NCBI RefSeq assembly: GCF_024704385.1
Contig: NZ_JAJDFX010000002.1
Span: 2,294,001 to 2,358,000 of the forward strand
Direction: 5' to 3'
Source of the DNA: Cellulomonas sp. P24
GTDB taxonomy: Bacteria; Actinomycetota; Actinomycetes; Actinomycetales; Cellulomonadaceae
Length of the DNA stretch: 64,000 bases
Below are positions 1 through 64,000 of the stretch, piece after piece; positions within the stretch are counted from its first letter, which is position 1; the number at the start of each line of letters is the position of its first letter. The position numbers were made by a program, and so were the translations under genes. The notes below the pieces were generated by a model. The model ran no database searches. It was not told the origin of the DNA and worked only from the letters and a program-made list of their open reading frames with translations.

Positions 1-101
1 CCGATGTGGTGCGGCGCCGACCGGTTCACGCTGCGGCCGTGGGAGGCCGTGGTGCTCCGTCGGCAACATTCCCGTCACGCATAACCCGTACGCTCCGCTG
101 C

Positions 102-1232
102 ATGGACGTCGCAGTGCTCGGTGCCACAGGTGATGTCGGGCGGCAGGTCTGCACGCAGCTGATCGAGCGTCGGGTGCTCCCGACGTCGTCGCGCCTGCAG
201 CTCGTCGGCCGTCCCGACGGCGGGTCGGCGCGTGCGACGCACGGGCTGCGCGCGGACCTCGTCGACGCGTACGACGAGCACGCGCCGCTGATCGACGTCG
301 CCCTCAGCCCGGACGACGTCGTCGCGGACGTCGTCGTGGTCGCCGCGGGGCGCACCTCGCCGCCGAGACCCGGGGTGACCACCGATCGGGCCGCGCTCGC
401 GGCGGACAACCATGCGGTGTTCGCGGCCTACGCGGAGGCGCTCGCGCGCAACGGTTCGGGCCACGAGGTGGTCGTCGTGGTCTCCAACCCGGTCGAGCTC
501 GGGGTCGCCGTGCTCGCCGAGGCGCTCGGCCGGCACCGGGTGATCGGCATGGGCGCGTGGCTCGACACGCTGCGGTTCCGGCGCGAGGTCGCGGTGTCAC
601 TCGGGGTCCGACGGCACCGGGTCGGCGGGTTCGTCGCCGGGCAGCACGGTGACGACCTGGTGCCGCTGTGGTCGACCGTGCGGGTCAGCGGACTCGACGC
701 GGACGAGCGTCGTCGTGCGGTCGCGGGCCTGCGTCGCGGGCGCTCGCTCGACGGGTTCGCTGCCGAGATCGACGCCGCGAAGGCCACCCTCGGCGAGCTC
801 GTGGTCACCGACATCGCCGCGGCGTTCCAGCTGATCGAGACCTGGCCGCCGGACCTGCGCGTCCTCGCGCGGCCGTGGCTCACCCACCAGAGCGGCGCCA
901 AGACCGCGGCCGGCAGCGCCAACGCGACGGTCGACCTCGTCGACACGGTGCTCGACGGGCGGGACATCGTCGTCGCCGGTCAGGTCGCGCTCGACGGCGA
1001 GGCGAGCATCGGTGGTCGACCCCTGCACGGGGTGCTCGGGGTGCCTGTGGTGCTCGGGCCGGAGGGGTGGACGCGCGTGCTGCTCGACGAGCCCGACCCG
1101 GACGAGGCACGGCGGCTCGCGACGACGGCCGGACGCATCGACGCGATGCTCGCACCGTGGGGTCTGGGCGCCGGGGCAGGCGCCGGGGCAGGCGCCGACA
1201 TTCGCACGAGCGCGGACGGGAGCGCGTCATGA
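102..1232 (+). CDS. malate/lactate dehydrogenase family protein
   Basis: NAD-dependent 2-hydroxyacid dehydrogenase of the LDH/MDH superfamily (376 aa), expected to interconvert malate/oxaloacetate or lactate/pyruvate in the cytosol. The Rossmann glycine motif GATGDVG is at residues 7-13, the SNP turn near 127-129, and the catalytic-loop motif GQHGDD (His about 182) matches the family GxHGD. The C-terminus ends in a low-complexity GAGAGAGAGA run encoded by 12-bp repeats. I chose ATG 102 over upstream frame-open codons because it begins the Rossmann strand and a -10-like TACGCT (89-94) lies 7 nt before it, suggesting a leaderless transcript. The stop overlaps the next start (ATGA). The exact substrate cannot be read from sequence. 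Confidence 0.8.
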   Translation: MDVAVLGATGDVGRQVCTQLIERRVLPTSSRLQLVGRPDGGSARATHGLRADLVDAYDEHAPLIDVALSPDDVVADVVVVAAGRTSPPRPGVTTDRAALAADNHAVFAAYAEALARNGSGHEVVVVVSNPVELGVAVLAEALGRHRVIGMGAWLDTLRFRREVAVSLGVRRHRVGGFVAGQHGDDLVPLWSTVRVSGLDADERRRAVAGLRRGRSLDGFAAEIDAAKATLGELVVTDIAAAFQLIETWPPDLRVLARPWLTHQSGAKTAAGSANATVDLVDTVLDGRDIVVAGQVALDGEASIGGRPLHGVLGVPVVLGPEGWTRVLLDEPDPDEARRLATTAGRIDAMLAPWGLGAGAGAGAGADIRTSADGSAS

Positions 1233-1801
1233 CCGGCTCGACCGACCTGACCGGCTCGACCGACCTGACCGGCTCGACCGACCGGACCGGCTCGACCGAC
1301 CTGACGGGCGTGACGGGCGTGACGGGCACTGATCCCCGCTGGGTCGCGTTCGTGACCGGCGCCGACCGCGCGGGCACCCTCACGGCGCTGACGAACGTGT
1401 TCTCGACCCGCGGCGTGAACTTCGAGTCGCTCTCGGCCGCCAGCGTCGAGGGGGACGCCGGGCTGATCGTCGTGACGTTCGTCGCCAGCGAGCGGCGCCG
1501 ACGCCTGCTCATCCGGACCGTCGAGCGGCTCGCCGTCGTGCGGTCGGTCGAGGCCTATGCCGCGGACGACGTGACCGTGCGGGCTGCGGGAGTGGTGCAG
1601 CTGCCGCGTGGCGTCGCCTTCGCGCCGCCGACCGGGGTCGACGTGCGCTGGTCGGGAGACTCGGCGGCCGGGCGACCGGTGCTGGTCGAGGGCACGCTGG
1701 CGGACGTCGAGCGCGTCGTCGCCGATGTGCGCGCCCACGGGGCGCTGGCCGCCGCGATGGTGATCCTGCCGCCGGTCCCGGACGCCGCGCCGCCCACGTG
1801 A
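1229..1801 (+). CDS. ACT domain-containing protein
   Basis: A 190-aa protein with one ACT domain at about residues 35-110. The segment GVNFESLS followed by a hydrophobic strand resembles the regulatory subunit of acetolactate synthase (IlvN/IlvH), so it probably binds an amino acid. The remaining about 80 residues are unassigned. It starts four bases inside the dehydrogenase stop (ATGA), so the two are translationally coupled and may work together. No ilvB is visible here, so calling it IlvN would be unjustified. The first 33 residues are a low-complexity TGSTDL repeat made of 18-bp and then 9-bp DNA repeats; the true start could lie after it. Confidence 0.7.
   Translation: MTGSTDLTGSTDLTGSTDRTGSTDLTGVTGVTGTDPRWVAFVTGADRAGTLTALTNVFSTRGVNFESLSAASVEGDAGLIVVTFVASERRRRLLIRTVERLAVVRSVEAYAADDVTVRAAGVVQLPRGVAFAPPTGVDVRWSGDSAAGRPVLVEGTLADVERVVADVRAHGALAAAMVILPPVPDAAPPT
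1231..1329 (+). repeat. 18-bp and 9-bp tandem repeats in ACT gene
   Basis: Four 18-bp units of the type GACCGGCTCGACCGACCT (1231-1302), followed by three 9-bp units GACGGGCGT/AC (1303-1329). All are in frame at the N-terminus of the ACT protein. Such repeats are prone to slippage in whole amino-acid steps. Confidence 0.9.
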
Positions 1802-1813
1802 CGAGCACCACTC

Positions 1814-1840
1814 TTGCCGTGGCCGCGGTGCGGCTACGCT
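1814..1840 (+). promoter_or_regulatory. candidate promoter of the gcv operon
   Basis: A -35-like TTGCCG (1814-1819) and a -10-like TACGCT (1835-1840), separated by 15 bp (16 if CTTGCC is the -35). It is placed so that transcription starts just before the glycine riboswitch. Confidence 0.4.
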
Positions 1841-1874
1841 GTCCCCACAACTGAAGACCATGCTGCTCGAACTG

Positions 1875-2080
1875 CGGCGGGAGAGCTCCCGCACGTTGCG
1901 CGACGCCGAAGGAGCAACCCTCCCCGGGAAACTCTCAGGCCCCCGTACCGCCGCGGCGAGGCAACTCTGAAAAGCAGCCGTCCCGCATCACCTCGAGGGA
2001 CGGCTCACCGACGGTGCAAGTCGGCGCGCCCCGGGCCTCCAGGCCGAAGCGGACCGGCAAAACTCTCAGGTCGGCGCGCG
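1875..2080 (+). promoter_or_regulatory. tandem glycine riboswitch
   Basis: Two glycine aptamers in series. The first (about 1876-1976) has GCGGGAGAG, GCCGAAGGAGCAA, GGGAAACTCTCAGGC and GGCAACTCTGAAAAGCAG. The second (about 1998-2078) has CACCGACGGTGCAAGTCGG, CCGAAGC and GGCAAAACTCTCAGG. These are the conserved blocks of the family, and it sits directly upstream of gcvP, the classic target. In this family glycine binding turns on the glycine cleavage genes. Confidence 0.93.
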
Positions 2081-2171
2081 CCCGCACGGGTGCTCGACGC
2101 CGGATGACAGAGCGGGGAGGCCACCTGCCCGTCCCGGGTGTCCCCGGGCGACTGCATCCAGGAGCCGGACC

Positions 2172-5060
<2,889 letters not shown>

Positions 5061-5103
5061 TCACCCCGCTCACGACCCAGCCCTCCTCAGGACGGATGCG
5101 ACC

Positions 5104-6282
5104 ATGACCGACACGACCGGAGTGACCGAAGCGGCCGAGACGCCCCGCCGATCCCCGCTGCACGACGAGCACGTCGCCCTCGGCGCCGCCCTGACCCCGT
5201 TCGCGGGCTGGCAGATGCCGCTGCGGTACACCGGCGACCTCGCCGAGCACCAGGCGGTGCGCACCGCCGCGGGGCTGTTCGACCTCTCCCACATGGGCGA
5301 GATCGAGATCGAAGGGCCGCAGGCCGCCGCCGCGCTCGACTACGCCCTCGTCGGGAACCTCACGGCCCTCGCCGTCGGTCGGGCCCGCTACACGATGATC
5401 TGCGAGGAGAGCGGCGGCGTCATCGACGACCTCGTGGTCTACCGGCTCGCTGACGAGCGCTACATGATCGTCGCGAACGCGTCGAACGTCGGCGTCGTCG
5501 TCCCCGCGCTCCGGGAGCGGTTCGTCGGCTTCGACGTGACGCTGACCGACGCGTCGCTCACGACCGCGCTCATCGCGGTCCAGGGGCCCGCCGCCGAGGC
5601 GATCGTCGTCTCGGTGGCCGAGCCGCGCGACGTCGGCGCCGTGAAGGACCTCAAGTACTACGCCTCGACCAACGCGACGGTCTCCGAGGTCCCCGCCCTC
5701 GTCGCGCGGACCGGGTACACCGGGGAGGACGGCTTCGAGCTGTTCGTCCCCGCCGAGCTCGCCCCGGCGCTGTGGCGTGACCTCCTCGCCGCCGGCGCCC
5801 CGTCGGGCCTCGTCCCCGCGGGTCTCTCCGCACGCGACAGCCTGCGCCTCGAGGCCGGCATGCCGCTGTACGGGAACGAGCTCGACCGCACGACGACCCC
5901 GTACGACGCCGGACTGGGCAGGGTCGTCCGGCTCGACAAGACCGGGCCCGACGGTGCACCGGTCGCGTTCGTCGGCCGCGCCGCCCTCGAGGCCCGGCAC
6001 CAGTCCGAGCCCGCACGCGTGCTCGTCGGGCTGCAGGGGCTCGGCCGTCGGGCCGCGCGGCACGGCTACCCGGTGCTCGGCGGCACGGCGCACGACGCGC
6101 CGCACGTCGGGCACGTGACGTCCGGGGCGCCGTCGCCCACGCTCGGCTACCCGGTCGCGATGGCCTACGTGACGCCCGAGGTCAGCGCCGTCGGGACGGA
6201 GCTCGCGGTGGACGTGCGCGGGCGCCAGGAGCCGGTGCGCGTGGTCGCCCTTCCGTTCTACCGTCGGGCCGACAAGAACTGA
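5104..6282 (+). CDS. gcvT: glycine cleavage system aminomethyltransferase, T protein
   Basis: T protein (392 aa) that transfers the one-carbon unit from aminomethyl-GcvH to tetrahydrofolate, releasing ammonia. Family motifs are visible: [19 protein letters not shown] near the N-terminus, DLSHMGEI, and [14 protein letters not shown] in the middle. ATG 5104 is preceded by AGGACGG. An upstream in-frame extension lacks family similarity and overlaps gcvP. It lies 43 bp after gcvP and is presumably cotranscribed, hence glycine-induced. Together with MetF and MetE further along, it marks this window as rich in one-carbon metabolism. Confidence 0.96.
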
Positions 6283-6436
6283 CCGGGCCCGGACCGCTCG
6301 GCCCGCTCCTTCCGACCCGCTGCTCTCGACACACTGCTCTCGACACGCCGCTCCTGATACCGCACGCTCGACCCGCACGTCGCAACCTGCTGCTCGACCC
6401 ACTCGTCGCTCGACCGACCCGCCCGAGGAGAACCCC

Positions 6437-6811
6437 ATGGCGCAGTTCCCGGAGAACCTGAAGTACACCGCCGAGCACGAGTGGGTCGGCGGCGACTCCC
6501 CCGTGACCGTCGGCATCACCGACACCGCGCAGGACGCGCTCGGCGACATCGTCTACCTCGAGCTCCCGGCCGTCGGCGACGAGGTCACGGCCGGTGCGGT
6601 GATCGGCGAGATCGAGTCGACGAAGTCCGTCTCCGAGCTGTTCTCGCCGGTCTCGGGCACCGTCGTCGAGGTCAACCAGACCGCCGTCGACGACCCCGCA
6701 CTCGTGAACTCCGACCCGTACGGCGACGGGTGGCTTGTCAAGGTCGACGTCACGGAGTCCGGCCCGCTGCTGACGGCTGCCGAGTACCAGGCGCAGGTCG
6801 GAGAGGCCTGA
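6437..6811 (+). CDS. gcvH: glycine cleavage system H protein
   Basis: Lipoyl carrier of the glycine cleavage system (124 aa, standard length). The lipoylated lysine is about K63 in [11 protein letters not shown], and the family blocks TAEHEW and [10 protein letters not shown] are intact. A strong ribosome site, GAGGAGAA, lies 9 nt before the ATG. It is separated from gcvT by 154 bp containing degenerate CTGCTCTCGACAC-type short repeats, but no terminator is visible there, so it probably belongs to the same operon. The dihydrolipoamide dehydrogenase (L protein) is not in this window. Confidence 0.96.
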
Positions 6812-6832
6812 CTCGGCCGTCCGAGTGAACCT

Positions 6833-6860
6833 CGTGCGATGGCCCGCAGCCCATCGCACG
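6833..6860 (+). terminator. hairpin terminator after gcvH
   Basis: A 10-bp perfect stem, CGTGCGATGG (6833-6842) with CCATCGCACG (6851-6860), and an 8-nt loop, 22 bp after the gcvH stop. There is no U tract, as is usual in GC-rich actinobacteria. Confidence 0.65.
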
Positions 6861-6889
6861 CCTCTGACCTGCACAGACGTGTTCGAGCG

Positions 6890-7056
6890 GGGTAGTCTGA
6901 CGGGCCGGATGAGAGGCGCATGAGAAGTCGCGGGTGAAATTCGCGTCATGTACCGCCGGGTGCCCTGTCTCATCCAGTGACAGAGCAAGACATGGGAACG
7001 GCCAGCACTCCCCATCAGGGGGACCGATCCCGGATTTCCCCTTTCGGAGGTACCCC
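6890..7056 (+). promoter_or_regulatory. structured 5' leader of the small LuxR-type gene
   Basis: A weak promoter, TGCACA-17-TAGTCT, ends near 6895. The leader that follows contains GGATGAGA (6907-6914) complementary to TCTCATCC (6968-6975). An overlapping alternative helix, CTGTC/GACAG (about 6965-6983), cannot form at the same time. A further hairpin, TCCCC-ATCA-GGGGA (7009-7023), lies about 20 nt before the GGAGG ribosome site. It does not match a riboswitch class I recognise. Confidence 0.35.
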
Positions 7057-7284
7057 GTGAGCACTCTCGAACTCTCCCGCCCCGGCCTGTCGGAGCAGCT
7101 GACCCGCCGTGAGCGCGTCGTGCTGTCGAACCTGACCGAGGACGTCACGCTCGAGGAGATCGCCTCCAGGCTCTTCGTGACCCGCAACACGGTCAAGTCG
7201 CAGGTGCGCAGCGTCTACCGCAAGCTCGGCGTCTCGACCCGGGCCGACGCGGTCGCCTGCGCCCACGCGTTCGGGCTCCGCTGA
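7057..7284 (+). CDS. small LuxR-type helix-turn-helix protein
   Basis: A 75-aa protein that is almost entirely a GerE/LuxR DNA-binding domain: LTRRERVVLSNL, EEIASRLFVTRNTVKSQVRS and VYRKLGVSTRADAV span about residues 18-70. There is no receiver, PAS or ligand domain, so it is a stand-alone DNA-binding module. The GTG at 7057 is chosen because GGAGG lies 8 nt upstream; the in-frame extension before it has no family similarity. It is monocistronic with a long leader. Its target genes cannot be inferred. It could be the free-standing output half of a larger regulator family. Confidence 0.75.
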   Translation: MSTLELSRPGLSEQLTRRERVVLSNLTEDVTLEEIASRLFVTRNTVKSQVRSVYRKLGVSTRADAVACAHAFGLR

Positions 7285-7431
7285 CCCGTCGTCGTCGGCC
7301 GGACCCCGGATACCTCCGGACCGTCTGACGTCGGGCCTGATGCCGTCGGTGGAGTCGACCCGTCGCTCAGGCGGTCCGGTCCTGCACCATCTGCGCCCCG
7401 ACCCTCCGTGCGGCTCTGAGAGAATCGCCGC

Positions 7432-7899
7432 ATGACCTCCGACGTGCCGATGCCGCGCCGACCCCGCCGTGCGCTCGTCGTCGCGGCCGCGCTGGTCGAC
7501 GACCTCGCGGCACCGACGTCCCTCCTGGCAGCCCGGCGGTCGGCACCCGTGAGCCTCGCCGGACGGTGGGAGTTCCCCGGCGGCAAGGTCGATCCGGGCG
7601 AGACCCCCGAGGAGGCGCTGCACCGGGAGCTGCGCGAGGAGCTCGGCGTCGCCGTCCGCCTCGGTGCTGAGGTGCACGCGCCTGCCGGGGCGGGCCGCGA
7701 CGACATCGGATGGATCCTCAACGAGACCTACGTGATGCGCGTGTGGTTCGCCGAGGTGATCCACGGCACCCCTGAACCCCTGATCGAGCACGACCGTCTC
7801 ACGTGGCTGCCCCGCGGGGAGTGGCACACGGTCCCCTGGCTCGACGCGGACGTCCCGATCGTCGACTCCCTCGTCGCCCGGACCGCCGGGTTGCGCTGA
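7432..7899 (+). CDS. Nudix hydrolase, MutT-like
   Basis: A 155-aa Nudix pyrophosphohydrolase. The Nudix box is complete at about residues 51-73 (GX5EX7REUXEEXGU), with R65-E66 and E69-E70 as the metal-binding core. The short single-domain layout and the WEFPGGKV lead-in resemble MutT/8-oxo-dGTP diphosphatases that cleanse the nucleotide pool, but the substrate is not determined by the box alone. ATG 7432 comes 6 nt after GAGAAT (7420-7425), so the mRNA is probably leaderless. It is convergent with the anti-sigma gene. Confidence 0.85.
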
Positions 7900-8022
7900 G
7901 CGGCGTCCCCATCCGGCGGATCAGGGCTCAGTCGTCGCGGTCCCGTCGGTGGTCGCCCTCGCGCGATGTGGACCGGGGGGCGGACGCCACAGCGGAGGCG
8001 CGGAGGGACAGCGCGCACCGCT

Positions 8023-8847
8023 TCATCGGAGCGTGAGCCGGCTGGTGGTCGTGGTGCCGTCGCGGTAGGTCACGGCGAGCTCGACTCCGTCGCTCGACGC
8101 GTTCATGAGCTCATCGCCGGGGAACCAGAGCGCGAAGTGCCCTCCGTTCACGGTCGCGGTCACGTCCCCGTGCGTCCGGCTGTGATAGACGACGCCCACG
8201 ACATCGGAACCGGCGGCGCCGGCGATCAGGGAGATGTCGCCCGCGCCCATGGTGCCCGTGCCGAGGTCCGTGGCGACCAGCTCACGGGGCTTGGGAGCGG
8301 CGTAGTCGGCAGGTGTTCCGATCGAGCCGATCATGCCGCTCGTGAACAGGCCCGCGGTGCTGTCGGTGATGCACATCGCCGAGAACCCGTCGGCGCCGGC
8401 GAGCACCACCGTGGTCCACACGCCTCGGCGCTCAGCGACGACCGGGTCGGCGCTGCGAAGTGCGGTGGCGTAGTCGCCCGCGTGCGTCTGGCCCCGGCAG
8501 TCGGTGACCGCCTCTGCCTGTTCCTGCGCCGACATGCCTGCAGGGGCCGCCGTCCAGGTGGCGAAGGCGTGGTCGCCGCCGGTGAGGGACGGCAGCACGA
8601 CCAAGCCGGCAGTGACCGCGGCCACCATGCCGGCGGCCAGGACGACCCGGCGGACCGTTCTGACGGGACGCCGCGGTCGGTCTGTGGCGGTGGACGGTGA
8701 CGAGGGCTGTTGGCGCCCGTGCGGCGTCGGGTCGGTGGCCAGGATGGCCTGCAGGTCGGCGCGGGCGCGAGCAGTGGTGGGATCGACGTGGCGGTCCGCC
8801 GGGTCCAGCGATCGCAGCGTGGCGACGACGTCGTCGTTGCGGTTCAT
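8023..8847 (-). CDS. membrane-anchored anti-sigma-like protein
   Basis: A 274-aa protein with a short cytoplasmic N-terminal region (MNRNDDVVATLRSLDPADRHVDPTTA onward is described here only by position, residues 1-66), one transmembrane segment at about 68-89, and an extracytoplasmic domain of about 185 residues. The N-terminal part resembles the CU044_5270-type partners of actinobacterial ECF sigma factors. Its start overlaps the sigma gene stop (ATGA), the usual layout for a sigma/anti-sigma pair. There is no HxxxCxxC zinc anti-sigma motif, so it is not a ZAS protein, and direct anti-sigma activity is inference from position and topology. Confidence 0.65.
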   Translation of the reverse strand: MNRNDDVVATLRSLDPADRHVDPTTARARADLQAILATDPTPHGRQQPSSPSTATDRPRRPVRTVRRVVLAAGMVAAVTAGLVVLPSLTGGDHAFATWTAAPAGMSAQEQAEAVTDCRGQTHAGDYATALRSADPVVAERRGVWTTVVLAGADGFSAMCITDSTAGLFTSGMIGSIGTPADYAAPKPRELVATDLGTGTMGAGDISLIAGAAGSDVVGVVYHSRTHGDVTATVNGGHFALWFPGDELMNASSDGVELAVTYRDGTTTTSRLTLR

Positions 8848-9410
8848 GGGGTGGTCATCCTCTCCGCGACGGCAGCCGGCGTTCCGGTCGCCTGTGGCAG
8901 GTGATCGAGATGGAGTCGGAGTGCTCGCCGGGCACGGCTCAACCGCAGCCGGAACGCCACCGGCGAGATGCCGAGCACAGCGGCGGCCTGTGGTGCGCTG
9001 AGCTCTTCGAAGGCAGAGAGGGCAAGAGCCTCTTGATGCATCTCGGAGAGACGACGCCACGCGTTGGCGAGGTCCACCGCGCTCACGACCCTGTCGGTGT
9101 CCGCGTCGGTGGTGGGGAAGGTCGTGGCGTCAGCGAGGCGCACGCCCAGCGCGCGGCGACGACGCTCGCCGCGGTGGTTGTTGAGCAGGACATTCCGGGT
9201 GATGCCGAAGATCCACGCCCGCGCGTCATCGTGGGAGCGCGGCACCTCGTCGAGGCGACGCCACACGACCAGGAACACGTCCGCGACGACATCCTCGGCA
9301 TGGTCTGCATGTCCCCGCCGCTGAACGAATCGCAGCAGGTCCGGGTAGACCGCCTCGTACAGCGATCTGAAGGTGCGCTCTCGGTCAGGAGCGCGCGACT
9401 CGTGGCTCAT
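8844..9410 (-). CDS. ECF-type RNA polymerase sigma factor
   Basis: A 188-aa sigma-70 family factor of ECF type. Region 2 is at about residues 18-80 (YPDLLRFVQRRG, DVFLVVWRRL, ARAWIFGITRNVLLNN) and region 4 at about 115-165 (LSAPQAAAVLGISPVAFRLR). There is no region 1.1 or 3. The ATG at 9410 begins the conserved N-terminus; a GGACAGG lies about 7 nt upstream. It is cotranscribed with the membrane protein that follows with a 4-base overlap, suggesting response to an envelope signal. Its regulon cannot be read here. Confidence 0.88.
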   Translation of the reverse strand: MSHESRAPDRERTFRSLYEAVYPDLLRFVQRRGHADHAEDVVADVFLVVWRRLDEVPRSHDDARAWIFGITRNVLLNNHRGERRRRALGVRLADATTFPTTDADTDRVVSAVDLANAWRRLSEMHQEALALSAFEELSAPQAAAVLGISPVAFRLRLSRARRALRLHLDHLPQATGTPAAVAERMTTP

Positions 9411-9774
9411 ACCTCGTACCTGTCCACCACCCGAGCACGTGTGTCGCGGTCCGCCAGAGTACAGCGAGGGCCGCACCTCGGGTGCCGATGTCGAGACCGT
9501 CCAGGCGGTCGCGTCATGGTGAGCTGCTGTGACGCGCCGATGTCGGGACGGGCTCGGACAGTCTGGTGCGGTCCGGCTTCGACGGGCGGGCCCATCACCT
9601 GCGGGGGCTGCGGGCGACGGCATCCAGCAAGGTGTCGCGGCGTGGTCCATCGGTTCTCCCGAGGTCCGTCTGCCCCGGCGCGCTTGTCCGGGCGCGGGCC
9701 CGTGGCGGAACGCGCGCACCCGTGGTCGCGCGTTCGCCCGTCGCGAACGATGCCCCGTCGAACACGGAACCCCT
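9411..9774. other. intergenic region between sigma factor and hsp20
   Basis: 364 bp between divergent genes. Frames are open on both strands because of high GC, but none shows a ribosome site plus recognisable protein. A TACTCT hexamer (reverse strand, about 9456-9461) could be a -10 for the sigma gene. I see nothing else. Confidence 0.5.
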
Positions 9775-9801
9775 CTGGCACTCAGGGCCATCGAGTGCTA
9801 A
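9775..9801 (+). promoter_or_regulatory. CIRCE operator overlapping the hsp20 promoter
   Basis: CTGGCACTC (9775-9783), exactly 9 nt, then GAGTGCTAA (9793-9801). The right half is the perfect consensus half-site and the left half matches 7 of 9. This is the HrcA-binding CIRCE element. A promoter fits on top of it (CTGGCA-16-GCTAAT), so HrcA binding would block polymerase until heat shock. Confidence 0.9.
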
Positions 9802-9890
9802 TCATGGGGGTGTAGCCACCCGGTCGGGGCCCCTGACCGGATGGGCCGGGGTCCCGAGGGCCGGGGCCCCTGAACGAGGAGGTGAGGTTC

Positions 9891-10340
9891 GTGGCTACGC
9901 GGTACGACCCGTTCTTCGACATGGACCGGTTGGTCGGCCAGATGTTCGGCAGCGTCAGCGCAGCGGCAGTGATGCCGATGGACCTGTACCGGGCCGGTGA
10001 CCACTTCGTGATGCACGTCGACCTGCCCGGGGCCGACCCCGGCACGATCGACGTCAACGTCGAGGACCGCACGATGACCGTCCGCGCGCAGCGCACGCCG
10101 CGCACCGAGGACGACGTCCAGTGGCTGGCCCACGAGAGGCCGAGCGGCACGTACGCCCGTCAGGTCACGCTCGGACGTGGTCTCGCTCTCGACGCCATCT
10201 CGGCGACGTACGCCGACGGCGTGCTCACGCTGACGATCCCGGTGGCCGAGGACGCCAAGCCCCGCAAGGTCGAGATCCAGCACGCCTCGACCCCGGCGGC
10301 CATCAACGCGACCACCCACGAGGACGCTCCGACCACCTGA
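9891..10340 (+). CDS. Hsp20/alpha-crystallin family small heat-shock protein
   Basis: A 149-aa small heat-shock chaperone holding unfolded proteins in the cytosol. It begins TRYDPFFDMDRL, typical of actinobacterial Hsp20. The alpha-crystallin domain is at about residues 35-130, ending in YADGVLTLTIPVAEDAKPRKVEI. GTG 9891 is chosen because AGGAGG (9877-9882) is 8 nt upstream; a GTG at 9882 overlaps that ribosome site. It has a CIRCE element 90 bp upstream and GC-rich hairpins in the leader (such as CCGGTCGGGGCCCC followed by TGACCGG). It is followed after 10 bp by palindromic repeat copy A. Confidence 0.93.
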   Translation: MATRYDPFFDMDRLVGQMFGSVSAAAVMPMDLYRAGDHFVMHVDLPGADPGTIDVNVEDRTMTVRAQRTPRTEDDVQWLAHERPSGTYARQVTLGRGLALDAISATYADGVLTLTIPVAEDAKPRKVEIQHASTPAAINATTHEDAPTT

Positions 10341-10350
10341 TCCCACCGAC

Positions 10351-10413
10351 CGCCGAGTGGAGCGAAACGCCACGACACGCCCGCGTGTCTGTGGCGTTTC
10401 GCTCCACTCGGCG
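10351..10413 (+). repeat. palindromic repeat copy A (hsp20/metE junction)
   Basis: A 63-bp near-perfect inverted repeat. Outer arms are CGCCGAGTGGAGCGA / TCGCTCCACTCGGCG, the variable arm is AACGCCAC / GTGGCGTT, and the core is GACACGCCCGCGTGTC, with one unpaired T on the right. It lies between convergent genes and could serve as a terminator for both. One of five family members in the window. Confidence 0.92.
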
Positions 10414-10429
10414 AGAGGGGTGGGGCTGG

Positions 10430-12781
10430 CTACGCGAGCGTCGCGCGGACGGCTCGGGTGGCCTCGATGATGTGCTCGAGCGAGGGCGTGACCTCCTCGT
10501 ACCGGCGGGTCTTGAGGCCGCAGTCCGGGTTCACCCACACCTGGCGCACGTCGATCGACCCGACGGCCGAGCGCAGGAGCTCCTCGACCTCGCCCTCGGA
10601 CGGCACGCGCGGCGAGTGGATGTCATAGACCCCCGGGCCGATCCCGCGCGGGTAGCCCGCCCCGGCGATGTCCCCGAGGATCTCCATCTTCGAGCGGGCC
10701 GCCTCGATCGAGGTGACGTCCGCGTCCAGACCGTCGATCGCGCCGATGATCTCGCCGAACTCCGAGTAGCACAGGTGCGTGTGGATCTGCAGGTCCTCCC
10801 GCACGCCGGCCGTCGCGAGCCGGAACGACGCCACCGACCAGTCGAGGTACGCCGGCTGGTCCGCCGCGCGCAACGGCAGCAGCTCACGCAGCGCCGGCTC
10901 GTCGACCTGGATCACCGGGATGCCCGCGGCCTCGAGGTCGCCGATCTCGTCCCGCAGCGCGAGCGCCACCTGGTTGGCGGTGTCCCCGAGCGGCTGGTCG
11001 TTCCGCACGAACGACCACGCCAGGATCGTCACCGGACCCGTGAGCATGCCCTTGACCGGCTTGTCCGTGAGCGACGCCGTGTAGGTGGTCCAGTCGACGG
11101 TGATCGGCGCCGGGCGCGACACGTCGCCCCACAGGATCGGCGGGCGCACGCAGCGCGACCCGTAGGACTGCACCCAGCCGTTCTGCGTGACGGCGAACCC
11201 GTCGAGGTTCTCCGCGAAGTACTGCACCATGTCGTTGCGCTCGGGCTCGCCGTGCACGAGGACGTCGAGGCCGATCTCCTCCTGGAGCTCGACCACGCGC
11301 TTGATCTCGGCGCGCATCTCGGCCTCGTACTGCTCGGTCGTGATCTCGCCCTTGGCGTGCGCGGCGCGTGCCTTGCGGATCTCCGGGGTCTGGGGGAACG
11401 AGCCGATCGTCGTCGTCGGCAGCGGCGGCAGGTGCAGCCGCTCCTGCTGTGCCGCCGCACGGGCCGCGTAGTCGCCGCGGTGGAAGTCCGCGTCGGTCAG
11501 GCCCGCAAGGCGTGCCCGCACCTCCGGACGCACGACGCCCGGCGCGGTCGTCCGGTTCGCGAGCGAAGCAGCCGACGCGGCGAGCTCGGCGGCCACCACC
11601 GCACGACCCTCCGCGAGCCCCTTCGCGAGCACCGCGACCTCAGCAACCTTCTGGTCGGCGAAGGCGAGCCAGCCGCGCAGGGTCGGGTCGAGGTTCGGCT
11701 CGTCCTCGACGTCGTGCGGGACGTGCAGCAGCGACGTCGACGTCCCGGCGAGGATGCGGGACTCCGGGCCGGCCAGCGCCTGCAGCGCCTCCAGGGTGTC
11801 GAGAGCGGCCCCGAGGTCGGCGCGCCAGACGTTGTGGCCGTCGATCACGCCGCCGACCACGGTCTTGCCGGCCAGACCGGCGACGGGACCGGTGGGAAGC
11901 GTGCCGCGCACCAGGTCGAGCGTGAGGCCCTCGACGTCGGTCGCCGCGAGCACCGGGAGCGCGTCGCCGAGACCGCCGTACGGCGCGCCGACGAGGATCG
12001 CCGGTCGGGCCGGACGCGCGAGGTCCGTCGCCAGCGCGGCGTACGCCTCGGTGAGTGCGGCGTAGACGCGGTCGGCGGGCACGTCGATCGCGTCCGAGAC
12101 CAGCGCGGGCTCGTCGAGCTGCACCCACGTGGCACCGGCCGCAGCGAACGCCTCGAGGAGCTGGGCGTACACGGGCAGCAGGTCCGCGAGGCGGTCGAGC
12201 GGGACGAAGCCCTCCGGGGATCCCTCGGCGGCCTTCGCGAGGGCGAGGAAGGTCACCGGGCCGACGAGCACCGGTCGGGTCAGCACGCCCTCGGCCAGCG
12301 CCTCCGCGAACTCCCGCACCGGGCGGTCGTCGGCGAAGCGGAACACGGTGCCCGGGCCGATCTCCGGCACGAGGTAGTGGTAGTTCGTGTCGAACCACTT
12401 GGTCATCTCGGCGGGGAGGTCGTCGCCCGCGCCGCGCGCCACCGTCGAGTACCCGGCGAGGTCGAGGCGGCCGTCGGCGTCGGCCAGGCCGGCGAAGCGC
12501 GCCGGGATCGCGCCGACGACCGTCGCGGCGTCGAGCATGTGGTCGTAGAACGAGAAGGCCGACGGGATCGCCGGGACGTCGGTCCGCAGCCCGAGCTCGG
12601 CCAGGCGCGTGCGCGTCCGGCGACGCAGCTCGGTCGCGGTCGCCTCGACGTCGGCGGCCGTCGCCCTGCCGGCCCAGAAGGCCTCGATGGACTTCTTGAG
12701 CTCGCGCCGGGGCCCGACGCGCGGGTACCCGAGGACGGTGCCGGAACCCAGGTCGGGAACGGCGGTGGTGGTGTCGGTCAT
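10430..12781 (-). CDS. metE: cobalamin-independent methionine synthase
   Basis: 5-methyltetrahydropteroyltriglutamate-homocysteine methyltransferase (783 aa, normal for the family), the last step of methionine synthesis. It has the duplicated barrel. The N-terminal half begins GYPRVGPRRELKKSIEAFW. The C-terminal catalytic half carries the zinc ligands in IHTHLCYSEF (about H669, C671) and NPDCGLKTR (about C754), and TTTIGSFPQT at the inter-domain junction. It starts one base after the metF stop (TGACATG), so metF-metE are coupled. Both lie downstream of a SAM-I riboswitch, consistent with shut-off when SAM is plentiful. Confidence 0.97.
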   Translation of the reverse strand: MTDTTTAVPDLGSGTVLGYPRVGPRRELKKSIEAFWAGRATAADVEATATELRRRTRTRLAELGLRTDVPAIPSAFSFYDHMLDAATVVGAIPARFAGLADADGRLDLAGYSTVARGAGDDLPAEMTKWFDTNYHYLVPEIGPGTVFRFADDRPVREFAEALAEGVLTRPVLVGPVTFLALAKAAEGSPEGFVPLDRLADLLPVYAQLLEAFAAAGATWVQLDEPALVSDAIDVPADRVYAALTEAYAALATDLARPARPAILVGAPYGGLGDALPVLAATDVEGLTLDLVRGTLPTGPVAGLAGKTVVGGVIDGHNVWRADLGAALDTLEALQALAGPESRILAGTSTSLLHVPHDVEDEPNLDPTLRGWLAFADQKVAEVAVLAKGLAEGRAVVAAELAASAASLANRTTAPGVVRPEVRARLAGLTDADFHRGDYAARAAAQQERLHLPPLPTTTIGSFPQTPEIRKARAAHAKGEITTEQYEAEMRAEIKRVVELQEEIGLDVLVHGEPERNDMVQYFAENLDGFAVTQNGWVQSYGSRCVRPPILWGDVSRPAPITVDWTTYTASLTDKPVKGMLTGPVTILAWSFVRNDQPLGDTANQVALALRDEIGDLEAAGIPVIQVDEPALRELLPLRAADQPAYLDWSVASFRLATAGVREDLQIHTHLCYSEFGEIIGAIDGLDADVTSIEAARSKMEILGDIAGAGYPRGIGPGVYDIHSPRVPSEGEVEELLRSAVGSIDVRQVWVNPDCGLKTRRYEEVTPSLEHIIEATRAVRATLA

Positions 12782-12782
12782 G

Positions 12783-13766
12783 TCAGCCCCTTGAAGGAAT
12801 GGACGTGGACGGTGGTGCCTGGACCCGCGGCGCATCGGCCACGTCGGGAGCCGTCGGGGCCCCTCCGCCGAGGTGTGCACCCTCGAGCAGGTCAAGTGCG
12901 GCTTGGTGCGTGTTGAACGTGTAGATGTGGACGCCCGGGGCGCCACCGTCCAGCACGCGGGTGACGAGCTCCACGCTGGCACGGATGCCGACGCGGTGCC
13001 GGGCGACGGGGTCGTCCTCGGCGGCGAGCGTGGCGAGGAGGTCACGGGGGACCTCGACGCCGGTCAGCTCCTGAACCCGCAGCAGGCGGGCCGGGTCGGT
13101 GGTGGGGATGATCCCCGGGATGATCGGGATCGTCACGCCGGCCTCGCGAGCGGCCGCGACCATGTCCAGGTAGCACTCGGCGTCGAAGAACACCTGCGTG
13201 ATCGCGAAGTCCGCCCCCGAGGCCTGCTTGTCGAGCAGGGCCTGGATGTCCTGGTCGCGCGTGCTCCCGGCGCCGGCGTTGCCCCGCGGGAAGGCCGCGA
13301 CGGCAACGGACAGTGGGCGGACGGCGCCTCGCACCTTCTGGGACGGCGACCCGGCGGCGCGGCGCGACTCGATCTTGCGGAGCAGGGACACCAGGTCGCT
13401 CGCGGTGTGCAGGCCGTCCGGGTGCGGGTGCCAGTCGGGCTGACCGACGGGCGGGTCGCCGCGCAGGGCGAGGAAGGACCGCACCCCCTCGTCGAGGAAC
13501 TCCTCGACGACCTGGGTGATCTCCGCGCGCGAGACCCCGACGCAGGTCAGGTGGGCGATCGGGTTGAGCGACGTCTCGCGGAGCAGGCGGCGGACGAGCG
13601 CGCGCGTGGTGTACCGGGTGGCGCCGGACGCGCCGTAGGTGACGGAGACGAAGTCGGGGCGTGCGGTCGCGAGGGCCTCGATGGTGGCCCAGAGCTTCGG
13701 CGCCGCGTCCGGGTTGCGGGGCGGGAACAGCTCGAAGGAGACGGTGGGCCGGTCGACGGCGGTCAC
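12783..13766 (-). CDS. metF: methylenetetrahydrofolate reductase
   Basis: A flavin-dependent reductase (327 aa) converting 5,10-methylene-THF to 5-methyl-THF, the methyl donor for MetE. Motifs include VSFELFPPR near the N-terminus, FVSVTYGASG, HLTCVG, LALRGDPP, and the FDAECYLDMVAAAREAG region. The C-terminal 30 residues are a Pro/Ala-rich tail beyond the family's usual end. The best start is GTG 13766: no closer in-frame ATG exists. It overlaps the stop of a 25-aa leader ORF (GTGA). If the leader ATG at 13840 is the true start, one base would have to be missing here. Confidence 0.92.
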   Translation of the reverse strand: MTAVDRPTVSFELFPPRNPDAAPKLWATIEALATARPDFVSVTYGASGATRYTTRALVRRLLRETSLNPIAHLTCVGVSRAEITQVVEEFLDEGVRSFLALRGDPPVGQPDWHPHPDGLHTASDLVSLLRKIESRRAAGSPSQKVRGAVRPLSVAVAAFPRGNAGAGSTRDQDIQALLDKQASGADFAITQVFFDAECYLDMVAAAREAGVTIPIIPGIIPTTDPARLLRVQELTGVEVPRDLLATLAAEDDPVARHRVGIRASVELVTRVLDGGAPGVHIYTFNTHQAALDLLEGAHLGGGAPTAPDVADAPRVQAPPSTSIPSRG

Positions 13767-13840
13767 GGAGCTGCCACGGGCCGTGCCGGACGGCGGCCGG
13801 TGACCTGAGGGTCGCGGTCGTCGCGGGTAGCGCTGGACAT
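13763..13840 (-). CDS. 25-aa leader ORF overlapping metF start
   Basis: ATG 13840 has GGAG 6-7 nt upstream, and that site lies in the 3' strand of the riboswitch P1 helix. The frame runs 25 codons and stops at TGA overlapping the metF GTG. This would let SAM control metF through leader translation and coupling. Alternatively it is the real metF N-terminus put out of frame by an indel, although no homopolymer is present between 13766 and 13840. Confidence 0.4.
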   Translation of the reverse strand: MSSATRDDRDPQVTGRRPARPVAAP

Positions 13841-13841
13841 G

Positions 13842-13941
13842 GTGCACTCCATCGGTCCTGGCGGAAGCACCCACGCCCGCGGGGAAGGGGGTTGCTGCGA
13901 CGTCACCGAGCCAGGTCTCTCGGTCGCTCTGGATGGTGCCG
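13842..13941 (-). promoter_or_regulatory. SAM-I (S-box) riboswitch upstream of metF-metE
   Basis: Reading the minus strand: P1 5' strand CACCATCC, then GAGAGACCTGGCTCGGTGA, GTCGCAGCAACC, GGGTGCTTCC and the P1 3' strand GATGGAG. The blocks GCAACC and GGTGCT plus the preceding GAGAGACCTGGC are S-box core positions. The P1 3' strand contains the GGAG that would serve as ribosome site, so control may be translational. Confidence 0.85.
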
Positions 13942-13943
13942 GA

Positions 13944-13973
13944 ATCATAGGCAGCCGTATCAGCATGTGACAA
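13944..13973 (-). promoter_or_regulatory. strong promoter of metF-metE
   Basis: On the minus strand, -35 TTGTCA (13973-13968), 18-bp spacer, -10 TATGAT (13949-13944); each hexamer matches consensus at five of six. Transcription would start about 13937, exactly at the riboswitch P1. Confidence 0.8.
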
Positions 13974-14087
13974 CGCGTGCCCATATGGTGGACGTGCCGT
14001 CTCGACCTGCGGTCACGCCGCAGACTCCCCGGCGACCGTTCGACCCGGACCGTCGCCGGACATGCGTCGGGCGCAGGTCGGGCCCGG

Positions 14088-14148
14088 GTCAAGTGGAGCG
14101 AACTGCCACGACACGCCCGCGTGTCGGTGGCAGTTCGCTCCACTTGAC
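14088..14148 (+). repeat. palindromic repeat copy B (after tag)
   Basis: A 61-bp inverted repeat with ends GTCAAGTGGAGCGA / TCGCTCCACTTGAC, variable arm ACTGCCAC / GTGGCAGT, the same core GACACGCCCGCGTGTC, and one unpaired G on the right. It is 40 bp beyond the 3' end of tag. Confidence 0.92.
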
Positions 14149-14188
14149 AGGTGTCGGGACGGGGTCGGACGGGGTTGGGCCGGGAGGG

Positions 14189-14812
14189 CTACGGCGTGGC
14201 AGCGGGGCAGCCGACGAGGTGGTCGTCGACCAACCCGCACGCCTGCATCGCCGCGTACGCGGTCGTGGGGCCGACGAACTGGAACCCGGCGACCTTGAGG
14301 GCCCGGGCGAGGGCCGCCGACTCGGTCGTCTTCGCGGGGACGTTCGCCCACGTGACCGGGCGCGCGCGGGGGCCCGCCGGGGCGAAGGACCAGAACAGCT
14401 CGTCGAGCGTGCGCCCGGAGTCCCAGAGTGCGACCAGCGCGCGGGCGTTGGCGATCGTCGCCGCGACCTTGGCGCGATTCCGCACGATCCGGGCGTCCGA
14501 CAGCAGCCGGGCGACGTCGTCGTCCCCGAACGTCGCGACGACGCGCGGGTCGAAGCCCGCGAAGGCCTCGCGGAAGGCCGGACGCTTGCGCAGGATCGTG
14601 ATCCACGCGAGCCCCGACTGGAACGCCTCCAGGCTCATCCGCTCGAACAGCTCGTGCTCGCCGTGCACAGCGCGACCCCACTCGTGGTCGTGGTACGCCG
14701 CGTAGAGCGGGTCGCCGTCGCCGAAGCACCGACCGGTCGGGAGCGTGCCGGCGGCGCCGGGTGCATCCGGTGCGCTGGGCGCGCCCGGCATGTCCGAGGT
14801 GCCGGCTGTCAC
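14189..14812 (-). CDS. tag: DNA-3-methyladenine glycosylase I
   Basis: A base-excision repair enzyme (207 aa) that removes 3-methyladenine. It shows the Tag family pattern: YAAYHDHEWG, SLEAFQSGLAWITILRKR, DARIVRNRAK, LWSF, and GFQFVGPTTAYAAMQACGLVDDHLVGC. The zinc site is complete: Cys in GRCFGDGD, His in YHDHEWG, and the His and Cys of DDHLVGC. The first about 20 residues are a variable Pro/Ala/Gly-rich extension, so the start may be internal (MPGAP). Its start overlaps the upstream small gene by 4 bp, suggesting cotranscription. Confidence 0.94.
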   Translation of the reverse strand: MTAGTSDMPGAPSAPDAPGAAGTLPTGRCFGDGDPLYAAYHDHEWGRAVHGEHELFERMSLEAFQSGLAWITILRKRPAFREAFAGFDPRVVATFGDDDVARLLSDARIVRNRAKVAATIANARALVALWDSGRTLDELFWSFAPAGPRARPVTWANVPAKTTESAALARALKVAGFQFVGPTTAYAAMQACGLVDDHLVGCPAATP

Positions 14813-15003
14813 GAGACGCGCCGGGCCGTGATGCGGCCGGCCGCCACCGCCTCGTCGGACAGCGTGAGATCGCCGTCGTCCGCCGGTGCGGCGAGATCGA
14901 GCAGAGCGGCGTGGACAGCCATGAGGACCTCGGCGCTCGGGGGACCGGCCGGTGCGCCGGGAGTGACACGCACCGCTCCCGTGCGGCTGTCCAGCAGATC
15001 CAT
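14809..15003 (-). CDS. small hypothetical protein upstream of tag
   Basis: A 64-aa protein of unknown function, mostly helical by composition (PSAEVLMAVHAALLDLA). ATG 15003 is chosen because a consensus-like -10 TAATAT (15016-15011, minus strand) lies 7 nt before it, predicting a leaderless transcript. The frame is also open to ATG 15024 and GTG 15060. The stop overlaps tag's ATG by four bases, so it is probably a real cotranscribed gene. No domain recognised. Confidence 0.55.
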   Translation of the reverse strand: MDLLDSRTGAVRVTPGAPAGPPSAEVLMAVHAALLDLAAPADDGDLTLSDEAVAAGRITARRVS

Positions 15004-15081
15004 GACCCGGATATTACGACGCATGACGGACGAATCGGCCGTCCGACGCACGTCGATCACGCGATCAGCCGGCCCGACCGA

Positions 15082-15294
15082 TCACGTCGTGCCGCGCCGC
15101 CGCAACGGTGTGCGGAGCCTGCGCGGACGGGTCCACTGCCTGGGGATGCCGAAGAACGGGGTCGGCGGCGGCACCGGGACACGGTCGAGCCCCTCGCGCA
15201 CGGCCTCGAGGACCTCCTCGTTGGGGGGCTCCAGGGGTCCCTCGAGCGCACGCGCCGCCATGGCCACGTCGTCGGGCTCGGGGATGGAGGTCAT
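15082..15294 (-). CDS. small hypothetical protein
   Basis: A 70-aa protein of unknown function: an acidic N-terminal half with EPPNEEVLEAVREGLDRV, then a basic tail RPRRLRTPLRRRG. The central EVLEAV segment resembles EVLMAV in the next small gene, so the two may be diverged duplicates. A TACAGT hexamer lies just 5 nt before the ATG; no ribosome site is evident. It lies 80 bp downstream of it and on the same strand. Existence is moderately supported. Confidence 0.45.
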   Translation of the reverse strand: MTSIPEPDDVAMAARALEGPLEPPNEEVLEAVREGLDRVPVPPPTPFFGIPRQWTRPRRLRTPLRRRGTT

Positions 15295-15379
15295 ACGCCA
15301 CTGTAGGTCTCGGCGACCGGGACGCGAGCGGTGGACGAGGGAAATTCATCCACTCGGCTGAGGCGTCGTGCGGCAGGCG

Positions 15380-18300
15380 TCAGGACAGGGCGGTCAACGC
15401 TGTCCGGATCCGCTTCTCCGACACCGGGACGGGTGTCCCGAGCTGCTGGGCGAAGAAGCTGACGCGCAGCTCCTCGAGCATCCACCGGATCTCCGCCAGC
15501 CCGGCCGTCCGTGCGGCATCCGGTGCGGCCGCTGCCGCGGCAGCCCTCGCGTCGTCGTAGGCGTCCTGGAGCTCGTGCACGCGCCAGGCGAGCTCCGCGT
15601 CCCGGTTCGGGTTCTCGGTCGCCTTCGCCAGTCGCAGCCGCGCGGCGCGGAGGTAGCGGGCAAGGTGGGGGAGCCGTGCGGCGCCGACCTCGCTCACGAA
15701 CCCCGCGTGGACGAGCGCCGCCGACTGGTCACGGATGTCGGTGAGGGTGTTGAGGAGGGCCAGGCTCGTCGCGGCGCGGACCTCACCGTCCAGCTCACGT
15801 GCGACGCCGAGCACCGTGACGACGTCGCCGACCACGCGGTGCACCGCGTCCTCGAGCCCCGCGCGGACGGCCGTGCGTGCGGCGGTCCACGTCGCCAGGT
15901 CGCGCGGGTCGATGGGCGACCCTCCCGGTCCGGGCGCCGAGCCGGCGCCGAGCAGGACGTCGATCGCGGCGAGCTGGACGTCGGCCACGAGGTCGTCGGT
16001 GGTGCGGTACGGGCTCGCGGCGAGCGTGAGCGCCTGCGTCCCGGACCAGCGGGTCGTGACGCGTGGCGTCGACAGCCCGACGTCGAGCAGGAGGAGCCGG
16101 CGCACGCCGCGGTGGTGCTCGGCGGACGCCCGCACCTCGTCACCGAGGACCCGGAGAGCGACGGTGGCGGAGCCGTCGCGCGCCGGCTCCTCGACGAGCG
16201 CGGGGTACCCGTGGATCCGGTGTCCCGACGCGCCGGTCGTGGTGACCAGCGTCGGCAGCTCCGCGAGGTCCGGCGGCCACGTCCGCAGTCCCGTCCTCTC
16301 GATGATCCCCGTTCCCGCGCCCGCCTCCGCCTCTGCCTCCGCGACCGCGCCCGTCGAGTGGAGCGAACTGTCACCGACACGCGGGCGTGTCGTGACAGTT
16401 CGCTCCACTCGACCGGTTGGGGAGGGGGTGGTGGGCGACGGCGGCGCGGCCTCGGTGGAGGAGCGGACCGCCGACCGCACGGCCGAGCGGACCGCGACCC
16501 GCACCGCGTCCTCGTTGCGCGCAGCGAGCTGCCGCTGCAGCGCGAGGAGGCTCTTGCCCTCCTCGACGACGACCGACGTCCCGGCGCGCTCCTGCTCGAC
16601 GCGGAACGTCATGCGCAGGTGCGCCGGCAGCCGCTCGTCGTCCCACGCGTCGGCGGGGATCTCGACCCCGCGCAGAGCGCGCACGGCCGCCGCGACGTCG
16701 TCGTGCAGGGACGTCGCCATGTCCCCGGCACGGACGGTGTCCACCCACGACGGCAGGTTCGCGGACATCCACGCGACGATCTCGCGGGCGACGTCGGGCG
16801 CCGGCACGAGCTGCACGCGGACGGACTTCGGGAGCGACCGGATCAGCGCCGTGACGAGCTCGGCCTGCAGACCGGGCACCATCCGGTCGAAGCCCTCGGG
16901 CCGGACCCGGTTCAGGACGACCAGCGGGACGTGGACCGTCACACCGTCGGCGTCGGTCCCAGGCTGGAACTGGTAGCTGAGCGGCAGCTCGAGATCACCC
17001 TGCGGCCACAGCGACGGGAACTGCGACTCGTCGACCTCCTCGACCTCCTCCGGCAGGAGCAGGTCGAGGGTGAACGACAGCAGCGACGGGTCGCTGCGGC
17101 GTGCGGTCTTCCACCACGTGTCGAAGTGCCGGGCCGAGACGACGTCGGCCGGGATCCGCTCGTCGTAGAAGTCGAACAGCACCTCGTCGTCGACCACGAG
17201 GCCGCGTCGTCGGGCCTTGGCCTCGAGCCGCTCCGCCTCGGCGAGCAGCTCGAGGTTGTCGTGGAAGAACGCGTGGTGCGTCGTCCACTCGCCCTCGACC
17301 AGCGCGTGCCGGATGAACAGCTCCCGCGCGTGGGCCGGGCCGACCTTCGCGTACAGGACCCGCCGCTGCGTGACGATCGGCACGCCGTACAGCAGCACCT
17401 TCTCGTAGGCCATCGCGGCCCCCTGCTTGGTGGACCACGCCGGCTCCGAGTACGTGCGCTTGACCAGGTGCGACGCGAGCTCCTCGGCCCACTCCGGCTG
17501 GATCCGCGCGACGTCGCGCCCCCACAGCCGTGACGTCTCCACGAGCTCCCCCGCCATCACCCACGCCGGGGGCTTCCGGGCGAGACCGGACCCGGGGAAG
17601 ATCGCGAACCTGGCACCCCGCGCGCCCAGGTACTCGTTGCGCGTCTGCCGCCTGGCCGCCCCCTTGGCGTCCGGCGCCGAACCGCCCCGCGCACCGACGC
17701 GCACCTCGGTGACCTCCTGCATGCCGATCTGCGAGAGGAGACCGGCGAGCAGGGACTGGTGGATGCGGTCGGAGTCCCACGACAGGCGGCGGTCCGGCTC
17801 GGCATCGGTGCCCCGCGGCCGCTTGCCACCGGGCGCCGCGGGCGACGTGCCGGTGCCGGCGGGCGTGCCGCGCGTCGTCGCGGAGGCGGCCGCCTGCTCG
17901 GCGGTGAACGCGGCGGCCCCCGGCGCCGAGCGACGGACCGTGCCCGACGCCGGCCCGCTCGACACGGTCGCGCGGGCCCCCGGGGGCGCACCGTGATCCC
18001 GAGCGGCTTGGCCATCTCGCGCAGCTGCGTGACGACGTCCTGCCACTCGCGCAACCGCAGGTAGTTGAGGAACTCCGCCCGGCACATCCGACGGAACGCG
18101 CTGCCGGAGAGCTCGCGCTGCTGCTCCTTCACGTACTCCCAGAGATTCAGGTAGCTCAGGAAGTCCGACGTCGGGTCGTTGAAGCGGGCATGGGCCTGGT
18201 CCGCCTGCGCGCGCTGCTCGGCCGGGCGTTCGCGCGGGTCCTGGATCGACAGCGCAGCCGCGATGATCATGACCTCGCGGGCGACGTCCCTCCGCCCGCC

Positions 18301-20416
18301 CTCGACGATCATCCGGCCCAACCGTGGATCCATCGGGAGCTGGGCGAGGGCACGGCCGACGTCGGTGAGCCTGCTGCGGCTGCCGTGGCGGGCGTCGTCG
18401 CGTTCGTCCGGGCCGCCGGTCTCTCCGCGGTGGCCCTCGGGTCTCGTCGAGCTGTCGGCGGGTGCTGCTCCGGTCGCCGTCGCGGGCTCGGTCGCCGTCG
18501 TGGGTCCGGTTGTCGTCGTGGCCGCTGCTGCGGAGGCGTCGGCCGTCGCGGGTTCGGAGGCCGCGGGCACGACCGTCGTGCTGGGCTCGTCGGCCGGAGA
18601 GGTCCCGAGCGCGCCGAGCTCGGTGAGCAGCTGCACCCCGTCGCGGATCGCGCGGGTGTCGGGTGGGTCGACGAACGGGAACCGGGCGACGTCACCCGGC
18701 GACGACGCCACCCCCCACCGCGACCATCTGCAGGATCACCGACGCGAGCGACGTCCGCAGGATCTCCGGCTCGGTGTACTCCGGTCGTGAGGCGAAGTCC
18801 GACTCGGAGTACAGGCGGATCGCGATGCCGTCGGCCACCCGCCCGCACCGACCGGACCGTTGGTTGGCGGAGGCCTGGGACACGGGTTCGATCGGGAGGC
18901 GCTGGACCTTGGTGGCCTTCGAGTAGCGCGAGATGCGCGCGGTCCCCGGGTCGATCACGTAGCGGATCCCCGGGACGGTGAGGGAGGTCTCGGCGACGTT
19001 GGTGGCCAGGACGACACGACGGGTCGCGTGCGGCTCGAACACCCGGTGCTGGTCGGCCGAGGACAGTCGCGCGTACAGCGGCAGGATCTCGACGGCATTC
19101 GCCGGCGCCGCCCGTCCTGCGCCTGCGACGCGGGGTCCGAGGTGTCCGACGAGCGCCTCTTCCGTGTCGCGGATGTCCCGCTCGCCGGCCAGGAAGACGA
19201 GGATGTCCCCCGGTCCTTCGGCGCACAGCTCGTCGACGGCCTCGCAGATGGCGGTGAGCACGTCCCGCTCCTCGCCGCGCCTCTCCCCACCCTTCGCTCG
19301 AGTGGAGCGATCTGCGACGACACGCCCGCGTGTCGGTCGCAGATCGCTCCACTCGGCGGGGGTGGTGGGGGTGGCGGAGGTGGGGTCGGGTGGTGGGGGG
19401 TCGGGGACCAGCGGGCGGTAGCGGATGTCGACCGGGAACGTCCGGCCGGTGACCTCGATGACGGGGGCGGGCGTGCCGTCGGGGTGCCCGGGGCTCGGTG
19501 GGGACGCGAAGTGCGCGGCGAACCGCTCGGAGTCGATCGTCGCCGAGGTGATGACGACCTTCAGGTCCGGACGTCGAGGGAGCAGCTGCGTCAGGTACCC
19601 GAGGATGAAGTCGATGTTGAGCGACCGCTCGTGGGCCTCGTCGATGATCAGGGTGTCGTAGGCGAGCAGCATCGGGTCGCGCTGGATCTGCGCGAGCAGG
19701 ATGCCGTCGGTCATGACCTTCACGAGCGTGTTCTCGCCCGAGGTGTCGGTGAACCGGACCTGGTACCCGACCGTCTCGCCGAGCGTCGTGCCGAGCTCCT
19801 CCGCGATGCGCTCCGCGACGGTTCGCGCGGCGATGCGGCGCGGCTGCGTGTGACCGATCTGCCCGTCCCGCCCGCGGCCGAGGTCCAGCGCGATCTTCGG
19901 GATCTGGGTGGTCTTCCCCGAGCCGGTCTCGCCCGCGACGATCACGACCTGGTGATCGCGGATCGCCGCGGCGATGTCCTCCCGGCGTGCCGAGACGGGG
20001 AGCTGCTCGGGATACGTGATCGGCGGGAGCTCGACCGCGCGGCGCGCCTCGGCCCGTGCCGTGCGGGCACGTGAGCCCGAGGAGCGGCGTGCGGTGGGTG
20101 CGCTCGTCCGGCCCGCAGGGCGATCGGTGCGGGGGCGGCCGCTCCGGCGCTGGTCGGGATGGCGGGTCTGGTGCGGGGGTGTCGGACCGGCGGCGGGGGT
20201 GGCGTCGGCGTCGCCGGGTGCGGGGACGGTGCCGCGGGCGGGCCCGTCCAGGTGGGCGGACTCGTTCGGGCGAACGGTGCGATCTGGGTCCGTGGAGCCG
20301 ACGTGGGAGTCCGGCGAGTCCGACGGCCCCCGACGTCTCCGGCCGGAGCCGCCGCGACGCCGTCGGGGCGGCCGGGGCGCGTCCGACGCCTGCCCCTGGT
20401 CCGGTCCTGTGCTCAC
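15380..20416 (-). CDS. hrpA: ATP-dependent RNA helicase HrpA (two apparent frameshifts)
   Basis: A DEAH-box RNA helicase acting on stalled translation complexes in the family. Reading starts at GTG 20416 with an about 125-residue Arg/Pro-rich tail. It then has Walker [10 protein letters not shown] (162-170), DEAH (259-262), SAT (291-293) and motif [10 protein letters not shown]. The first frame closes at 18692, the middle (from [10 protein letters not shown] to ITV) lies in a second frame (about 17985-18711), and the C-terminal half (from [16 protein letters not shown] to the conserved end SEKRIRTAL) in a third (15380 to about 17985). One extra G in a G6 run (18711-18716) and one missing base at C5G5 (17977-17986) would restore a single protein of about 1,675 aa. 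Both sites are homopolymers, so sequencing error is more likely than decay. Two palindromic repeats are translated in frame within linkers. Confidence 0.9.
16353..16413 (-). repeat. palindromic repeat copy C (inside hrpA)
   Basis: A 61-bp inverted repeat with ends GTCGAGTGGAGCGA / TCGCTCCACTCGAC and variable arm ACTGTCAC / GTGACAGT. Core and bulge are in the opposite orientation to copies A, B and D. In hrpA it reads [19 protein letters not shown] with no stop, inside a Pro/Ala/Glu-rich linker. Confidence 0.92.
19299..19354 (+). repeat. palindromic repeat copy D (inside hrpA)
   Basis: A 56-bp inverted repeat with ends CGAGTGGAGCGA / TCGCTCCACTCG, variable arm TCTGCGAC / GTCGCAGA, core GACACGCCCGCGTGTC. 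In hrpA it reads [19 protein letters not shown] with no stop, between the first helicase lobe and the segment ending in [13 protein letters not shown]. Confidence 0.92.
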
Positions 20417-20681
20417 AACACACCATTGTCGCCGTTGCCCTGCGCGGATCGCGCCGTGTTTTCCCCACAGCCCCCGTCCGCCCCCGCCGCGCCCGAGCCC
20501 ACGACCCCGATCCGGGAGCGTCCGGGGAGCGGCCCCGTCCGCGCTGGGCGCCGCACGTGGTGACAGTGGGGCGCGTGTGGCTGGTGAGGTGGCGCACGCG
20601 TCACAGGCACATCAATCGTCACGGCCGCGGCGCGGAGCGTGCAGCGACGGAGCGCGCAGCGATGGGGTGCGGAGCGCGGGG

Positions 20682-21533
20682 TTACCGGGTGGCGTGGAGC
20701 AGGGCGGAGAGGCGCATCGGGGCGAGGGCGTCGGTGCGGTGCCACAGGCTCGGGTCGATGGAGCTCTCGTAGGGGACGTGGCGGACCGTCGTGAAACCGT
20801 CCCCGACGACGATCGACGTCAGGTCCTCAGGGGCGTAGAAGCTCAGCCAGGGCTCGCCGTCCTCGGCCACTGCGGCGCCGACGGCCTCCGCGTAAGCCTG
20901 TCCTGCCTCGTCGCGCAGGGAGGGGACGAGCATGTAGTCCAGAACGACCTGGGACCCGGTGGGAAGCGTGCCGAGCTCGGCGGCGACCCGTGCGAGCGCG
21001 GAGCCGGTCAGGTACATCGAGACGCCGAGGAGGCTGACGAACGAGGGTCGTGCCAGGTCGAAGCCCGCTGCGACCAGCGCGTCGAGGAGCGAGTCGTGCT
21101 CGAGGTCGGCCGGGGCGAACGTCGGCGCGGAGTGCGGGACGATCCCGGCGGCCTCGATCGCGTGGCGCTTCCACTCCTGGCTCGCTGGGCGGTCGACCTC
21201 GTAGACCGTCCGAGGGGCGTCCGCGTCGCGGTGCATGCGAAGTGCGAACGTGTCGAGGCCGGCGCCGACGATCACGTATTGCGCGAGCCCGCTCTCGGCG
21301 AGGAGTCCCTCGGTGAACCGGCTGCGGCAGAGGACCTCGGTGCGGGCGCCGGCGAGGACCGGGTGGTCGCCGAACTTCCGGTGGTAGTCGATCAGCTCGT
21401 CGGCGCGCTCACCGAGGAGTGCCTGTGCGAGGGTGTCGGTGAAGATCAGGGGCTCGTGGTCGACGAGCAGGTGCGCGGCGCGGGCGGCCGCGGAGGTCAG
21501 GGCGGTGCGGCTGATCTCGGATGAAGAATTCAC
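20682..21533 (-). CDS. class I SAM-dependent methyltransferase (TIGR00027-like)
   Basis: A 283-aa methyltransferase resembling the actinobacterial TIGR00027/LCMT (PPM1) family. Visible blocks are SRTALTSAAARAAHL, the SAM-binding YVIVGAGLDTFALR, the acidic YEVDRPASQEWK, and LLGVSMYLT. The substrate is unknown; carboxyl or hydroxyl O-methylation is the family expectation. GTG 21533 is the first plausible start after a promoter with TATAGT at 21562-21567, leaving an about 20-nt leader without a clear ribosome site. The promoter lies in an unusually AT-rich patch for this genome, which may indicate acquisition. Confidence 0.75.
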   Translation of the reverse strand: MNSSSEISRTALTSAAARAAHLLVDHEPLIFTDTLAQALLGERADELIDYHRKFGDHPVLAGARTEVLCRSRFTEGLLAESGLAQYVIVGAGLDTFALRMHRDADAPRTVYEVDRPASQEWKRHAIEAAGIVPHSAPTFAPADLEHDSLLDALVAAGFDLARPSFVSLLGVSMYLTGSALARVAAELGTLPTGSQVVLDYMLVPSLRDEAGQAYAEAVGAAVAEDGEPWLSFYAPEDLTSIVVGDGFTTVRHVPYESSIDPSLWHRTDALAPMRLSALLHATR

Positions 21534-21561
21534 GTCGACAATGCTACATATCAATGCGCGA

Positions 21562-21590
21562 ACTATAGCACAGAAATGCGATTTCCGCAA
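21562..21590 (-). promoter_or_regulatory. promoter of the methyltransferase gene
   Basis: On the minus strand, TTGCGG (21590-21585), 17-bp spacer, TATAGT (21567-21562), with TG two bases before the -10 in an extended -10 arrangement. It lies in the most AT-rich stretch nearby. Confidence 0.7.
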
Positions 21591-22063
21591 GGGCGCAAGA
21601 GGGCGAACAATGCCTTTGTCCGGAGTTCGGCGCGTATTCGTCGAGGTGCGCGCTCTGGTGAACGATGGCGATTGCGGACCGGCACGGGCGGAGACTCGAC
21701 GACCCGACCTCCGTGCGACGGTGTCGTTCGATCACGAGGTGCCGAGCGGTCTGCGCGACGAAGCGCACCGATCGCGACGGGACCGGCCGTCGCGTGACCT
21801 CGTCCGCGTTCGTCGCTCGGATCCGGCGTGCGTCGATGGGGAGGACGCCGAGGCGGGGGTTCACGAAGACGGGATCGATCGTGCATTGTGGTCGGTGGTC
21901 GGTGGTCGGTGGTCGGTGGTCGGTGGTCGGTGGTCGGTGGTCGGTGGTCGGCCGACTGCGGACCGACGTGCCCCACCGACGGCGGCGTAGCGTCGGACGC
22001 AGCGGACGGGCGCCGTCGTCGATGCGACGGTCGAGACGCGGCACGAGCGGGTTGGGGGTCGAC
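21591..22063. other. intergenic region with minisatellite
   Basis: About 470 bp between divergent genes. It holds the 7-bp tandem repeat at 21888-21950. Open frames cross it on both strands but show no ribosome site plus recognisable protein, and they traverse the repeat, so I do not call a gene. Confidence 0.5.
21888..21950. repeat. 7-bp tandem repeat, nine copies
   Basis: Nine exact copies of GTGGTCG, 63 bp in all, followed by GCCG. One strand is G/T-rich with GG every 3-4 bases. Confidence 0.95.
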
Positions 22064-22588
22064 GTGGTGGCACGGGCACGGCGGACGACGCTGCGCGTCG
22101 CGCGGGTGGTGCTCGGGGCAGTGGCCGTGGTGACGCTCGCGACCGGTTGCGGCTCGGTGGCGGCGAACGGGGGAACGGCCGGCGAGTCGACCCCGACTCC
22201 GATTCACGCGACGATGCCGACCGATCCGTCGGGCATCACTCCCGAGTCGACGATCACGGACTTCATCGCCGGCGTCAACGCTCACGACATGGTGCGGGCG
22301 GAGGGGTTGGTCGCGCCGAAGCACGTGAGCGCGATCCTCGACCGGCCCGACGGATGGTTCACGAACACGGTGAACATCACGGGGCTCTCCCTGGGCGCGC
22401 CCGTTGCCAAGGACGGCCACGGGACCGCTGCCGACGGGTACGCCCAGGTCCTCTATGTCCCCGCGCGGTTCACGCTGGCCGAGCAGAAGTCGGGCGGGAC
22501 GTCGACCTCACGCGTGAGCTGGGGATTCCTGCTCGCGCGCCAGAGCATGGTCGCGCGCTGGATCATCGTCGACGAGGGCCCGGCGTAG
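22064..22588 (+). CDS. putative lipoprotein
   Basis: A 174-aa exported protein. It has a signal peptide with basic start (ARARRTTLRVAR), a hydrophobic core, and a lipobox LATGC with the lipidated Cys at about 29. The mature part begins with a Thr/Pro-rich linker and then a small alpha-beta domain (TITDFIAGVNAHDMVRAEGL through VARWIIVDEG), like SnoaL/NTF2-type or DUF4878-like lipoproteins, but I cannot assign it. GTG 22064 is 5 nt after GGGGG; ATG 22022 is an in-frame alternative that would lengthen the n-region. Confidence 0.65.
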   Translation: MVARARRTTLRVARVVLGAVAVVTLATGCGSVAANGGTAGESTPTPIHATMPTDPSGITPESTITDFIAGVNAHDMVRAEGLVAPKHVSAILDRPDGWFTNTVNITGLSLGAPVAKDGHGTAADGYAQVLYVPARFTLAEQKSGGTSTSRVSWGFLLARQSMVARWIIVDEGPA

Positions 22589-22599
22589 ACCGCCATCGC

Positions 22600-22706
22600 C
22601 CGGCCAGCCCGCACCTGGCCAGCCTCGCGAGACCAGCCATCGCTCGGTCGGGCCGCACCCGGCCAGCCAGCACCCGGCCAGCCCCGCGAGACCAGCCAGC
22701 ACCCGG
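22600..22706. repeat. imperfect direct repeats between lipoprotein gene and glnB
   Basis: Two imperfect copies of an about 50-bp unit built from CGGCCAGCC, CCAGCACCCGG and CGCGAGACCAGCC blocks, between convergent genes. No gene is visible. Confidence 0.6.
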
Positions 22707-24386
<1,680 letters not shown>

Positions 24387-24520
24387 TCAGGGTACTGGCT
24401 GCGCGGAGCGGGTCGTCCCGACGCTCCACCTGACGGCCACCTGACCGCCACAGCGACGCGACCGGCGACGCGACCGGCGATCGCCCAGCTCAGCGCGGGT
24501 GCCGACGGTGCCGATCGCCG

Positions 24521-24826
24521 TCAGATGCTGCGTGACCCGTTCCGCCCGCGGAGCTCGGTGTCGCCGATCGAGGACCGGTGCCGGAGGTCGGGCGAGTCCT
24601 CGATGAGCGTGTACGACGGGATGTACGGCGTCGGGGCGTCGAGCGCTGACGGGAGCAGCTCGCGGAGCGTGCGGACGAGGGCCTCGAGGGAGGCGTCGCG
24701 GGTCCGGAGGCTGACGATGCGGGCCTCGAGGGTCGCGATCTCGGCCTGGATCTCCCGGCGCTCCGTGGCCGCGGCGTCGGTCGCCCGCCGGTACACGTCG
24801 GCGTTGGCACTGCTCTGCGTGTCCAT
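24521..24826 (-). CDS. small coiled-coil hypothetical protein
   Basis: A 101-aa soluble protein. Residues about 15-60 form a heptad-like coiled coil (RREIQAEIATLEARIVSLRT), followed by a Pro-rich segment and a charged tail. Strong ribosome site AGGAAGGA lies 5 nt before ATG 24826, so it is likely translated. No family recognised. It lies upstream of amtB on the same strand with a 180-bp gap. Confidence 0.6.
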   Translation of the reverse strand: MDTQSSANADVYRRATDAAATERREIQAEIATLEARIVSLRTRDASLEALVRTLRELLPSALDAPTPYIPSYTLIEDSPDLRHRSSIGDTELRGRNGSRSI

Positions 24827-25121
24827 CTCGCGTCCTTCCTCACCATTTGGCCTGGGGTCAGCATGGTCCTCGCGGGTGCGCAGCGCAGTAGACCATCAAG
24901 GTGACAGTGTGCGCCGCCCTGTCCTCCTGGCGGTCGGTTTCGGCGGCAGCAGTGGTATCCGACGACGTCAGACGCCTGGGCAGGACCAAGGCCCCTTGAC
25001 GGCTTCGCGGCATGGTTCAACGGTGGAGGTATCAGCACGTCCCGGGTGCGTGTGACTCCGATCGGCCCTCGGGTCGCTCGACCTCGCTCGTCGCCCTGGG
25101 CGTTCGAGGGAGGAGCACGCC

Positions 25122-25967
25122 ATGGCACGCACCGTCGTCGTCGGGGTCGAAGGCACCGACTCGAGTCACGACGCTCTGGTCTGGGCGGCGCATGCCGCCG
25201 CCGCACGGCGCGACGACCTCGAGATCGTGTACGCCGTGGGTGTCCCGTACTCCAGCATGGAGCTGCTGTACGACGACGCGATCACGCAGGGTTCCGAGGC
25301 GCTCCTGGACGACGAGAAGAAGCGCGCCCTCGAGGCCGAGCCGGACCTGGTCGTCCGCACCACGCTGTCGCGGAGCACACCGGCACGCGCCCTCACCGAG
25401 CTCTCCGAGGACGCGGCGCTCGTCGTCGTCGGCTCGCACCCGCTCGGCTTCATGGAACGGGTCTTCGCCGGGTCGCTCAGCTACCAGGTGGTGGCCGGCG
25501 CGCACTCGCCGGTCGTCGTCGTCCCGGCGGGGACGGGGACCACGGGAGACGGCGTGGTCGTCGGGTCCGACGGCTCACCGGACTCCGTGAAGGCCGTCGC
25601 GCTCGCGGCCGAGGAGGCCGACCGCCTCGGTGGAGAGCTCACCGTGGTGCACGCCTGGCTGTCACCGGTGACGTACCTGTCCGTCGACGTCATCTCCGGC
25701 TCGAACGACGCGCTCGTCGAAGAGGGCGAGCGCGTGGTGCTCGCCGAGTCGCTGGCCGGCCTCGGTGATCGTTACCCCGACCTCACCATCAACCGGCGGC
25801 TCGTCCACGACAACCCCGCCCAGGCCCTCCTGGAGGCGGCCGTCGGTGCGCGGCTCCTCGTGGTGGGCAGCCGGGGGCTGCACGGGGTCTCGCGCATGCT
25901 CCTCGGGTCCGTGAGCCACACGGTCGTGATGCACGCGCCGTGCCCGGTGCTCGTCGCCCGGAGCTGA
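25122..25967 (+). CDS. universal stress protein, two UspA domains
   Basis: A 281-aa tandem UspA protein. Domain 1 is about residues 1-138 and domain 2 about 143-281. Domain 2 keeps the ATP-binding loop GSRGLHGVSRMLLGSVS (G-2x-G-9x-GS). Domain 1 has the altered loop GSHPLGFMERVFAGSLS, also compatible with binding. Ribosome site GGGAGGAG lies 8 nt before the ATG. It is monocistronic, with a hairpin terminator 11 bp after the stop. Roles in hypoxia or dormancy are known for actinobacterial relatives but are not shown here. The preceding 295 bp hold nothing I can assign. Confidence 0.92.
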   Translation: MARTVVVGVEGTDSSHDALVWAAHAAAARRDDLEIVYAVGVPYSSMELLYDDAITQGSEALLDDEKKRALEAEPDLVVRTTLSRSTPARALTELSEDAALVVVGSHPLGFMERVFAGSLSYQVVAGAHSPVVVVPAGTGTTGDGVVVGSDGSPDSVKAVALAAEEADRLGGELTVVHAWLSPVTYLSVDVISGSNDALVEEGERVVLAESLAGLGDRYPDLTINRRLVHDNPAQALLEAAVGARLLVVGSRGLHGVSRMLLGSVSHTVVMHAPCPVLVARS

Positions 25968-25978
25968 CCGAGCGCCGG

Positions 25979-25999
25979 CCGCTCCCCGACCGGGAGCGG
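25979..25999 (+). terminator. hairpin terminator after universal stress gene
   Basis: An 8-bp perfect stem, CCGCTCCC (25979-25986) with GGGAGCGG (25992-25999), and a 5-nt loop. Confidence 0.65.
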
Positions 26000-26067
26000 A
26001 CCGACGGCTCCAGCGAGATCCGGCGCTACCCGTGACCTGGTGGGTGCCGGATGGCATGGTGGTCCCC

Positions 26068-26562
26068 ATGGACGCACCAGAGTCAGGTGAGGCCCGGGCC
26101 GTCGGTGCGCTCGAAGCCGCCGGGATCCACTACGTGCTGACGCGCCACGACCGGGTGTCCTCGTTGGCCGAGGCCGCCGCCGCGCGGGGTCTCGAACCCT
26201 CGGGTGTCATCAAGACGATCGTCGTGCGACGTGGCGACGACGACTACCTGTTCGTCCTCGTCCCGGGCGACCGCACGATCTCGTGGCCCAAGCTGCGCAC
26301 TTTGCTCGACGTCAGCCGCCTGTCGATGCCCGACGCGGCAGTCGCCCTCGAGGTCACCGGCTACGAGCGCGGGACGATCACGCCGTTCGGGTCGACGCAT
26401 CCCTGGCCGGTCGTGGCCGACGAGCGCGTCGTGGGCCGGCCGGTGTCGATCGGTGCCGGCGCGCACGGGGTGGCCGCCACCGTCGGCGGCGACGACCTCG
26501 TGGCCGCGCTGCACGCGACCGTGGCCGACGTGACCGAGCCGGAGGCCCGGATCGATGACTGA
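26068..26562 (+). CDS. YbaK/EbsC-type aminoacyl-tRNA deacylase
   Basis: A 164-aa YbaK/ProX editing domain that hydrolyses mischarged tRNA, such as Cys-tRNA(Pro). It has the fold's conserved VIKTIVVRRGDDDYLFVLVPGDRTI (catalytic-type Lys in VIKT), MPDAAVALEVTGYERGTITPFG, and the GAGAHGV end segment. I take ATG 26068; two earlier in-frame starts add up to 12 residues without conservation. CATGGT 7 nt upstream could be a leaderless -10. It overlaps the STAS gene by 8 bp. Confidence 0.82.
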   Translation: MDAPESGEARAVGALEAAGIHYVLTRHDRVSSLAEAAAARGLEPSGVIKTIVVRRGDDDYLFVLVPGDRTISWPKLRTLLDVSRLSMPDAAVALEVTGYERGTITPFGSTHPWPVVADERVVGRPVSIGAGAHGVAATVGGDDLVAALHATVADVTEPEARIDD

Positions 26563-26911
26563 CGGCGACCACGGTCCGGCCGGGGCCGTCGGGTCCATCC
26601 AGGTCGAGTGCGGCTCCCCGCACACCGTCGTCCACCTCCGGGGCGATGTCGACGCGACGCTCCGCGAGGAGGCGAGCACGGCGATGGGGCAGGCGCTCGG
26701 GGCGTCGGCGCCCGTGGTCTGCGACGCGTCCGACCTGCGGTTCATCGACTCCACCGGGGTCGCGTTCCTGCTCCAGCTCCGGATGGCCACGCGCGAGGCG
26801 GGCCTCGCCATGAGCCTGTGGGACCCCCGGCACGTCGTCGGTGAGCTGCTCGACGCGATCGGCATGGCCGACGAGATCCCGCTGGCCGAGGCCGCGCCGG
26901 ACGCCGTCTGA
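26555..26911 (+). CDS. STAS domain protein (anti-sigma factor antagonist-like)
   Basis: A 118-aa single STAS domain. The phosphorylatable serine motif is intact (DLRFIDSTGVAFLL), as in SpoIIAA/RsbV-type antagonists that release sigma factors from kinase/anti-sigma partners. A C-terminal helix, ELLDAIGMAD, follows as expected. It overlaps the YbaK gene by 8 bp and is thus coupled to it, an unusual partner. No cognate kinase is nearby. A hairpin terminator follows. Confidence 0.82.
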   Translation: MTDGDHGPAGAVGSIQVECGSPHTVVHLRGDVDATLREEASTAMGQALGASAPVVCDASDLRFIDSTGVAFLLQLRMATREAGLAMSLWDPRHVVGELLDAIGMADEIPLAEAAPDAV

Positions 26912-26930
26912 GCCGTGCGCCGCGCACCAC

Positions 26931-26962
26931 GGTGTCGCCCCCGCCTGAGCAGGAGCGACACC
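26931..26962 (+). terminator. hairpin terminator after STAS gene
   Basis: An 8-bp perfect stem, GGTGTCGC (26931-26938) with GCGACACC (26955-26962), and a 16-nt loop, 20 bp after the stop. Confidence 0.6.
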
Positions 26963-27153
26963 GTCCAAGGGGGCCGTTCATGACGGTGCTGTCGATGTCC
27001 CACCTCCTCCCGGGTGCCCCGGCGCTGCACCGGGGTGGTCTGACGTCCACACTGCCGCCGGCCCCCCTGCGTGGGGCGAGATCCCGCTGTGCGCGCCCTG
27101 TGCAGTGGTGCGACGCGTCGGCGGATGTCCGGGCGCACCGCTAGGTTCACGGC

Positions 27154-28416
27154 ATGCGGCTCCTGCACACCTCCGACTGGCACCTCGGCCGCAGCCTCCA
27201 CGGCGTGGACCTCCTGGAGCACCAGGCCGCGTACCTCGACCACCTGGTCGACCTCGCACGCTCGGAGCGCGTGGACGCGGTGCTCGTGGCCGGCGACGTG
27301 TACGACCGCGCCGTCCCCCCGGTCGAGGCCGTCACCCTCCTGTCCGAGACGCTCACCCGCCTCGCCGAGGTCACGACGGTCGTCGTCACGCCCGGCAACC
27401 ACGACTCCGCGGCGCGCCTGGGCTTCGGCGCGGGGCTCATGCGCCCCGAGCTGCACGTGCGGGCGCGCGTCGACGGGATCGCGACGCCGGTCGTCGTGAC
27501 GGGCTCCGACGGCGTGGCCGTGCTCGTGTACGCGCTGCCGTACCTCGACCCCGATGTCGTCCGCCGGGAGCTGGGCGGCACGGCGGACGCTGGCGGATCG
27601 GTGACCGTCGCGCGGGAGGGTGTCGAGCGAGGCGATCTCGCGACGGGCGAGGCGCCGGGTGAGGAGGGTGACGCCGACGACGCGCGCGCCCCGGCCCTGG
27701 CACGGTCGCACGAGGCCGTGCTCGGAGCGGCGATGGCGCGGGTGCGGGCGGACCTGGCGCAACGAGCAGCCGCCGGTCCCGTGCGGAGCGTCGTCATGGC
27801 GCACGCGTTCGTCGTCGGTGGCGAGCCGAGCGACTCGGAGCGGGACATCCGCGTGGGCGGGGTCGACCACGTCCCTGCCGGGGTCTTCGCGGGGGTGGAC
27901 TACGTGGCCCTCGGTCACCTGCACGGGCCGCAACGGGTGGCCGACGGGGTGCGGTACTCCGGGTCGCCGCTCGCGTACTCGTTCTCCGAGCAGCACCAGC
28001 GCAAGTCGACCGTCCTCGTCGAGGTGACCGATGCGGGGCTGGTCGGCGAGGTGCTCGTCGCGGCGCCCGTACCGCGCCGCCTCGCCGACCTGACCGGCAC
28101 GCTGGACGACCTGCTCGGTCCGGCGGGCGACGCGCACCTGGACGACTGGCTGCGGATCACCGTGACCGATGCGGCCCGCCCGCCCGGCATGTACGTGCGG
28201 CTCAAGGAACGGTTCCCGCACGCGCTCGTCATGCAGCACCGGTCGTCCGCGGCGAGCGGGATCGGCGGTGCCGTCGCGATCAGCGCGACCCGTGACCCGC
28301 TGGAGGTCGCCGGCGAGTTCGTCGAGCACGTCACGGGGACGCCGGCGACGCCCGGTGAGCTGGCCGCGCTGCGCCGCGCCTGGAAGCGCGTCACCGCGGC
28401 GGAGCGGAGCGCCTGA
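27154..28416 (+). CDS. sbcD: exonuclease subunit SbcD
   Basis: The Mre11-like nuclease of the SbcCD complex (420 aa), which cuts DNA hairpins and protein-blocked ends. Metallophosphoesterase motifs in order: DWHLGR (about residue 8), GDVYDR, GNHDS, HAFV and GHLHGPQ. A linker of about 50 residues rich in Asp/Glu/Arg sits near residues 140-190. ATG 27154 is 6 nt after TAGGTT (27142-27147), a leaderless arrangement. It overlaps sbcC by one base (TGATG). SbcCD acting on cruciforms is notable beside this genome's long palindromes. Confidence 0.96.
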   Translation: MRLLHTSDWHLGRSLHGVDLLEHQAAYLDHLVDLARSERVDAVLVAGDVYDRAVPPVEAVTLLSETLTRLAEVTTVVVTPGNHDSAARLGFGAGLMRPELHVRARVDGIATPVVVTGSDGVAVLVYALPYLDPDVVRRELGGTADAGGSVTVAREGVERGDLATGEAPGEEGDADDARAPALARSHEAVLGAAMARVRADLAQRAAAGPVRSVVMAHAFVVGGEPSDSERDIRVGGVDHVPAGVFAGVDYVALGHLHGPQRVADGVRYSGSPLAYSFSEQHQRKSTVLVEVTDAGLVGEVLVAAPVPRRLADLTGTLDDLLGPAGDAHLDDWLRITVTDAARPPGMYVRLKERFPHALVMQHRSSAASGIGGAVAISATRDPLEVAGEFVEHVTGTPATPGELAALRRAWKRVTAAERSA

Positions 28417-31400
28417 TGCACCTGCACTCGATGACGCTGCAGGCCATCGGACCTTTCGCCGGTCGGCACACGATCGACTTCGAGGCGCTCGGGGCCTCCG
28501 GGATCTTCCTGCTCGAGGGCCCGACCGGCGCCGGCAAGTCGACGCTCATCGACGCGATCGTCTTCGCGCTGTACGGCAAGGTCGCCTCGGCCGAGGCGAG
28601 CGAGGACCGGTTGCGGTCGGGCCATGCGGCCGACGGCGTCGAGAGCGTCGTGGACCTCGTCCTCGAGACCGGCAACGGGATCTACCGGGTCCGCCGCACC
28701 CCGCAGTACGACCGGCCGAAGAAGCGCGGCGAGGGGACCGTGCGTCAGCAGGCGACCGTCAAGCTCTGGCGGCTCACGAGCCTGCCCGACGGCCCGGTCG
28801 ACGACCTCGACGAGCTCGACGGGGACATCGTCTCGACCCGGCTCGACGAGGCGGGACTGGAGCTCCGGCGGGCCATCGGACTCGACCGGGAGCAGTTCGT
28901 CCAGACGATCGTGCTGCCGCAGGGCGAGTTCGCGAGCTTCCTCCGGGCCGACCCCGAGGCGCGCAGCGGGCTGCTGCAGAAGATCTTCGGCACCCAGGCG
29001 TACGAGCAGCTGCAGAGGCAGCTCGAGGAGATGCGACGCGAGGTCGGGCGCGCGGTCGCGGAGGCCCGTGCGGACGTCGGACGCGCGGCGGCGCACTTCA
29101 TCGGGGCCGCGTCGTTGACGGACGACGATCCGGTGGGCGACGTCGAGGGTGGCGACGATGCGGTCGGCGACGTCGAGGGTGACGACGTCGTGGCTGGTGA
29201 CGAGCGGGGCGATGCCGAGTCGGATGTCGTCGCGTCGGACGTGGCCGTGCCGAGAGCGATCGCGCCGGATGCCGGTGGGCCCGAGGAGCGGACGGGGCCG
29301 GCCTCGGAGATCCGTTCCGCCGCGGAGGGCGTCGCGGCCGACCTGGTCGACCTGGTCGACGCTCAGGTCGTGCGACTGCGGCAGGCCACCGAGCGCGCGT
29401 CGGCCGACGCCGCCCGGGCGCGTGCCGAGCACCTGACCGCGCGCGAGGCGCTGGACGCGGCGACCGCCCAAGCCTCCGCGGTCGCGCGCCGTGACGCGCT
29501 CCGCTCCGAGCAGGCGGCGCTCGACGCGCGGTCGGCCGACCACGCGACCCGGCGCGCGAGGCTCGGCGAGGCCAGACGAGCCGCCGTGGTGCGACCGCTC
29601 CTCGACGGCGCCGACCGTGCCGAGGCCGTCTGGAGCACGGCGGCGGAGTCCTGGCGTGCCGCCGTGGCTGCGGCGCCCGCCGAACTCGTCGCACTGCTCA
29701 GCGACCTGGACGTGGACGCGCTGGATGCCTCCCGGGCGCGTGATCGTGAGGTCGTCGCGACGCTCGAGCGGGTCGTCGCGATCGAGGACGGGCTTCCGGC
29801 GCTGCGAGCATCGCGGGAGCAGCTCGCGGCCGAGCTCGTCAGGATCGACGACGACCTCGTGGCCGTCGAGCAGGATCTCCTCGCCCGGCCTGAGGAGCGG
29901 CGACGGATCGTCGCGCAGCAGGCCGGTGCCGCCACCCTCGCCGGTCAGGTCGGGTCGCGGCAGGAACGCGCGCGCGCCGTCCGCGCCGTCCTGACGCACG
30001 CCCAGGACGCCGAGCGCACCCGGACCGAGCTGGCGACCGCCTCCGATCGGCACCGCGCCGCGGTGGAGACGGCGCGCGCCGCCCTTCGGGCCGAGACGCA
30101 CCTGCGTGCCGCACGGATCGAGGGCATGGCCGGGGAGCTCGCCGCCGCGCTGCGGACCGGCGAGCCCTGCCCGGTCTGCGGTGCGGTCGAGCACCCGGCA
30201 CCGGCCCAGGTCGGTGCCGACCACCCCGACCCGCAGGAGATCGAGGACGCCGCGCAGGCGCGCGCCGTCGCAGACGGGGAGCTCGCGCGACTCGCGGCTG
30301 CGACTGCCGCACTCGCGGAGCGGCTGACCGCTCACCTCGCAGCGACGGGCGGCCTCGAGGTCGCCGAGGCGGAGTCGCAGCTCGCCGAGGCCGAGGCCGG
30401 AGTGACCGAGGCGGAGGCCGCCCAGGAGGACGTCGCACGCCTGCAGCGCGAGCTCGACGAGCACGATGCCGCGACCGAGGCCGCGCGGGCTCAGGCCGAC
30501 ACGCTGCGGACGACGCGCGCGTCGTCGTCGCGGCTGACGGCGCTGGATGCGACGCTCGCCGACCACGAGCGCGAGATCGCGACGGCACGCGGCGCCGCGT
30601 CGTCCGTGCGCGAGCGCCGCGCGGCGCTGAAGGAGCGCATCGCCGGTGCGGACCGCCTCGTGACCGCGTCGCGCGCCGTCCAGGAGGCCGAGCGTGCCCG
30701 TGAGCTCCGCCGGCTGGAGCTCGACGACGGGCTGCGCGCGCACGGCTTCGCCGAGGTGGCCGAGGCCCGGGGTGCGCTCGTGGAGCCCGCCGCCCTTGCC
30801 GCGCTCGAGGACGCGGTGACCGCGCACGAGGCCGCCGTGGTTCGCGTCACCGCCGGCCTCCGTGCACCGGAGCTGGCGGACCTCCCCGAGGTGGTCGAGC
30901 TCGACCTCGCCGGGGTGCGGGTGCGGGCCGAGGTGGCCGAGCGACGGTCGGACGCCGCCGCGAGCGCGCTCGCCGTCGCGGGCCGTCGCGCGGCCGACGC
31001 CTACGCTGCGTCCGTCGAGGTGGCCGCGACCGTCGCACGTCACGCAGCAGCGGCGCGCGACGCCGCTCCCGTGATCCGCATGGCCAACCTGGCGACCGGT
31101 GCGGGGTCGGACAACGCGCGTGCGCTGAGCCTGGCGACGTTCGTGCTCGTGCGCCGCTTCGAGGACGTCGTCGCCGCGGCGAACGAGCGCCTGCTGCTGA
31201 TGTCCGACGGACGGTTCGAGCTCGTGCGGAGCGACGAGCGAGAGGACACGCGCGCACGGCGCACCGGCCTCGCGATGAAGGTCGTCGACCACCGGATCGA
31301 GGCCGCGCGCGACCCGCGGACGCTCTCGGGCGGCGAGACCTTCTACGTGTCGTTGTGCCTGGCGCTCGGCATGGCGGACGTCGTGACCGCCGAGGCCGGG

Positions 31401-31619
31401 GGCATCGACCTGGGGACGCTGTTCGTCGACGAGGGTTTCGGCTCGCTGGACCCGCACACGCTGGACGCCGTGCTGGCCGAGCTCGGCAAGCTCCGTGCCG
31501 GCGGGCGGGTGGTCGGCGTCGTGTCGCACGTCGAGGCGATGAAGCAGCAGCTCGCCGACCGGATCGAGGTGCGCCGGCTCCCGGACGGGTCAAGCACGCT
31601 CACGGTGCGCGCGGGCTGA
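28416..31619 (+). CDS. sbcC: exonuclease subunit SbcC (Rad50-like ATPase)
   Basis: The SMC-type ATPase partner of SbcD (1067 aa). Walker A is GPTGAGKSTLIDA near residue 35. Long coiled-coil arms flank the zinc-hook CPVC (about 585-588). The C-terminal ABC signature LSGGETFYVSL and Walker B TLFVDEGFGSLD are intact. At about residues 232-310 there is an acidic, Val/Asp/Gly-rich insert with a duplicated GDVEGGDD-type unit that breaks the first coiled coil and is atypical. It is translationally coupled to sbcD. Confidence 0.96.
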   Translation: MHLHSMTLQAIGPFAGRHTIDFEALGASGIFLLEGPTGAGKSTLIDAIVFALYGKVASAEASEDRLRSGHAADGVESVVDLVLETGNGIYRVRRTPQYDRPKKRGEGTVRQQATVKLWRLTSLPDGPVDDLDELDGDIVSTRLDEAGLELRRAIGLDREQFVQTIVLPQGEFASFLRADPEARSGLLQKIFGTQAYEQLQRQLEEMRREVGRAVAEARADVGRAAAHFIGAASLTDDDPVGDVEGGDDAVGDVEGDDVVAGDERGDAESDVVASDVAVPRAIAPDAGGPEERTGPASEIRSAAEGVAADLVDLVDAQVVRLRQATERASADAARARAEHLTAREALDAATAQASAVARRDALRSEQAALDARSADHATRRARLGEARRAAVVRPLLDGADRAEAVWSTAAESWRAAVAAAPAELVALLSDLDVDALDASRARDREVVATLERVVAIEDGLPALRASREQLAAELVRIDDDLVAVEQDLLARPEERRRIVAQQAGAATLAGQVGSRQERARAVRAVLTHAQDAERTRTELATASDRHRAAVETARAALRAETHLRAARIEGMAGELAAALRTGEPCPVCGAVEHPAPAQVGADHPDPQEIEDAAQARAVADGELARLAAATAALAERLTAHLAATGGLEVAEAESQLAEAEAGVTEAEAAQEDVARLQRELDEHDAATEAARAQADTLRTTRASSSRLTALDATLADHEREIATARGAASSVRERRAALKERIAGADRLVTASRAVQEAERARELRRLELDDGLRAHGFAEVAEARGALVEPAALAALEDAVTAHEAAVVRVTAGLRAPELADLPEVVELDLAGVRVRAEVAERRSDAAASALAVAGRRAADAYAASVEVAATVARHAAAARDAAPVIRMANLATGAGSDNARALSLATFVLVRRFEDVVAAANERLLLMSDGRFELVRSDEREDTRARRTGLAMKVVDHRIEAARDPRTLSGGETFYVSLCLALGMADVVTAEAGGIDLGTLFVDEGFGSLDPHTLDAVLAELGKLRAGGRVVGVVSHVEAMKQQLADRIEVRRLPDGSSTLTVRAG

Positions 31620-31726
31620 GGAGAGCCCCGGGGCCTTCGCCGGCTCGTCGAGACCGCGCCACACGCCCGACGCGATCGGGCCGACGCGACTGACTCGCGC
31701 AACCTCTCGGTCTCACCGGCCGGTCG

Positions 31727-32146
31727 TCACCAGGTCCAGCCGAGGGCGGTGAGCTCGACCTCCTCGCGGAGCCGCTCGTCGAACCTCTTCTCCTCCGGCA
31801 CCGAGAAACTCATGCGCGGTCCGGGCTCGAGCCCCGCGAGCCGGCACGCCTCGGCGAGGAGGTCGTCGTAGGCGACGCGCGCCGCGTGCAGGTGGTGCGC
31901 CCGGGCGTACAGGTGGGGCTCGTCCTCGATCGCCCGGATGTCCGCCGCGATCACGGAGAGACGCATCTGGACCGACAGCACCTCGAACGGATCGGCTTCC
32001 TTGGGCTTGTGGCGCAGGTGCTTCGCCAGGCGCTCGAGGCGTTCGGCGGCACGCGTCCGCCAACGGGTGGTCCGTCCCGCCGAGGGCACTGTGAAGGAGG
32101 CGATACCGAAGACCACCGCGGGAACCATGATGCGAACCCACGTCAT
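31727..32146 (-). CDS. hypothetical protein with N-terminal membrane segment
   Basis: A 139-aa protein: residues 4-20 are hydrophobic (IMVPAVVFGIASFTVP), followed by a very basic stretch and then helices rich in Arg/Glu/Ala. Ribosome site GAGGAG lies 6 nt before ATG 32146, and a TAGCCT hexamer about 40 nt upstream may be its -10. It is convergent with sbcC. No family recognised; it may be a membrane-tethered helical protein. Confidence 0.65.
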   Translation of the reverse strand: MTWVRIMVPAVVFGIASFTVPSAGRTTRWRTRAAERLERLAKHLRHKPKEADPFEVLSVQMRLSVIAADIRAIEDEPHLYARAHHLHAARVAYDDLLAEACRLAGLEPGPRMSFSVPEEKRFDERLREEVELTALGWTW

Positions 32147-32178
32147 GACAGGCTCCTCGCCATTGAGGTAGTACCAGG

Positions 32179-33636
32179 CTAAGGCGTCCGGAGCGCCTTG
32201 TCTCCCCTGTGGATCCGCTCCGTCGTGCGGCCGGAGAGCGCGAGGGCGAGCATGCCGGTGGCCGCTGCGACGGCGAAGCACGTCACGAACGCGACGGGCC
32301 GTCCGGGACCTCCGAGGACGACGAACAGCCCACCGCTGAGCGCCAGCATCGAGGCGCTGGTGACGGCGTCCACGACCTGCAGGGCGGAGCTGTTCACGCC
32401 CTGCTCCGCGGGGGACGACAGCCGCAGGGTCAGCAGCGACAGCGTCGGGATCGTCACGCCCATCCCGAACCCGGCGAGGCACCAGCCGACGAACGCGGCC
32501 GCGAGCGGGAAGGCCGGCACGAGCATCAGCCCGGCGGTCCCGATCCCCGCGAGGACGCTGATCGTGCCGATGCGCAGGAGCGCCGCGTCGGACCACCCGG
32601 AGGCGCGTCCGCGGAGTGCCGACCCGGCCGCCCAGGCGACCGCCGTCGCCGTGAGGAATGTCCCGGCCGCGGCGGCGCTCAGGCCACGGTGGGTGGTGAG
32701 CAGCAGCGGGACGAAGATCTCGGTGCCGAAGTACGCGGCGCTCAGCAGCCCCCGCAGGCCGATCGCGGTCGGCAGCCCGCGCCGCGACCGCAGGGTGCCC
32801 GCGGGGACGAGCTGCGGGACGGAGACGGCCAGGGCCGCAAGACCGCCGACCACCCAGATCGCCATCGCGGTCCCTCGCTGCTGCCCGCCGTGGTGCAGCG
32901 CGAGCACCCCGGCCGCGGCCACCACCGACAGCACGGTGCGGCGACGGGCGGCGTCCTGCGACGGGTCGTGCGCCGACGCGTCGGACGTGGCACCGCCGCT
33001 CGGCATCGCCCGCAGCGCCGGGCGGAGCACCAGGAGCGCCGGGACCGCGAGCATCGGCACGCCGAGGAACACCCATCGCCACCCGAGGTGCTCGACGATC
33101 AGCCCGGCGATGCCCGGGCCGACGATGCCGGGCACCACCCACGCGGCCGCGAACGACGCGAAGACGCGCGGCCGCACCGGTTCGGGGTACACGCGGGCGA
33201 CGACGACGTAGAGCGCGACGATCAGCATGCCGGAGCCGATGCCCTGGACGATCCGCCCGACGACGAGCACGAGCATCGTCGGCGCGAGTCCGGCGACGAG
33301 CAGACCGATCACGAACAGGCCGACCCCGACGAGCAGCGGCGACGTCGGGCCGCGACGGTCCGTCCACGTGCCCGCCACGGTCATCCCGATCACTCCGGAC
33401 GCGAGGGGGCCCGCGAAGGCCGTCGCGTAGAGGGCCATGCCGTGCAGGGCCGTCGCGACCCAGGGCATCGCGGTGGCGACCGCGAGCGACTCGAACGCGG
33501 ACAGGCCGATCAGCGCGACCATGCCGATCGAGAGCGTGCGGTACCGACCGGTGAAGGGGCTGAGGCTCGTGCGCCCGGGTCCGTCCGTCGGGGAGTCCGC
33601 CGTGGTGGTCGCGTCCTGGCGGGCGGCGTCGGTCAC
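32179..33636 (-). CDS. MFS transporter, drug-efflux type, in the SoxR regulon
   Basis: A 485-aa major facilitator with about 14 hydrophobic segments. The loop after helix 2 (GTWTDRRGP) and helix 5 (VVPGIVGPGIAGLI) fit drug:proton antiporters. GTG 33636 follows AGGAG at 5 nt. It is transcribed divergently from soxR, and its promoter (TTGACC-19-CAGGCT, minus strand) has the long spacer of MerR-family targets with the SoxR palindrome inside the spacer. So it should be switched on by redox-active compounds and may expel them. The substrate is unknown. Confidence 0.85.
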   Translation of the reverse strand: MTDAARQDATTTADSPTDGPGRTSLSPFTGRYRTLSIGMVALIGLSAFESLAVATAMPWVATALHGMALYATAFAGPLASGVIGMTVAGTWTDRRGPTSPLLVGVGLFVIGLLVAGLAPTMLVLVVGRIVQGIGSGMLIVALYVVVARVYPEPVRPRVFASFAAAWVVPGIVGPGIAGLIVEHLGWRWVFLGVPMLAVPALLVLRPALRAMPSGGATSDASAHDPSQDAARRRTVLSVVAAAGVLALHHGGQQRGTAMAIWVVGGLAALAVSVPQLVPAGTLRSRRGLPTAIGLRGLLSAAYFGTEIFVPLLLTTHRGLSAAAAGTFLTATAVAWAAGSALRGRASGWSDAALLRIGTISVLAGIGTAGLMLVPAFPLAAAFVGWCLAGFGMGVTIPTLSLLTLRLSSPAEQGVNSSALQVVDAVTSASMLALSGGLFVVLGGPGRPVAFVTCFAVAAATGMLALALSGRTTERIHRGDKALRTP

Positions 33637-33670
33637 AGCTGGCTCCTGATCGTCTGCGGGTGCGGGCCTC

Positions 33671-33701
33671 AGCCTGCAACCTCAACCAGGGTTGAGGTCA
33701 A
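33671..33701 (-). promoter_or_regulatory. SoxR operator in the 19-bp spacer of the exporter promoter
   Basis: CCTCAACC-AG-GGTTGAGG (33680-33697) is an 18-bp palindrome matching the SoxR box. On the minus strand the -35 TTGACC (33701-33696) and -10 CAGGCT (33676-33671) are 19 bp apart. That over-long spacing is what SoxR untwists on oxidation. The box also lies 22 bp upstream of the soxR start. Confidence 0.88.
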
Positions 33702-33718
33702 CCGCCTATTCTCGCCCC

Positions 33719-34177
33719 GTGACAGTCTCCTCCACCGCGAACGTGCTCACGCCCGGTCAGGTCGCGGAACGGAGCGGGGTCGCCGTCTCGACGCTCCACT
33801 TCTACGAGCGTGAAGGGCTGATCCACGCGCACCGTACCGCGGGCAACCAGCGGCGGTACGCGCGCGAGGTCGTCCGCCGGGTCGCCTTCATCCGGGTGTC
33901 CCAACGCGTCGGAATCCCGCTCGGCGAGATTCGCGACGCTCTGGCGACCTTGCCGGACAACCGGACCCCGACCGTTCGTGACTGGGCGCGCCTGTCGCGC
34001 CGGTGGCAGGACGACCTGGACCGTCGCATCGCCGACCTGACGAGCCTGCGGGACGACCTCACGAGCTGCATCGGCTGCGGCTGCCTCTCGTTGCGCTCGT
34101 GCCGGCTCACGAACCCCGACGACGTGCTCGGGGCACAGGGGCCCGGGCCGCGACGACTCCGGGGCGCCGACGGCTGA
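33719..34177 (+). CDS. soxR: redox-sensitive transcriptional activator SoxR
   Basis: A MerR-family activator with a [2Fe-2S] sensor (152 aa). The winged helix is at about residues 8-75 (LTPGQVAERSGVAVSTLHFYEREGLI). The dimer helix is followed by the cluster cysteines C117, C120, C122 and C128, the exact CX2CXCX5C of SoxR. GTG 33719 is 6 nt after TATTCT (33707-33712), so the transcript is likely leaderless. In actinobacteria SoxR responds to redox-cycling metabolites rather than superoxide itself. The divergent exporter is its evident target. Confidence 0.95.
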   Translation: MTVSSTANVLTPGQVAERSGVAVSTLHFYEREGLIHAHRTAGNQRRYAREVVRRVAFIRVSQRVGIPLGEIRDALATLPDNRTPTVRDWARLSRRWQDDLDRRIADLTSLRDDLTSCIGCGCLSLRSCRLTNPDDVLGAQGPGPRRLRGADG

Positions 34178-34362
34178 GGGGGTCACAGCTGTGCGGGTCA
34201 CGGCTGAGCAAGCCGGCGGCTGCGCGGCACGGCGGCTGCGCGGCACGACGGGCTCGATGTCGGGGCGTGGTCGCATGACGACGGGCCGCACCCCGACAGG
34301 GCGCGCCGACCGCCGCGGTACTGTCGCCCCAGGAGCGCGGACCGCACGGAAGGACGGCAGCC

Positions 34363-34704
34363 GTGATCACGTACCTGCTCGTCGCCGGGCTCGGTCTGGT
34401 GTTCCTGCTGGTGTCCCTGGTCGTCCGGGTGCTCCTGGACGAGGTCCGGATCGGCCGCGTGGGCGTCTCCGGGCCGACGATCGGCAACGCCGCCGTCGTG
34501 CTCGGCCTCGTCGGCGCCCTGGCGGTCGCGAACGATGCCTCGACCGGCGTCGCCAACGGCGTCGCAGTCGCCGGGGCTCTGACCGCTGCCGTCCTCACCC
34601 AGGTTGGCGTCGACCGTCTCGCCGCCCGGCCGGGCGAACCCGCTGGAGACGGCGAACCCGCTGCGGACCATGAACCCGCTGCGGACCGCGAGGCACGTCC
34701 GTAG
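34363..34704 (+). CDS. small membrane protein of unknown function
   Basis: A 113-aa protein with two or three hydrophobic segments (about residues 2-22, 42-56 and 65-80) and a hydrophilic tail made of a repeated GEPA/HEPAAD unit encoded by 18-bp repeats. GTG 34363 follows GGAAGGA. No family recognised. Upstream a 15-bp direct repeat (GGCTGCGCGGCACG twice, about 34217-34246) is present. A TACTGT hexamer near 34318 may be its -10. The next gene starts 9 bp after its stop. Confidence 0.6.
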   Translation: MITYLLVAGLGLVFLLVSLVVRVLLDEVRIGRVGVSGPTIGNAAVVLGLVGALAVANDASTGVANGVAVAGALTAAVLTQVGVDRLAARPGEPAGDGEPAADHEPAADREARP

Positions 34705-34713
34705 GGTGGGCGC

Positions 34714-35463
34714 ATGGTCGCGGCGGAGCTCATCGGTGTCGTCGGCCCGCACCTCTTGTCCCCGGTCGTCCCTCTGTGGGAGCGGGCCAGCGCCGTCCAG
34801 CCCCCACCGTCGGGCCAGGTCATCGCGGCGACCGCCGCCGTGGCGTTCCTGCTCGTCGCGGTCCCCGGGCTCTGGGCCCGCACGCGGCACGCGGTGACGA
34901 TCGTCCACGAGGGTGCGCACGCCACGGCCGCGGTCCTCACCGGGCGGCGGCTCACCGGGATCCGCCTGCACTCCGACACGTCGGGGCTCACGGTGTCCGT
35001 CGGGCGCCCGACCGGGGCAGGCATGGTGACCACGGTGCTCGTCGGGTACATCGGGCCGGCACTGCTCGGTCTGGGGTCGGCGGCGCTGCTCCGGGCAGGT
35101 CATGCGGTCGGGCTCCTGTGGTTGCTGCTCGTCGCGCTCCTCGTGCTGATCGTCCAGGTGCGCAACTGGTTCGGGCTGTGGTCGATGCTCGTCTTCGGTG
35201 CGCTGATCGTCGCGGTCACCTGGTGGGCCTCGGCGGAGGTCCAGGTGGCGTTTGCCTACCTCGTGACGTGGTTCCTGCTGATCGCTGCGCCACGGCCCGT
35301 GATCGAGCTGCAGCGGCTGCGGCGACGCCGGCGCACCAGCGGGTCCGACGCCGACGTCCTCGCACGGCTCACCCACCTCCCCGGGCTCGTCTGGGTCGGG
35401 TTCTTCCTGGTGGTGGACGTGGGGGCGCTCGGGCTCGGCGGGTGGTGGTTGCTCGGGCTGTAG
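34714..35463 (+). CDS. M50-type membrane zinc metallopeptidase
   Basis: A 249-aa integral membrane protein with about six hydrophobic segments. HEGAH (65-69) supplies the HExxH zinc motif in a membrane-proximal helix, as in the compact M50B-like peptidases of actinobacteria. A second signature Asp may lie in the RNWFGLWS segment, but the classic NxxPxxxLDG block is not evident. No PDZ or CBS domain. ATG 34714 is 6 nt after TAGGGT (34702-34707), so leaderless. The substrate is unknown, and a non-proteolytic role cannot be excluded. Confidence 0.75.
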   Translation: MVAAELIGVVGPHLLSPVVPLWERASAVQPPPSGQVIAATAAVAFLLVAVPGLWARTRHAVTIVHEGAHATAAVLTGRRLTGIRLHSDTSGLTVSVGRPTGAGMVTTVLVGYIGPALLGLGSAALLRAGHAVGLLWLLLVALLVLIVQVRNWFGLWSMLVFGALIVAVTWWASAEVQVAFAYLVTWFLLIAAPRPVIELQRLRRRRRTSGSDADVLARLTHLPGLVWVGFFLVVDVGALGLGGWWLLGL

Positions 35464-35580
35464 GGGACACTGGCGCCCGACAGGTGCAGCGGCGGTCGTC
35501 GAGGTGATCCCTCCGTGACCGGGCAGGTCGGCCCCGGTCAGTGCGTGCGCACGCCCTCCCGCGAAACGGAGCCCGACGCC

Positions 35581-36318
35581 ATGAACGACCAGTACCCGCT
35601 CGCCGTCAGGCTCACGTGCGAGCTCCTCGGCACCGCGATCCTCATCGTCCTGGGCAACGGTGCGGTGGCGAACGTCCACCTCAAGGGCGCGAAGGGCTAC
35701 CGCGGCGGCTGGGGGCTGATCGCGATGGGCTACGGGTTCGGCGTCATGATCCCGGTGCTCATGTTCGGGGGGATCAGCGGGGCGCACATCAACCCCGCGA
35801 TGACGATCGGGCAGGCGATCTCGGGCATGTTCCCGTGGAGCCTCGTCCCGGCGTACGTCGGCGCGCAGCTGCTCGGCGCGATGCTCGGCCAGCTCGCGAT
35901 CGTCGCGACGCACAAGCCGTACTACGACCTCACCACCGACACCGACGACGTCCTCGCGACGTTCGCCACGGTCAACGCCGCGCACAGCAGGCTGAACGGG
36001 TTCGCCAACGAGGTCCTCGGCACGTTCGTCCTGATGTTCGCGGCACTCGCGATCCTGCACTCGCCGGTCACGGCCGCGGAGCCGGGCGTGGCGCACCTCG
36101 CGATCGGGTTCCTCGTCTGGGCCCTCGTCGTCGGCCTCGGCGGACCGACCGGCCCCGCGCTCAACCCCGCCCGCGACCTCGGCCCGCGGCTCGTCCACGC
36201 GATGCTGCCCCTGCGGCACAAGGGCAGCTCCGATTGGCACTACTCCTGGGTCCCGGTCGCGGCCCCGCTGCTCGGCGGGGCCGCGGGCGTCGCCGCCTGG
36301 CAGGGGCTCCTCGGCTGA
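35581..36318 (+). CDS. glpF: MIP family channel, glycerol facilitator-like
   Basis: An aquaglyceroporin (245 aa, six transmembrane segments plus two half-helices). Both NPA boxes are intact: GAHINPAMT (71-73) and GPALNPARDLGPR (195-197). The Asp after NPAR and the RDLGPR context are the glycerol-facilitator type rather than the water-only type. ATG 35581 follows GGAG at about 8 nt. No glycerol kinase or dehydrogenase is adjacent, so physiological substrate and regulation are open. Confidence 0.88.
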   Translation: MNDQYPLAVRLTCELLGTAILIVLGNGAVANVHLKGAKGYRGGWGLIAMGYGFGVMIPVLMFGGISGAHINPAMTIGQAISGMFPWSLVPAYVGAQLLGAMLGQLAIVATHKPYYDLTTDTDDVLATFATVNAAHSRLNGFANEVLGTFVLMFAALAILHSPVTAAEPGVAHLAIGFLVWALVVGLGGPTGPALNPARDLGPRLVHAMLPLRHKGSSDWHYSWVPVAAPLLGGAAGVAAWQGLLG

Positions 36319-36334
36319 CCCCGTCACCCGGCAC

Positions 36335-36428
36335 GGAGGCGGCGACACGTCGTGCGGAGGCGGCGACACGTCGTGCGGAGGCGGCGACACGTCGTGCGGA
36401 GGCGGCGACACGTCGTGCGGAGGCGGCG
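36335..36428. repeat. 21-bp tandem repeat, 4.5 copies
   Basis: Four exact copies of GGAGGCGGCGACACGTCGTGC (described as unit 36335-36355, then at 36356, 36377 and 36398) and a half copy to 36428. Each contains the palindrome CGACACGTCG. It lies upstream of the large helicase gene. Confidence 0.95.
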
Positions 36429-36516
36429 TGCGGTGCGATGACACGCGTGCGCAGCCGGGCCTTGTACCCTGCGCGTTGACGCACGCGTGGTGCACGCGGA
36501 CGGGAGGGCGACGCGG

Positions 36517-39500
36517 ATGGCCGGTGGGGAGACGTCGTCACGTGCGCAGCCGGACGTGATCCTCGACGTCGACGTCGTGCCCGTCGTCTCGTACCCGATG
36601 GTCCACAGCCGGCTCCCGGTGGTCAGCCGGATCGACCTCCGGCTCGCATCGCCCGAGGGCGAGCCGGTCGACCGCGGTCCGCTGACCGGTGTGGTGGTGC
36701 ACGTCGAGCTCCGGGACGTCGAAGGCCGGGTCGGGTCGCCGTGGGAGCGGGTCGTCGACCTGTGGCCGGGTGCCACGACGGAGCTCGAGGACGTCGACCT
36801 CCAGCTCGACCCGGCGACGATGCTCCAGCTCCCGGGGAGACGACCGGGCAGCGTGCACCTCACCGTCCACGGCGACGGCCGGCTCCTCGCCGAGCGGACG
36901 GTGCGGGTCGTGCTGCTCGCGCCGCACGAGTGGACCGCGGACCCGCCCGTCCTGGCCCTGGAGCTCCTGCCCGCCTACGTGAGGCCGCACGACCCCGTCG
37001 TCGTCGAGCTCGCCGCGGAGGCCAGGAGACGTGTCCCGGCGGACGTCGGGACCGATGTGCTCGTCGACGCCGTCGTCCGCGCCCTCGCGGCGCACCGGAT
37101 CCGGACCGTGAGCGTGCCGCCGGCCGCCGCCGGGACCGGTCAGCAGCTCCGCACCCCCTCGGAGGTCGTGGCCGACGGTGCGGGGTCCGACCTCGAGGTG
37201 ACGCTCGTCCTCGCCGGGGCGCTGGAGGCCCTGGGCGTCGCACCACTCGTCTGGGTGCTCGGGGACAGCGCCCGGCTCGGGTACTGGCGCACCGAGGCCG
37301 CGCTCGGTCCGGTCGCGCAGACCGACGTCGCGGAGGTCGTCAACCTCGTCGACCTGGAGCTGCTCGGGACGGTCGACCCTGCGGTGGTCTCCGGCACCGT
37401 CCGCAGCAGCGGTGTGAACCTGGCGGACGCTCTCGGCGTCGTCGACGTGCGGCGCGCACGGCAGGCCGGGGTGCGCGCGCTCCCGGTCGTCGTGACCGCG
37501 GCCGACGGCTCCGAGGAGGTGCGGGAGAGCCCCGACTCGCCGCTCCTCATGCGGCCGTCCGACCCGCACCGGGCGGGCGCTCACGAGGCCGTCGACGGCG
37601 CACCTGGCCCGGTGGGTGCGACGGTGCCACCCGTCGAGGCCGGGCCGCCGCTGCGGGTGCGGCGGTGGAAGACGGCCCTGCTCGACCTCAGCCTGCGCAA
37701 CCGGCTGCTGAACTTCTCCGCCCGTTCCGCCGTCACCCTCACCGTGACCCCGGGCAGCCTCGGCACGATCGAGGACGCGCTGCACCTGCACGAGGCACTG
37801 ACGCTGATCCCCGCCGACGAGCTCGACGAGGTCACCCGGGCCCGTGGGGCGACCACCGGCGCCGACGTCCCGACGGACGTCCTCGACGACCTCTTCGAGC
37901 GCCGCCGGGTCCTGTTCACCGACCTGCGGGCCGTGACCTACCCGGCACGGATGCGCGCCCTCGCGTACAAGGCGCGCACCGTGGTCGAGGAGACCGGGGC
38001 GAACAACCTCTACCTGACGCTCGGGACGCTCGTCTGGTCGCTCGACGGCCGTGAGCTGCGGTCGCCGCTGATCCTCGTCCCGGTGCGTCTGGTCACGTAC
38101 GGCCGCTCCGGCGAGTACCGGGTCGAGCTCGACGACGCGGGTGCGACCACCCCGAACCTCAGCCTGCTCGAGAAGCTGCGCCAGGTGCACGGGCTGCAGA
38201 TCCCGGGCCTCGCGGCACCGGTCGACGACGGTGCCGGCATCGACGTCGACACCGCGCTGCTGTCGGTGCGCACCGCGCTCGCGGGCCGCGGGCTGCCGTT
38301 CCACGTCGAGGAGACCGCGCACCTGGCCGTGCTGCAGTTCGCGAAGTTCCGGCTGTGGAAGGACCTCGACGACAGCTGGCAGGAGCTCCTGGCCAACCCG
38401 CTCGTCCACCACCTGGTGCACGCGCCGACCGAGGCGTTCGTCGACCCCGTCGCCGCCCCCGACGGTGTCGACCTCGACGAGCTCGGTGCCGCGTGCCCCG
38501 TCCCGGCCGACGCCTCGCAGCTCGACGCGATCGCCCAGGCCGTCGCCGGGCGCACGTTCGTGCTCGAGGGGCCGCCGGGCACCGGCAAGTCGCAGACCAT
38601 CACGAACCTCCTGACCCGCGCCGTCGCGGAGGGGCTGCGGGTGCTGTTCGTCGCCGAGAAGCGAGCTGCGCTCGACGTGGTCCAGTCGCGGCTCGACGCC
38701 GTCGGGATGGGACCGCTCGCGCTGGACCTGCACGATGCCGGGTCACGTCCGGCGGCGGTACGCGCGCAGCTGAGAGCGGCGCTGGAGCACACCGTCGACG
38801 TGGACGACCAGGGCTACGGCGCCGATCTCGAGCAGCTCGCGACCGCACGCGGGACCCTGGCCCGGTACGCGGCACGGCTGCACGAGCCGAACGGCGCGGG
38901 GTTCTCGTTCTACTCGGCCCGGACCGGGCTCCTGGCACTCGGCGAGACCGGGCCGGGCGCTCCCGTCCTCCCGGTGCCGCTCGACCTGCTGACCGATCCG
39001 GGCGGTGCGCGGCTCCTCGAGGTCCGGCGGCTGCTCGCGGCCCTGCCGGACGTCGCCGACCTCGCCCACCCCGGCCCGGAGAACCCGTGGGGGTTCGTCG
39101 GGATCACGACGCCGGGCAGCCTCGACGTCGCGGGTCTGCGCCGCGCGGTCGAGGAGGTCGACGCCGCGCTGCGCGACTTCACCGGGCTGGTCGGCGCCGC
39201 CCGGCCGGGGACGCTCGCGGACCCGATCTCGGCGGCGCGCTCCCACGAGGACCTGGGGGTCCTGGCCGCGCTCGTGGACGCCGCTGCCGGTGACCCGCTG
39301 ACCGGCGAGACCACCCTGCCGACCGACCTCGTGACGCTCGACGCGTCGCGCGACGCGCGCTGGCGCGAGGCGGCCGCAGCGGCGGTCGCCGAGGTCGACG
39401 CGTTCGCCGCCGAGGCGCACCCCGGGCTCGAGGTGCTCCGCCCCGAGGCGCTCGACCTTCCGGTGGCCGACCTGCACCGGCGGGCGCGCGAGGCGGCGAC

Positions 39501-42028
39501 GTCCGGGCTGCTGGGCCGCAAGGGTCGGCTGGAGGACGTCCTGCTGGACCTCCAGCCCGTGCTGCACCCGGGCGCGACGGTCAAGGCGCGCGACGTGCCT
39601 CTGCTCACCACGCAGCTGCTCGCGCTGCAGGCGGGTTCCGCGGCGCTCGCATCGCGGGTCCTCACCGTCCCGGGACTGCGGCTCCCCGACGGCTGGAACC
39701 CGCTGACCCCGGCCGGTCGTGACCTGCTCCGGGAGCAGGTCGAGTGGGTGGTCCGCGCCGGTGAGCTCGTCGACCCGGACGGTCCGGACCTGCGTCGCGA
39801 CGCGTTCGTGCTCGCGCTGCGCCGCTACCTCGACGCACCGGGGGCCGGGATCCTCGCCCCGCAGGTCGCCGCCGCGATCGACCGCGCGGCACGTGCGACG
39901 GCTGCGCTGGCGCAGGTCGCGCGGGCCGAGGCCGGTCAGATGTCGACGTGGTCGGGGGACGTCGGGTTCGTGGCCCGGTGGGCGAGCACCGCCGCCGGTC
40001 GCGCCGACGGCGAGGAGTCGACGCTCGGGCTCCGGCGATGGGTGGCGTTCGTCGCTGCGCTCGAGCCGGTGCGCGCGGCCGGGATGCCGGATGCGCGCGA
40101 GCTCCTCCTCGCCGGGACGGTTGCGGCGGAGGACGCCGTGCGTGCCCTCGACCGCGGTGTCGCGTCGGCGTCGGGGCGTGAGCGTCGGGCCGCGACGGGG
40201 CTGGACGGTTTCGACCCGCAGGCCCACGACCGCGCGGTGCGGCGTTTCGCGGAGGCGTCCGACGCGGTGCGCGAGCACCTGCGCAGCGCGATCCCCGCCG
40301 AGGTGCTGGCCGCGCGCCGTGCTCCGGACCGCGCCGCCGCCGAGGAACAGGACCGCCGCGACGACCAGGAGCTCGGCGCGTTGCAGCGGGAGCTCGCCCG
40401 GCAGCGCGGGGGCAAGGGCGTGCGCGCCCTGATGACCGCCTACGGCGACCTCATCACCCGGGTGACGCCGTGCGTGCTCGTGAGCCCCGACTCGCTCGCG
40501 AGGTTCTTCCCCGTGCGGGCCGGGATGTTCGACCTCGTCGTGTTCGACGAGGCGTCGCAGATCCGGGTCGCCGACGCCGTCGGGGCGATGGGCCGGTCCC
40601 GCGCGGTGGTCGTGGTGGGCGACAGCAAGCAGCTGCCGCCGACGTCGTTCGCCGAGGCGACCGGGGACGCGTCGGGCGACGACCTCGACGCGGACGGCGT
40701 CGAGGTGGCCCGACCGGACGCCGGTGCCGCAGGTGCGGTGCAGGACGAGGAGAGCATCCTGTCGGAGTGCGTCCAGGCGCGCGTCCCGCGGCTGTGGCTG
40801 TCGTGGCACTACCGCAGCCAGGACGAGTCGCTCATCGCGTTCAGCAACCAGCACTACTACGACGGCCGGCTCTCCACCTTCCCGGCGCCGTCGGTGCCCG
40901 GTCGGCCAGGGCACGGCGTCCGGCTCGAGCGCGTCGACGGCCACTTCCACCGAGCCGTCCCCCCCCGGACCGCGGTCGCTGAGGTCCGGGACCCGCGACG
41001 CCGGCCCGTTGCGTACCAACCCCGTCGAGGCCGAGGCCGTCGTGCGCGACGTGCTGCGCCGGTTCGGTGCGTCGGAGCACACCGTGCCGAGCCTGGGGGT
41101 CGTGACGCTCAACGCCCCCCAGCGCACCCTCGTCGAGCAGCTGCTGCGCGACTCCGGCGACGACCGCGTCCTGCAGGCACTCGACGGGGGCGTCGACGGT
41201 GACGGGCTGTTCGTCAAGAACCTCGAGAACGTCCAGGGGGACGAGCGCGACACGATCCTGCTCTCGACCGCGTTCTCGGCCGACGGGTCCGGGCGCTTGC
41301 CGCTCAACTTCGGTCCGCTCAACCGTGAGGGCGGGGAACGGCGGCTCAACGTGGCCGTGACGCGGGCCCGGCGCGAGGTCGTCGTGTTCTCGTCGTTCGA
41401 CCCGGCGGACCTCCGCGCCGACGAGACCACGAGCGTCGGTGTCAAGCACCTGCGCGACTACCTCGACCTCGCGGCCGCCGGTTCCGCGCCGCACGTCGGC
41501 GCAGCGGGGACCGCCAGGGTCGGTTCCGCACCGGGCGGTGGTCCGGCCACCGCGACGCGTACCGGCGCGGGAGCCACCGCGGCGAGCCGGCGCCTGGCCA
41601 CCGCCGTCGACCGGCACCGCGAGCAGATCGCCGACGGGTTGCGGACCCGTGGCCTGAGCGTGCGGACCGACGTCGGGCTCTCGGAGTTCCGGATCGACCT
41701 CGTCGTGTCGTTCCCCGACGAGCCGTCGCGTTCGATCCTGGCCGTGCTGCTCGACGGACCCGCGTGGGCGGCGCGCCGCACGGTCGCGGATCGCGACGGG
41801 CTCCCGGTCGAGGTGCTCGTCCGCTCCCTGAGGTGGCCCGCCGTCGAGCGCGTCTGGCTCCCGGAGTGGTTGAGCTCGCCCGGGGTGGTGCTCGACCGCC
41901 TCGACGAGGTGGCGCGTCTGATCCGGTCCGGTCACTCGTCCGGCCCAGCACGTCCGAGGGTGAAACGTCCGGATGGGGAGGATTTCGCCCGGTCGGACCA
42001 GGGGTTTTCGGGCAGTCGACCGTCATGA
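36517..42028 (+). CDS. DUF4011-type SF1 helicase with C-terminal nuclease fold (one apparent frameshift)
   Basis: A giant Upf1-like SF1 helicase of about 1,837 aa after repair. The about 370-residue N-terminal region is variable. DUF4011 begins at RRWKTALLDLSLRNRLLNF. Walker A is EGPPGTGKSQT (near 690), Walker B LVVFDEASQ (near 1343), motif III GDSKQLPP, and motif VI VAVTRARREV. The C-terminus, with FRIDLVVSF and ILAVLLDG, resembles the Vsr/REase-like domain of this family. ATG 36517 follows GGGAGGG. The frame breaks at a C8 run (40959-40966); one-base correction joins the halves. Related proteins occur near defence genes, but many actinobacteria carry it as a lone chromosomal gene, as here. 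Confidence 0.88.
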
Positions 42029-42035
42029 TGGACGG

Positions 42036-43127
42036 GTGACAGGCGAGAGGGGCGGCAGACCGTCATGGTCGCGGACCCTTGCGCCCGGTGATCGCGCCGC
42101 ACCGCTGTCGAGCGTCGTCCCGGCTCGCGCGCTCGGATTCATCCTGCTGGCAGGAGCTGCGCTCGGGGCGTTGAACCTCGGCGTGGACGGGGTGCTGCGA
42201 CCGGGGGTCGGCCGGATCGTCTACGGCACGATGATGGCCCTGCTCGTGGTGATGGGGATCTACTTCCTCCGGCTGCCGCGGCTGAGCTACCGCGCGGTCG
42301 CGCTGCTGATCGCGTACGGCAACGCGGTGTACGTCGTCGTCGCGCTCACGACGCTGAACGCGCACCTGTACGCCGGACCGCTGATGCTCCTGCTCGCCCT
42401 CACGGCGGGGGCGAGCTTCCTGGAGGCGCGAGGGTTCGTCGTCCAGCTGCTGGTGGTGCCGCCGATCTGCTGGGTCGGGCTCTCGAACTCCGAGCTCAAC
42501 GGTCGCGCGCTGATGATCCAGGTCGTCGTGCAGAGCGGGGTGCTGATCCTCGCGGCGCTGCTCGTCTACGGCCTGCGCATGCGCAGCGAACGGCTCCTCC
42601 ATGAGACCGAGCTGATGTCGACGACGGACCCGTTGACCGGGCTGTCGAACCGCCGGGCGGTCGAGATCGAGGCGGAGCGGCTCTGGCGTGAGGTCGACGA
42701 GGAGCGGGTGCTCCTCGCGGCGTTCGTCCTCGACCTGGACAGCTTCAAGGTCCTGAACGACAGCCACGGCCACGCGGCAGGCGACGAGGCGTTGCGGCTC
42801 GTCTCACGCGCGATCCGGGACTCGGCCGGGTCGGACGCCGTCGTCGCACGGATCGGTGGCGAGGAGATCCTGGTGCTCCGTCCGGTCGCGAGCGTCGCCG
42901 AGGTCCTCCTGCGCGGCGAGCAGCTGCGGTGCGCGGTCGCCGAGGCGCCGCTCCCGTACCCGCTGACCGCGTCGATCGGTGTCGCGACCTCCGCGACCCC
43001 CGACGCGGGGGCAGCGGTCGAGGGGCTCTGGCGTCTGGTGGACACCGCCGACATGGCGATGTACGAGGCCAAGCGTGGCGGCGGGAACCGGGTCGTGACC
43101 GCCGGGGAGCTCGACCTCGCGCCCTGA
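42036..43127 (+). CDS. membrane-bound diguanylate cyclase (GGDEF)
   Basis: A 363-aa protein: five or six transmembrane segments (about residues 20-185), then a GGDEF domain (about 200-360) beginning TDPLTGLSNRRA. The active-site motif is GGEEI (about 273-277), a functional variant of GGEEF. The position of the inhibitory RxxD site reads AGSD, so product feedback by that route is unlikely. GTG 42036 is 6 nt after CATGAT, leaderless. It starts 8 bp after the helicase stop and may be partly cotranscribed. Expected product: c-di-GMP. Confidence 0.88.
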   Translation: MTGERGGRPSWSRTLAPGDRAAPLSSVVPARALGFILLAGAALGALNLGVDGVLRPGVGRIVYGTMMALLVVMGIYFLRLPRLSYRAVALLIAYGNAVYVVVALTTLNAHLYAGPLMLLLALTAGASFLEARGFVVQLLVVPPICWVGLSNSELNGRALMIQVVVQSGVLILAALLVYGLRMRSERLLHETELMSTTDPLTGLSNRRAVEIEAERLWREVDEERVLLAAFVLDLDSFKVLNDSHGHAAGDEALRLVSRAIRDSAGSDAVVARIGGEEILVLRPVASVAEVLLRGEQLRCAVAEAPLPYPLTASIGVATSATPDAGAAVEGLWRLVDTADMAMYEAKRGGGNRVVTAGELDLAP

Positions 43128-43165
43128 CGCACCGGGGAGCCCCGGCGGCTCCTGACCCCTGACGC

Positions 43166-43210
43166 ACCGCGGCCCCCGGCTCCGCGCGGGGCGGGGACGG
43201 GGGCCGCGGT
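43166..43210. terminator. bidirectional terminator between GGDEF and FKBP genes
   Basis: A 12-bp perfect stem, ACCGCGGCCCCC (43166-43177) with GGGGGCCGCGGT (43199-43210), between convergent stops. Confidence 0.75.
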
Positions 43211-43225
43211 CGGCGATGCCGTCGG

Positions 43226-44167
43226 TCAGGAGGCGTCGAGGATGTCGACGACGAAGACCAGGGTCGACCCCGCCGGGATGGAGCCCTGCGCGGTGTCCCC
43301 GTAGCCGAGCGACGGCGGGATGACCAGCAGGACCTGGCTCCCGACGGTCTGGCCGACGAGCCCCTCGTCCCAGCCCTTGATGACCTTGCCGGCGCCGATC
43401 TGCGTCGACAGGGGCGATCCCTTCCAGGACGTGTCGAACTCGGTGCCGTCCCAGAGCCAGCCGCTGTAGTTCACGGTGATCGTCTGGCCCGACTGGACGG
43501 CGACGCCGGTGCCCTTGATGAGCACCTGGCTCACCAGCGAGGTCGGGGCCGTCGTGGTCGGCTTCGTGAGGGTGGGTTCGCCGTTCGCGGCGAGCGTCAC
43601 CTTCGGAAGGTCAGCAGGGGGCGTGACGGCCGTGCCCGAGGCGCGGGTCGGGATGACCTTGGCGCCGACGACCTCGATCGCCATGACCGTCGTCGTGCCG
43701 TCCGACCCGGGCACGGCGAGCAGGAACCTGACGCCGACCTTCTGGCCAGCGAGCACCTCGTTCATCGCGGGGACGAGGCCCGTGTCGCCGAGCTTGATGG
43801 TCTCCGGCACGGAGCCGTAGTTGGTGCCGGACTCGGTGCCGTCCTTGCCGCTGACCGCGACGTAGTTGATCTGGAGCGACTCGCCCTCGGTCAGGGCCGC
43901 ACCGGTTCCCGGGGTCTCGATGCGCGCGACGGGCGCGGTGACGGTGAACGGCTGGGTGAAGGTCAGCGTGGGCTTGGCGCCGGCAGCGCCCTCGACCTTG
44001 ACGGCCGCGAGGGCCGCCACGTCGGCGGCGGTCGCGGTGGCCGCTGCGGTCGGTGCCGTCGTCGCCGCGGTCGTTGCCGAGTCGGTCGGCGAAGTGCTGC
44101 CCGACCCCGAGCACGCAGCGAGCAGGAACAGGGGAGCGAGCAGAGCTGCGGCCATTCGTCGGCGCAC
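43226..44167 (-). CDS. FKBP-type peptidyl-prolyl isomerase lipoprotein
   Basis: A 313-aa exported lipoprotein: lipobox LAACS with Cys19, a Thr/Ala-rich linker, then two FKBP-like domains. The C-terminal one (about 215-313) is complete, with VNYSGWLWDGTEFDTSW, VIKGWDEGLVGQTVGSQVLLVIPPSLGYG and the family end LVFVVDIL. The N-terminal one (about 75-170) keeps INYVAVSGKDGTE and the loop before it but lacks most active-site aromatics, so it is probably non-catalytic. It acts outside the membrane on folding proteins. GTG 44167 follows AAGGA at 9 nt. Confidence 0.92.
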   Translation of the reverse strand: MRRRMAAALLAPLFLLAACSGSGSTSPTDSATTAATTAPTAAATATAADVAALAAVKVEGAAGAKPTLTFTQPFTVTAPVARIETPGTGAALTEGESLQINYVAVSGKDGTESGTNYGSVPETIKLGDTGLVPAMNEVLAGQKVGVRFLLAVPGSDGTTTVMAIEVVGAKVIPTRASGTAVTPPADLPKVTLAANGEPTLTKPTTTAPTSLVSQVLIKGTGVAVQSGQTITVNYSGWLWDGTEFDTSWKGSPLSTQIGAGKVIKGWDEGLVGQTVGSQVLLVIPPSLGYGDTAQGSIPAGSTLVFVVDILDAS

Positions 44168-44271
44168 GGGTCACGTCCTTCATCGTCGGCAGTCCGCCGT
44201 CACGTGGGTGCTCTCGAGTCATCGATCGCACGACGGACGGGCCTACGGTACGGGGTCACACTGTGTGCACG

Positions 44272-44631
44272 CTAAGAGAGGATCGCCTCGGCGTTGGCGG
44301 TGATCCAGTCCATGAGCGGGAGCAGGCGTGCGGTGAGCTCATGCCCGCGCTCCGTCAGGGCGTAGTCGACGCGGGGCGGGATCGTCGGCCGGGCGTCGCG
44401 CGAGACGAACCCGTCGGCCACGAGCACCCGGAGCGTCTGGGCGAGCATCTTCTCGCTGATGCCCTCCACGACCCGCCGGAGCTCGCCCCACCGCAGCGAC
44501 TCCTCGGACAGGGCGACCAGGACCAGCACACCCCACTTGCTCGTGACGTGGTCGAGGACGATGCGGGACGGGCACTGCGCAGGCAGCACCCCGTCCGTGA
44601 GGAGTCGGGAGAGCGGGTGGCTGTCGGCCAT
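44272..44631 (-). CDS. HxlR family transcriptional regulator
   Basis: A 119-aa winged-helix regulator of HxlR/DUF24 type: SKWGVLVLVAL, LRWGELRRVVEGISEKMLAQTLRVL and VDYALTERGHEL are diagnostic. A single N-terminal Cys (C20, in AQCPSR) is at the position used for thiol or quinone sensing in YodB-like members. It is divergent from the NmrA-like gene, a common pairing in which the regulator represses its neighbour until electrophile stress. Confidence 0.9.
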   Translation of the reverse strand: MADSHPLSRLLTDGVLPAQCPSRIVLDHVTSKWGVLVLVALSEESLRWGELRRVVEGISEKMLAQTLRVLVADGFVSRDARPTIPPRVDYALTERGHELTARLLPLMDWITANAEAILS

Positions 44632-44638
44632 CTCAGCA

Positions 44639-44659
44639 ACTTACCTGAAAGTGGGTACT
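44639..44659. promoter_or_regulatory. candidate HxlR operator dyad
   Basis: ACTTACC (44639-44645) and GGTACT (44654-44659), an imperfect dyad in the 103-bp divergent promoter region, 8 bp upstream of the HxlR start. Confidence 0.35.
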
Positions 44660-44734
44660 GCGTCTGAGGAAGTATTGGCGCCGCCGCACGGTTCTTCCGT
44701 CGTCAGCACCGTGCCACCGAACGGAAGGACCCCC

Positions 44735-45598
44735 ATGTCAGTCGTCGTCACCGGAGCCACCGGGCACCTGGGCCGCCTGGTCGTCGAGAACCTGCTCTCC
44801 GGCGGGACGGCCCCGGGCGACGTGGTCGCGACCGGTCGCCGCGTCGACGCGCTCACCGACCTCGCCGCGCGCGGCGTCCAGGTGCGGCGCGCGGACTTCA
44901 CCGAGCCGGCCTCCCTCGTCGCCGCGTTCGACGGGGCCGACGACGTCCTGCTCGTCTCGGGCAGCGAGGTCGGCCGCCGCGTCGAGCAGCACGCGAACGT
45001 CCTCGAGGCGATCCGGACGGTCGGCGCGCGACGCGTGGTGTACACGAGCGCGCCGAAGGCCGACACCTCGCCGCTCGTCCTCGCACCGGAGCACAAGGCC
45101 ACCGAGGAGCTGATCCGCGCGTCGGGGCTCGCGTTCACGATCCTGCGCAACAACTGGTACACGGAGAACTACCTCGGCGACCTCGCCCAGGCGCGCGCCA
45201 CCGGCGAGCTCGTCTCGAGCGTCGGCGACGGCAGGGTCGCGAGCGCGCCCCGCTCGGACTACGCGGCCGCCGCGGCGACCGTCCTGGCGACCGGCGGCCA
45301 CGACGGCGCGGTGTACGAGCTCTCCGGCGACGTGGCGTGGGACTTCGACGACCTCGCGGCGGCCTTCGCGACGGTCATCGGCCGGCCGGTCGTGCACCGC
45401 AGGGTGACGCCGGAGGAGCGGCTCCAGGGCCTGCTCGCGGCGGGACTCGACGAGGGGACGGCGGGGTTCGTCGTCGCCCTCGAGGCGAACACGCGCGACG
45501 GGCTCCTCGCCGGCACGAGCGGTGAGCTCGGACGGCTCCTCGGACGCCCGACGGTGGGACTGGTCGAGGCGCTCACGGCTGCGGCCCGGGAGGCCTGA
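44735..45598 (+). CDS. NmrA-like NAD(P)-binding reductase
   Basis: A 287-aa atypical short-chain dehydrogenase of the NmrA/QOR2 (YtfG) type. The dinucleotide motif is GATGHLG (7-13), with RRADFTEP, VVYTSAP and ILRNNWYTENYL as family blocks. It likely reduces quinones or senses NADP redox state. Ribosome site GGAAGGA lies 5 nt before ATG 44735. Divergent HxlR regulator and an intervening dyad suggest induction by quinones or other electrophiles. Confidence 0.88.
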   Translation: MSVVVTGATGHLGRLVVENLLSGGTAPGDVVATGRRVDALTDLAARGVQVRRADFTEPASLVAAFDGADDVLLVSGSEVGRRVEQHANVLEAIRTVGARRVVYTSAPKADTSPLVLAPEHKATEELIRASGLAFTILRNNWYTENYLGDLAQARATGELVSSVGDGRVASAPRSDYAAAAATVLATGGHDGAVYELSGDVAWDFDDLAAAFATVIGRPVVHRRVTPEERLQGLLAAGLDEGTAGFVVALEANTRDGLLAGTSGELGRLLGRPTVGLVEALTAAAREA

Positions 45599-45660
45599 GC
45601 CACCTGCGGCTGTCCCGGACGGCGCGACCCGGCGAGGCGGACCCCTGCGAGACTGTGCGC

Positions 45661-46782
45661 ATGGCGACCTCCTCCACGCCCCACAGCGGTGCGGCTCAGG
45701 CACCACCCGGACCGCCGCGTCGTCGGCCCAGCCGCGCCGAGCTGCGCCGGTGGCGGCAGTACCTCGCCGACGAGCAGGCCGAGGCGGCGGTGTACCGGGA
45801 CCTCGCGGGGCGGCGGACCGGCGAGGAGCGGGAGATCCTGCTCGCGCTCGCGGACGCCGAGGGGCGGCACGAGGCCCACTGGCGTGAGCTGCTCGGCGAG
45901 GACGTCGGACGCCCGCGTCGCGGTGACATCCGGACGCTCGCGCTCGGCTTCCTCGCGCGGCGGTTCGGCTCGGTGTTCGTGCTGGCCCTCGCCCAGCAGG
46001 CGGAGTCGCGGTCGGCGTACGAGAAGGACGCCGACGCGACCCCGACGATGGCAGCCGACGAGCGCATCCACGAGGAGGTCGTCCGCAGCCTTGCCGCGCG
46101 GGGCCGGAGCCGGATCTCGGGCTCGTTCCGGGCAGCGGTGTTCGGGGCCAACGACGGGCTCGTCAGCAACCTGGCCCTCGTGCTCGGCATCGGCGCGAGC
46201 GGGGCCACGACGCGCGTGGTGCTGCTGACCGGGCTCGCGGGGCTGCTCGCCGGTGCGCTGTCGATGGGTGCAGGCGAGTACGTGTCGGTCCGCTCCCAGC
46301 GTGAGCTGCTCGAGGCCTCGGCTCCGAGCGTCCGGGCGAACGCCGCGGTCCCGTACCTGGACGTCGACGCGAACGAGCTTGAGCTGGTCTACCGTGCGCG
46401 CGGCATGTCCCCGGAGGAGGCGCGCGAGCGTGCCGCGCACGTCCTCCGGGCGGACTCCGGCGAGGAGGTCCACTCCGCGACGGACATCGACCACCACGAG
46501 GCGATCGGCACCGGGCTGGGTGCGGCGCTGTCGAGCTTCTGCTTCTTCGCGTCGGGCGCGGCCATCCCGGTGGTCCCCTACCTGGTCGGGCTCGCCGGTA
46601 CCCCCGCGGTGCTGGTGTCCGCGGGGCTCGTCGGCATCGCCCTGCTCGGGACGGGTGCGGTGGTAGGGGTGCTCTCCGGGGCCTCGCCCCTCAGCCGCGC
46701 ACTGCGTCAGCTCGCGATCGGCTACGGAGCCGCCGGCACCACCTACGTGCTCGGCCTGATCTTCGGCGCCACCACCAGCTGA
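45661..46782 (+). CDS. rubrerythrin-VIT1/CCC1 fusion iron or manganese transporter
   Basis: A 373-aa fusion. Residues about 30-145 are a ferritin-like rubrerythrin domain with Glu/His helices (LADEQAEAAVYRDLA, EGRHEAHW, DERIHEEVV). Residues about 155-373 form a VIT1/CCC1 transporter beginning FGANDGLVSNLALVLG, with GALSMGAGEYVSVRSQRE and a DxDANELELVYRARG loop. The N-terminal domain may bind or oxidise iron before export. ATG 45661 is 6 nt after GAGACT, leaderless. Convergent with an esterase; repeat copy E lies between. Confidence 0.9.
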   Translation: MATSSTPHSGAAQAPPGPPRRRPSRAELRRWRQYLADEQAEAAVYRDLAGRRTGEEREILLALADAEGRHEAHWRELLGEDVGRPRRGDIRTLALGFLARRFGSVFVLALAQQAESRSAYEKDADATPTMAADERIHEEVVRSLAARGRSRISGSFRAAVFGANDGLVSNLALVLGIGASGATTRVVLLTGLAGLLAGALSMGAGEYVSVRSQRELLEASAPSVRANAAVPYLDVDANELELVYRARGMSPEEARERAAHVLRADSGEEVHSATDIDHHEAIGTGLGAALSSFCFFASGAAIPVVPYLVGLAGTPAVLVSAGLVGIALLGTGAVVGVLSGASPLSRALRQLAIGYGAAGTTYVLGLIFGATTS

Positions 46783-46789
46783 CCCCCTC

Positions 46790-46850
46790 GTCAAGTGGAG
46801 CGACCTGCCACCGACACGCGGGCGTGTCGTGGCAGGTCGCTCCACTTGAC
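46790..46850 (-). repeat. palindromic repeat copy E (after VIT1 gene)
   Basis: A 61-bp inverted repeat with ends GTCAAGTGGAGCGA / TCGCTCCACTTGAC, variable arm CCTGCCAC / GTGGCAGG, and core in the reverse orientation (as copy C). It begins 8 bp after the VIT1 stop. Confidence 0.92.
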
Positions 46851-46915
46851 GGTCCCGGGGTGGTGGTCGAGGTGGCGGTCGGGGCGATGGCTGGGGGCGG
46901 GGCCAGGTCGACGGG

Positions 46916-47902
46916 TCAGGTCGGCAGGGTCGCGAGCAGGGTGCGGATGTCGGCGGTCAGCCGGTCGGTGGCTGCTGCGGCGGCCGGCGACGTCGCGGCG
47001 TACCCGAGGAACCCGTGGACGAGTCCGCGCTCCCGCCGTGCGTGCACCGGGACGCCGGCCTCGGCGAGCCGCGCGGCGTACGCCTCGCCCTCGTCCCGCA
47101 GGGGGTCATGCTCCGCGGTGATGGCGATCGCCGGGGGGAGGCCGGTGAGGTCGGGCTCCCGCAGCGGGCTCACGCGAGGATCCGCTCGCAGGCGAGGGTC
47201 CGGCACCCACTGCTCCGCGAACCAGAGGGCGTCGTCGGCGTCCAGACCCCAGCCGGTGGCCTTCTCCCGCACGCTGGGGAGCGAGAACGTGAGGTCGGTG
47301 TTCGGGTACACCAGCACCTGCGCGGCCGGCGCCCGGCCCGGGGCGTCGCGGAGCCGCAGGCAGACGAGGGCGGCAAGGTTGCCCCCGGAGCTGTCCCCGC
47401 CGACGACCACGACGTCCGTACCGGCGACCTCCTGACCCTGCTCGACGGCCCAGCGGGTCACCGCGACGGCGTCGTCCACCGCTGCCGGCCACGGCGCCTC
47501 GGGAGCGCGCCGGTGGTCGACGGCGAGGACGGCGACGCCCGCGTCGCGTGCGAGCGTGCGGCACAGCGCGTCGTGCGACGTCAGGTCGCCGATCGTCCAA
47601 CCGCCGCCGTGGATGAAGACCAGCAGCGCCGCGGGTGACGGTGCCGGCCGGTACAGGCGCACCGCGACCGGAGGATCGGCCGGGACGACGAGGTCCGTCA
47701 CCCGCCACAGTGCCGGGCCGGGTGGCCGGGCCGCCGATCGTCGCCGCGACCCGGCCCGCAGGGCCTCGACGCCGACCTGACGTGCGCTCGGCCCGGGATC
47801 TGCACGTACCCCACGGAGGATCTCGGCGATCACGGCGTCCGCCACGTCGAGATCGCCCGTCACCGGGGTGGGCGCGGCGGGGTCGTCGCCTTCGCGGGCC
47901 AT
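46916..47902 (-). CDS. alpha/beta hydrolase, hormone-sensitive-lipase family esterase
   Basis: A 328-aa serine esterase of family IV. The oxyanion motif is FIHGGGWTIGD (98-101), the nucleophile elbow GDSSGG (Ser about 170), the acidic residue in AEHDPLRDE, and the catalytic His in LVHGFLG. ATG 47902 follows GGAGG at 6 nt; a longer N-terminal extension lacks a ribosome site. No signal peptide, so cytosolic. The natural ester substrate cannot be inferred. Confidence 0.9.
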   Translation of the reverse strand: MAREGDDPAAPTPVTGDLDVADAVIAEILRGVRADPGPSARQVGVEALRAGSRRRSAARPPGPALWRVTDLVVPADPPVAVRLYRPAPSPAALLVFIHGGGWTIGDLTSHDALCRTLARDAGVAVLAVDHRRAPEAPWPAAVDDAVAVTRWAVEQGQEVAGTDVVVVGGDSSGGNLAALVCLRLRDAPGRAPAAQVLVYPNTDLTFSLPSVREKATGWGLDADDALWFAEQWVPDPRLRADPRVSPLREPDLTGLPPAIAITAEHDPLRDEGEAYAARLAEAGVPVHARRERGLVHGFLGYAATSPAAAAATDRLTADIRTLLATLPT

Positions 47903-48103
47903 GGCTACCTCCGCGGCGGGGCATCGGGCACGGCAGGGCGTCGTGCGCGGCACGGGAACGGGTCGACACACGGTACCTGCGCGTGACCAGGGGGCTCGAG
48001 GCCCACGGGCGCGACATGCAGCGACGCCGCCGTCCCCGATCTCGTGGTCGTCGTCGCGCGCGGGCGCCTAGGCTCTGCGGAGGTGCGAACCGAAGGAGCA
48101 GGG

Positions 48104-48409
48104 ATGAGAGCCAAGGCAGCATTCGTCGTCGGAGCCGGGGTCGGGTACGTGCTCGGGACGCGTGCCGGACGGCCGCAGTACGAGCGGATCGTCCGGGCGT
48201 CCCGCGCGGTGTGGTCGCACCCCCTCGTGCACAAGCCGATCAGCGGCCTCGAGAGCAGGGCCGCCGAGCTCGCGCGGGAGCAGAGCGCCGCGATGATCGA
48301 CCACCTGGCCGAGGCGGCGAAGAACCTGCTGCGGCAGGACGCCGCGTCGACGTCCCGCAGCACCGCGCGGACCGTGGAGGTGCCCGCCGACGGGCAGCGG
48401 CTAGCCTGA
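48104..48409 (+). CDS. small YtxH-like protein
   Basis: A 101-aa protein starting with a short hydrophobic glycine-rich segment (AAFVVGAGVGYVLGTRAGR), then amphipathic helices, a layout common in actinobacterial YtxH-like stress proteins. Ribosome site AAGGAG lies 7 nt before ATG 48104, with TAGGCT (48069-48074) as likely -10. Its stop lies inside the -10 region of the next gene. Function unknown. Confidence 0.65.
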   Translation: MRAKAAFVVGAGVGYVLGTRAGRPQYERIVRASRAVWSHPLVHKPISGLESRAAELAREQSAAMIDHLAEAAKNLLRQDAASTSRSTARTVEVPADGQRLA

Positions 48410-48415
48410 GCGGTC

Positions 48416-49696
48416 GTGCCCCGACTCCTCGCCGACACGACCCCGCTGCGGGTCAGCCCGGAGTTCCGGCGGCTGTGGTGGGGCCTCGGGCTGAGCAACC
48501 TCGGCTCCCAGCTCACGGTGGTCGCCGTCGGCCTCGAGGTCTACGACCTGAGCGGCTCGACGCTGTCGGTCGGCATCCTCGGGATCTGCGCGCTCGTGCC
48601 GCTCGTCGTCCTCGGGCTGTACGGCGGGTCGTTGGTCGACGCGCACGACCGGCGGCGGGTCGCGATCGTCTCCGCGACCGCGGCCTGGGTCGTGACGTGC
48701 CTGCTCGCGCTGCAGGCGTGGCGGCACGTCGGCTCGGTCCCCCTGCTGTACGCGCTGGTCGCGCTGCAGTCCGCCGCGTTCGCGGTGAACAACCCCGCGC
48801 GCTCGGCGATCGTCCCGCAGCTCCTGCCCGCGCGGCTGCTCCCGGCGGCGAACTCGCTCCAGACCATCGCGTGGAACCTCGCGGTCACGATCGGGCCGCT
48901 GCTCGGGGCGACGCTCGTGGCCGTCTGGGACTACTCGGTCGCGTACGCGCTCGACGCGGTCACGTTCGCGGCGGCCCTGTGGGCGCTCGTCCACCTGCCG
49001 CCGCAACGGGAGGACGGCTCCACGCATCGCGCCGGTCTCGCGTCCGTCCTCGAGGGCCTGCGGTTCCTGACGACGCGACCGAACGTGCGGATGACGTTCC
49101 TGGTCGACCTCGCCGCGATGGTGCTCGCGCAGCCCCGCGTGCTGTTCCCCGCCGTCGGTGCCGTGGTCATCGGCGGCGGTGCCCAGACGACCGGTGCGAT
49201 GACCGCCGCGGCGGCGGTCGGTTCGCTGCTGGCCGGGGTGTTCTCCGGGCCGCTGGGGCGCGTGCACGCGCAGGGGCGGGCGATCGCGTGGGCCGTGGCC
49301 GGGTGGGGTGTGGCGATCAGTGCGTTCGGCGGCGTGCTCGTGATGGCCACCCGGGTGACCGGTCCGCGACCGTCGGTGCTGTGGCCGGCGCTCGCGGCCG
49401 CCGCGGTGTGCCTCGCCGTGGCCGGTGCGGCCGACGCGGTCAGTGCGGTGTTCCGCACGACGATCCTGCAGAGCGCCACGCCGGACGCGATGCGCGGGCG
49501 GCTGCAGGGGGTGTTCCTGGTGGTCGTGGCTGGCGGTCCCCGGCTGGGAGACCTGCTCGGCGGTGCCGGTGCGACGTGGTGGGGCGAGGGTGTCGCCGCG
49601 GTCGTCGGCGGAATCGCGTGCGTCGGTGCGGTCGCGGTGCTGATGCGTCGGCAGCCGCGGTTCCTGGCCTACGACGCACGTGACCCGCAGCCCTGA
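48416..49696 (+). CDS. MFS transporter, EntS-like (MFS_3)
   Basis: A 426-aa 12-helix facilitator. It begins LLADTTPLRVSPEFRRLWWG, with LSNLGSQLTVVAVGLEVYDL and NNPARSAIVPQLLP, typical of the enterobactin-exporter/MFS_3 group. The substrate is unknown; no siderophore genes are near. GTG 48416 is 8 nt after TAGCCT (48402-48407), so it may have its own leaderless promoter overlapping the end of the YtxH-like gene. A 19-bp-stem terminator begins within its last codons. Confidence 0.85.
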   Translation: MPRLLADTTPLRVSPEFRRLWWGLGLSNLGSQLTVVAVGLEVYDLSGSTLSVGILGICALVPLVVLGLYGGSLVDAHDRRRVAIVSATAAWVVTCLLALQAWRHVGSVPLLYALVALQSAAFAVNNPARSAIVPQLLPARLLPAANSLQTIAWNLAVTIGPLLGATLVAVWDYSVAYALDAVTFAAALWALVHLPPQREDGSTHRAGLASVLEGLRFLTTRPNVRMTFLVDLAAMVLAQPRVLFPAVGAVVIGGGAQTTGAMTAAAAVGSLLAGVFSGPLGRVHAQGRAIAWAVAGWGVAISAFGGVLVMATRVTGPRPSVLWPALAAAAVCLAVAGAADAVSAVFRTTILQSATPDAMRGRLQGVFLVVVAGGPRLGDLLGGAGATWWGEGVAAVVGGIACVGAVAVLMRRQPRFLAYDARDPQP

Positions 49697-49723
49697 GGGT
49701 GGGGTGCGGGTCACGTGCGTCGT
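49671..49723 (+). terminator. long perfect hairpin at the end of the MFS gene
   Basis: A 19-bp perfect stem (49671-49689 with 49705-49723) and a 15-nt loop. The left arm, beginning ACGACGCACGTGACCCGCA, encodes the last residues of the transporter and the loop contains the stop codon. Confidence 0.85.
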
Positions 49724-49783
49724 GCGGTCCCGGGGAGTCCGACGGTGGCACCCGGGGTGCGGGGATCCTGCCGGACGACCCGG

Positions 49784-51190
49784 CTAGATCACCAGGCTGA
49801 GCAGCATGATCGAGCCGAGCGCCGTCACCGACAGCACCGTCTCCATCAATGACCAGGTCTTGAAGGTCTGGCCGACGCTCATCTTGAAGTACTCCTTGAC
49901 CATCCAGAACCCGGCGTCGTTCACGTGGCTGAGGAACACCGAGCCGGCGCCGACGGCGAGCACGAGCAGCGCCGTGTGCGTCGGGCTGAGACCCGCGGCG
50001 AGCGGGGCGACGATGCCGGACGCGGTGATCGTCGCGACCGTGGCGGACCCGGTCGCGAGCCGGATGAGCACCGCGACGAGCCAGCCGGCGATGAGGGGCG
50101 AGATCGACGTGTGCTGGAGCGAGCGGGCGACGACGTCGCCGACGCCGGAGTCGACGAGAGTCTGCTTGAACCCGCCACCGGCACCGACGATCAGCAGGAT
50201 GCCGGCGATCGGGGCGAACGAGGAGTCGACGAGCGAGCTGACGGTCGAGCGGGTCCGGCCGAGCGCGGTGCCGAGTGCGACGAGCGCGACGAGCGTCGTG
50301 AGGAGCAGGGCCTCGAGTGGGGTCCCGACGAAGACGAGCGCCTTGCCCAGCGAGCTCTTCTGGTTCCCGGTCGCCGTGATGACGGTGCTCATGAGCATCA
50401 GCACGACCGGCAGGAGGACGACACCGAGGGCGACGGCGAACCGCGGACGGGGGGCGTTCTCGTCCTTCGGCGACTCGCCGAGGATCGACGTCGGAGGAGC
50501 GAGCTGGACCCACCGCGCCATCGGCTTGGCGAGCAGCGGGCCGGCGATCGCGACGGTGGGGATTGCGACGAGCAGGCCGAGACCGAGCGTCAGGCCCAGG
50601 TTCGCGCCGAGCGCGCTGATCGCGATCAGGGGTCCGGGGTGCGGCGGGATCAGGCCGTGCAGGGCCGAGAGCCCGGCGAGGGCGGGGATCCCGACGAGGA
50701 TCATCGACACCTTGGCCCGACGCGCCACGAGCATGATGACGGGGATCAGCAGCACGAGCCCGATCTCGAAGAACAGCGGGATCGCGACGACGAACGCGAT
50801 CAGGGCCATCGCCCACGGGAGCCGGTTCGCGGACGTCCGCTTGAGGATCGTGTCGACGATCTCGTCGGCGCCGCCGCTGTCGATCAGCATCTTGCCGATG
50901 ATCGCGCCGAGCGCGATCAGGATGCCGACGCTGCCGACCGTCGCGCCGAGGCCGTTCGCGAAGCTCGTGAAGGCACTCGTGTAGGGGATGCCGGCGACGA
51001 CCGCGAGGAGAGCGGCCCCGATCGTGAGGGACAGGAACGGGTGCAGCTTGAGCCAGACGATCAGGAGGACGATCGCGGCGATCCCGACGAGGGCGGCGAC
51101 GACGAGCTGGGTGTCACCGGCGTTCGTCGGTCGTGCGGCAGCGGCGACGGCTGTCGTCGCCACGGAGTGGAGAAAGGGCAGGGTGGGCAT
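49784..51190 (-). CDS. gntP: gluconate permease, GntP family
   Basis: A gluconate:H+ symporter (468 aa, about 12-14 transmembrane helices). Family blocks: HPFLSLTIGA, LGAIIGKMLIDSGGA, LHGLIPPHPGP and LSHVNDAGFWMVKEYF. Two adjacent ATGs exist; 51190 has better spacing (5 nt) from AGGAG than 51193. It follows gntK by 40 bp on the same strand, forming gntK-gntP. The substrate could also be a related sugar acid, but gntK makes gluconate the best call. Confidence 0.93.
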   Translation of the reverse strand: MPTLPFLHSVATTAVAAAARPTNAGDTQLVVAALVGIAAIVLLIVWLKLHPFLSLTIGAALLAVVAGIPYTSAFTSFANGLGATVGSVGILIALGAIIGKMLIDSGGADEIVDTILKRTSANRLPWAMALIAFVVAIPLFFEIGLVLLIPVIMLVARRAKVSMILVGIPALAGLSALHGLIPPHPGPLIAISALGANLGLTLGLGLLVAIPTVAIAGPLLAKPMARWVQLAPPTSILGESPKDENAPRPRFAVALGVVLLPVVLMLMSTVITATGNQKSSLGKALVFVGTPLEALLLTTLVALVALGTALGRTRSTVSSLVDSSFAPIAGILLIVGAGGGFKQTLVDSGVGDVVARSLQHTSISPLIAGWLVAVLIRLATGSATVATITASGIVAPLAAGLSPTHTALLVLAVGAGSVFLSHVNDAGFWMVKEYFKMSVGQTFKTWSLMETVLSVTALGSIMLLSLVI

Positions 51191-51230
51191 CATTGCTCCT
51201 GTCGAGGTGGGCGGTGTGGTGCTGGTTCGG

Positions 51231-51770
51231 TCATGGCGCCGAGGTCGTGGAGGGGTCGGCGGCCAGGCCCAGAGCGGCGAGGGCGGCTTCGGCGACGACA
51301 TCGGGTGAACCCTCGGCGTCGACCGTGACCCCGTCCTCGGTCGAGAGCAGGGGCTGCAGGGTCTCGAACTGGGACGGGAGCAGCGAGACGGGCATGAAGT
51401 GACCGCTGCGGTGCCCGAGGCGGTCGCCGATGACGGCGGCGGGCGCGGCCAGGTGGACGAACCGCACGCGCCCGGTGGCGCCGCGCAGGACGTCGCGGTA
51501 GGCGCGCTTGAGCGCAGAGCAGGTCACGACCGTGGAGCGTCCGGCCTCCGCCTGGCTCGTGAGCCAGTCCCGCATCGCCTCGAGCCATGGCCAGCGGTCG
51601 TCGTCGGTCAGCGGAATGCCGGCGCTCATCTTGTCGATGTTCGCCTGCGGGTGGAACTCGTCCGCCTCGGCGAACGTCCAGCCGAGGCGCGCCGCGAGCA
51701 GCGTGGCGACCGTCGTCTTCCCCGATCCGGCAACGCCCATCACGACGAGGTGCTGCGGTTCTCGATCCAC
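51231..51770 (-). CDS. gntK: gluconokinase
   Basis: An ATP-dependent gluconate kinase (179 aa) producing 6-phosphogluconate for the pentose phosphate pathway. Walker A is GVAGSGKTT (12-20), then EADEFHPQANIDKMSAGIPLTDDDR, CSALKRAYRDVLRG and GHFMPVSLLPSQFETLQ, all diagnostic. GTG 51770 follows GAGGAGGAC. First gene of gntK-gntP; two GntR-type operators lie 54-98 bp upstream. Confidence 0.96.
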   Translation of the reverse strand: MDREPQHLVVMGVAGSGKTTVATLLAARLGWTFAEADEFHPQANIDKMSAGIPLTDDDRWPWLEAMRDWLTSQAEAGRSTVVTCSALKRAYRDVLRGATGRVRFVHLAAPAAVIGDRLGHRSGHFMPVSLLPSQFETLQPLLSTEDGVTVDAEGSPDVVAEAALAALGLAADPSTTSAP

Positions 51771-51823
51771 GGTGTCCTCCTCGACATCGCCCGCCCCGGT
51801 GGGTACCGGTCGCGTTCACCACG

Positions 51824-51868
51824 AAAGGTGTCACCTTTCAGTGGTTCGCCGGAAAAGGTAGCACCTTT
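51824..51868. promoter_or_regulatory. twin GntR operators
   Basis: Two near-identical palindromes: AAAGGTGTCACCTTT (51824-51838) and AAAGGTAGCACCTTT (51854-51868). Their centres are exactly 30 bp apart, about three helical turns, so two repressor dimers could bind the same face. They lie between divergent gntK and the GntR gene. Confidence 0.85.
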
Positions 51869-52021
51869 CGGTCGAGGGCGAAACCTCCGCCCCCGGACGT
51901 GCGTCCGGGTCCCGTCCTGACCTGGGATGAGACGATGTCGGCACCCGCGCGAGGCACACACGTGCCGCACACGAGCGGCAGACGAGCGGCACGAACTCGG
52001 GAAGGTCAGGGCAGAGGAGCG

Positions 52022-52729
52022 ATGGTGACCGTCCTGCACAGCTCGGTGCTCGAGACCCTCGGCCAGGAGATCGTCGCGGGAGAGCTGCCCGCAGGTGCCG
52101 TCATGACCCTCGAACAGCTTCAGGCACGGTTCCAGGTCTCCCGGACGGTCATGCGCGAGTGCATGCGCATCCTGGAGTCGATGAACCTCGTGGAGTCGCG
52201 CCGTCGCGTCGGAGTCGTCGTGCGACCGTCGGCCGAGTGGACCGTCCTCGACTCACGCGTGATCCGCTGGCGGCTCGACGGGCCGGGCCGCGGCGCACAG
52301 CTCCGAGACCTGACGGAGCTGCGCATCGCGATCGAACCTGCTGCGGCGGCCGGTGCGGCACGTCGGGCGATGGCGGAGCAGCGCGACGAGCTGGTCGAGC
52401 TGGCCGGTCGGCTCCGCGCGCTCGGTGAGGCGGGGATGCTCGCGGAGTTCCTCGAGGTCGACATCGCGTTCCACAGCCTGCTGCTCCGCGCGAGCGGCAA
52501 CAGCATGTTCGGTGCGCTCGAGGACTTCGTCGCCGAGGTCCTCGCCGGGCGCACGCACCACGGCCTCATGCCGGCCCACCCGGTCCCCGCGGCTCTCGAC
52601 GCGCACGAGGGCGTCGCCCACGCGGTGCACGCCCACGACCCGGCCGGGGCAGAACGATGGATGCGCGAGCTCGTCACCGAGGTGCGGGAAGCGATCGCCG
52701 ACACCGCGGGCGACGCGGCCACCGACTGA
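52022..52729 (+). CDS. GntR/FadR family transcriptional regulator of gluconate genes
   Basis: A 235-aa FadR-subfamily regulator. N-terminal winged helix about 5-72 (LGQEIVAGELPAGAVMTLEQL, FQVSRTVMRECMRILESMNLV), C-terminal all-helical FCD ligand domain about 90-225 with metal-type residues in DIAFHSLLLRASGN and AHEGVAHAV. ATG 52022 follows AGAGGAG at 2-3 nt; upstream in-frame sequence lacks family similarity. Position next to gntK-gntP with twin operators makes it the likely gluconate-responsive repressor. Confidence 0.9.
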   Translation: MVTVLHSSVLETLGQEIVAGELPAGAVMTLEQLQARFQVSRTVMRECMRILESMNLVESRRRVGVVVRPSAEWTVLDSRVIRWRLDGPGRGAQLRDLTELRIAIEPAAAAGAARRAMAEQRDELVELAGRLRALGEAGMLAEFLEVDIAFHSLLLRASGNSMFGALEDFVAEVLAGRTHHGLMPAHPVPAALDAHEGVAHAVHAHDPAGAERWMRELVTEVREAIADTAGDAATD

Positions 52730-52788
52730 GCGGCCCCTCGCACGGCGGTGTGAGGCGGTCCGCCCGGATCGCGGCAGTTCCAGATGGT

Positions 52789-53220
52789 TCAGCGGCGTCG
52801 AGTGCCGTCGTTGTATGGGTCTGGAGCGCCGGCGGGCATGCGGTCAGCCAACGGCACCCCGACTGCCTCTCGACGACGTGCCAGCATGCGGTCAAGAGTG
52901 TCGGCTGCTTCAGGAGTGACCGGGTTGGTGTTGCCGTCCATCCCGACCAGCCACACCACACCTCGACCGGATCCTGGATGCATCTGGCCCCGTGCCGGGT
53001 CGTCATGAACCAAGGCCACGGCATACGTGAGCGAATCCCCGGCCTGCCGCTGCGCCCAGTCGATGACCTGGAGAACGTCAGCTCCGGTCACGTCGTAGGT
53101 GTCAGTCCACCCAAAGGTGGAGTTTGGGCCACTGCCGTGCAAGTAGACCCTGAATCTGGGGCGAGAGTCTTCCCATCCGGAATCACGTTCATTGACTTGT
53201 ACAACTTGAATCTCGCCCAT
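52789..53220 (-). CDS. hypothetical protein in accessory stretch
   Basis: A 143-aa protein I cannot assign. It has beta-rich segments (FRVYLHGSGP, YDVTGADVLQVIDWAQ, LTYAVALVHDD, GVVWLVGMDGNTNP). Codon use is visibly less GC-rich than neighbours at the 5' end (ATTCAAGTTGTACAAGTC). ATG 53220 lacks an obvious ribosome site; GTG 53259 is an in-frame alternative adding 13 residues. It is divergent from the AbiV gene with the short repeats between them. Confidence 0.6.
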   Translation of the reverse strand: MGEIQVVQVNERDSGWEDSRPRFRVYLHGSGPNSTFGWTDTYDVTGADVLQVIDWAQRQAGDSLTYAVALVHDDPARGQMHPGSGRGVVWLVGMDGNTNPVTPEAADTLDRMLARRREAVGVPLADRMPAGAPDPYNDGTRRR

Positions 53221-53280
53221 GGAACGCAGTCTTGCAGTCGCCGACCGAAGCCACCGCACATCGGCAGGAGCGCGAATTGC

Positions 53281-53307
53281 GGCAGATCCGGGCGAGCTTA
53301 GCCACCC
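53281..53307 (+). repeat. 27-bp direct repeat, copy 1
   Basis: GGCAGATCCGGGCGAGCTTA then GCCACCC; four mismatches to copy 2, which starts 34 bp later. Confidence 0.75.
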
Positions 53308-53314
53308 TAAGCGC

Positions 53315-53341
53315 GGCAGGACCGGGCGAGCGTAGCCGCCC
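53315..53341 (+). repeat. 27-bp direct repeat, copy 2
   Basis: GGCAGGACCGGGCGAGCGTA then GCCGCCC. It matches copy 3 at all but one position and lies 31 bp before the AbiV start. Confidence 0.85.
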
Positions 53342-53372
53342 TCGGTGCGGTCCAGAGCTCTAGCCTGGCGAC

Positions 53373-54032
53373 ATGACGACGATGACTCCAGCGGCCGCCC
53401 GCGCGTTCTGGCTGGCGCTCTTGGACAACGCGGCGCGGATCGTCGTTGAGGCGGACATGTTGTTCCCATCCCCGCGCGCGCAGTCTCTGGTTGTCCTCGC
53501 GCAGGAAGAAGTCGGTAAGGCGATCTGGGTCCACAACGCATTCCGGAGCGCCTGGGGCGACGGAGACGCGACGCCCAGCGAAGTGCCTGAACTGCGCCAG
53601 CATGCGCGTCGTCACATCCCGAAGTTGATGCAGGCCACCGACTTCTGGACCGCGATGATCGACGTCCCGGACGGTACCGGGGCCAGCTCGTCCAGCACGG
53701 GCTTCAGCTCGTCGGGGCCTATCGAAGTTGAAGTGGTGAGGGAGCACGCCCCTGAGTTCCTCGTTGCCTACCACCAGAAGTTGGCCCACGTGAACAACCA
53801 GGCGAAGCAAAGGGGTTTCTACGTCGACCTCGACGATGACGGCACCTTCACGGTGCCCCACGAGATCGACAGGCCAGAGCTGAGGGGCCAGATCTGGGAG
53901 GTAGCAGACATGGTCCAGTGGTGCCTCGACGACGACGCTATGCGGGCCAGTCTGTGCCACGAACCGAGGCCTCCAACCGAGGCGGTGGCCGCCCTGATCA
54001 AAGCCGTCCTGGCGCGCGGCCCGGACGGCTAG
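53373..54032 (+). CDS. AbiV family abortive infection protein
   Basis: A 219-aa protein with the AbiV signature: a first helix LLDNAARIVVEADMLF, then QSLVVLAQEEVGKAIWVHNAF (the EEVGK of the family at 45-49), a His-rich helix HARRHIPKLMQ, and a later YHQKLAHVNNQAKQRGFYVDLDDDG block typical of the C-terminal half. AbiV of Lactococcus aborts phage infection by blocking translation; many family members are uncharacterised. ATG 53373 is 6 nt after TAGCCT (53361-53366), leaderless. Flanked by 27-bp repeats. Confidence 0.72.
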   Translation: MTTMTPAAARAFWLALLDNAARIVVEADMLFPSPRAQSLVVLAQEEVGKAIWVHNAFRSAWGDGDATPSEVPELRQHARRHIPKLMQATDFWTAMIDVPDGTGASSSSTGFSSSGPIEVEVVREHAPEFLVAYHQKLAHVNNQAKQRGFYVDLDDDGTFTVPHEIDRPELRGQIWEVADMVQWCLDDDAMRASLCHEPRPPTEAVAALIKAVLARGPDG

Positions 54033-54314
54033 GCCGGCCTCGCCCGCACGGACGGGCGATGGGGGCGACCCTCCGGGGAGGGATGGACTTCTCGGCGATC
54101 AAGGCCGTGCTTCCGGGGCGCGGTGATCCCGACACTCTCACCCGGTGCCTCTATGCGGGTTGAGCGAGACACTGTGCCGCCGTGCCGGACAGCGGACCGT
54201 GCGAACGGTGGTGTGATGTGGCGGCGTCGTCGCGGGCTGATGAAGGCGTGCGCGGTGGGAAAACGCGTAGCGTCTTCCGCGGTGGCGTGCCCGACTCAAA
54301 CGGAAGGGATCGAC
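54033..54314. other. intergenic region after AbiV gene
   Basis: About 280 bp. A 26-codon frame at 54083-54163 (MDFSAIKAVLPGRGDP...) follows GGGGAGGG and could be a tiny peptide or gene remnant. No other feature is seen. Confidence 0.35.
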
Positions 54315-54749
54315 GTGACGGGATCAGGTCTGTCTGACATCGACGAGTTCGGTCAACTGGTCTCTGCAGTCGGGGCGTGGGCCCTCCGAGCCGACGACCG
54401 TGGAAACGGGCACCGATTCGATGAGTACTGCCTGAACTTCGAACGAGCATCGGTCGTGATCACCGCGGAGCCGGACGACGACACGATCAGCATCCACGTC
54501 GGGCAACCAACCTCGCCGTATCAGGAGGACATCAGCGCGCGCGAACCGTGGCAGACCCTGGTCGGATGCGGGGCGATCTGGGCCTGGTCGATGACGAATC
54601 AACGCGGCTTCCGTGACGGCTATCAGATCGAGTTCGGGCGACCTGGCGAGTGTTGGGCGGTGCAGTTCATGAGTGAAGGGAGTGCGCTCAGCCTGAGGGC
54701 GATCGCTCCCGGTGGCCAACTCTGGAACCAGTTCGATCCACTCCAGTAG
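54315..54749 (+). CDS. hypothetical protein, possibly DUF6334-like
   Basis: A 144-aa cytosolic protein. The pattern VVITAEPDDDTISIHV, then WQTLVGCGAIWAWSMTNQRG and DGYQIEFG, is reminiscent of the DUF6334 group, a tentative call from memory of the pattern. Ribosome site GGAAGGGA lies 6 nt before GTG 54315. It lies between the AbiV gene and repeat copy 3, on the same strand. Function unknown; proteins of this kind are sometimes immunity-type accessories. Confidence 0.55.
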   Translation: MTGSGLSDIDEFGQLVSAVGAWALRADDRGNGHRFDEYCLNFERASVVITAEPDDDTISIHVGQPTSPYQEDISAREPWQTLVGCGAIWAWSMTNQRGFRDGYQIEFGRPGECWAVQFMSEGSALSLRAIAPGGQLWNQFDPLQ

Positions 54750-54789
54750 CCGGACCCGACGCCGCCTGCCGCCGACGAACCCGCGCAGA

Positions 54790-54816
54790 GGCATGACCGG
54801 GCGAGCGTAGCCGCCC
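54790..54816 (+). repeat. 27-bp direct repeat, copy 3
   Basis: GGCATGACCGGGCGAGCGTA then GCCGCCC. A truncated further copy starts at 54824 (GGCATGACCG). With copy 2 it brackets a 1.45-kb segment holding the AbiV and DUF genes. Confidence 0.85.
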
Positions 54817-54989
54817 CGACAGCGGCATGACCGTGTAGCGGTGGGCCTGGATCAGGGCGGCACTGTTCCGCGGGGGGAAGGGCATCTGGGATCGAGGTGG
54901 GCGGCAGATGTGAGGAATCTCGCCACCAGGTCTGGGCGGGACCATGCGCGCCCCCGGGGCCGATGGTCCGGCCCGGCATACTGTCAGCC

Positions 54990-55754
54990 ATGGTGGAGGA
55001 ACACGCGGAGCAAGCGGCGTACTTCAGTCGGTGGTACGCCGAGATGGCGGGGGCGTCGCTCAAGGACGAGATTCAGCAGCGTCACCTGGGGCTGCCTTCG
55101 GAACTGCTCTCGACGAGCTTGCTGACCTGGGACGGGATCGCTGAAGTCGCCGAAGCGCTCGATCTCAACTCGGGTGAGCTGCTGGTCGACCTGGCCTGCG
55201 GCCGTGGTGGCTATGGTCTCGAGATCGCGTCGCGTGCGCGGGCTCGCGTACTGGGCATCGACTTCGCCCCGACCGCCCTTGCGCCGGCACGAGCCCAAGC
55301 CGCCAGGCGGGGGATCGACGCTGAGTATCGGGTCGGTGACCTCGTCGCCACCGATCTGGCCGGTGGCGCCGCTGACGCCGTTCTTGTCGTCGACGCAATC
55401 CACTTCCCCCACGCGCCGGCGGCGGCGTACGCGGAGATCGCACGGATCCTGCGCCCGGGCGGTCGCGTCGTACTGACCTGCTGGGAACCAGTCGATCCCG
55501 ATGACGCCGCCGTGCCGGATCGCTTGCGGAAGGTCGATCTCCGCGGGGGGCTGGAGGGGGCCGGCTTCGTCGACGTCGACGTGCGAGAACGCGCCGACTG
55601 GCGCGAAGCGGAACGGGCGATGTGGACGGAGGCCACTGCGCTCGACCCGCGCGATGACCCGGCACTGGTGTCATTCCACGACGAGGGAGTGCGCTCCATC
55701 GCGGGGTTCGACCGCGTCCGACGCGTCATGGCTTCTGCTGCCCGTCCCTCCTGA
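54990..55754 (+). CDS. class I SAM-dependent methyltransferase
   Basis: A 254-aa methyltransferase (methyltransf_11/25 type). SAM motif I is LLVDLACGRGGYG (64-76), the acidic end of strand 2 is GIDFAPTAL, motif II region DAVLVVDAIHF, and motif III ARILRPGGRVVLTCWEP. Substrate unknown. ATG 54990 is 7 nt after CATACT (54977-54982), suggesting a leaderless transcript. It lies at the end of the accessory stretch; no obvious partner. Confidence 0.82.
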   Translation: MVEEHAEQAAYFSRWYAEMAGASLKDEIQQRHLGLPSELLSTSLLTWDGIAEVAEALDLNSGELLVDLACGRGGYGLEIASRARARVLGIDFAPTALAPARAQAARRGIDAEYRVGDLVATDLAGGAADAVLVVDAIHFPHAPAAAYAEIARILRPGGRVVLTCWEPVDPDDAAVPDRLRKVDLRGGLEGAGFVDVDVRERADWREAERAMWTEATALDPRDDPALVSFHDEGVRSIAGFDRVRRVMASAARPS

Positions 55755-56143
55755 ATGCCGGCGGTTGGATCTGGAAGACATCAGTCGGACGTACTGCCGC
55801 TGTGAATCTGGGGCGCCCACGATGAGCCCCGTAGGGAGGACGTCCTTCGGGAACGGGATAGGTCAGCGGGCGCGCGCGTCTCCTGACGTCCCGCAACACC
55901 CACCCGGTGAGCAGTCTCGCCGGGAGCTTTCCCCGGTACAGGTTCAGGCACGCGACCGCGAAGGAGCACGGCACGGTCGAAGGACTACCTGAGCATCCCG
56001 GATGGCCGCCCGCTCATCGGCATGACAGCGCATTCCCGAGGCGCCCGCACAACCGGTCTGGCCGCGATTCTCACACCTCGACGCAAAGGGAGGAACGGCC
56101 ACCCCCACCACCGGCTCGACGGGCGCTGCACCCGCCGTCCGGC
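55755..56143. other. intergenic region, 389 bp, no gene assigned
   Basis: It lies between the convergent methyltransferase and MFS genes. A minus-strand frame (55726-55974) is open but has no ribosome site, and its product resembles nothing I know. I see no RNA gene or clear terminator. Confidence 0.45.
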
Positions 56144-57409
56144 TCAGGCGGTTGCGGCGTCGCCGGTCGGCACAGCCTCGTCGACCGTGCCCCGCCGGTC
56201 CAGATCGTGGGTGCGGAGCTCGGCCGTCCCCGCGCGCAACGTCCGCAGCGAGACCAGCGTCGCCAGGACGGCGAACACCGCTGAGGCCACGACGACGAGG
56301 AATCCGCCGTGCGAGCCCCGCGCGTCGATCAAGTTGCCGGCGATCGACGACCCGACCGACACCCCGAGGCCGAGCGCGGTCCCGATCCAGGTCAGCCCCT
56401 CGGTCAGGCGTTCCGCGCCGACGAAGTACTGGACCAGGCCGTTGCCGTTGATGATGGTCGGCGCGATCGAGAAGCCGGTCACGAACATGACCGCGGCCAG
56501 CGCCGGGAGGCTTGCCACGAGGAAGAACAGCGAGACGCCGACGGCGAGGAGCACGATCCCCAGTGCGAACCGCTTCCACAGCGGCGACAACCAGTGCCGC
56601 AGGCCGTACCCGAGCCCCGAGATCATCGAGCCGAAGGCGAACACCGCGAGGATCATGCCGGCCGAGGACTTGCTGCCCTGCTCCTCCGCGAACGCGACCG
56701 TGGAGACATCCGTCGCACCGAAGATCGACCCCATCCCGACGAACACCAGGACGACCACGGCCATCCCCGGTGACCGCAGCACGCTGCCCGGCCGCGACCC
56801 GTGGGCGAGCGCACGCGTCGGCGGCTGCGTCCGGTGCTGCGCGAGGAACCAGTACCCCCCGCCGATCATCGCGACGATCGGCACCACGAGGCCCGCCACC
56901 GGACGCACGCCGGTCGCGAGGTACGTGGCGAGCACCGGTCCGATGATGAAGACGAGCTCGTCCAGCGCGGACTCGAGCGAGTAGGCGGTGTGCACGTCGC
57001 GCGCGTCGTCGAGCAGGTGCGACCAGCGCGCCCGCACGAGCGCACCGAAGGACCCGATCGTCGCGCCGGTGACGCCGGCGGCGACGTAGAGCGCGAGCGA
57101 CGGGGCGTGCACGAGGGCGCTGACCACGAGGCCGAGCAGCCCGAGGGCGGAGACCGCGATCGCGGGCCGCATCACCCGGGCCTGGCCGTGCCGGTCGACG
57201 AGTCGCGCGAGCTGCGGGGAGGCGACCGCCTGGGTGACGACGTAGAGAGCCGAGACGCGACCGGCCAAGCCGTATGAGCCGTACAGCGACGACACCATCA
57301 GCACGATGCCGATGCCCACCATGGAGATGGGGAGCCGGGCGATCACACCTGCGGACGAGAATGCCAGCGCGCCCGGCCGTGACAGGACCTCACGGTAGGG
57401 CGTGAACAC
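56144..57409 (-). CDS. MFS transporter
   Basis: A 421-aa 12-helix facilitator: SRPGALAFSSAGVIARLPISM at the start, LARLVDRHGQARVM after helix 2, and a C-terminal soluble tail. Similar actinobacterial proteins are annotated as MFS of unknown substrate. GTG 57409 is 6 nt after GAGACT (57421-57416, minus strand), a leaderless pattern, so it has its own promoter despite lying 55 bp downstream of pgm on the same strand. Confidence 0.82.
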   Translation of the reverse strand: MFTPYREVLSRPGALAFSSAGVIARLPISMVGIGIVLMVSSLYGSYGLAGRVSALYVVTQAVASPQLARLVDRHGQARVMRPAIAVSALGLLGLVVSALVHAPSLALYVAAGVTGATIGSFGALVRARWSHLLDDARDVHTAYSLESALDELVFIIGPVLATYLATGVRPVAGLVVPIVAMIGGGYWFLAQHRTQPPTRALAHGSRPGSVLRSPGMAVVVLVFVGMGSIFGATDVSTVAFAEEQGSKSSAGMILAVFAFGSMISGLGYGLRHWLSPLWKRFALGIVLLAVGVSLFFLVASLPALAAVMFVTGFSIAPTIINGNGLVQYFVGAERLTEGLTWIGTALGLGVSVGSSIAGNLIDARGSHGGFLVVVASAVFAVLATLVSLRTLRAGTAELRTHDLDRRGTVDEAVPTGDAATA

Positions 57410-57464
57410 CCGCCCAGTCTCTCACCCGGTTGGACGCCGATCTCACCCGGTGGTCACGCGTCGG

Positions 57465-59162
57465 TCACCCCAGCGCGTCGGACACGACCTGCTTCGCGGC
57501 CTCCTGGACCTGGGTCAGGTGGTCGGGCCCGAGGAACGACTCGGCGTAGATCTTGTAGACGTTCTCGGTGCCGGAGGGGCGGGCCGCGAACCACGCGTTC
57601 TCGGTGGTGACCTTGAGGCCGCCGATCGACGCGCCGTTGCCGGGCGCCGTCGTCAGCTTCGCGGTGATCGCCTCGCCCGCGAGGGACGTCGCGGTGACCT
57701 GCTCGGGCGACAGCCGTCCGAGGGTGGCCTTCTGCTCGAGCGTCGCCGGGGCGTCGACCCGGGCGTACCAGGACTCCCCGAACTCCGAGACGAGCTGCGC
57801 GTGCCGCTGGGACGGCGACGTCCCGGTGGTGGCGAGGATCTCCGAGGCGAGCAGCGCGAGGATGAGCCCGTCCTTGTCGGTGGTCCACACGCGTCCGTCG
57901 GTCCGCAGGAACGACGCGCCCGCCGACTCCTCGCCGCCGAAGCCGACGGACCCGTCGAGGAGCCCCGGCACGAACCACTTGAAACCGACCGGCACCTCGA
58001 GGAGCCGACGGCCGATCCGCGCGGCGACCCGGTCGATCAGCGACGACGACACCAGCGTCTTGCCGATCGCCGCACCGGCGGGCCAGCCCGGACGTGCGCC
58101 CGAGTACAGGTAGTCGATCGCCACCGCCAGGTAGTGGTTCGGGTTCATCAGCCCGGCGTCCGGGGTGACGACGCCGTGGCGGTCGGAGTCCGCGTCGTTG
58201 CCGGTCGCGATGTCGTACGGGGCCGCGGTCCCGTCGGCGCCCGGCCGCATGGCGTGCACGAGCGATGCCATGGCCGACGGCGACGAGCAGTCCATCCGGA
58301 TCTTGCCGTCCCAGTCGAGCGTCATGAACGCCCAGCGCGGGTCGACGGTCGGGTTGACGACGGTGAGGTCGAGGCCGTGGCGCTCGGCGATCGCCGCCCA
58401 GTACTCGACCGACGCGCCACCGAGCGGGTCGGCGCCGATGCGGACTCCCGCGGACCGGATCGCGTCGAGGTCGACGACGGACGGGAGGTCGTCGACGTAG
58501 GCGGTGAGGAAGTCGTGCTTGAGCGTGGTGTCGGCGGCGAGGGCCGTCGCGAGCGGCACCCGCCGGACCTGCCCGACGCCGGTCCGCAGGATCTCGTTCG
58601 CCCGGTCGGCGATCCACCCGGTGGCCTCGGAGCCCGCGGGCCCGCCGTGCGGGGGGTTGTACTTGAAGCCGCCGTCGCGCGGCGGGTTGTGCGAGGGGGT
58701 GACGACGATCCCGTCGGCCAGGCCCGAGCCCGATCCGTCGGCGCCGGTCCGGACGCCCGCAGCCGTCGTGGCGCCGTTGTGCAGCAGGATCGCGTGCGAG
58801 ACGGCCGGGGTCGGTGTGAACGAGTCGCGTGCGTCGACGTGGACCTCGACGCCGGCCGCGGCGAGGACCTCGAGGGCCGTCTGCCAGGCGGGCAGCGAGA
58901 GCGCGTGCGTGTCGCGCCCGATGAAGAGCGGGCCGTCGGTGCCCTGGCTGCGCCGGTACTCGACGATCGCCGCCGTGATCGCGACGATGTGCGCCTCGTT
59001 GAACGCGGAGTCGAGGCTCGAACCGCGGTGCCCGGAGGTGCCGAACACCACCCGCTGGGACGGGTCGTCGAGATCCGGCGAGAGGTCGTAGTAGGCGCCG
59101 ATCACGGCGTCGACGTCGATCAGGTCGGAAGGCTGGGCGGGGGTACCGGCGCGCGGGTCCAT
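57465..59162 (-). CDS. pgm: phosphoglucomutase (alpha-D-glucose phosphate-specific)
   Basis: Interconverts glucose-1-phosphate and glucose-6-phosphate (565 aa). Motifs: [13 protein letters not shown] (41-49), the phosphoserine loop [11 protein letters not shown] (Ser157), the metal loop [10 protein letters not shown], the sugar loop [12 protein letters not shown], and the phosphate-binding [18 protein letters not shown] Gly/Thr/Ser-rich insert of about 15 residues sits just before the phosphoserine loop (about 131-149), longer than in E. coli Pgm. ATG 59162 follows GGAAGGA at 7 nt. Confidence 0.96.
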
Positions 59163-59337
59163 GGCGCGATCCTTCCATTGCGGCCGGTGCCACGCACAGT
59201 CCCGTCCCGACGGTCGTGGGCCGACCGGTTCCGACGGTCGTGCGCGGACCTGTCCGGGACCGCCCGGGTGTCCACCAGGTGAGCGCTGACGACCGGGCGC
59301 TGGACGCCCGTGCCGAGTCCCGTCATAGGGTTGCCTC

Positions 59338-59658
59338 ATGTTCTCGTCCCCGGTGCGCACCGTCCTGGTGAGCGACCTCGACCCGGCGGCGCCGATCGCA
59401 CCCGGCACGACGCTTCTCGACGTCCGTGAGCAGGACGAGTGGGACGCCGGGCACGCGCCCGGTGCGCTGCACATCCCGCTCGGTGAGCTGCCCCGGCGCA
59501 TCGCCGAGATCCCCGTCGACGGGCGCATCGTGGTCGTGTGCCGGTCGGGGAGCCGGTCCGCCCGCGCGACGGCCTGGCTCGAGCAGGGTGGCTACGAGGC
59601 CGCGAACCTCGACGGCGGCATGCTTGCCTGGGCGGGCGCCGGGCTCCCGGTCGTCTGA
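59338..59658 (+). CDS. rhodanese-like domain protein
   Basis: A 106-aa single rhodanese domain. The active-site loop CRSGSRS (Cys68) follows VVVV as expected, with [23 protein letters not shown] as the family's first block. It probably handles persulfide sulfur or reactive thiols. ATG 59338 is 6 nt after TAGGGT (59326-59331), a leaderless arrangement. Divergent from pgm. Confidence 0.9.
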
Positions 59659-59731
59659 GCGTGTCGGTCGCCCGCTCGGCGGCGGGGTGCGGTCCGACGC
59701 GAGCCGGCAACTACCGGTAGCCTCGCTGCCC

Positions 59732-60553
59732 ATGGCCACCATCTCCGAGTTCGTGCTGCGCCCGTTCGAGGGGCTCCCCAGCGAGCCCGACTGGGTCGCG
59801 ATGCGCGAGGTCGTCCCCGCCGCGACCGCACCCGCCCGCACGACTGCCGAGTACGGCGCGCGCGACGTCCTGATCACGACGGTCCTGCCGATGGGCTGGC
59901 CGGCGCTGCACCGGTCCGACGGCGTCGTGCTGCTCGCCCTGCAGACGAACGCCGGCACGGGAGACCTCAGCCGCGACCTCGCGGCCGTGCTCCTCGAGGC
60001 GATCGAGCTCGAGCCCGGCACCGCCGTCGAGACGACCACGGCGCCGGGGCCCGGACCGCGGCTGCAGGACGTCCTCGACCTCACCGTCCCGTTCGAGGTC
60101 ACCGTGCACGAGGGCTTCGAGTACTGGCTCGCTCCGGACACCGAGATCACCGACGACGTCCGGCAGTCCCTCGAGGAGGCCGACGCGACGATCGTCCCGA
60201 CCCGCAAGCTCGGCGGCGTCCCGTCGGCGTACTGGTGCCGGATGGGTGGGCGCGAGTTCCTGCGCTGGGCGCGCGCCGAGGACGAGCAGGTCGTCCTGGA
60301 CGGCCTGGCTCGGCTGCACGCGCGCCGGGAGTCGGCGATCGGCACGGCCCGGTTCGTCGGGTACTTCCGCTCGAACGGCCTCGTGGTCCCGGTGTGGGAG
60401 CTCCCGCGCGGCGTCGAGGCCGACGACGTCGAGCCCGACGTCCAGGCGTTCTCCGCGGGCTTCGAGGCGGCCCTGGCCGACACGTCACCGCTCGACGCGA
60501 ACCAGCGCCGCGCGCGGGCCGGGCTGGTGGCCCGGCAGGTCACGCTGCGCTGA
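59732..60553 (+). CDS. DUF5926 family protein
   Basis: A 273-aa actinobacterial protein of unknown function matching my recollection of DUF5926: RPFEGLPSEPDWVAMREVVPAATAP, then LITTVLPMGWPALHRSDG, GDLSRDLAAVLLEA and VWELPRGVEADDVEPDV. No catalytic motif is evident, and it is soluble. ATG 59732 is 8 nt after TAGCCT (59718-59723). It precedes the glycosyltransferase gene by 84 bp. Confidence 0.82.
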   Translation: MATISEFVLRPFEGLPSEPDWVAMREVVPAATAPARTTAEYGARDVLITTVLPMGWPALHRSDGVVLLALQTNAGTGDLSRDLAAVLLEAIELEPGTAVETTTAPGPGPRLQDVLDLTVPFEVTVHEGFEYWLAPDTEITDDVRQSLEEADATIVPTRKLGGVPSAYWCRMGGREFLRWARAEDEQVVLDGLARLHARRESAIGTARFVGYFRSNGLVVPVWELPRGVEADDVEPDVQAFSAGFEAALADTSPLDANQRRARAGLVARQVTLR

Positions 60554-60637
60554 CCGGTCGCGTCGTTGCCGGACCGTGACAGGGCCGGTGCGTTCCTCGG
60601 TGGGTTGCCGCGGTGTGCACTCGCTAGGGTTGAGGAC

Positions 60638-61531
60638 GTGACCTCCGCCGGCGCCGACCCCACCGTCGACAACCCGGGCAGCACCGACCGCCCGGTGCCG
60701 TCCGCACGCCCGAAGCCCCTGGTCAGCAGGACCGTCCACCGGCAGCGCGTCGCCGTGATCATCCCGGCCAAGGACGAGTCCCGGCGCATCGCCGCGACGG
60801 TCCGCGCCGCCCGCGCGATCCCGCACGTCGACCTGGTCCTCGTGGTCGACGACGGCAGCGAGGACAACACGCAGCACGTCGCGCGGGACGCGGGCGCGGT
60901 CGTCGTCCGGCACTCCCACAACCGGGGGAAGGCCGCGGCGATGGAGACCGGAGCCGCGGTCGTCGCGATGCGGGACGCGCCCGACCGGCCCGCGCGTCTG
61001 CTCCTGTTCCTCGACGGCGACCTCGGGGAGACGGCGGTCAACGCTGCGCCCCTGATCGGTCCGGTCCTCGATCGCGAGGCGGACTTCACGATCGCCCTGC
61101 TCCCCCCGCAGCCGGGTGCCGGTGGGCGCGGGATCGTGGTCGGCGCGGCGCGTCGGGCGATCCAGTCGATGACGGGGTGGACGCCGACCCAGCCGCTGTC
61201 CGGGACGCGGTGCCTGACGCGGTCCGCGTTCGAGGCGGCGACGCCGCTCGCGCACGGCTGGGGGGTCGAGACCGGGATGACGATCGACCTGCTGCGGCAG
61301 GGGTTCGTGGTGCGGGAGATCCCGTGCGACCTGCGGCACCGGCCGTCGGGCTCGGACCTGCGCGGCCAGCTCCACCGGGGCGGTCAGTACCGCGACGTCG
61401 TGCTCGCGATCAGCGCCCGGCGCGTGCGCAGCGCTGTGGGGCTTACGCGCGGCTCGCGGTCGCACGGTTCGCGCTCGGATGGCAGGCGGCTGGGCGGTGG
61501 CCGGCCGGACGGTTCCGCGACGAGGCGTTGA
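60638..61531 (+). CDS. glycosyltransferase family 2
   Basis: A 297-aa GT-A glycosyltransferase: RVAVIIPAKDESRRIAATV, VVDDGSEDNT and the metal-binding FLDGDLGE (DGD in place of DxD). The C-terminal third carries LSGTRCLTRSAFEAA and a basic tail. It resembles polyprenyl-phosphate or glucosyl-3-phosphoglycerate-type transferases, but the acceptor is not evident. GTG 60638 is 7 nt after TAGGGT (60625-60630), leaderless. Convergent with the large membrane protein. Confidence 0.85.
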   Translation: MTSAGADPTVDNPGSTDRPVPSARPKPLVSRTVHRQRVAVIIPAKDESRRIAATVRAARAIPHVDLVLVVDDGSEDNTQHVARDAGAVVVRHSHNRGKAAAMETGAAVVAMRDAPDRPARLLLFLDGDLGETAVNAAPLIGPVLDREADFTIALLPPQPGAGGRGIVVGAARRAIQSMTGWTPTQPLSGTRCLTRSAFEAATPLAHGWGVETGMTIDLLRQGFVVREIPCDLRHRPSGSDLRGQLHRGGQYRDVVLAISARRVRSAVGLTRGSRSHGSRSDGRRLGGGRPDGSATRR

Positions 61532-61614
61532 CCGGCCGCTGACCTGGTGGCCTGGTGACCAGATGGCCCGATGACCTGCTGACCTGCTGGTTCGGGGTCC
61601 GCTGACCCGGGCCG

Positions 61615-63987
61615 TCACGCCGACGGCTGCGGGTCCCGTTCGGCCGCAGGGATCGCGCGGAGGTGCAGCACCCCGTTCGCCGTCGTGGCGATCAGCAGCG
61701 GGAACGCCACGCCGAGGCCGACGGCCGGGATGACGATCCCGGAGTCGTTCACGAGGAACGCGATCCCGAGCACGACGCCGAGGGTGATGACCGCAGGTCC
61801 GGCCATCGGCGCATCGGCGCGGAGCAGCCGCAGCGATGCCCCTCCCGAGAGCCAGGCGTACGCGCCTCCGTCCGATGTCTGCGCGGCCCGACGGACCGTG
61901 CGGATGAGGGCCACCAGGGCGAGGACGAGGGCGACGGTCGCCGTGAGGGACAGGGCACTCCCGGCGAGGGTGTGGAGGTTCTGAGTGGCCTTGCGCTGGA
62001 CGACCGGCCAGGCGCCACCGTCGATCAGGGTCTGCACGAACCGGCCGAGGTGCGTGCGCGAGTCGGCGGGCCGCAACCAGTCCAGGACCGCGAAGAACGC
62101 GACCGCGCCGGCGCCTCCGCCGAGCACCACCAGCACCCGTCGCCAGGTGAGCCGGACGCCGGCGGCGAGCAGGGCGAGCACGGCGAAGCCGGGGACGAGC
62201 CCCGGGGGTCCTCCGAGGTCGCTGCCGAGACCGGGGAGGCCGTCGAGCACCGTCGCACCGAGCCCGACGGCGGCGACGAACGCGACCGCGAGGCGCCGAC
62301 GGCCCCGGCGGACGAGGGCGTTCGCCCCTGCTGCCGCGACGATCACGACGGCCGCCGCGAACAGGGCGAACGCCGTGTTGCTGAAGCCGTAGAAGCGGGC
62401 ACCGAGCAGAGGCTGGACACCCATCGGCGCCGAGAGCTGCAGAGTCGCGCCGGTCGCGACGTCGTCACCGAGGACCAGCGCGGTCGCAGCGGCGACGACG
62501 CCCGCCGGGCCGAAGCCCCAGCGCCGCCACGGCGGGATCAGCGCGAGCCCGGCGATCACCGCGACCCAGCCGGCAGTGAGCCCCAGCAGCACGACGGCCG
62601 GGGACGTGGCACGCCACCAGGGGCTCGCGTTCGCCAGGAACGACGCCGCCGGGACCGCGGCGACGGTCGCGCCGGCGACCCGCACCGCGACGAGCACCCG
62701 CCCGGGGACGTGGGCGCGCGGCGACGGACCGGACGTGACATCTGCGGTCGCGCGACGCCGCCACCGAAGACGCCCGTCCAGGCCGATCACGACCGCGAGG
62801 CCGAGCACGAGGTTGAGCAGCACGAACCCGACGTAGAACGGCTCGGAGGTCCGGCTGGTCGCCTGGGCGTGACGGTCCTGGTCGACCAGCGCCTCGATGC
62901 GTGCCTCGGCGCGGGTCGGTCCGCGACCGGCTGTCACCGGGGAGCCGACCAGCACCCCGGCCGGTGCCGCGTCCTGGGCTCCGACGCCGGAGAGGAGGGT
63001 CGGCGTGAGGTCCGTCGTCTGGAGCAGACCGGGCTGGCGGGTCGACGTCGAGGCGAGCCACCCGCCGCCGAACGCCGCCCCGCCGGGCACGACGCCCGGT
63101 CCGGTGGCCACCGCGAGCTGGAGGTGCGGCTGCCGGCCCGAGTCGGCGATCGACGCCAGGACGACCGTGGTCCCGTCGGGCACGCCGGCGAGCACGGCAT
63201 GCACGCGGGTGTCGAGGGCGGCCACCTGGGCGGGGCGCGCCGCGACGGGAGCGGTGCCCGCGGACTCCGGGCCGGGGTCGCGCACGGTCCCGAGGTCGAC
63301 GACGAGCAGCTCGGCGATCCCGAGGTCGGTGCGGACGAGGTCCGAGAGGTCGGTCGCGTCGGCCGGGACGGCGTCGATCGGTGACGTCACGCGCCCGGAC
63401 GACCGGGCGAGGGCGATCGCCGCGCCGGGGCCGATGCCTGCGGCGTGGACTCCCGCGGTCGCGAGGCTGTCCCCGAGGAGGCCGAGCCGCGCGTCGTAGC
63501 CCGAGTCCGCCGCTGCGGTCAGGTAGTCGCCCCACCCGGGCACGGTGGCGTCGGTGCCGGGGACCTGCAGGGTCCGGCAGGTGCCGTCGCCGGACAGGTC
63601 GGCGGCAGGCAGGTCGGCGGCGGGCAGGTCGGCGGCGCGCGTGCCGGCCGAGACGGCGAGCCAGCCGTCCGCCGGGCAAGCCGTGGCGTGGACGCTCCGC
63701 ACCACCACCGAGCCGACCGAACCGTCCCGGGTCAGGGACCACAGGGTCGGTGTGGCGCGGGCGTCGAGATCGTCGAACCGGAGCCCCGTCACGCCGATGA
63801 GCACGACCTTGTGCCCGTCGGCGGCTGCCGTGCGGACGCTCGACGGAGCGTGGGTGGTCGTCGTGCCGCTCGGGGACGCGGCTGCGGGTCCGGCCACGGC
63901 GATCCCGACGCCGGCGAGCAGGACCAGTGCGACGGTGCGGGTCACCCGCCGCAGGCGTCCGCGCCGATTCATGCGTGGCCGGTTCAT
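61615..63987 (-). CDS. large exported-domain membrane protein
   Basis: A 790-aa protein. It begins with a signal-anchor, then an extracytoplasmic alkaline-phosphatase-like fold (about 55-360) recalled by VVLIGVTGLRFDDL, LLVVDLGTVRDPG and the TDLTPTLL block. The C-terminal half has about 10-12 transmembrane helices (from about 385). Metal-ligand residues of true phosphatases are not clear. It contains a 15-bp tandem repeat giving DLPAADLPAADL (near 63600-63640). ATG 63987 and 63972 are alternatives; the frame may continue past the window end. Often found near GT2 and DUF5926 genes. Confidence 0.7.
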   Translation of the reverse strand: MNRPRMNRRGRLRRVTRTVALVLLAGVGIAVAGPAAASPSGTTTTHAPSSVRTAAADGHKVVLIGVTGLRFDDLDARATPTLWSLTRDGSVGSVVVRSVHATACPADGWLAVSAGTRAADLPAADLPAADLSGDGTCRTLQVPGTDATVPGWGDYLTAAADSGYDARLGLLGDSLATAGVHAAGIGPGAAIALARSSGRVTSPIDAVPADATDLSDLVRTDLGIAELLVVDLGTVRDPGPESAGTAPVAARPAQVAALDTRVHAVLAGVPDGTTVVLASIADSGRQPHLQLAVATGPGVVPGGAAFGGGWLASTSTRQPGLLQTTDLTPTLLSGVGAQDAAPAGVLVGSPVTAGRGPTRAEARIEALVDQDRHAQATSRTSEPFYVGFVLLNLVLGLAVVIGLDGRLRWRRRATADVTSGPSPRAHVPGRVLVAVRVAGATVAAVPAASFLANASPWWRATSPAVVLLGLTAGWVAVIAGLALIPPWRRWGFGPAGVVAAATALVLGDDVATGATLQLSAPMGVQPLLGARFYGFSNTAFALFAAAVVIVAAAGANALVRRGRRRLAVAFVAAVGLGATVLDGLPGLGSDLGGPPGLVPGFAVLALLAAGVRLTWRRVLVVLGGGAGAVAFFAVLDWLRPADSRTHLGRFVQTLIDGGAWPVVQRKATQNLHTLAGSALSLTATVALVLALVALIRTVRRAAQTSDGGAYAWLSGGASLRLLRADAPMAGPAVITLGVVLGIAFLVNDSGIVIPAVGLGVAFPLLIATTANGVLHLRAIPAAERDPQPSA

Positions 63988-64000
63988 GCGTGGCCCGTCC

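Follow-up and report, generated by a model that had tools for sequence, protein, structure and literature searches.

Long covarying palindromes dispersed at gene ends in Cellulomonas sp. P24, probable bidirectional transcript-end hairpins of the Cellulomonadaceae

A 64,000-nucleotide stretch of the Cellulomonas sp. P24 genome (hereafter the window) carries five long palindromes whose arms vary from copy to copy, raising the question of what keeps the two arms paired and what such hairpins do. The initial annotation proposed that the hairpin is selected or copied as a structure, for example as a mobile unit, a nucleoid or nuclease target, or a shared terminator. All five copies are present where first reported, although the ends of two (10351-10413 and 19299-19354) are corrected here to 10352-10412 and 19297-19357; the core, the outer arms, and the single unpaired base match the original description, and the middle arms differ between all five copies yet pair in each. 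The copies and their settings are as follows:

10352..10412, + strand: copy 1 (pairing reaches 10351/10413; genome position 2304352), between convergent Hsp20-like and metE-like genes (named by eye), with stops 11 and 17 bp away
14088..14148, + strand: copy 2, 40 bp after the stop of a methyladenine glycosylase gene and upstream of a SAM riboswitch
15380..18085, − strand: 3′ part of an hrpA-like helicase gene (OB_NTP_bind, DUF3418), holding copy 3; frame broken relative to an open frame in a congener
16353..16413, − strand: copy 3, within the reading frame, in the DUF3418 part of the hrpA-like gene
18692..20416, − strand: 5′ part of the hrpA-like gene (DEAD, Helicase_C), holding copy 4
19297..19357, + strand: copy 4, within the reading frame, in the helicase part of the gene that also holds copy 3; outer arm with one mismatch and one G-T at its extreme edge
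19358..19407, + strand: G-rich tract adjoining copy 4, an example of the outward G-rich flanks
46790..46850, − strand: copy 5, between convergent VIT1-family and alpha/beta-hydrolase genes, with stops 7 and 65 bp away

A covariance model located the palindrome at 43 places in the genome (86 rows, both strands of each), and a pattern search allowing up to 3 mismatches gave 37 matches versus none for the reversed control, so the family is far larger than chance would produce. The unit is 61 nt long with a stem of about 27–28 pairs, a predicted stability of about −49 to −63 kcal/mol, a core CGACACGC..GCGTGTCG, and a word GTGGAGCG, the start of which lies 17 bp from the core start both in this genome and in the Actinotalea fermentans copies. 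Its ends, GTC[AG]..[TC]GAC, pair with each other (the end sequence reads GTC[AG]AGTGGAGCG), many copies begin GTC or CGTC, and the orientation of the single unpaired base relative to gene direction looks mixed by eye. A free-standing half-arm repeat was considered and rejected: of 68 matches to TCRAGTGGAGCG in 350 kb of the genome, one lay outside a palindrome, and it adjoined one. The core pattern alone is no marker of the family across the class, since it matched in 30 of 394 genomes (a set with few members of the own family) while 11 had one reversed-control match; more than two matches occurred only in the own genome (30 places) and in one other (10). Within the family, 27 of 200 genomes had a match, and Actinotalea fermentans DSM 3133 and Cellulomonas pakistanensis NBRC 110800 are among the carriers.

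Pairing is nearly complete and is maintained through sequence change. Thirty-three of the 43 copies are flawless over the 19 outer pairs, which comprise 789 Watson-Crick, 8 G-T, and 20 mismatched cells of 817. Among 30 aligned copies (of the 37 pattern matches), 12 of 28 pairs have changed on both sides, and the covariation score of 0.250 (0.087 in shuffles) was reached by none of 500 shuffles. Across genera of the Cellulomonadaceae, where the core and the word are conserved in sequence and the arms differ by genus, 925 Watson-Crick pairs were counted versus a shuffle mean of 647 and maximum of 685 (200 shuffles), with 29 G-T among 1041 cells. Such rarity of G-T pairs is as expected for a DNA-level or two-strand constraint, and not for a one-strand RNA helix. 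The arms thus covary within the genome, at some orthologous sites in two congeners, and across genera. Neither a family confined to five copies with invariant sites nor arms that fail to covary in relatives was found: the 43 copies, the covariation, and the occupied/empty differences relative to the two congeners bear out the proposal that the hairpin is selected and/or copied as a structure.

The copies are concentrated at gene ends. Thirty-six of the 43 are intergenic, 31 adjoin a gene 3′ end, and 25 follow a stop codon at a distance of 40 bp or less (500 randomisations gave a mean of 5.9 and a maximum of 14). Twelve of the 42 placed copies lie between convergent genes, and 16 of 19 tandem copies are nearer to the preceding stop than to the next start. 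Thirty-seven copies from other genomes are similarly placed (17 convergent, 18 tandem, none divergent), at a median of 12 bp from a stop. Unrelated long perfect hairpins occur at other gene ends of the genus.

Read along either strand, the sequence leading into the hairpin is rich in C and the sequence leaving it is rich in G. A stem extended symmetrically through these tracts was rejected, as in-register pairing between them ceases after about 5 nt (local alignment of the tracts, p 0.96 and 0.92). Of the canonical features of an intrinsic terminator, the stable hairpin after the stop codon is present and the U-tract is not: T makes up 9% of the first 10 nt outward from the hairpin, occurring in 0, 3, 2, and 6 of 86 flanks at outward positions 1–4, and a simple terminator scan of a stretch with four copies called none of them. 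With no U-tract to assist it, the hairpin would have to act alone. The suggestion of a shared terminator is supported by position, for a hairpin lacking a U-tract only; the well-paired copies that lie inside copA, crtI, and the hrpA-like gene do not fit a pure terminator.

The copA and hrpA-like frames are open through their copies, and no flaw occurs in the outer 19 pairs of the palindromes within copA, crtI, or hrpA (copy 3). The crtI product is 23 residues longer than in congener G002, with the palindrome within that stretch; the stretch is also missing in three other genera (G009, G010, and G015), where the crtI match breaks at this point, with 15–48 nt between the pieces. By this comparison, the crtI copy is an in-frame insertion.

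Recognisable copies in the two congeners, the draft genomes G001 and G002, are few (21 rows, 13 places, E up to 10). Several intergenic sites, including that of copy 2, are without the element in both; the congener state at copy 3 is ambiguous, and at copy 4 a decayed remnant occupies the same codons in G002 (8 of 27 pairs lost), with a weaker one in G001. At the copy 1 (hsp20/metE) site, all three species have a hairpin despite the sequence difference: a related one in G001 (perfect stem, −45 kcal/mol) and one of different sequence in G002. Orthologues of the gene-end copies at 2803157 (G002) and 2478335 (G002 and G001) have folding energies of −40 to −56 kcal/mol and show two, three, and one both-sided changes, respectively, and that at 3257220 in G001 has a perfect stem (−43 kcal/mol). 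Broken pairs in orthologous gene-end copies number 3 at 2803157, 3 at 2478335 in G001, and 12 of 28 at 581554. No replacement hairpin family was detected in 175 kb of the congeners by a hairpin finder tolerating no bulge.

Within P24, five sets of copies have identical inner 53-mers in unrelated flanks. This identity, the sites empty in both congeners, and the in-frame insertion in crtI suggest that copies were probably added in the P24 lineage; some of the other empty sites could be losses, outgroup polarisation applying to crtI only, and the empty congener sites are too diverged to fix insertion joints or target-site duplications. The idea of a mobile unit is supported in that copies occupy new sites, but the searches turned up no enzyme that would mobilise them. 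Y1_Tnp (PF01797, RAYT-type) had no match in the genome, with control matches in 5 of 14 genomes, so a RAYT-driven GTAG REP was rejected; no parent transposase was present among 30 scanned neighbouring or host proteins (of 79 called), the genome-wide search covering Y1_Tnp. A plasmid, phage, or viral element was likewise rejected, as no plasmid record or viral contig had the strict pattern (the only match, of 25 nt at E 0.4, was to a single Gordonia phage with two records). So was a known RNA family, as no copy matched Rfam at gathering score: only glycine and SAM riboswitches did so in the window, and a search of eight loci with an E limit of 5 gave, as the best match on a copy, a microRNA model scoring 33.6 of 100 bits.

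Several known systems resemble the palindromes in part. GTAG REPs have an unpaired GTAG at one end of a 20–40 bp palindrome and a RAYT (Y1_Tnp) transposase; the P24 elements are likewise repeated palindromes at gene ends, but have no GTAG tag, paired ends, a 61-bp unit, and no Y1_Tnp protein in the genome. The REP/BIME palindromes of E. coli, to which protection of mRNA 3′ ends and binding of gyrase are attributed, are similarly positioned behind genes and differ in length; the likeness is one of position. Actinobacterial U-tract-less intrinsic terminators have a GC-rich hairpin directly after the stop codon; the present palindromes, in contrast, form a repeat family that has been copied to new sites and has some members within genes.

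The CGTC REPs are described in PMC3733652 as dispersed palindromes near gene 3′ ends, between convergent or tandem genes, some intragenic, with one gene containing two of them, RNA helicase genes among those affected, and no dedicated transposase. The P24 family shares the 3′-end position, the intragenic copies, a helicase gene hit twice, and starts of GTC or CGTC in many copies, as well as the lack of a dedicated transposase as far as the genome-wide Y1_Tnp search extends. However, CGTC REPs have an 8–9 bp stem with an unpaired CGTC tag and are often inverted dimers (PMC3733652), whereas here there is one stem of about 27–28 pairs with GTC paired to GAC. Their spread is called an open question in that paper, in which the word Actinobacteria does not occur. 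The RPE of Rickettsia, as described in PMC2229807, are long stem-loop repeats (105–146 bp) lying between genes and in frame in protein genes. The in-frame copies in crtI, copA, and the hrpA-like gene parallel this, although the unit is 61 bp here, mostly at gene ends, and in Cellulomonadaceae; the likeness is one of description. No prior description in Cellulomonadaceae or actinobacteria was found in the literature, as represented by titles and abstract openings.

We therefore regard the palindromes, probably if well short of certainly, as dispersed short hairpin elements of the Cellulomonadaceae, a variant of the REP/RPE-like kind, that serve as bidirectional transcript-end hairpins, and infer a role in termination or transcript 3′-end protection. 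New sites would arise by copying of the 53–61 bp palindrome, through ectopic conversion or some enzyme. At gene ends, each strand would be transcribed into a very stable hairpin ending, blocking or protecting transcripts from both sides, and selection for it would keep the arms paired during divergence; an occasional copy would insert in frame into the coding sequence of a protein linker and could decay there.

The genomic distribution has further features. The gene dnaA (2,171,012) lies inside the palindrome cluster, leading to rejection of a terminus-region site; 29 of 43 copies (KS p 1e-9) and 16 of 28 merged clusters (p 2e-4) fall in the chromosome quarter nearest to it. With such clustering, a nucleoid or nuclease target is conceivable. 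At 8 of 18 loci in other genomes, further copies of the word GTGGAGCG adjoin the palindrome, with 15 of 17 spacings exactly 20 bp; all 8 are from A. fermentans or its genus (Actinotalea). Neither the origin clustering nor the 20-bp word arrays are accounted for by transcript-end hairpins.

Unlikely, but deserving consideration, is a mainly selfish palindrome, its arms rewritten from each other without selection by fold-back synthesis or template switching (quasi-palindrome correction) and surviving behind genes, where it is least harmful. Copies that match throughout the inner 53 nt differ from one another at outer pair 2, outer pair 4, or both, in ways that leave the pairing intact (2093281/2127655; 2679331 versus 2468972/2486798), copy-specific pairing extends a few bases beyond the unit (leading match 1.79 versus 0.84, p 0.0002), one-sided intermediates and G-T pairs are few, and the copA, crtI, and copy 3 stems are flawless inside genes; template switching that lengthens the identity shared by the two arms of an imperfect inverted repeat has been described (PMC3820800). 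However, the congener gene-end copies still fold while the G002 hrpA remnant has decayed, and the hsp20/metE site is occupied in G002 by a hairpin of different sequence, which points, on few sites, to selection at gene ends; the core and word are, moreover, conserved as sequence across genera.

Somewhat more doubtful is a DNA-level site, in which the word and core are bound by a protein, for instance one that acts on supercoils between convergent genes as gyrase does on E. coli BIMEs, or a cruciform is the target, and the origin-proximal cluster is part of the function. The clustering around dnaA, the 20-bp arrays, the conserved 17-bp placement of word and core, and the strong preference for Watson-Crick over G-T pairs are consistent with this. 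Against it, recognisable copies in the congeners are few, with no replacement family in the 175 kb, copies among the matches listed for the complete genome G010 are spread round the chromosome, and no candidate binding protein was identified. Less probable still is a structure-copied DNA unit of undescribed kind, with fixed core and word, arms regenerated by fold-back synthesis at each copying, and a putative conserved actinobacterial protein that would bind at gene ends with a preference for the origin region, serving both to spread the unit and to use it; under that reading the 20-bp word steps in Actinotalea equal two helical turns. Ordinary intrinsic terminators of independent origin, alike by convergence without copying, are very improbable, since the gene-end position and the unrelated hairpins at other gene ends would suit them but the identical 53-mers, common exact core, 43 copies, empty congener sites, in-frame insertions, and lack of a U-tract would not.

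Dispersed transcript-end hairpins thus remain our preferred reading. With dozens of copies, genus-specific arms around a constant core, identical distant copies, empty orthologous sites, and in-frame insertions, this actinobacterial family in named strains lets copying, arm correction, and gene-end function each be tested, and the palindromes may add to the little-described U-tract-less marking of transcript ends in very GC-rich bacteria.

The five palindromes noted in the window (starting at 10352, 14088, 16353, 19297 and 46790) are present at the places first reported, with small corrections to their ends, and the family extends well beyond them. A search of the Cellulomonas sp. P24 genome (4.42 Mb, two contigs) for the arm-core-arm pattern, as proposed in the initial annotation, found 37 places at ≤3 mismatches, whereas the reversed pattern found 0. 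Thirty of the 37 copies were used to build a covariance model, which then matched both strands at each of 43 places. The repeat unit, 61 nt long (62 nt in two copies), consists of GTC[AG]A[GC]TGGAGCG followed by a middle arm that varies, the core GACACGCCCGCGTGTC (with a few variants), an odd unpaired base in most copies, and the mirrored arm. Predicted folding energies range from −48.8 to −63.0 kcal/mol in 42/43 copies, with −27.7 in one degenerate copy.

The compensatory changes that prompted a call for a covariation test are borne out. The 30 copies aligned, 28 of them distinct, score 0.250 for covariation versus 0.087 in shuffled alignments, a value reached by 0/500 shuffles; 94.8% of cells are paired (84.9% in shuffles), and 12/28 pairs show both-sided changes. 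A fifth measure, that of further pair types, was reached by 22/500 shuffles. The 19 outer pairs of all 43 copies comprise 789 Watson-Crick, 8 G-T and 20 mismatched cells, part of the last appearing to stem from copies with the odd base placed elsewhere, and 33 copies are flawless over these pairs. The word GTGGAGCG is otherwise fixed in these copies, and even there the changes are both-sided (pairs 6 and 10). A cross-genome alignment of 38 copies, taken on one strand only from 36 loci outside this genome, is model-fitted and so biased toward structure; it gave 925 Watson-Crick, 29 G-T and 87 other cells, compared with a Watson-Crick mean of 647 and maximum of 685 in 200 shuffles; both-sided change occurs in 24/28 pairs (shuffle mean 17).

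Genes were called with a purpose-written gene finder (codon model trained on 143 ORFs). Only 7/43 copies lie in or overlap genes (five wholly within, two more overlapping a gene 3′ end), although genes make up 86% of the fetched stretches. The 3′ end of a gene adjoins 31 of the 36 intergenic copies, at a median distance of 15 bp, and for 25 this distance is no more than 40 bp; 500 random trials in the same intergenic space gave a mean of 5.9 and a maximum of 14. The upstream stop is the nearer gene boundary in 16/19 tandem copies. The 37 copies taken from other genomes came mostly from top-scoring loci: 17 lie between convergent genes, 18 between tandem genes and none between divergent ones, one is at a locus edge and one was called inside a gene, probably because its start was set too early; their median distance to a stop codon is 12 bp. 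The neighbour proteins scanned (30, of 79 called adjacent or host genes) are of housekeeping type and include no transposase. Two DUF6318 genes, at 1398–1799 of locus L091 and 6008–6418 of L096, each lie between closely spaced palindrome copies.

The proposal of a shared terminator holds in part: the hairpins stand at gene 3′ ends, but a U-tract is absent, T being scarce in the 86 outward flanks (0, 3, 2 and 6 at positions 1–4), and a terminator scan of window 9.5–21.5 kb called none of the four copies there. Over the first 10 nt outward on either side, G accounts for 61% of bases and T for 9%. Of the 86 element flanks of 60 nt, 19 carry a four-run G3+ motif; controls gave 0/116 sense and 2/116 antisense downstream of stops lacking the element, and 1/148 and 0/148 upstream of starts. 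A U-tract is likewise missing from the other long perfect hairpins examined behind genes in the genus. Hairpins that are long and nearly perfect but unrelated in sequence are as follows:

L090 738–789, close behind a stop, no U-tract
L097 9026–9073, close behind a stop, no U-tract
L171 8693–8749, close behind a stop, no U-tract
L175 7642–7685, close behind a stop, no U-tract
Window 49671–49723

The window also contains a SAM riboswitch at 13846–13939 (−), upstream of the gene at 12783–13766, and a glycine riboswitch at 1868–1960 (+).

Matches at E ≤ 0.01 were found in 12/59 genomes in a search of relatives, and at E ≤ 1e-5 in 27/200 genomes drawn from the family (7/25 genera), own genome included in each; copy numbers per genome in the family search are lower bounds. 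The carriers include Actinotalea fermentans, classified by NCBI in the Cellulomonadaceae, the matching locus being identical over 3,061 bp to an A. fermentans contig. The core is common to the genera, and the arms are specific to each genus. At loci L104–L110 of G010, a genome of another genus, asymmetric arrays of ~20-bp half-arm units lie next to palindromes, and there are paired palindromes separated by about 210–240 bp.

Two congeners, G001 and G002, together contain 13 matched places at E up to 10. Seventeen own copies were compared with their contigs and 15 were alignable, the site states being our reading. The element is absent from both congeners at four sites (own copies 2127655, 2308088, 2484411 and 2486798), which provides the occupied/empty variation looked for; since the intergenic comparison has no outgroup, an empty site may reflect gain here or loss in the congeners. 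At 2486798 the neighbouring gene is also missing in G001, which at 2127655 carries a short hairpin with a different sequence. Five sites retain the hairpin in one or both congeners (581554, 2304352, 2478335, 2803157 and 3257220), a decayed remnant is seen at two (2093281 and 2313297), and four are ambiguous (2123355, 2310353, 2486247 and 2534202). Kept copy 2803157 has two both-sided changes and three broken pairs; 2478335 has three both-sided changes in G002 and one in G001, with 0 and 3 broken pairs, respectively. In G002, 581554 still folds at −42 kcal/mol but with different pairing (12/28 pairs broken in an ungapped comparison). The hsp20/metE site has a related hairpin in G001 and a hairpin of other sequence in G002. 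This handful of orthologous sites is the best sign that gene-end copies may be selected as hairpins.

Genes holding copies, the names hrpA-like helicase, copA and crtI being our reading of scanned domains, are as follows:

Window 15380–20416 (−), hrpA-like helicase, two copies inside
Copper-type P-ATPase (copA), one copy inside, frame intact
Phytoene-desaturase-like gene (crtI), one copy inside, frame intact
Membrane protein gene, domains scanned, one copy past the BrkB domain

The crtI stretch holding the copy exceeds its counterpart in G002, where the element is absent, by 23 aa, and the match in three genomes of other genera (G009, G010 and G015) breaks at the same point, leaving no more than 15, 33 and 48 nt between the two pieces. 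The crtI copy is therefore a gain in the own lineage. The copA match in several other genera is interrupted at the copy site with almost nothing between the pieces; the congeners have a longer, diverged linker there. The first hrpA copy is judged to be old because remnants occur at the same codons, recognisable and badly paired in G002 (8/27 pairs broken, no both-sided changes) and weaker in G001. The hrpA-like frame is broken twice, at about 18.7 and 18.0 kb, and is one open frame in G001; this may reflect either a pseudogene or indels from sequencing and makes the gene a weaker example of tolerated insertion.

The inner 53 nt are identical within five sets (11 copies) with unrelated flanks, and members of two of the sets show fully paired differences at outer pair 2, outer pair 4 or both. 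Copy-specific pairing extends a few bases beyond the unit (leading match 1.79 versus 0.84 for mismatched flanks, p 0.0002) and was not detected further out (20-nt flank identity, p 0.16). These three observations fit either selection or rewriting of arm from arm; quasi-palindrome mutation is the subject of PMC3820800.

The chromosome quarter nearest dnaA holds 29/43 copies, or 16/28 clusters with neighbours merged (7 expected); the clustered stretch spans 1.93–2.80 Mb of contig C2, around dnaA at 2,171,012. Beside the palindrome, GTGGAGCG (or GCGGAGCG) is repeated in 8/18 other-genome loci, all belonging to A. fermentans or to its genus (L208, L209, L211, L213–L215, L226 and L234), as a direct array leading into it, mirrored behind it in some loci. 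Word spacing is exactly 20 bp in 15/17 cases; the bases between words vary in several arrays, and one is an ordinary tandem repeat. The origin clustering and the 20-bp arrays hint at a DNA-level partner.

REP families occur at gene ends and within genes, the CGTC type without a transposase, according to PMC3733652; RPE and other small mobile repeats are described in PMC2229807. The element differs from the described REP super-families in tag, stem and transposase features and from RPE in size, and is therefore classed apart from both. Literature search found no earlier description in the host group among the titles and abstracts covered. The copies, their covariation and positions and at least one gain are observed directly; an effect on transcripts, selection as what keeps the arms paired, and any enzyme involved are inferred. 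The reading we favour is that of a REP/RPE-like family of elements acting as symmetric hairpins at gene ends. The palindrome would multiply through copying, selection would keep its arms paired, and at a gene end it would form a symmetric hairpin useful to transcripts arriving from both sides.
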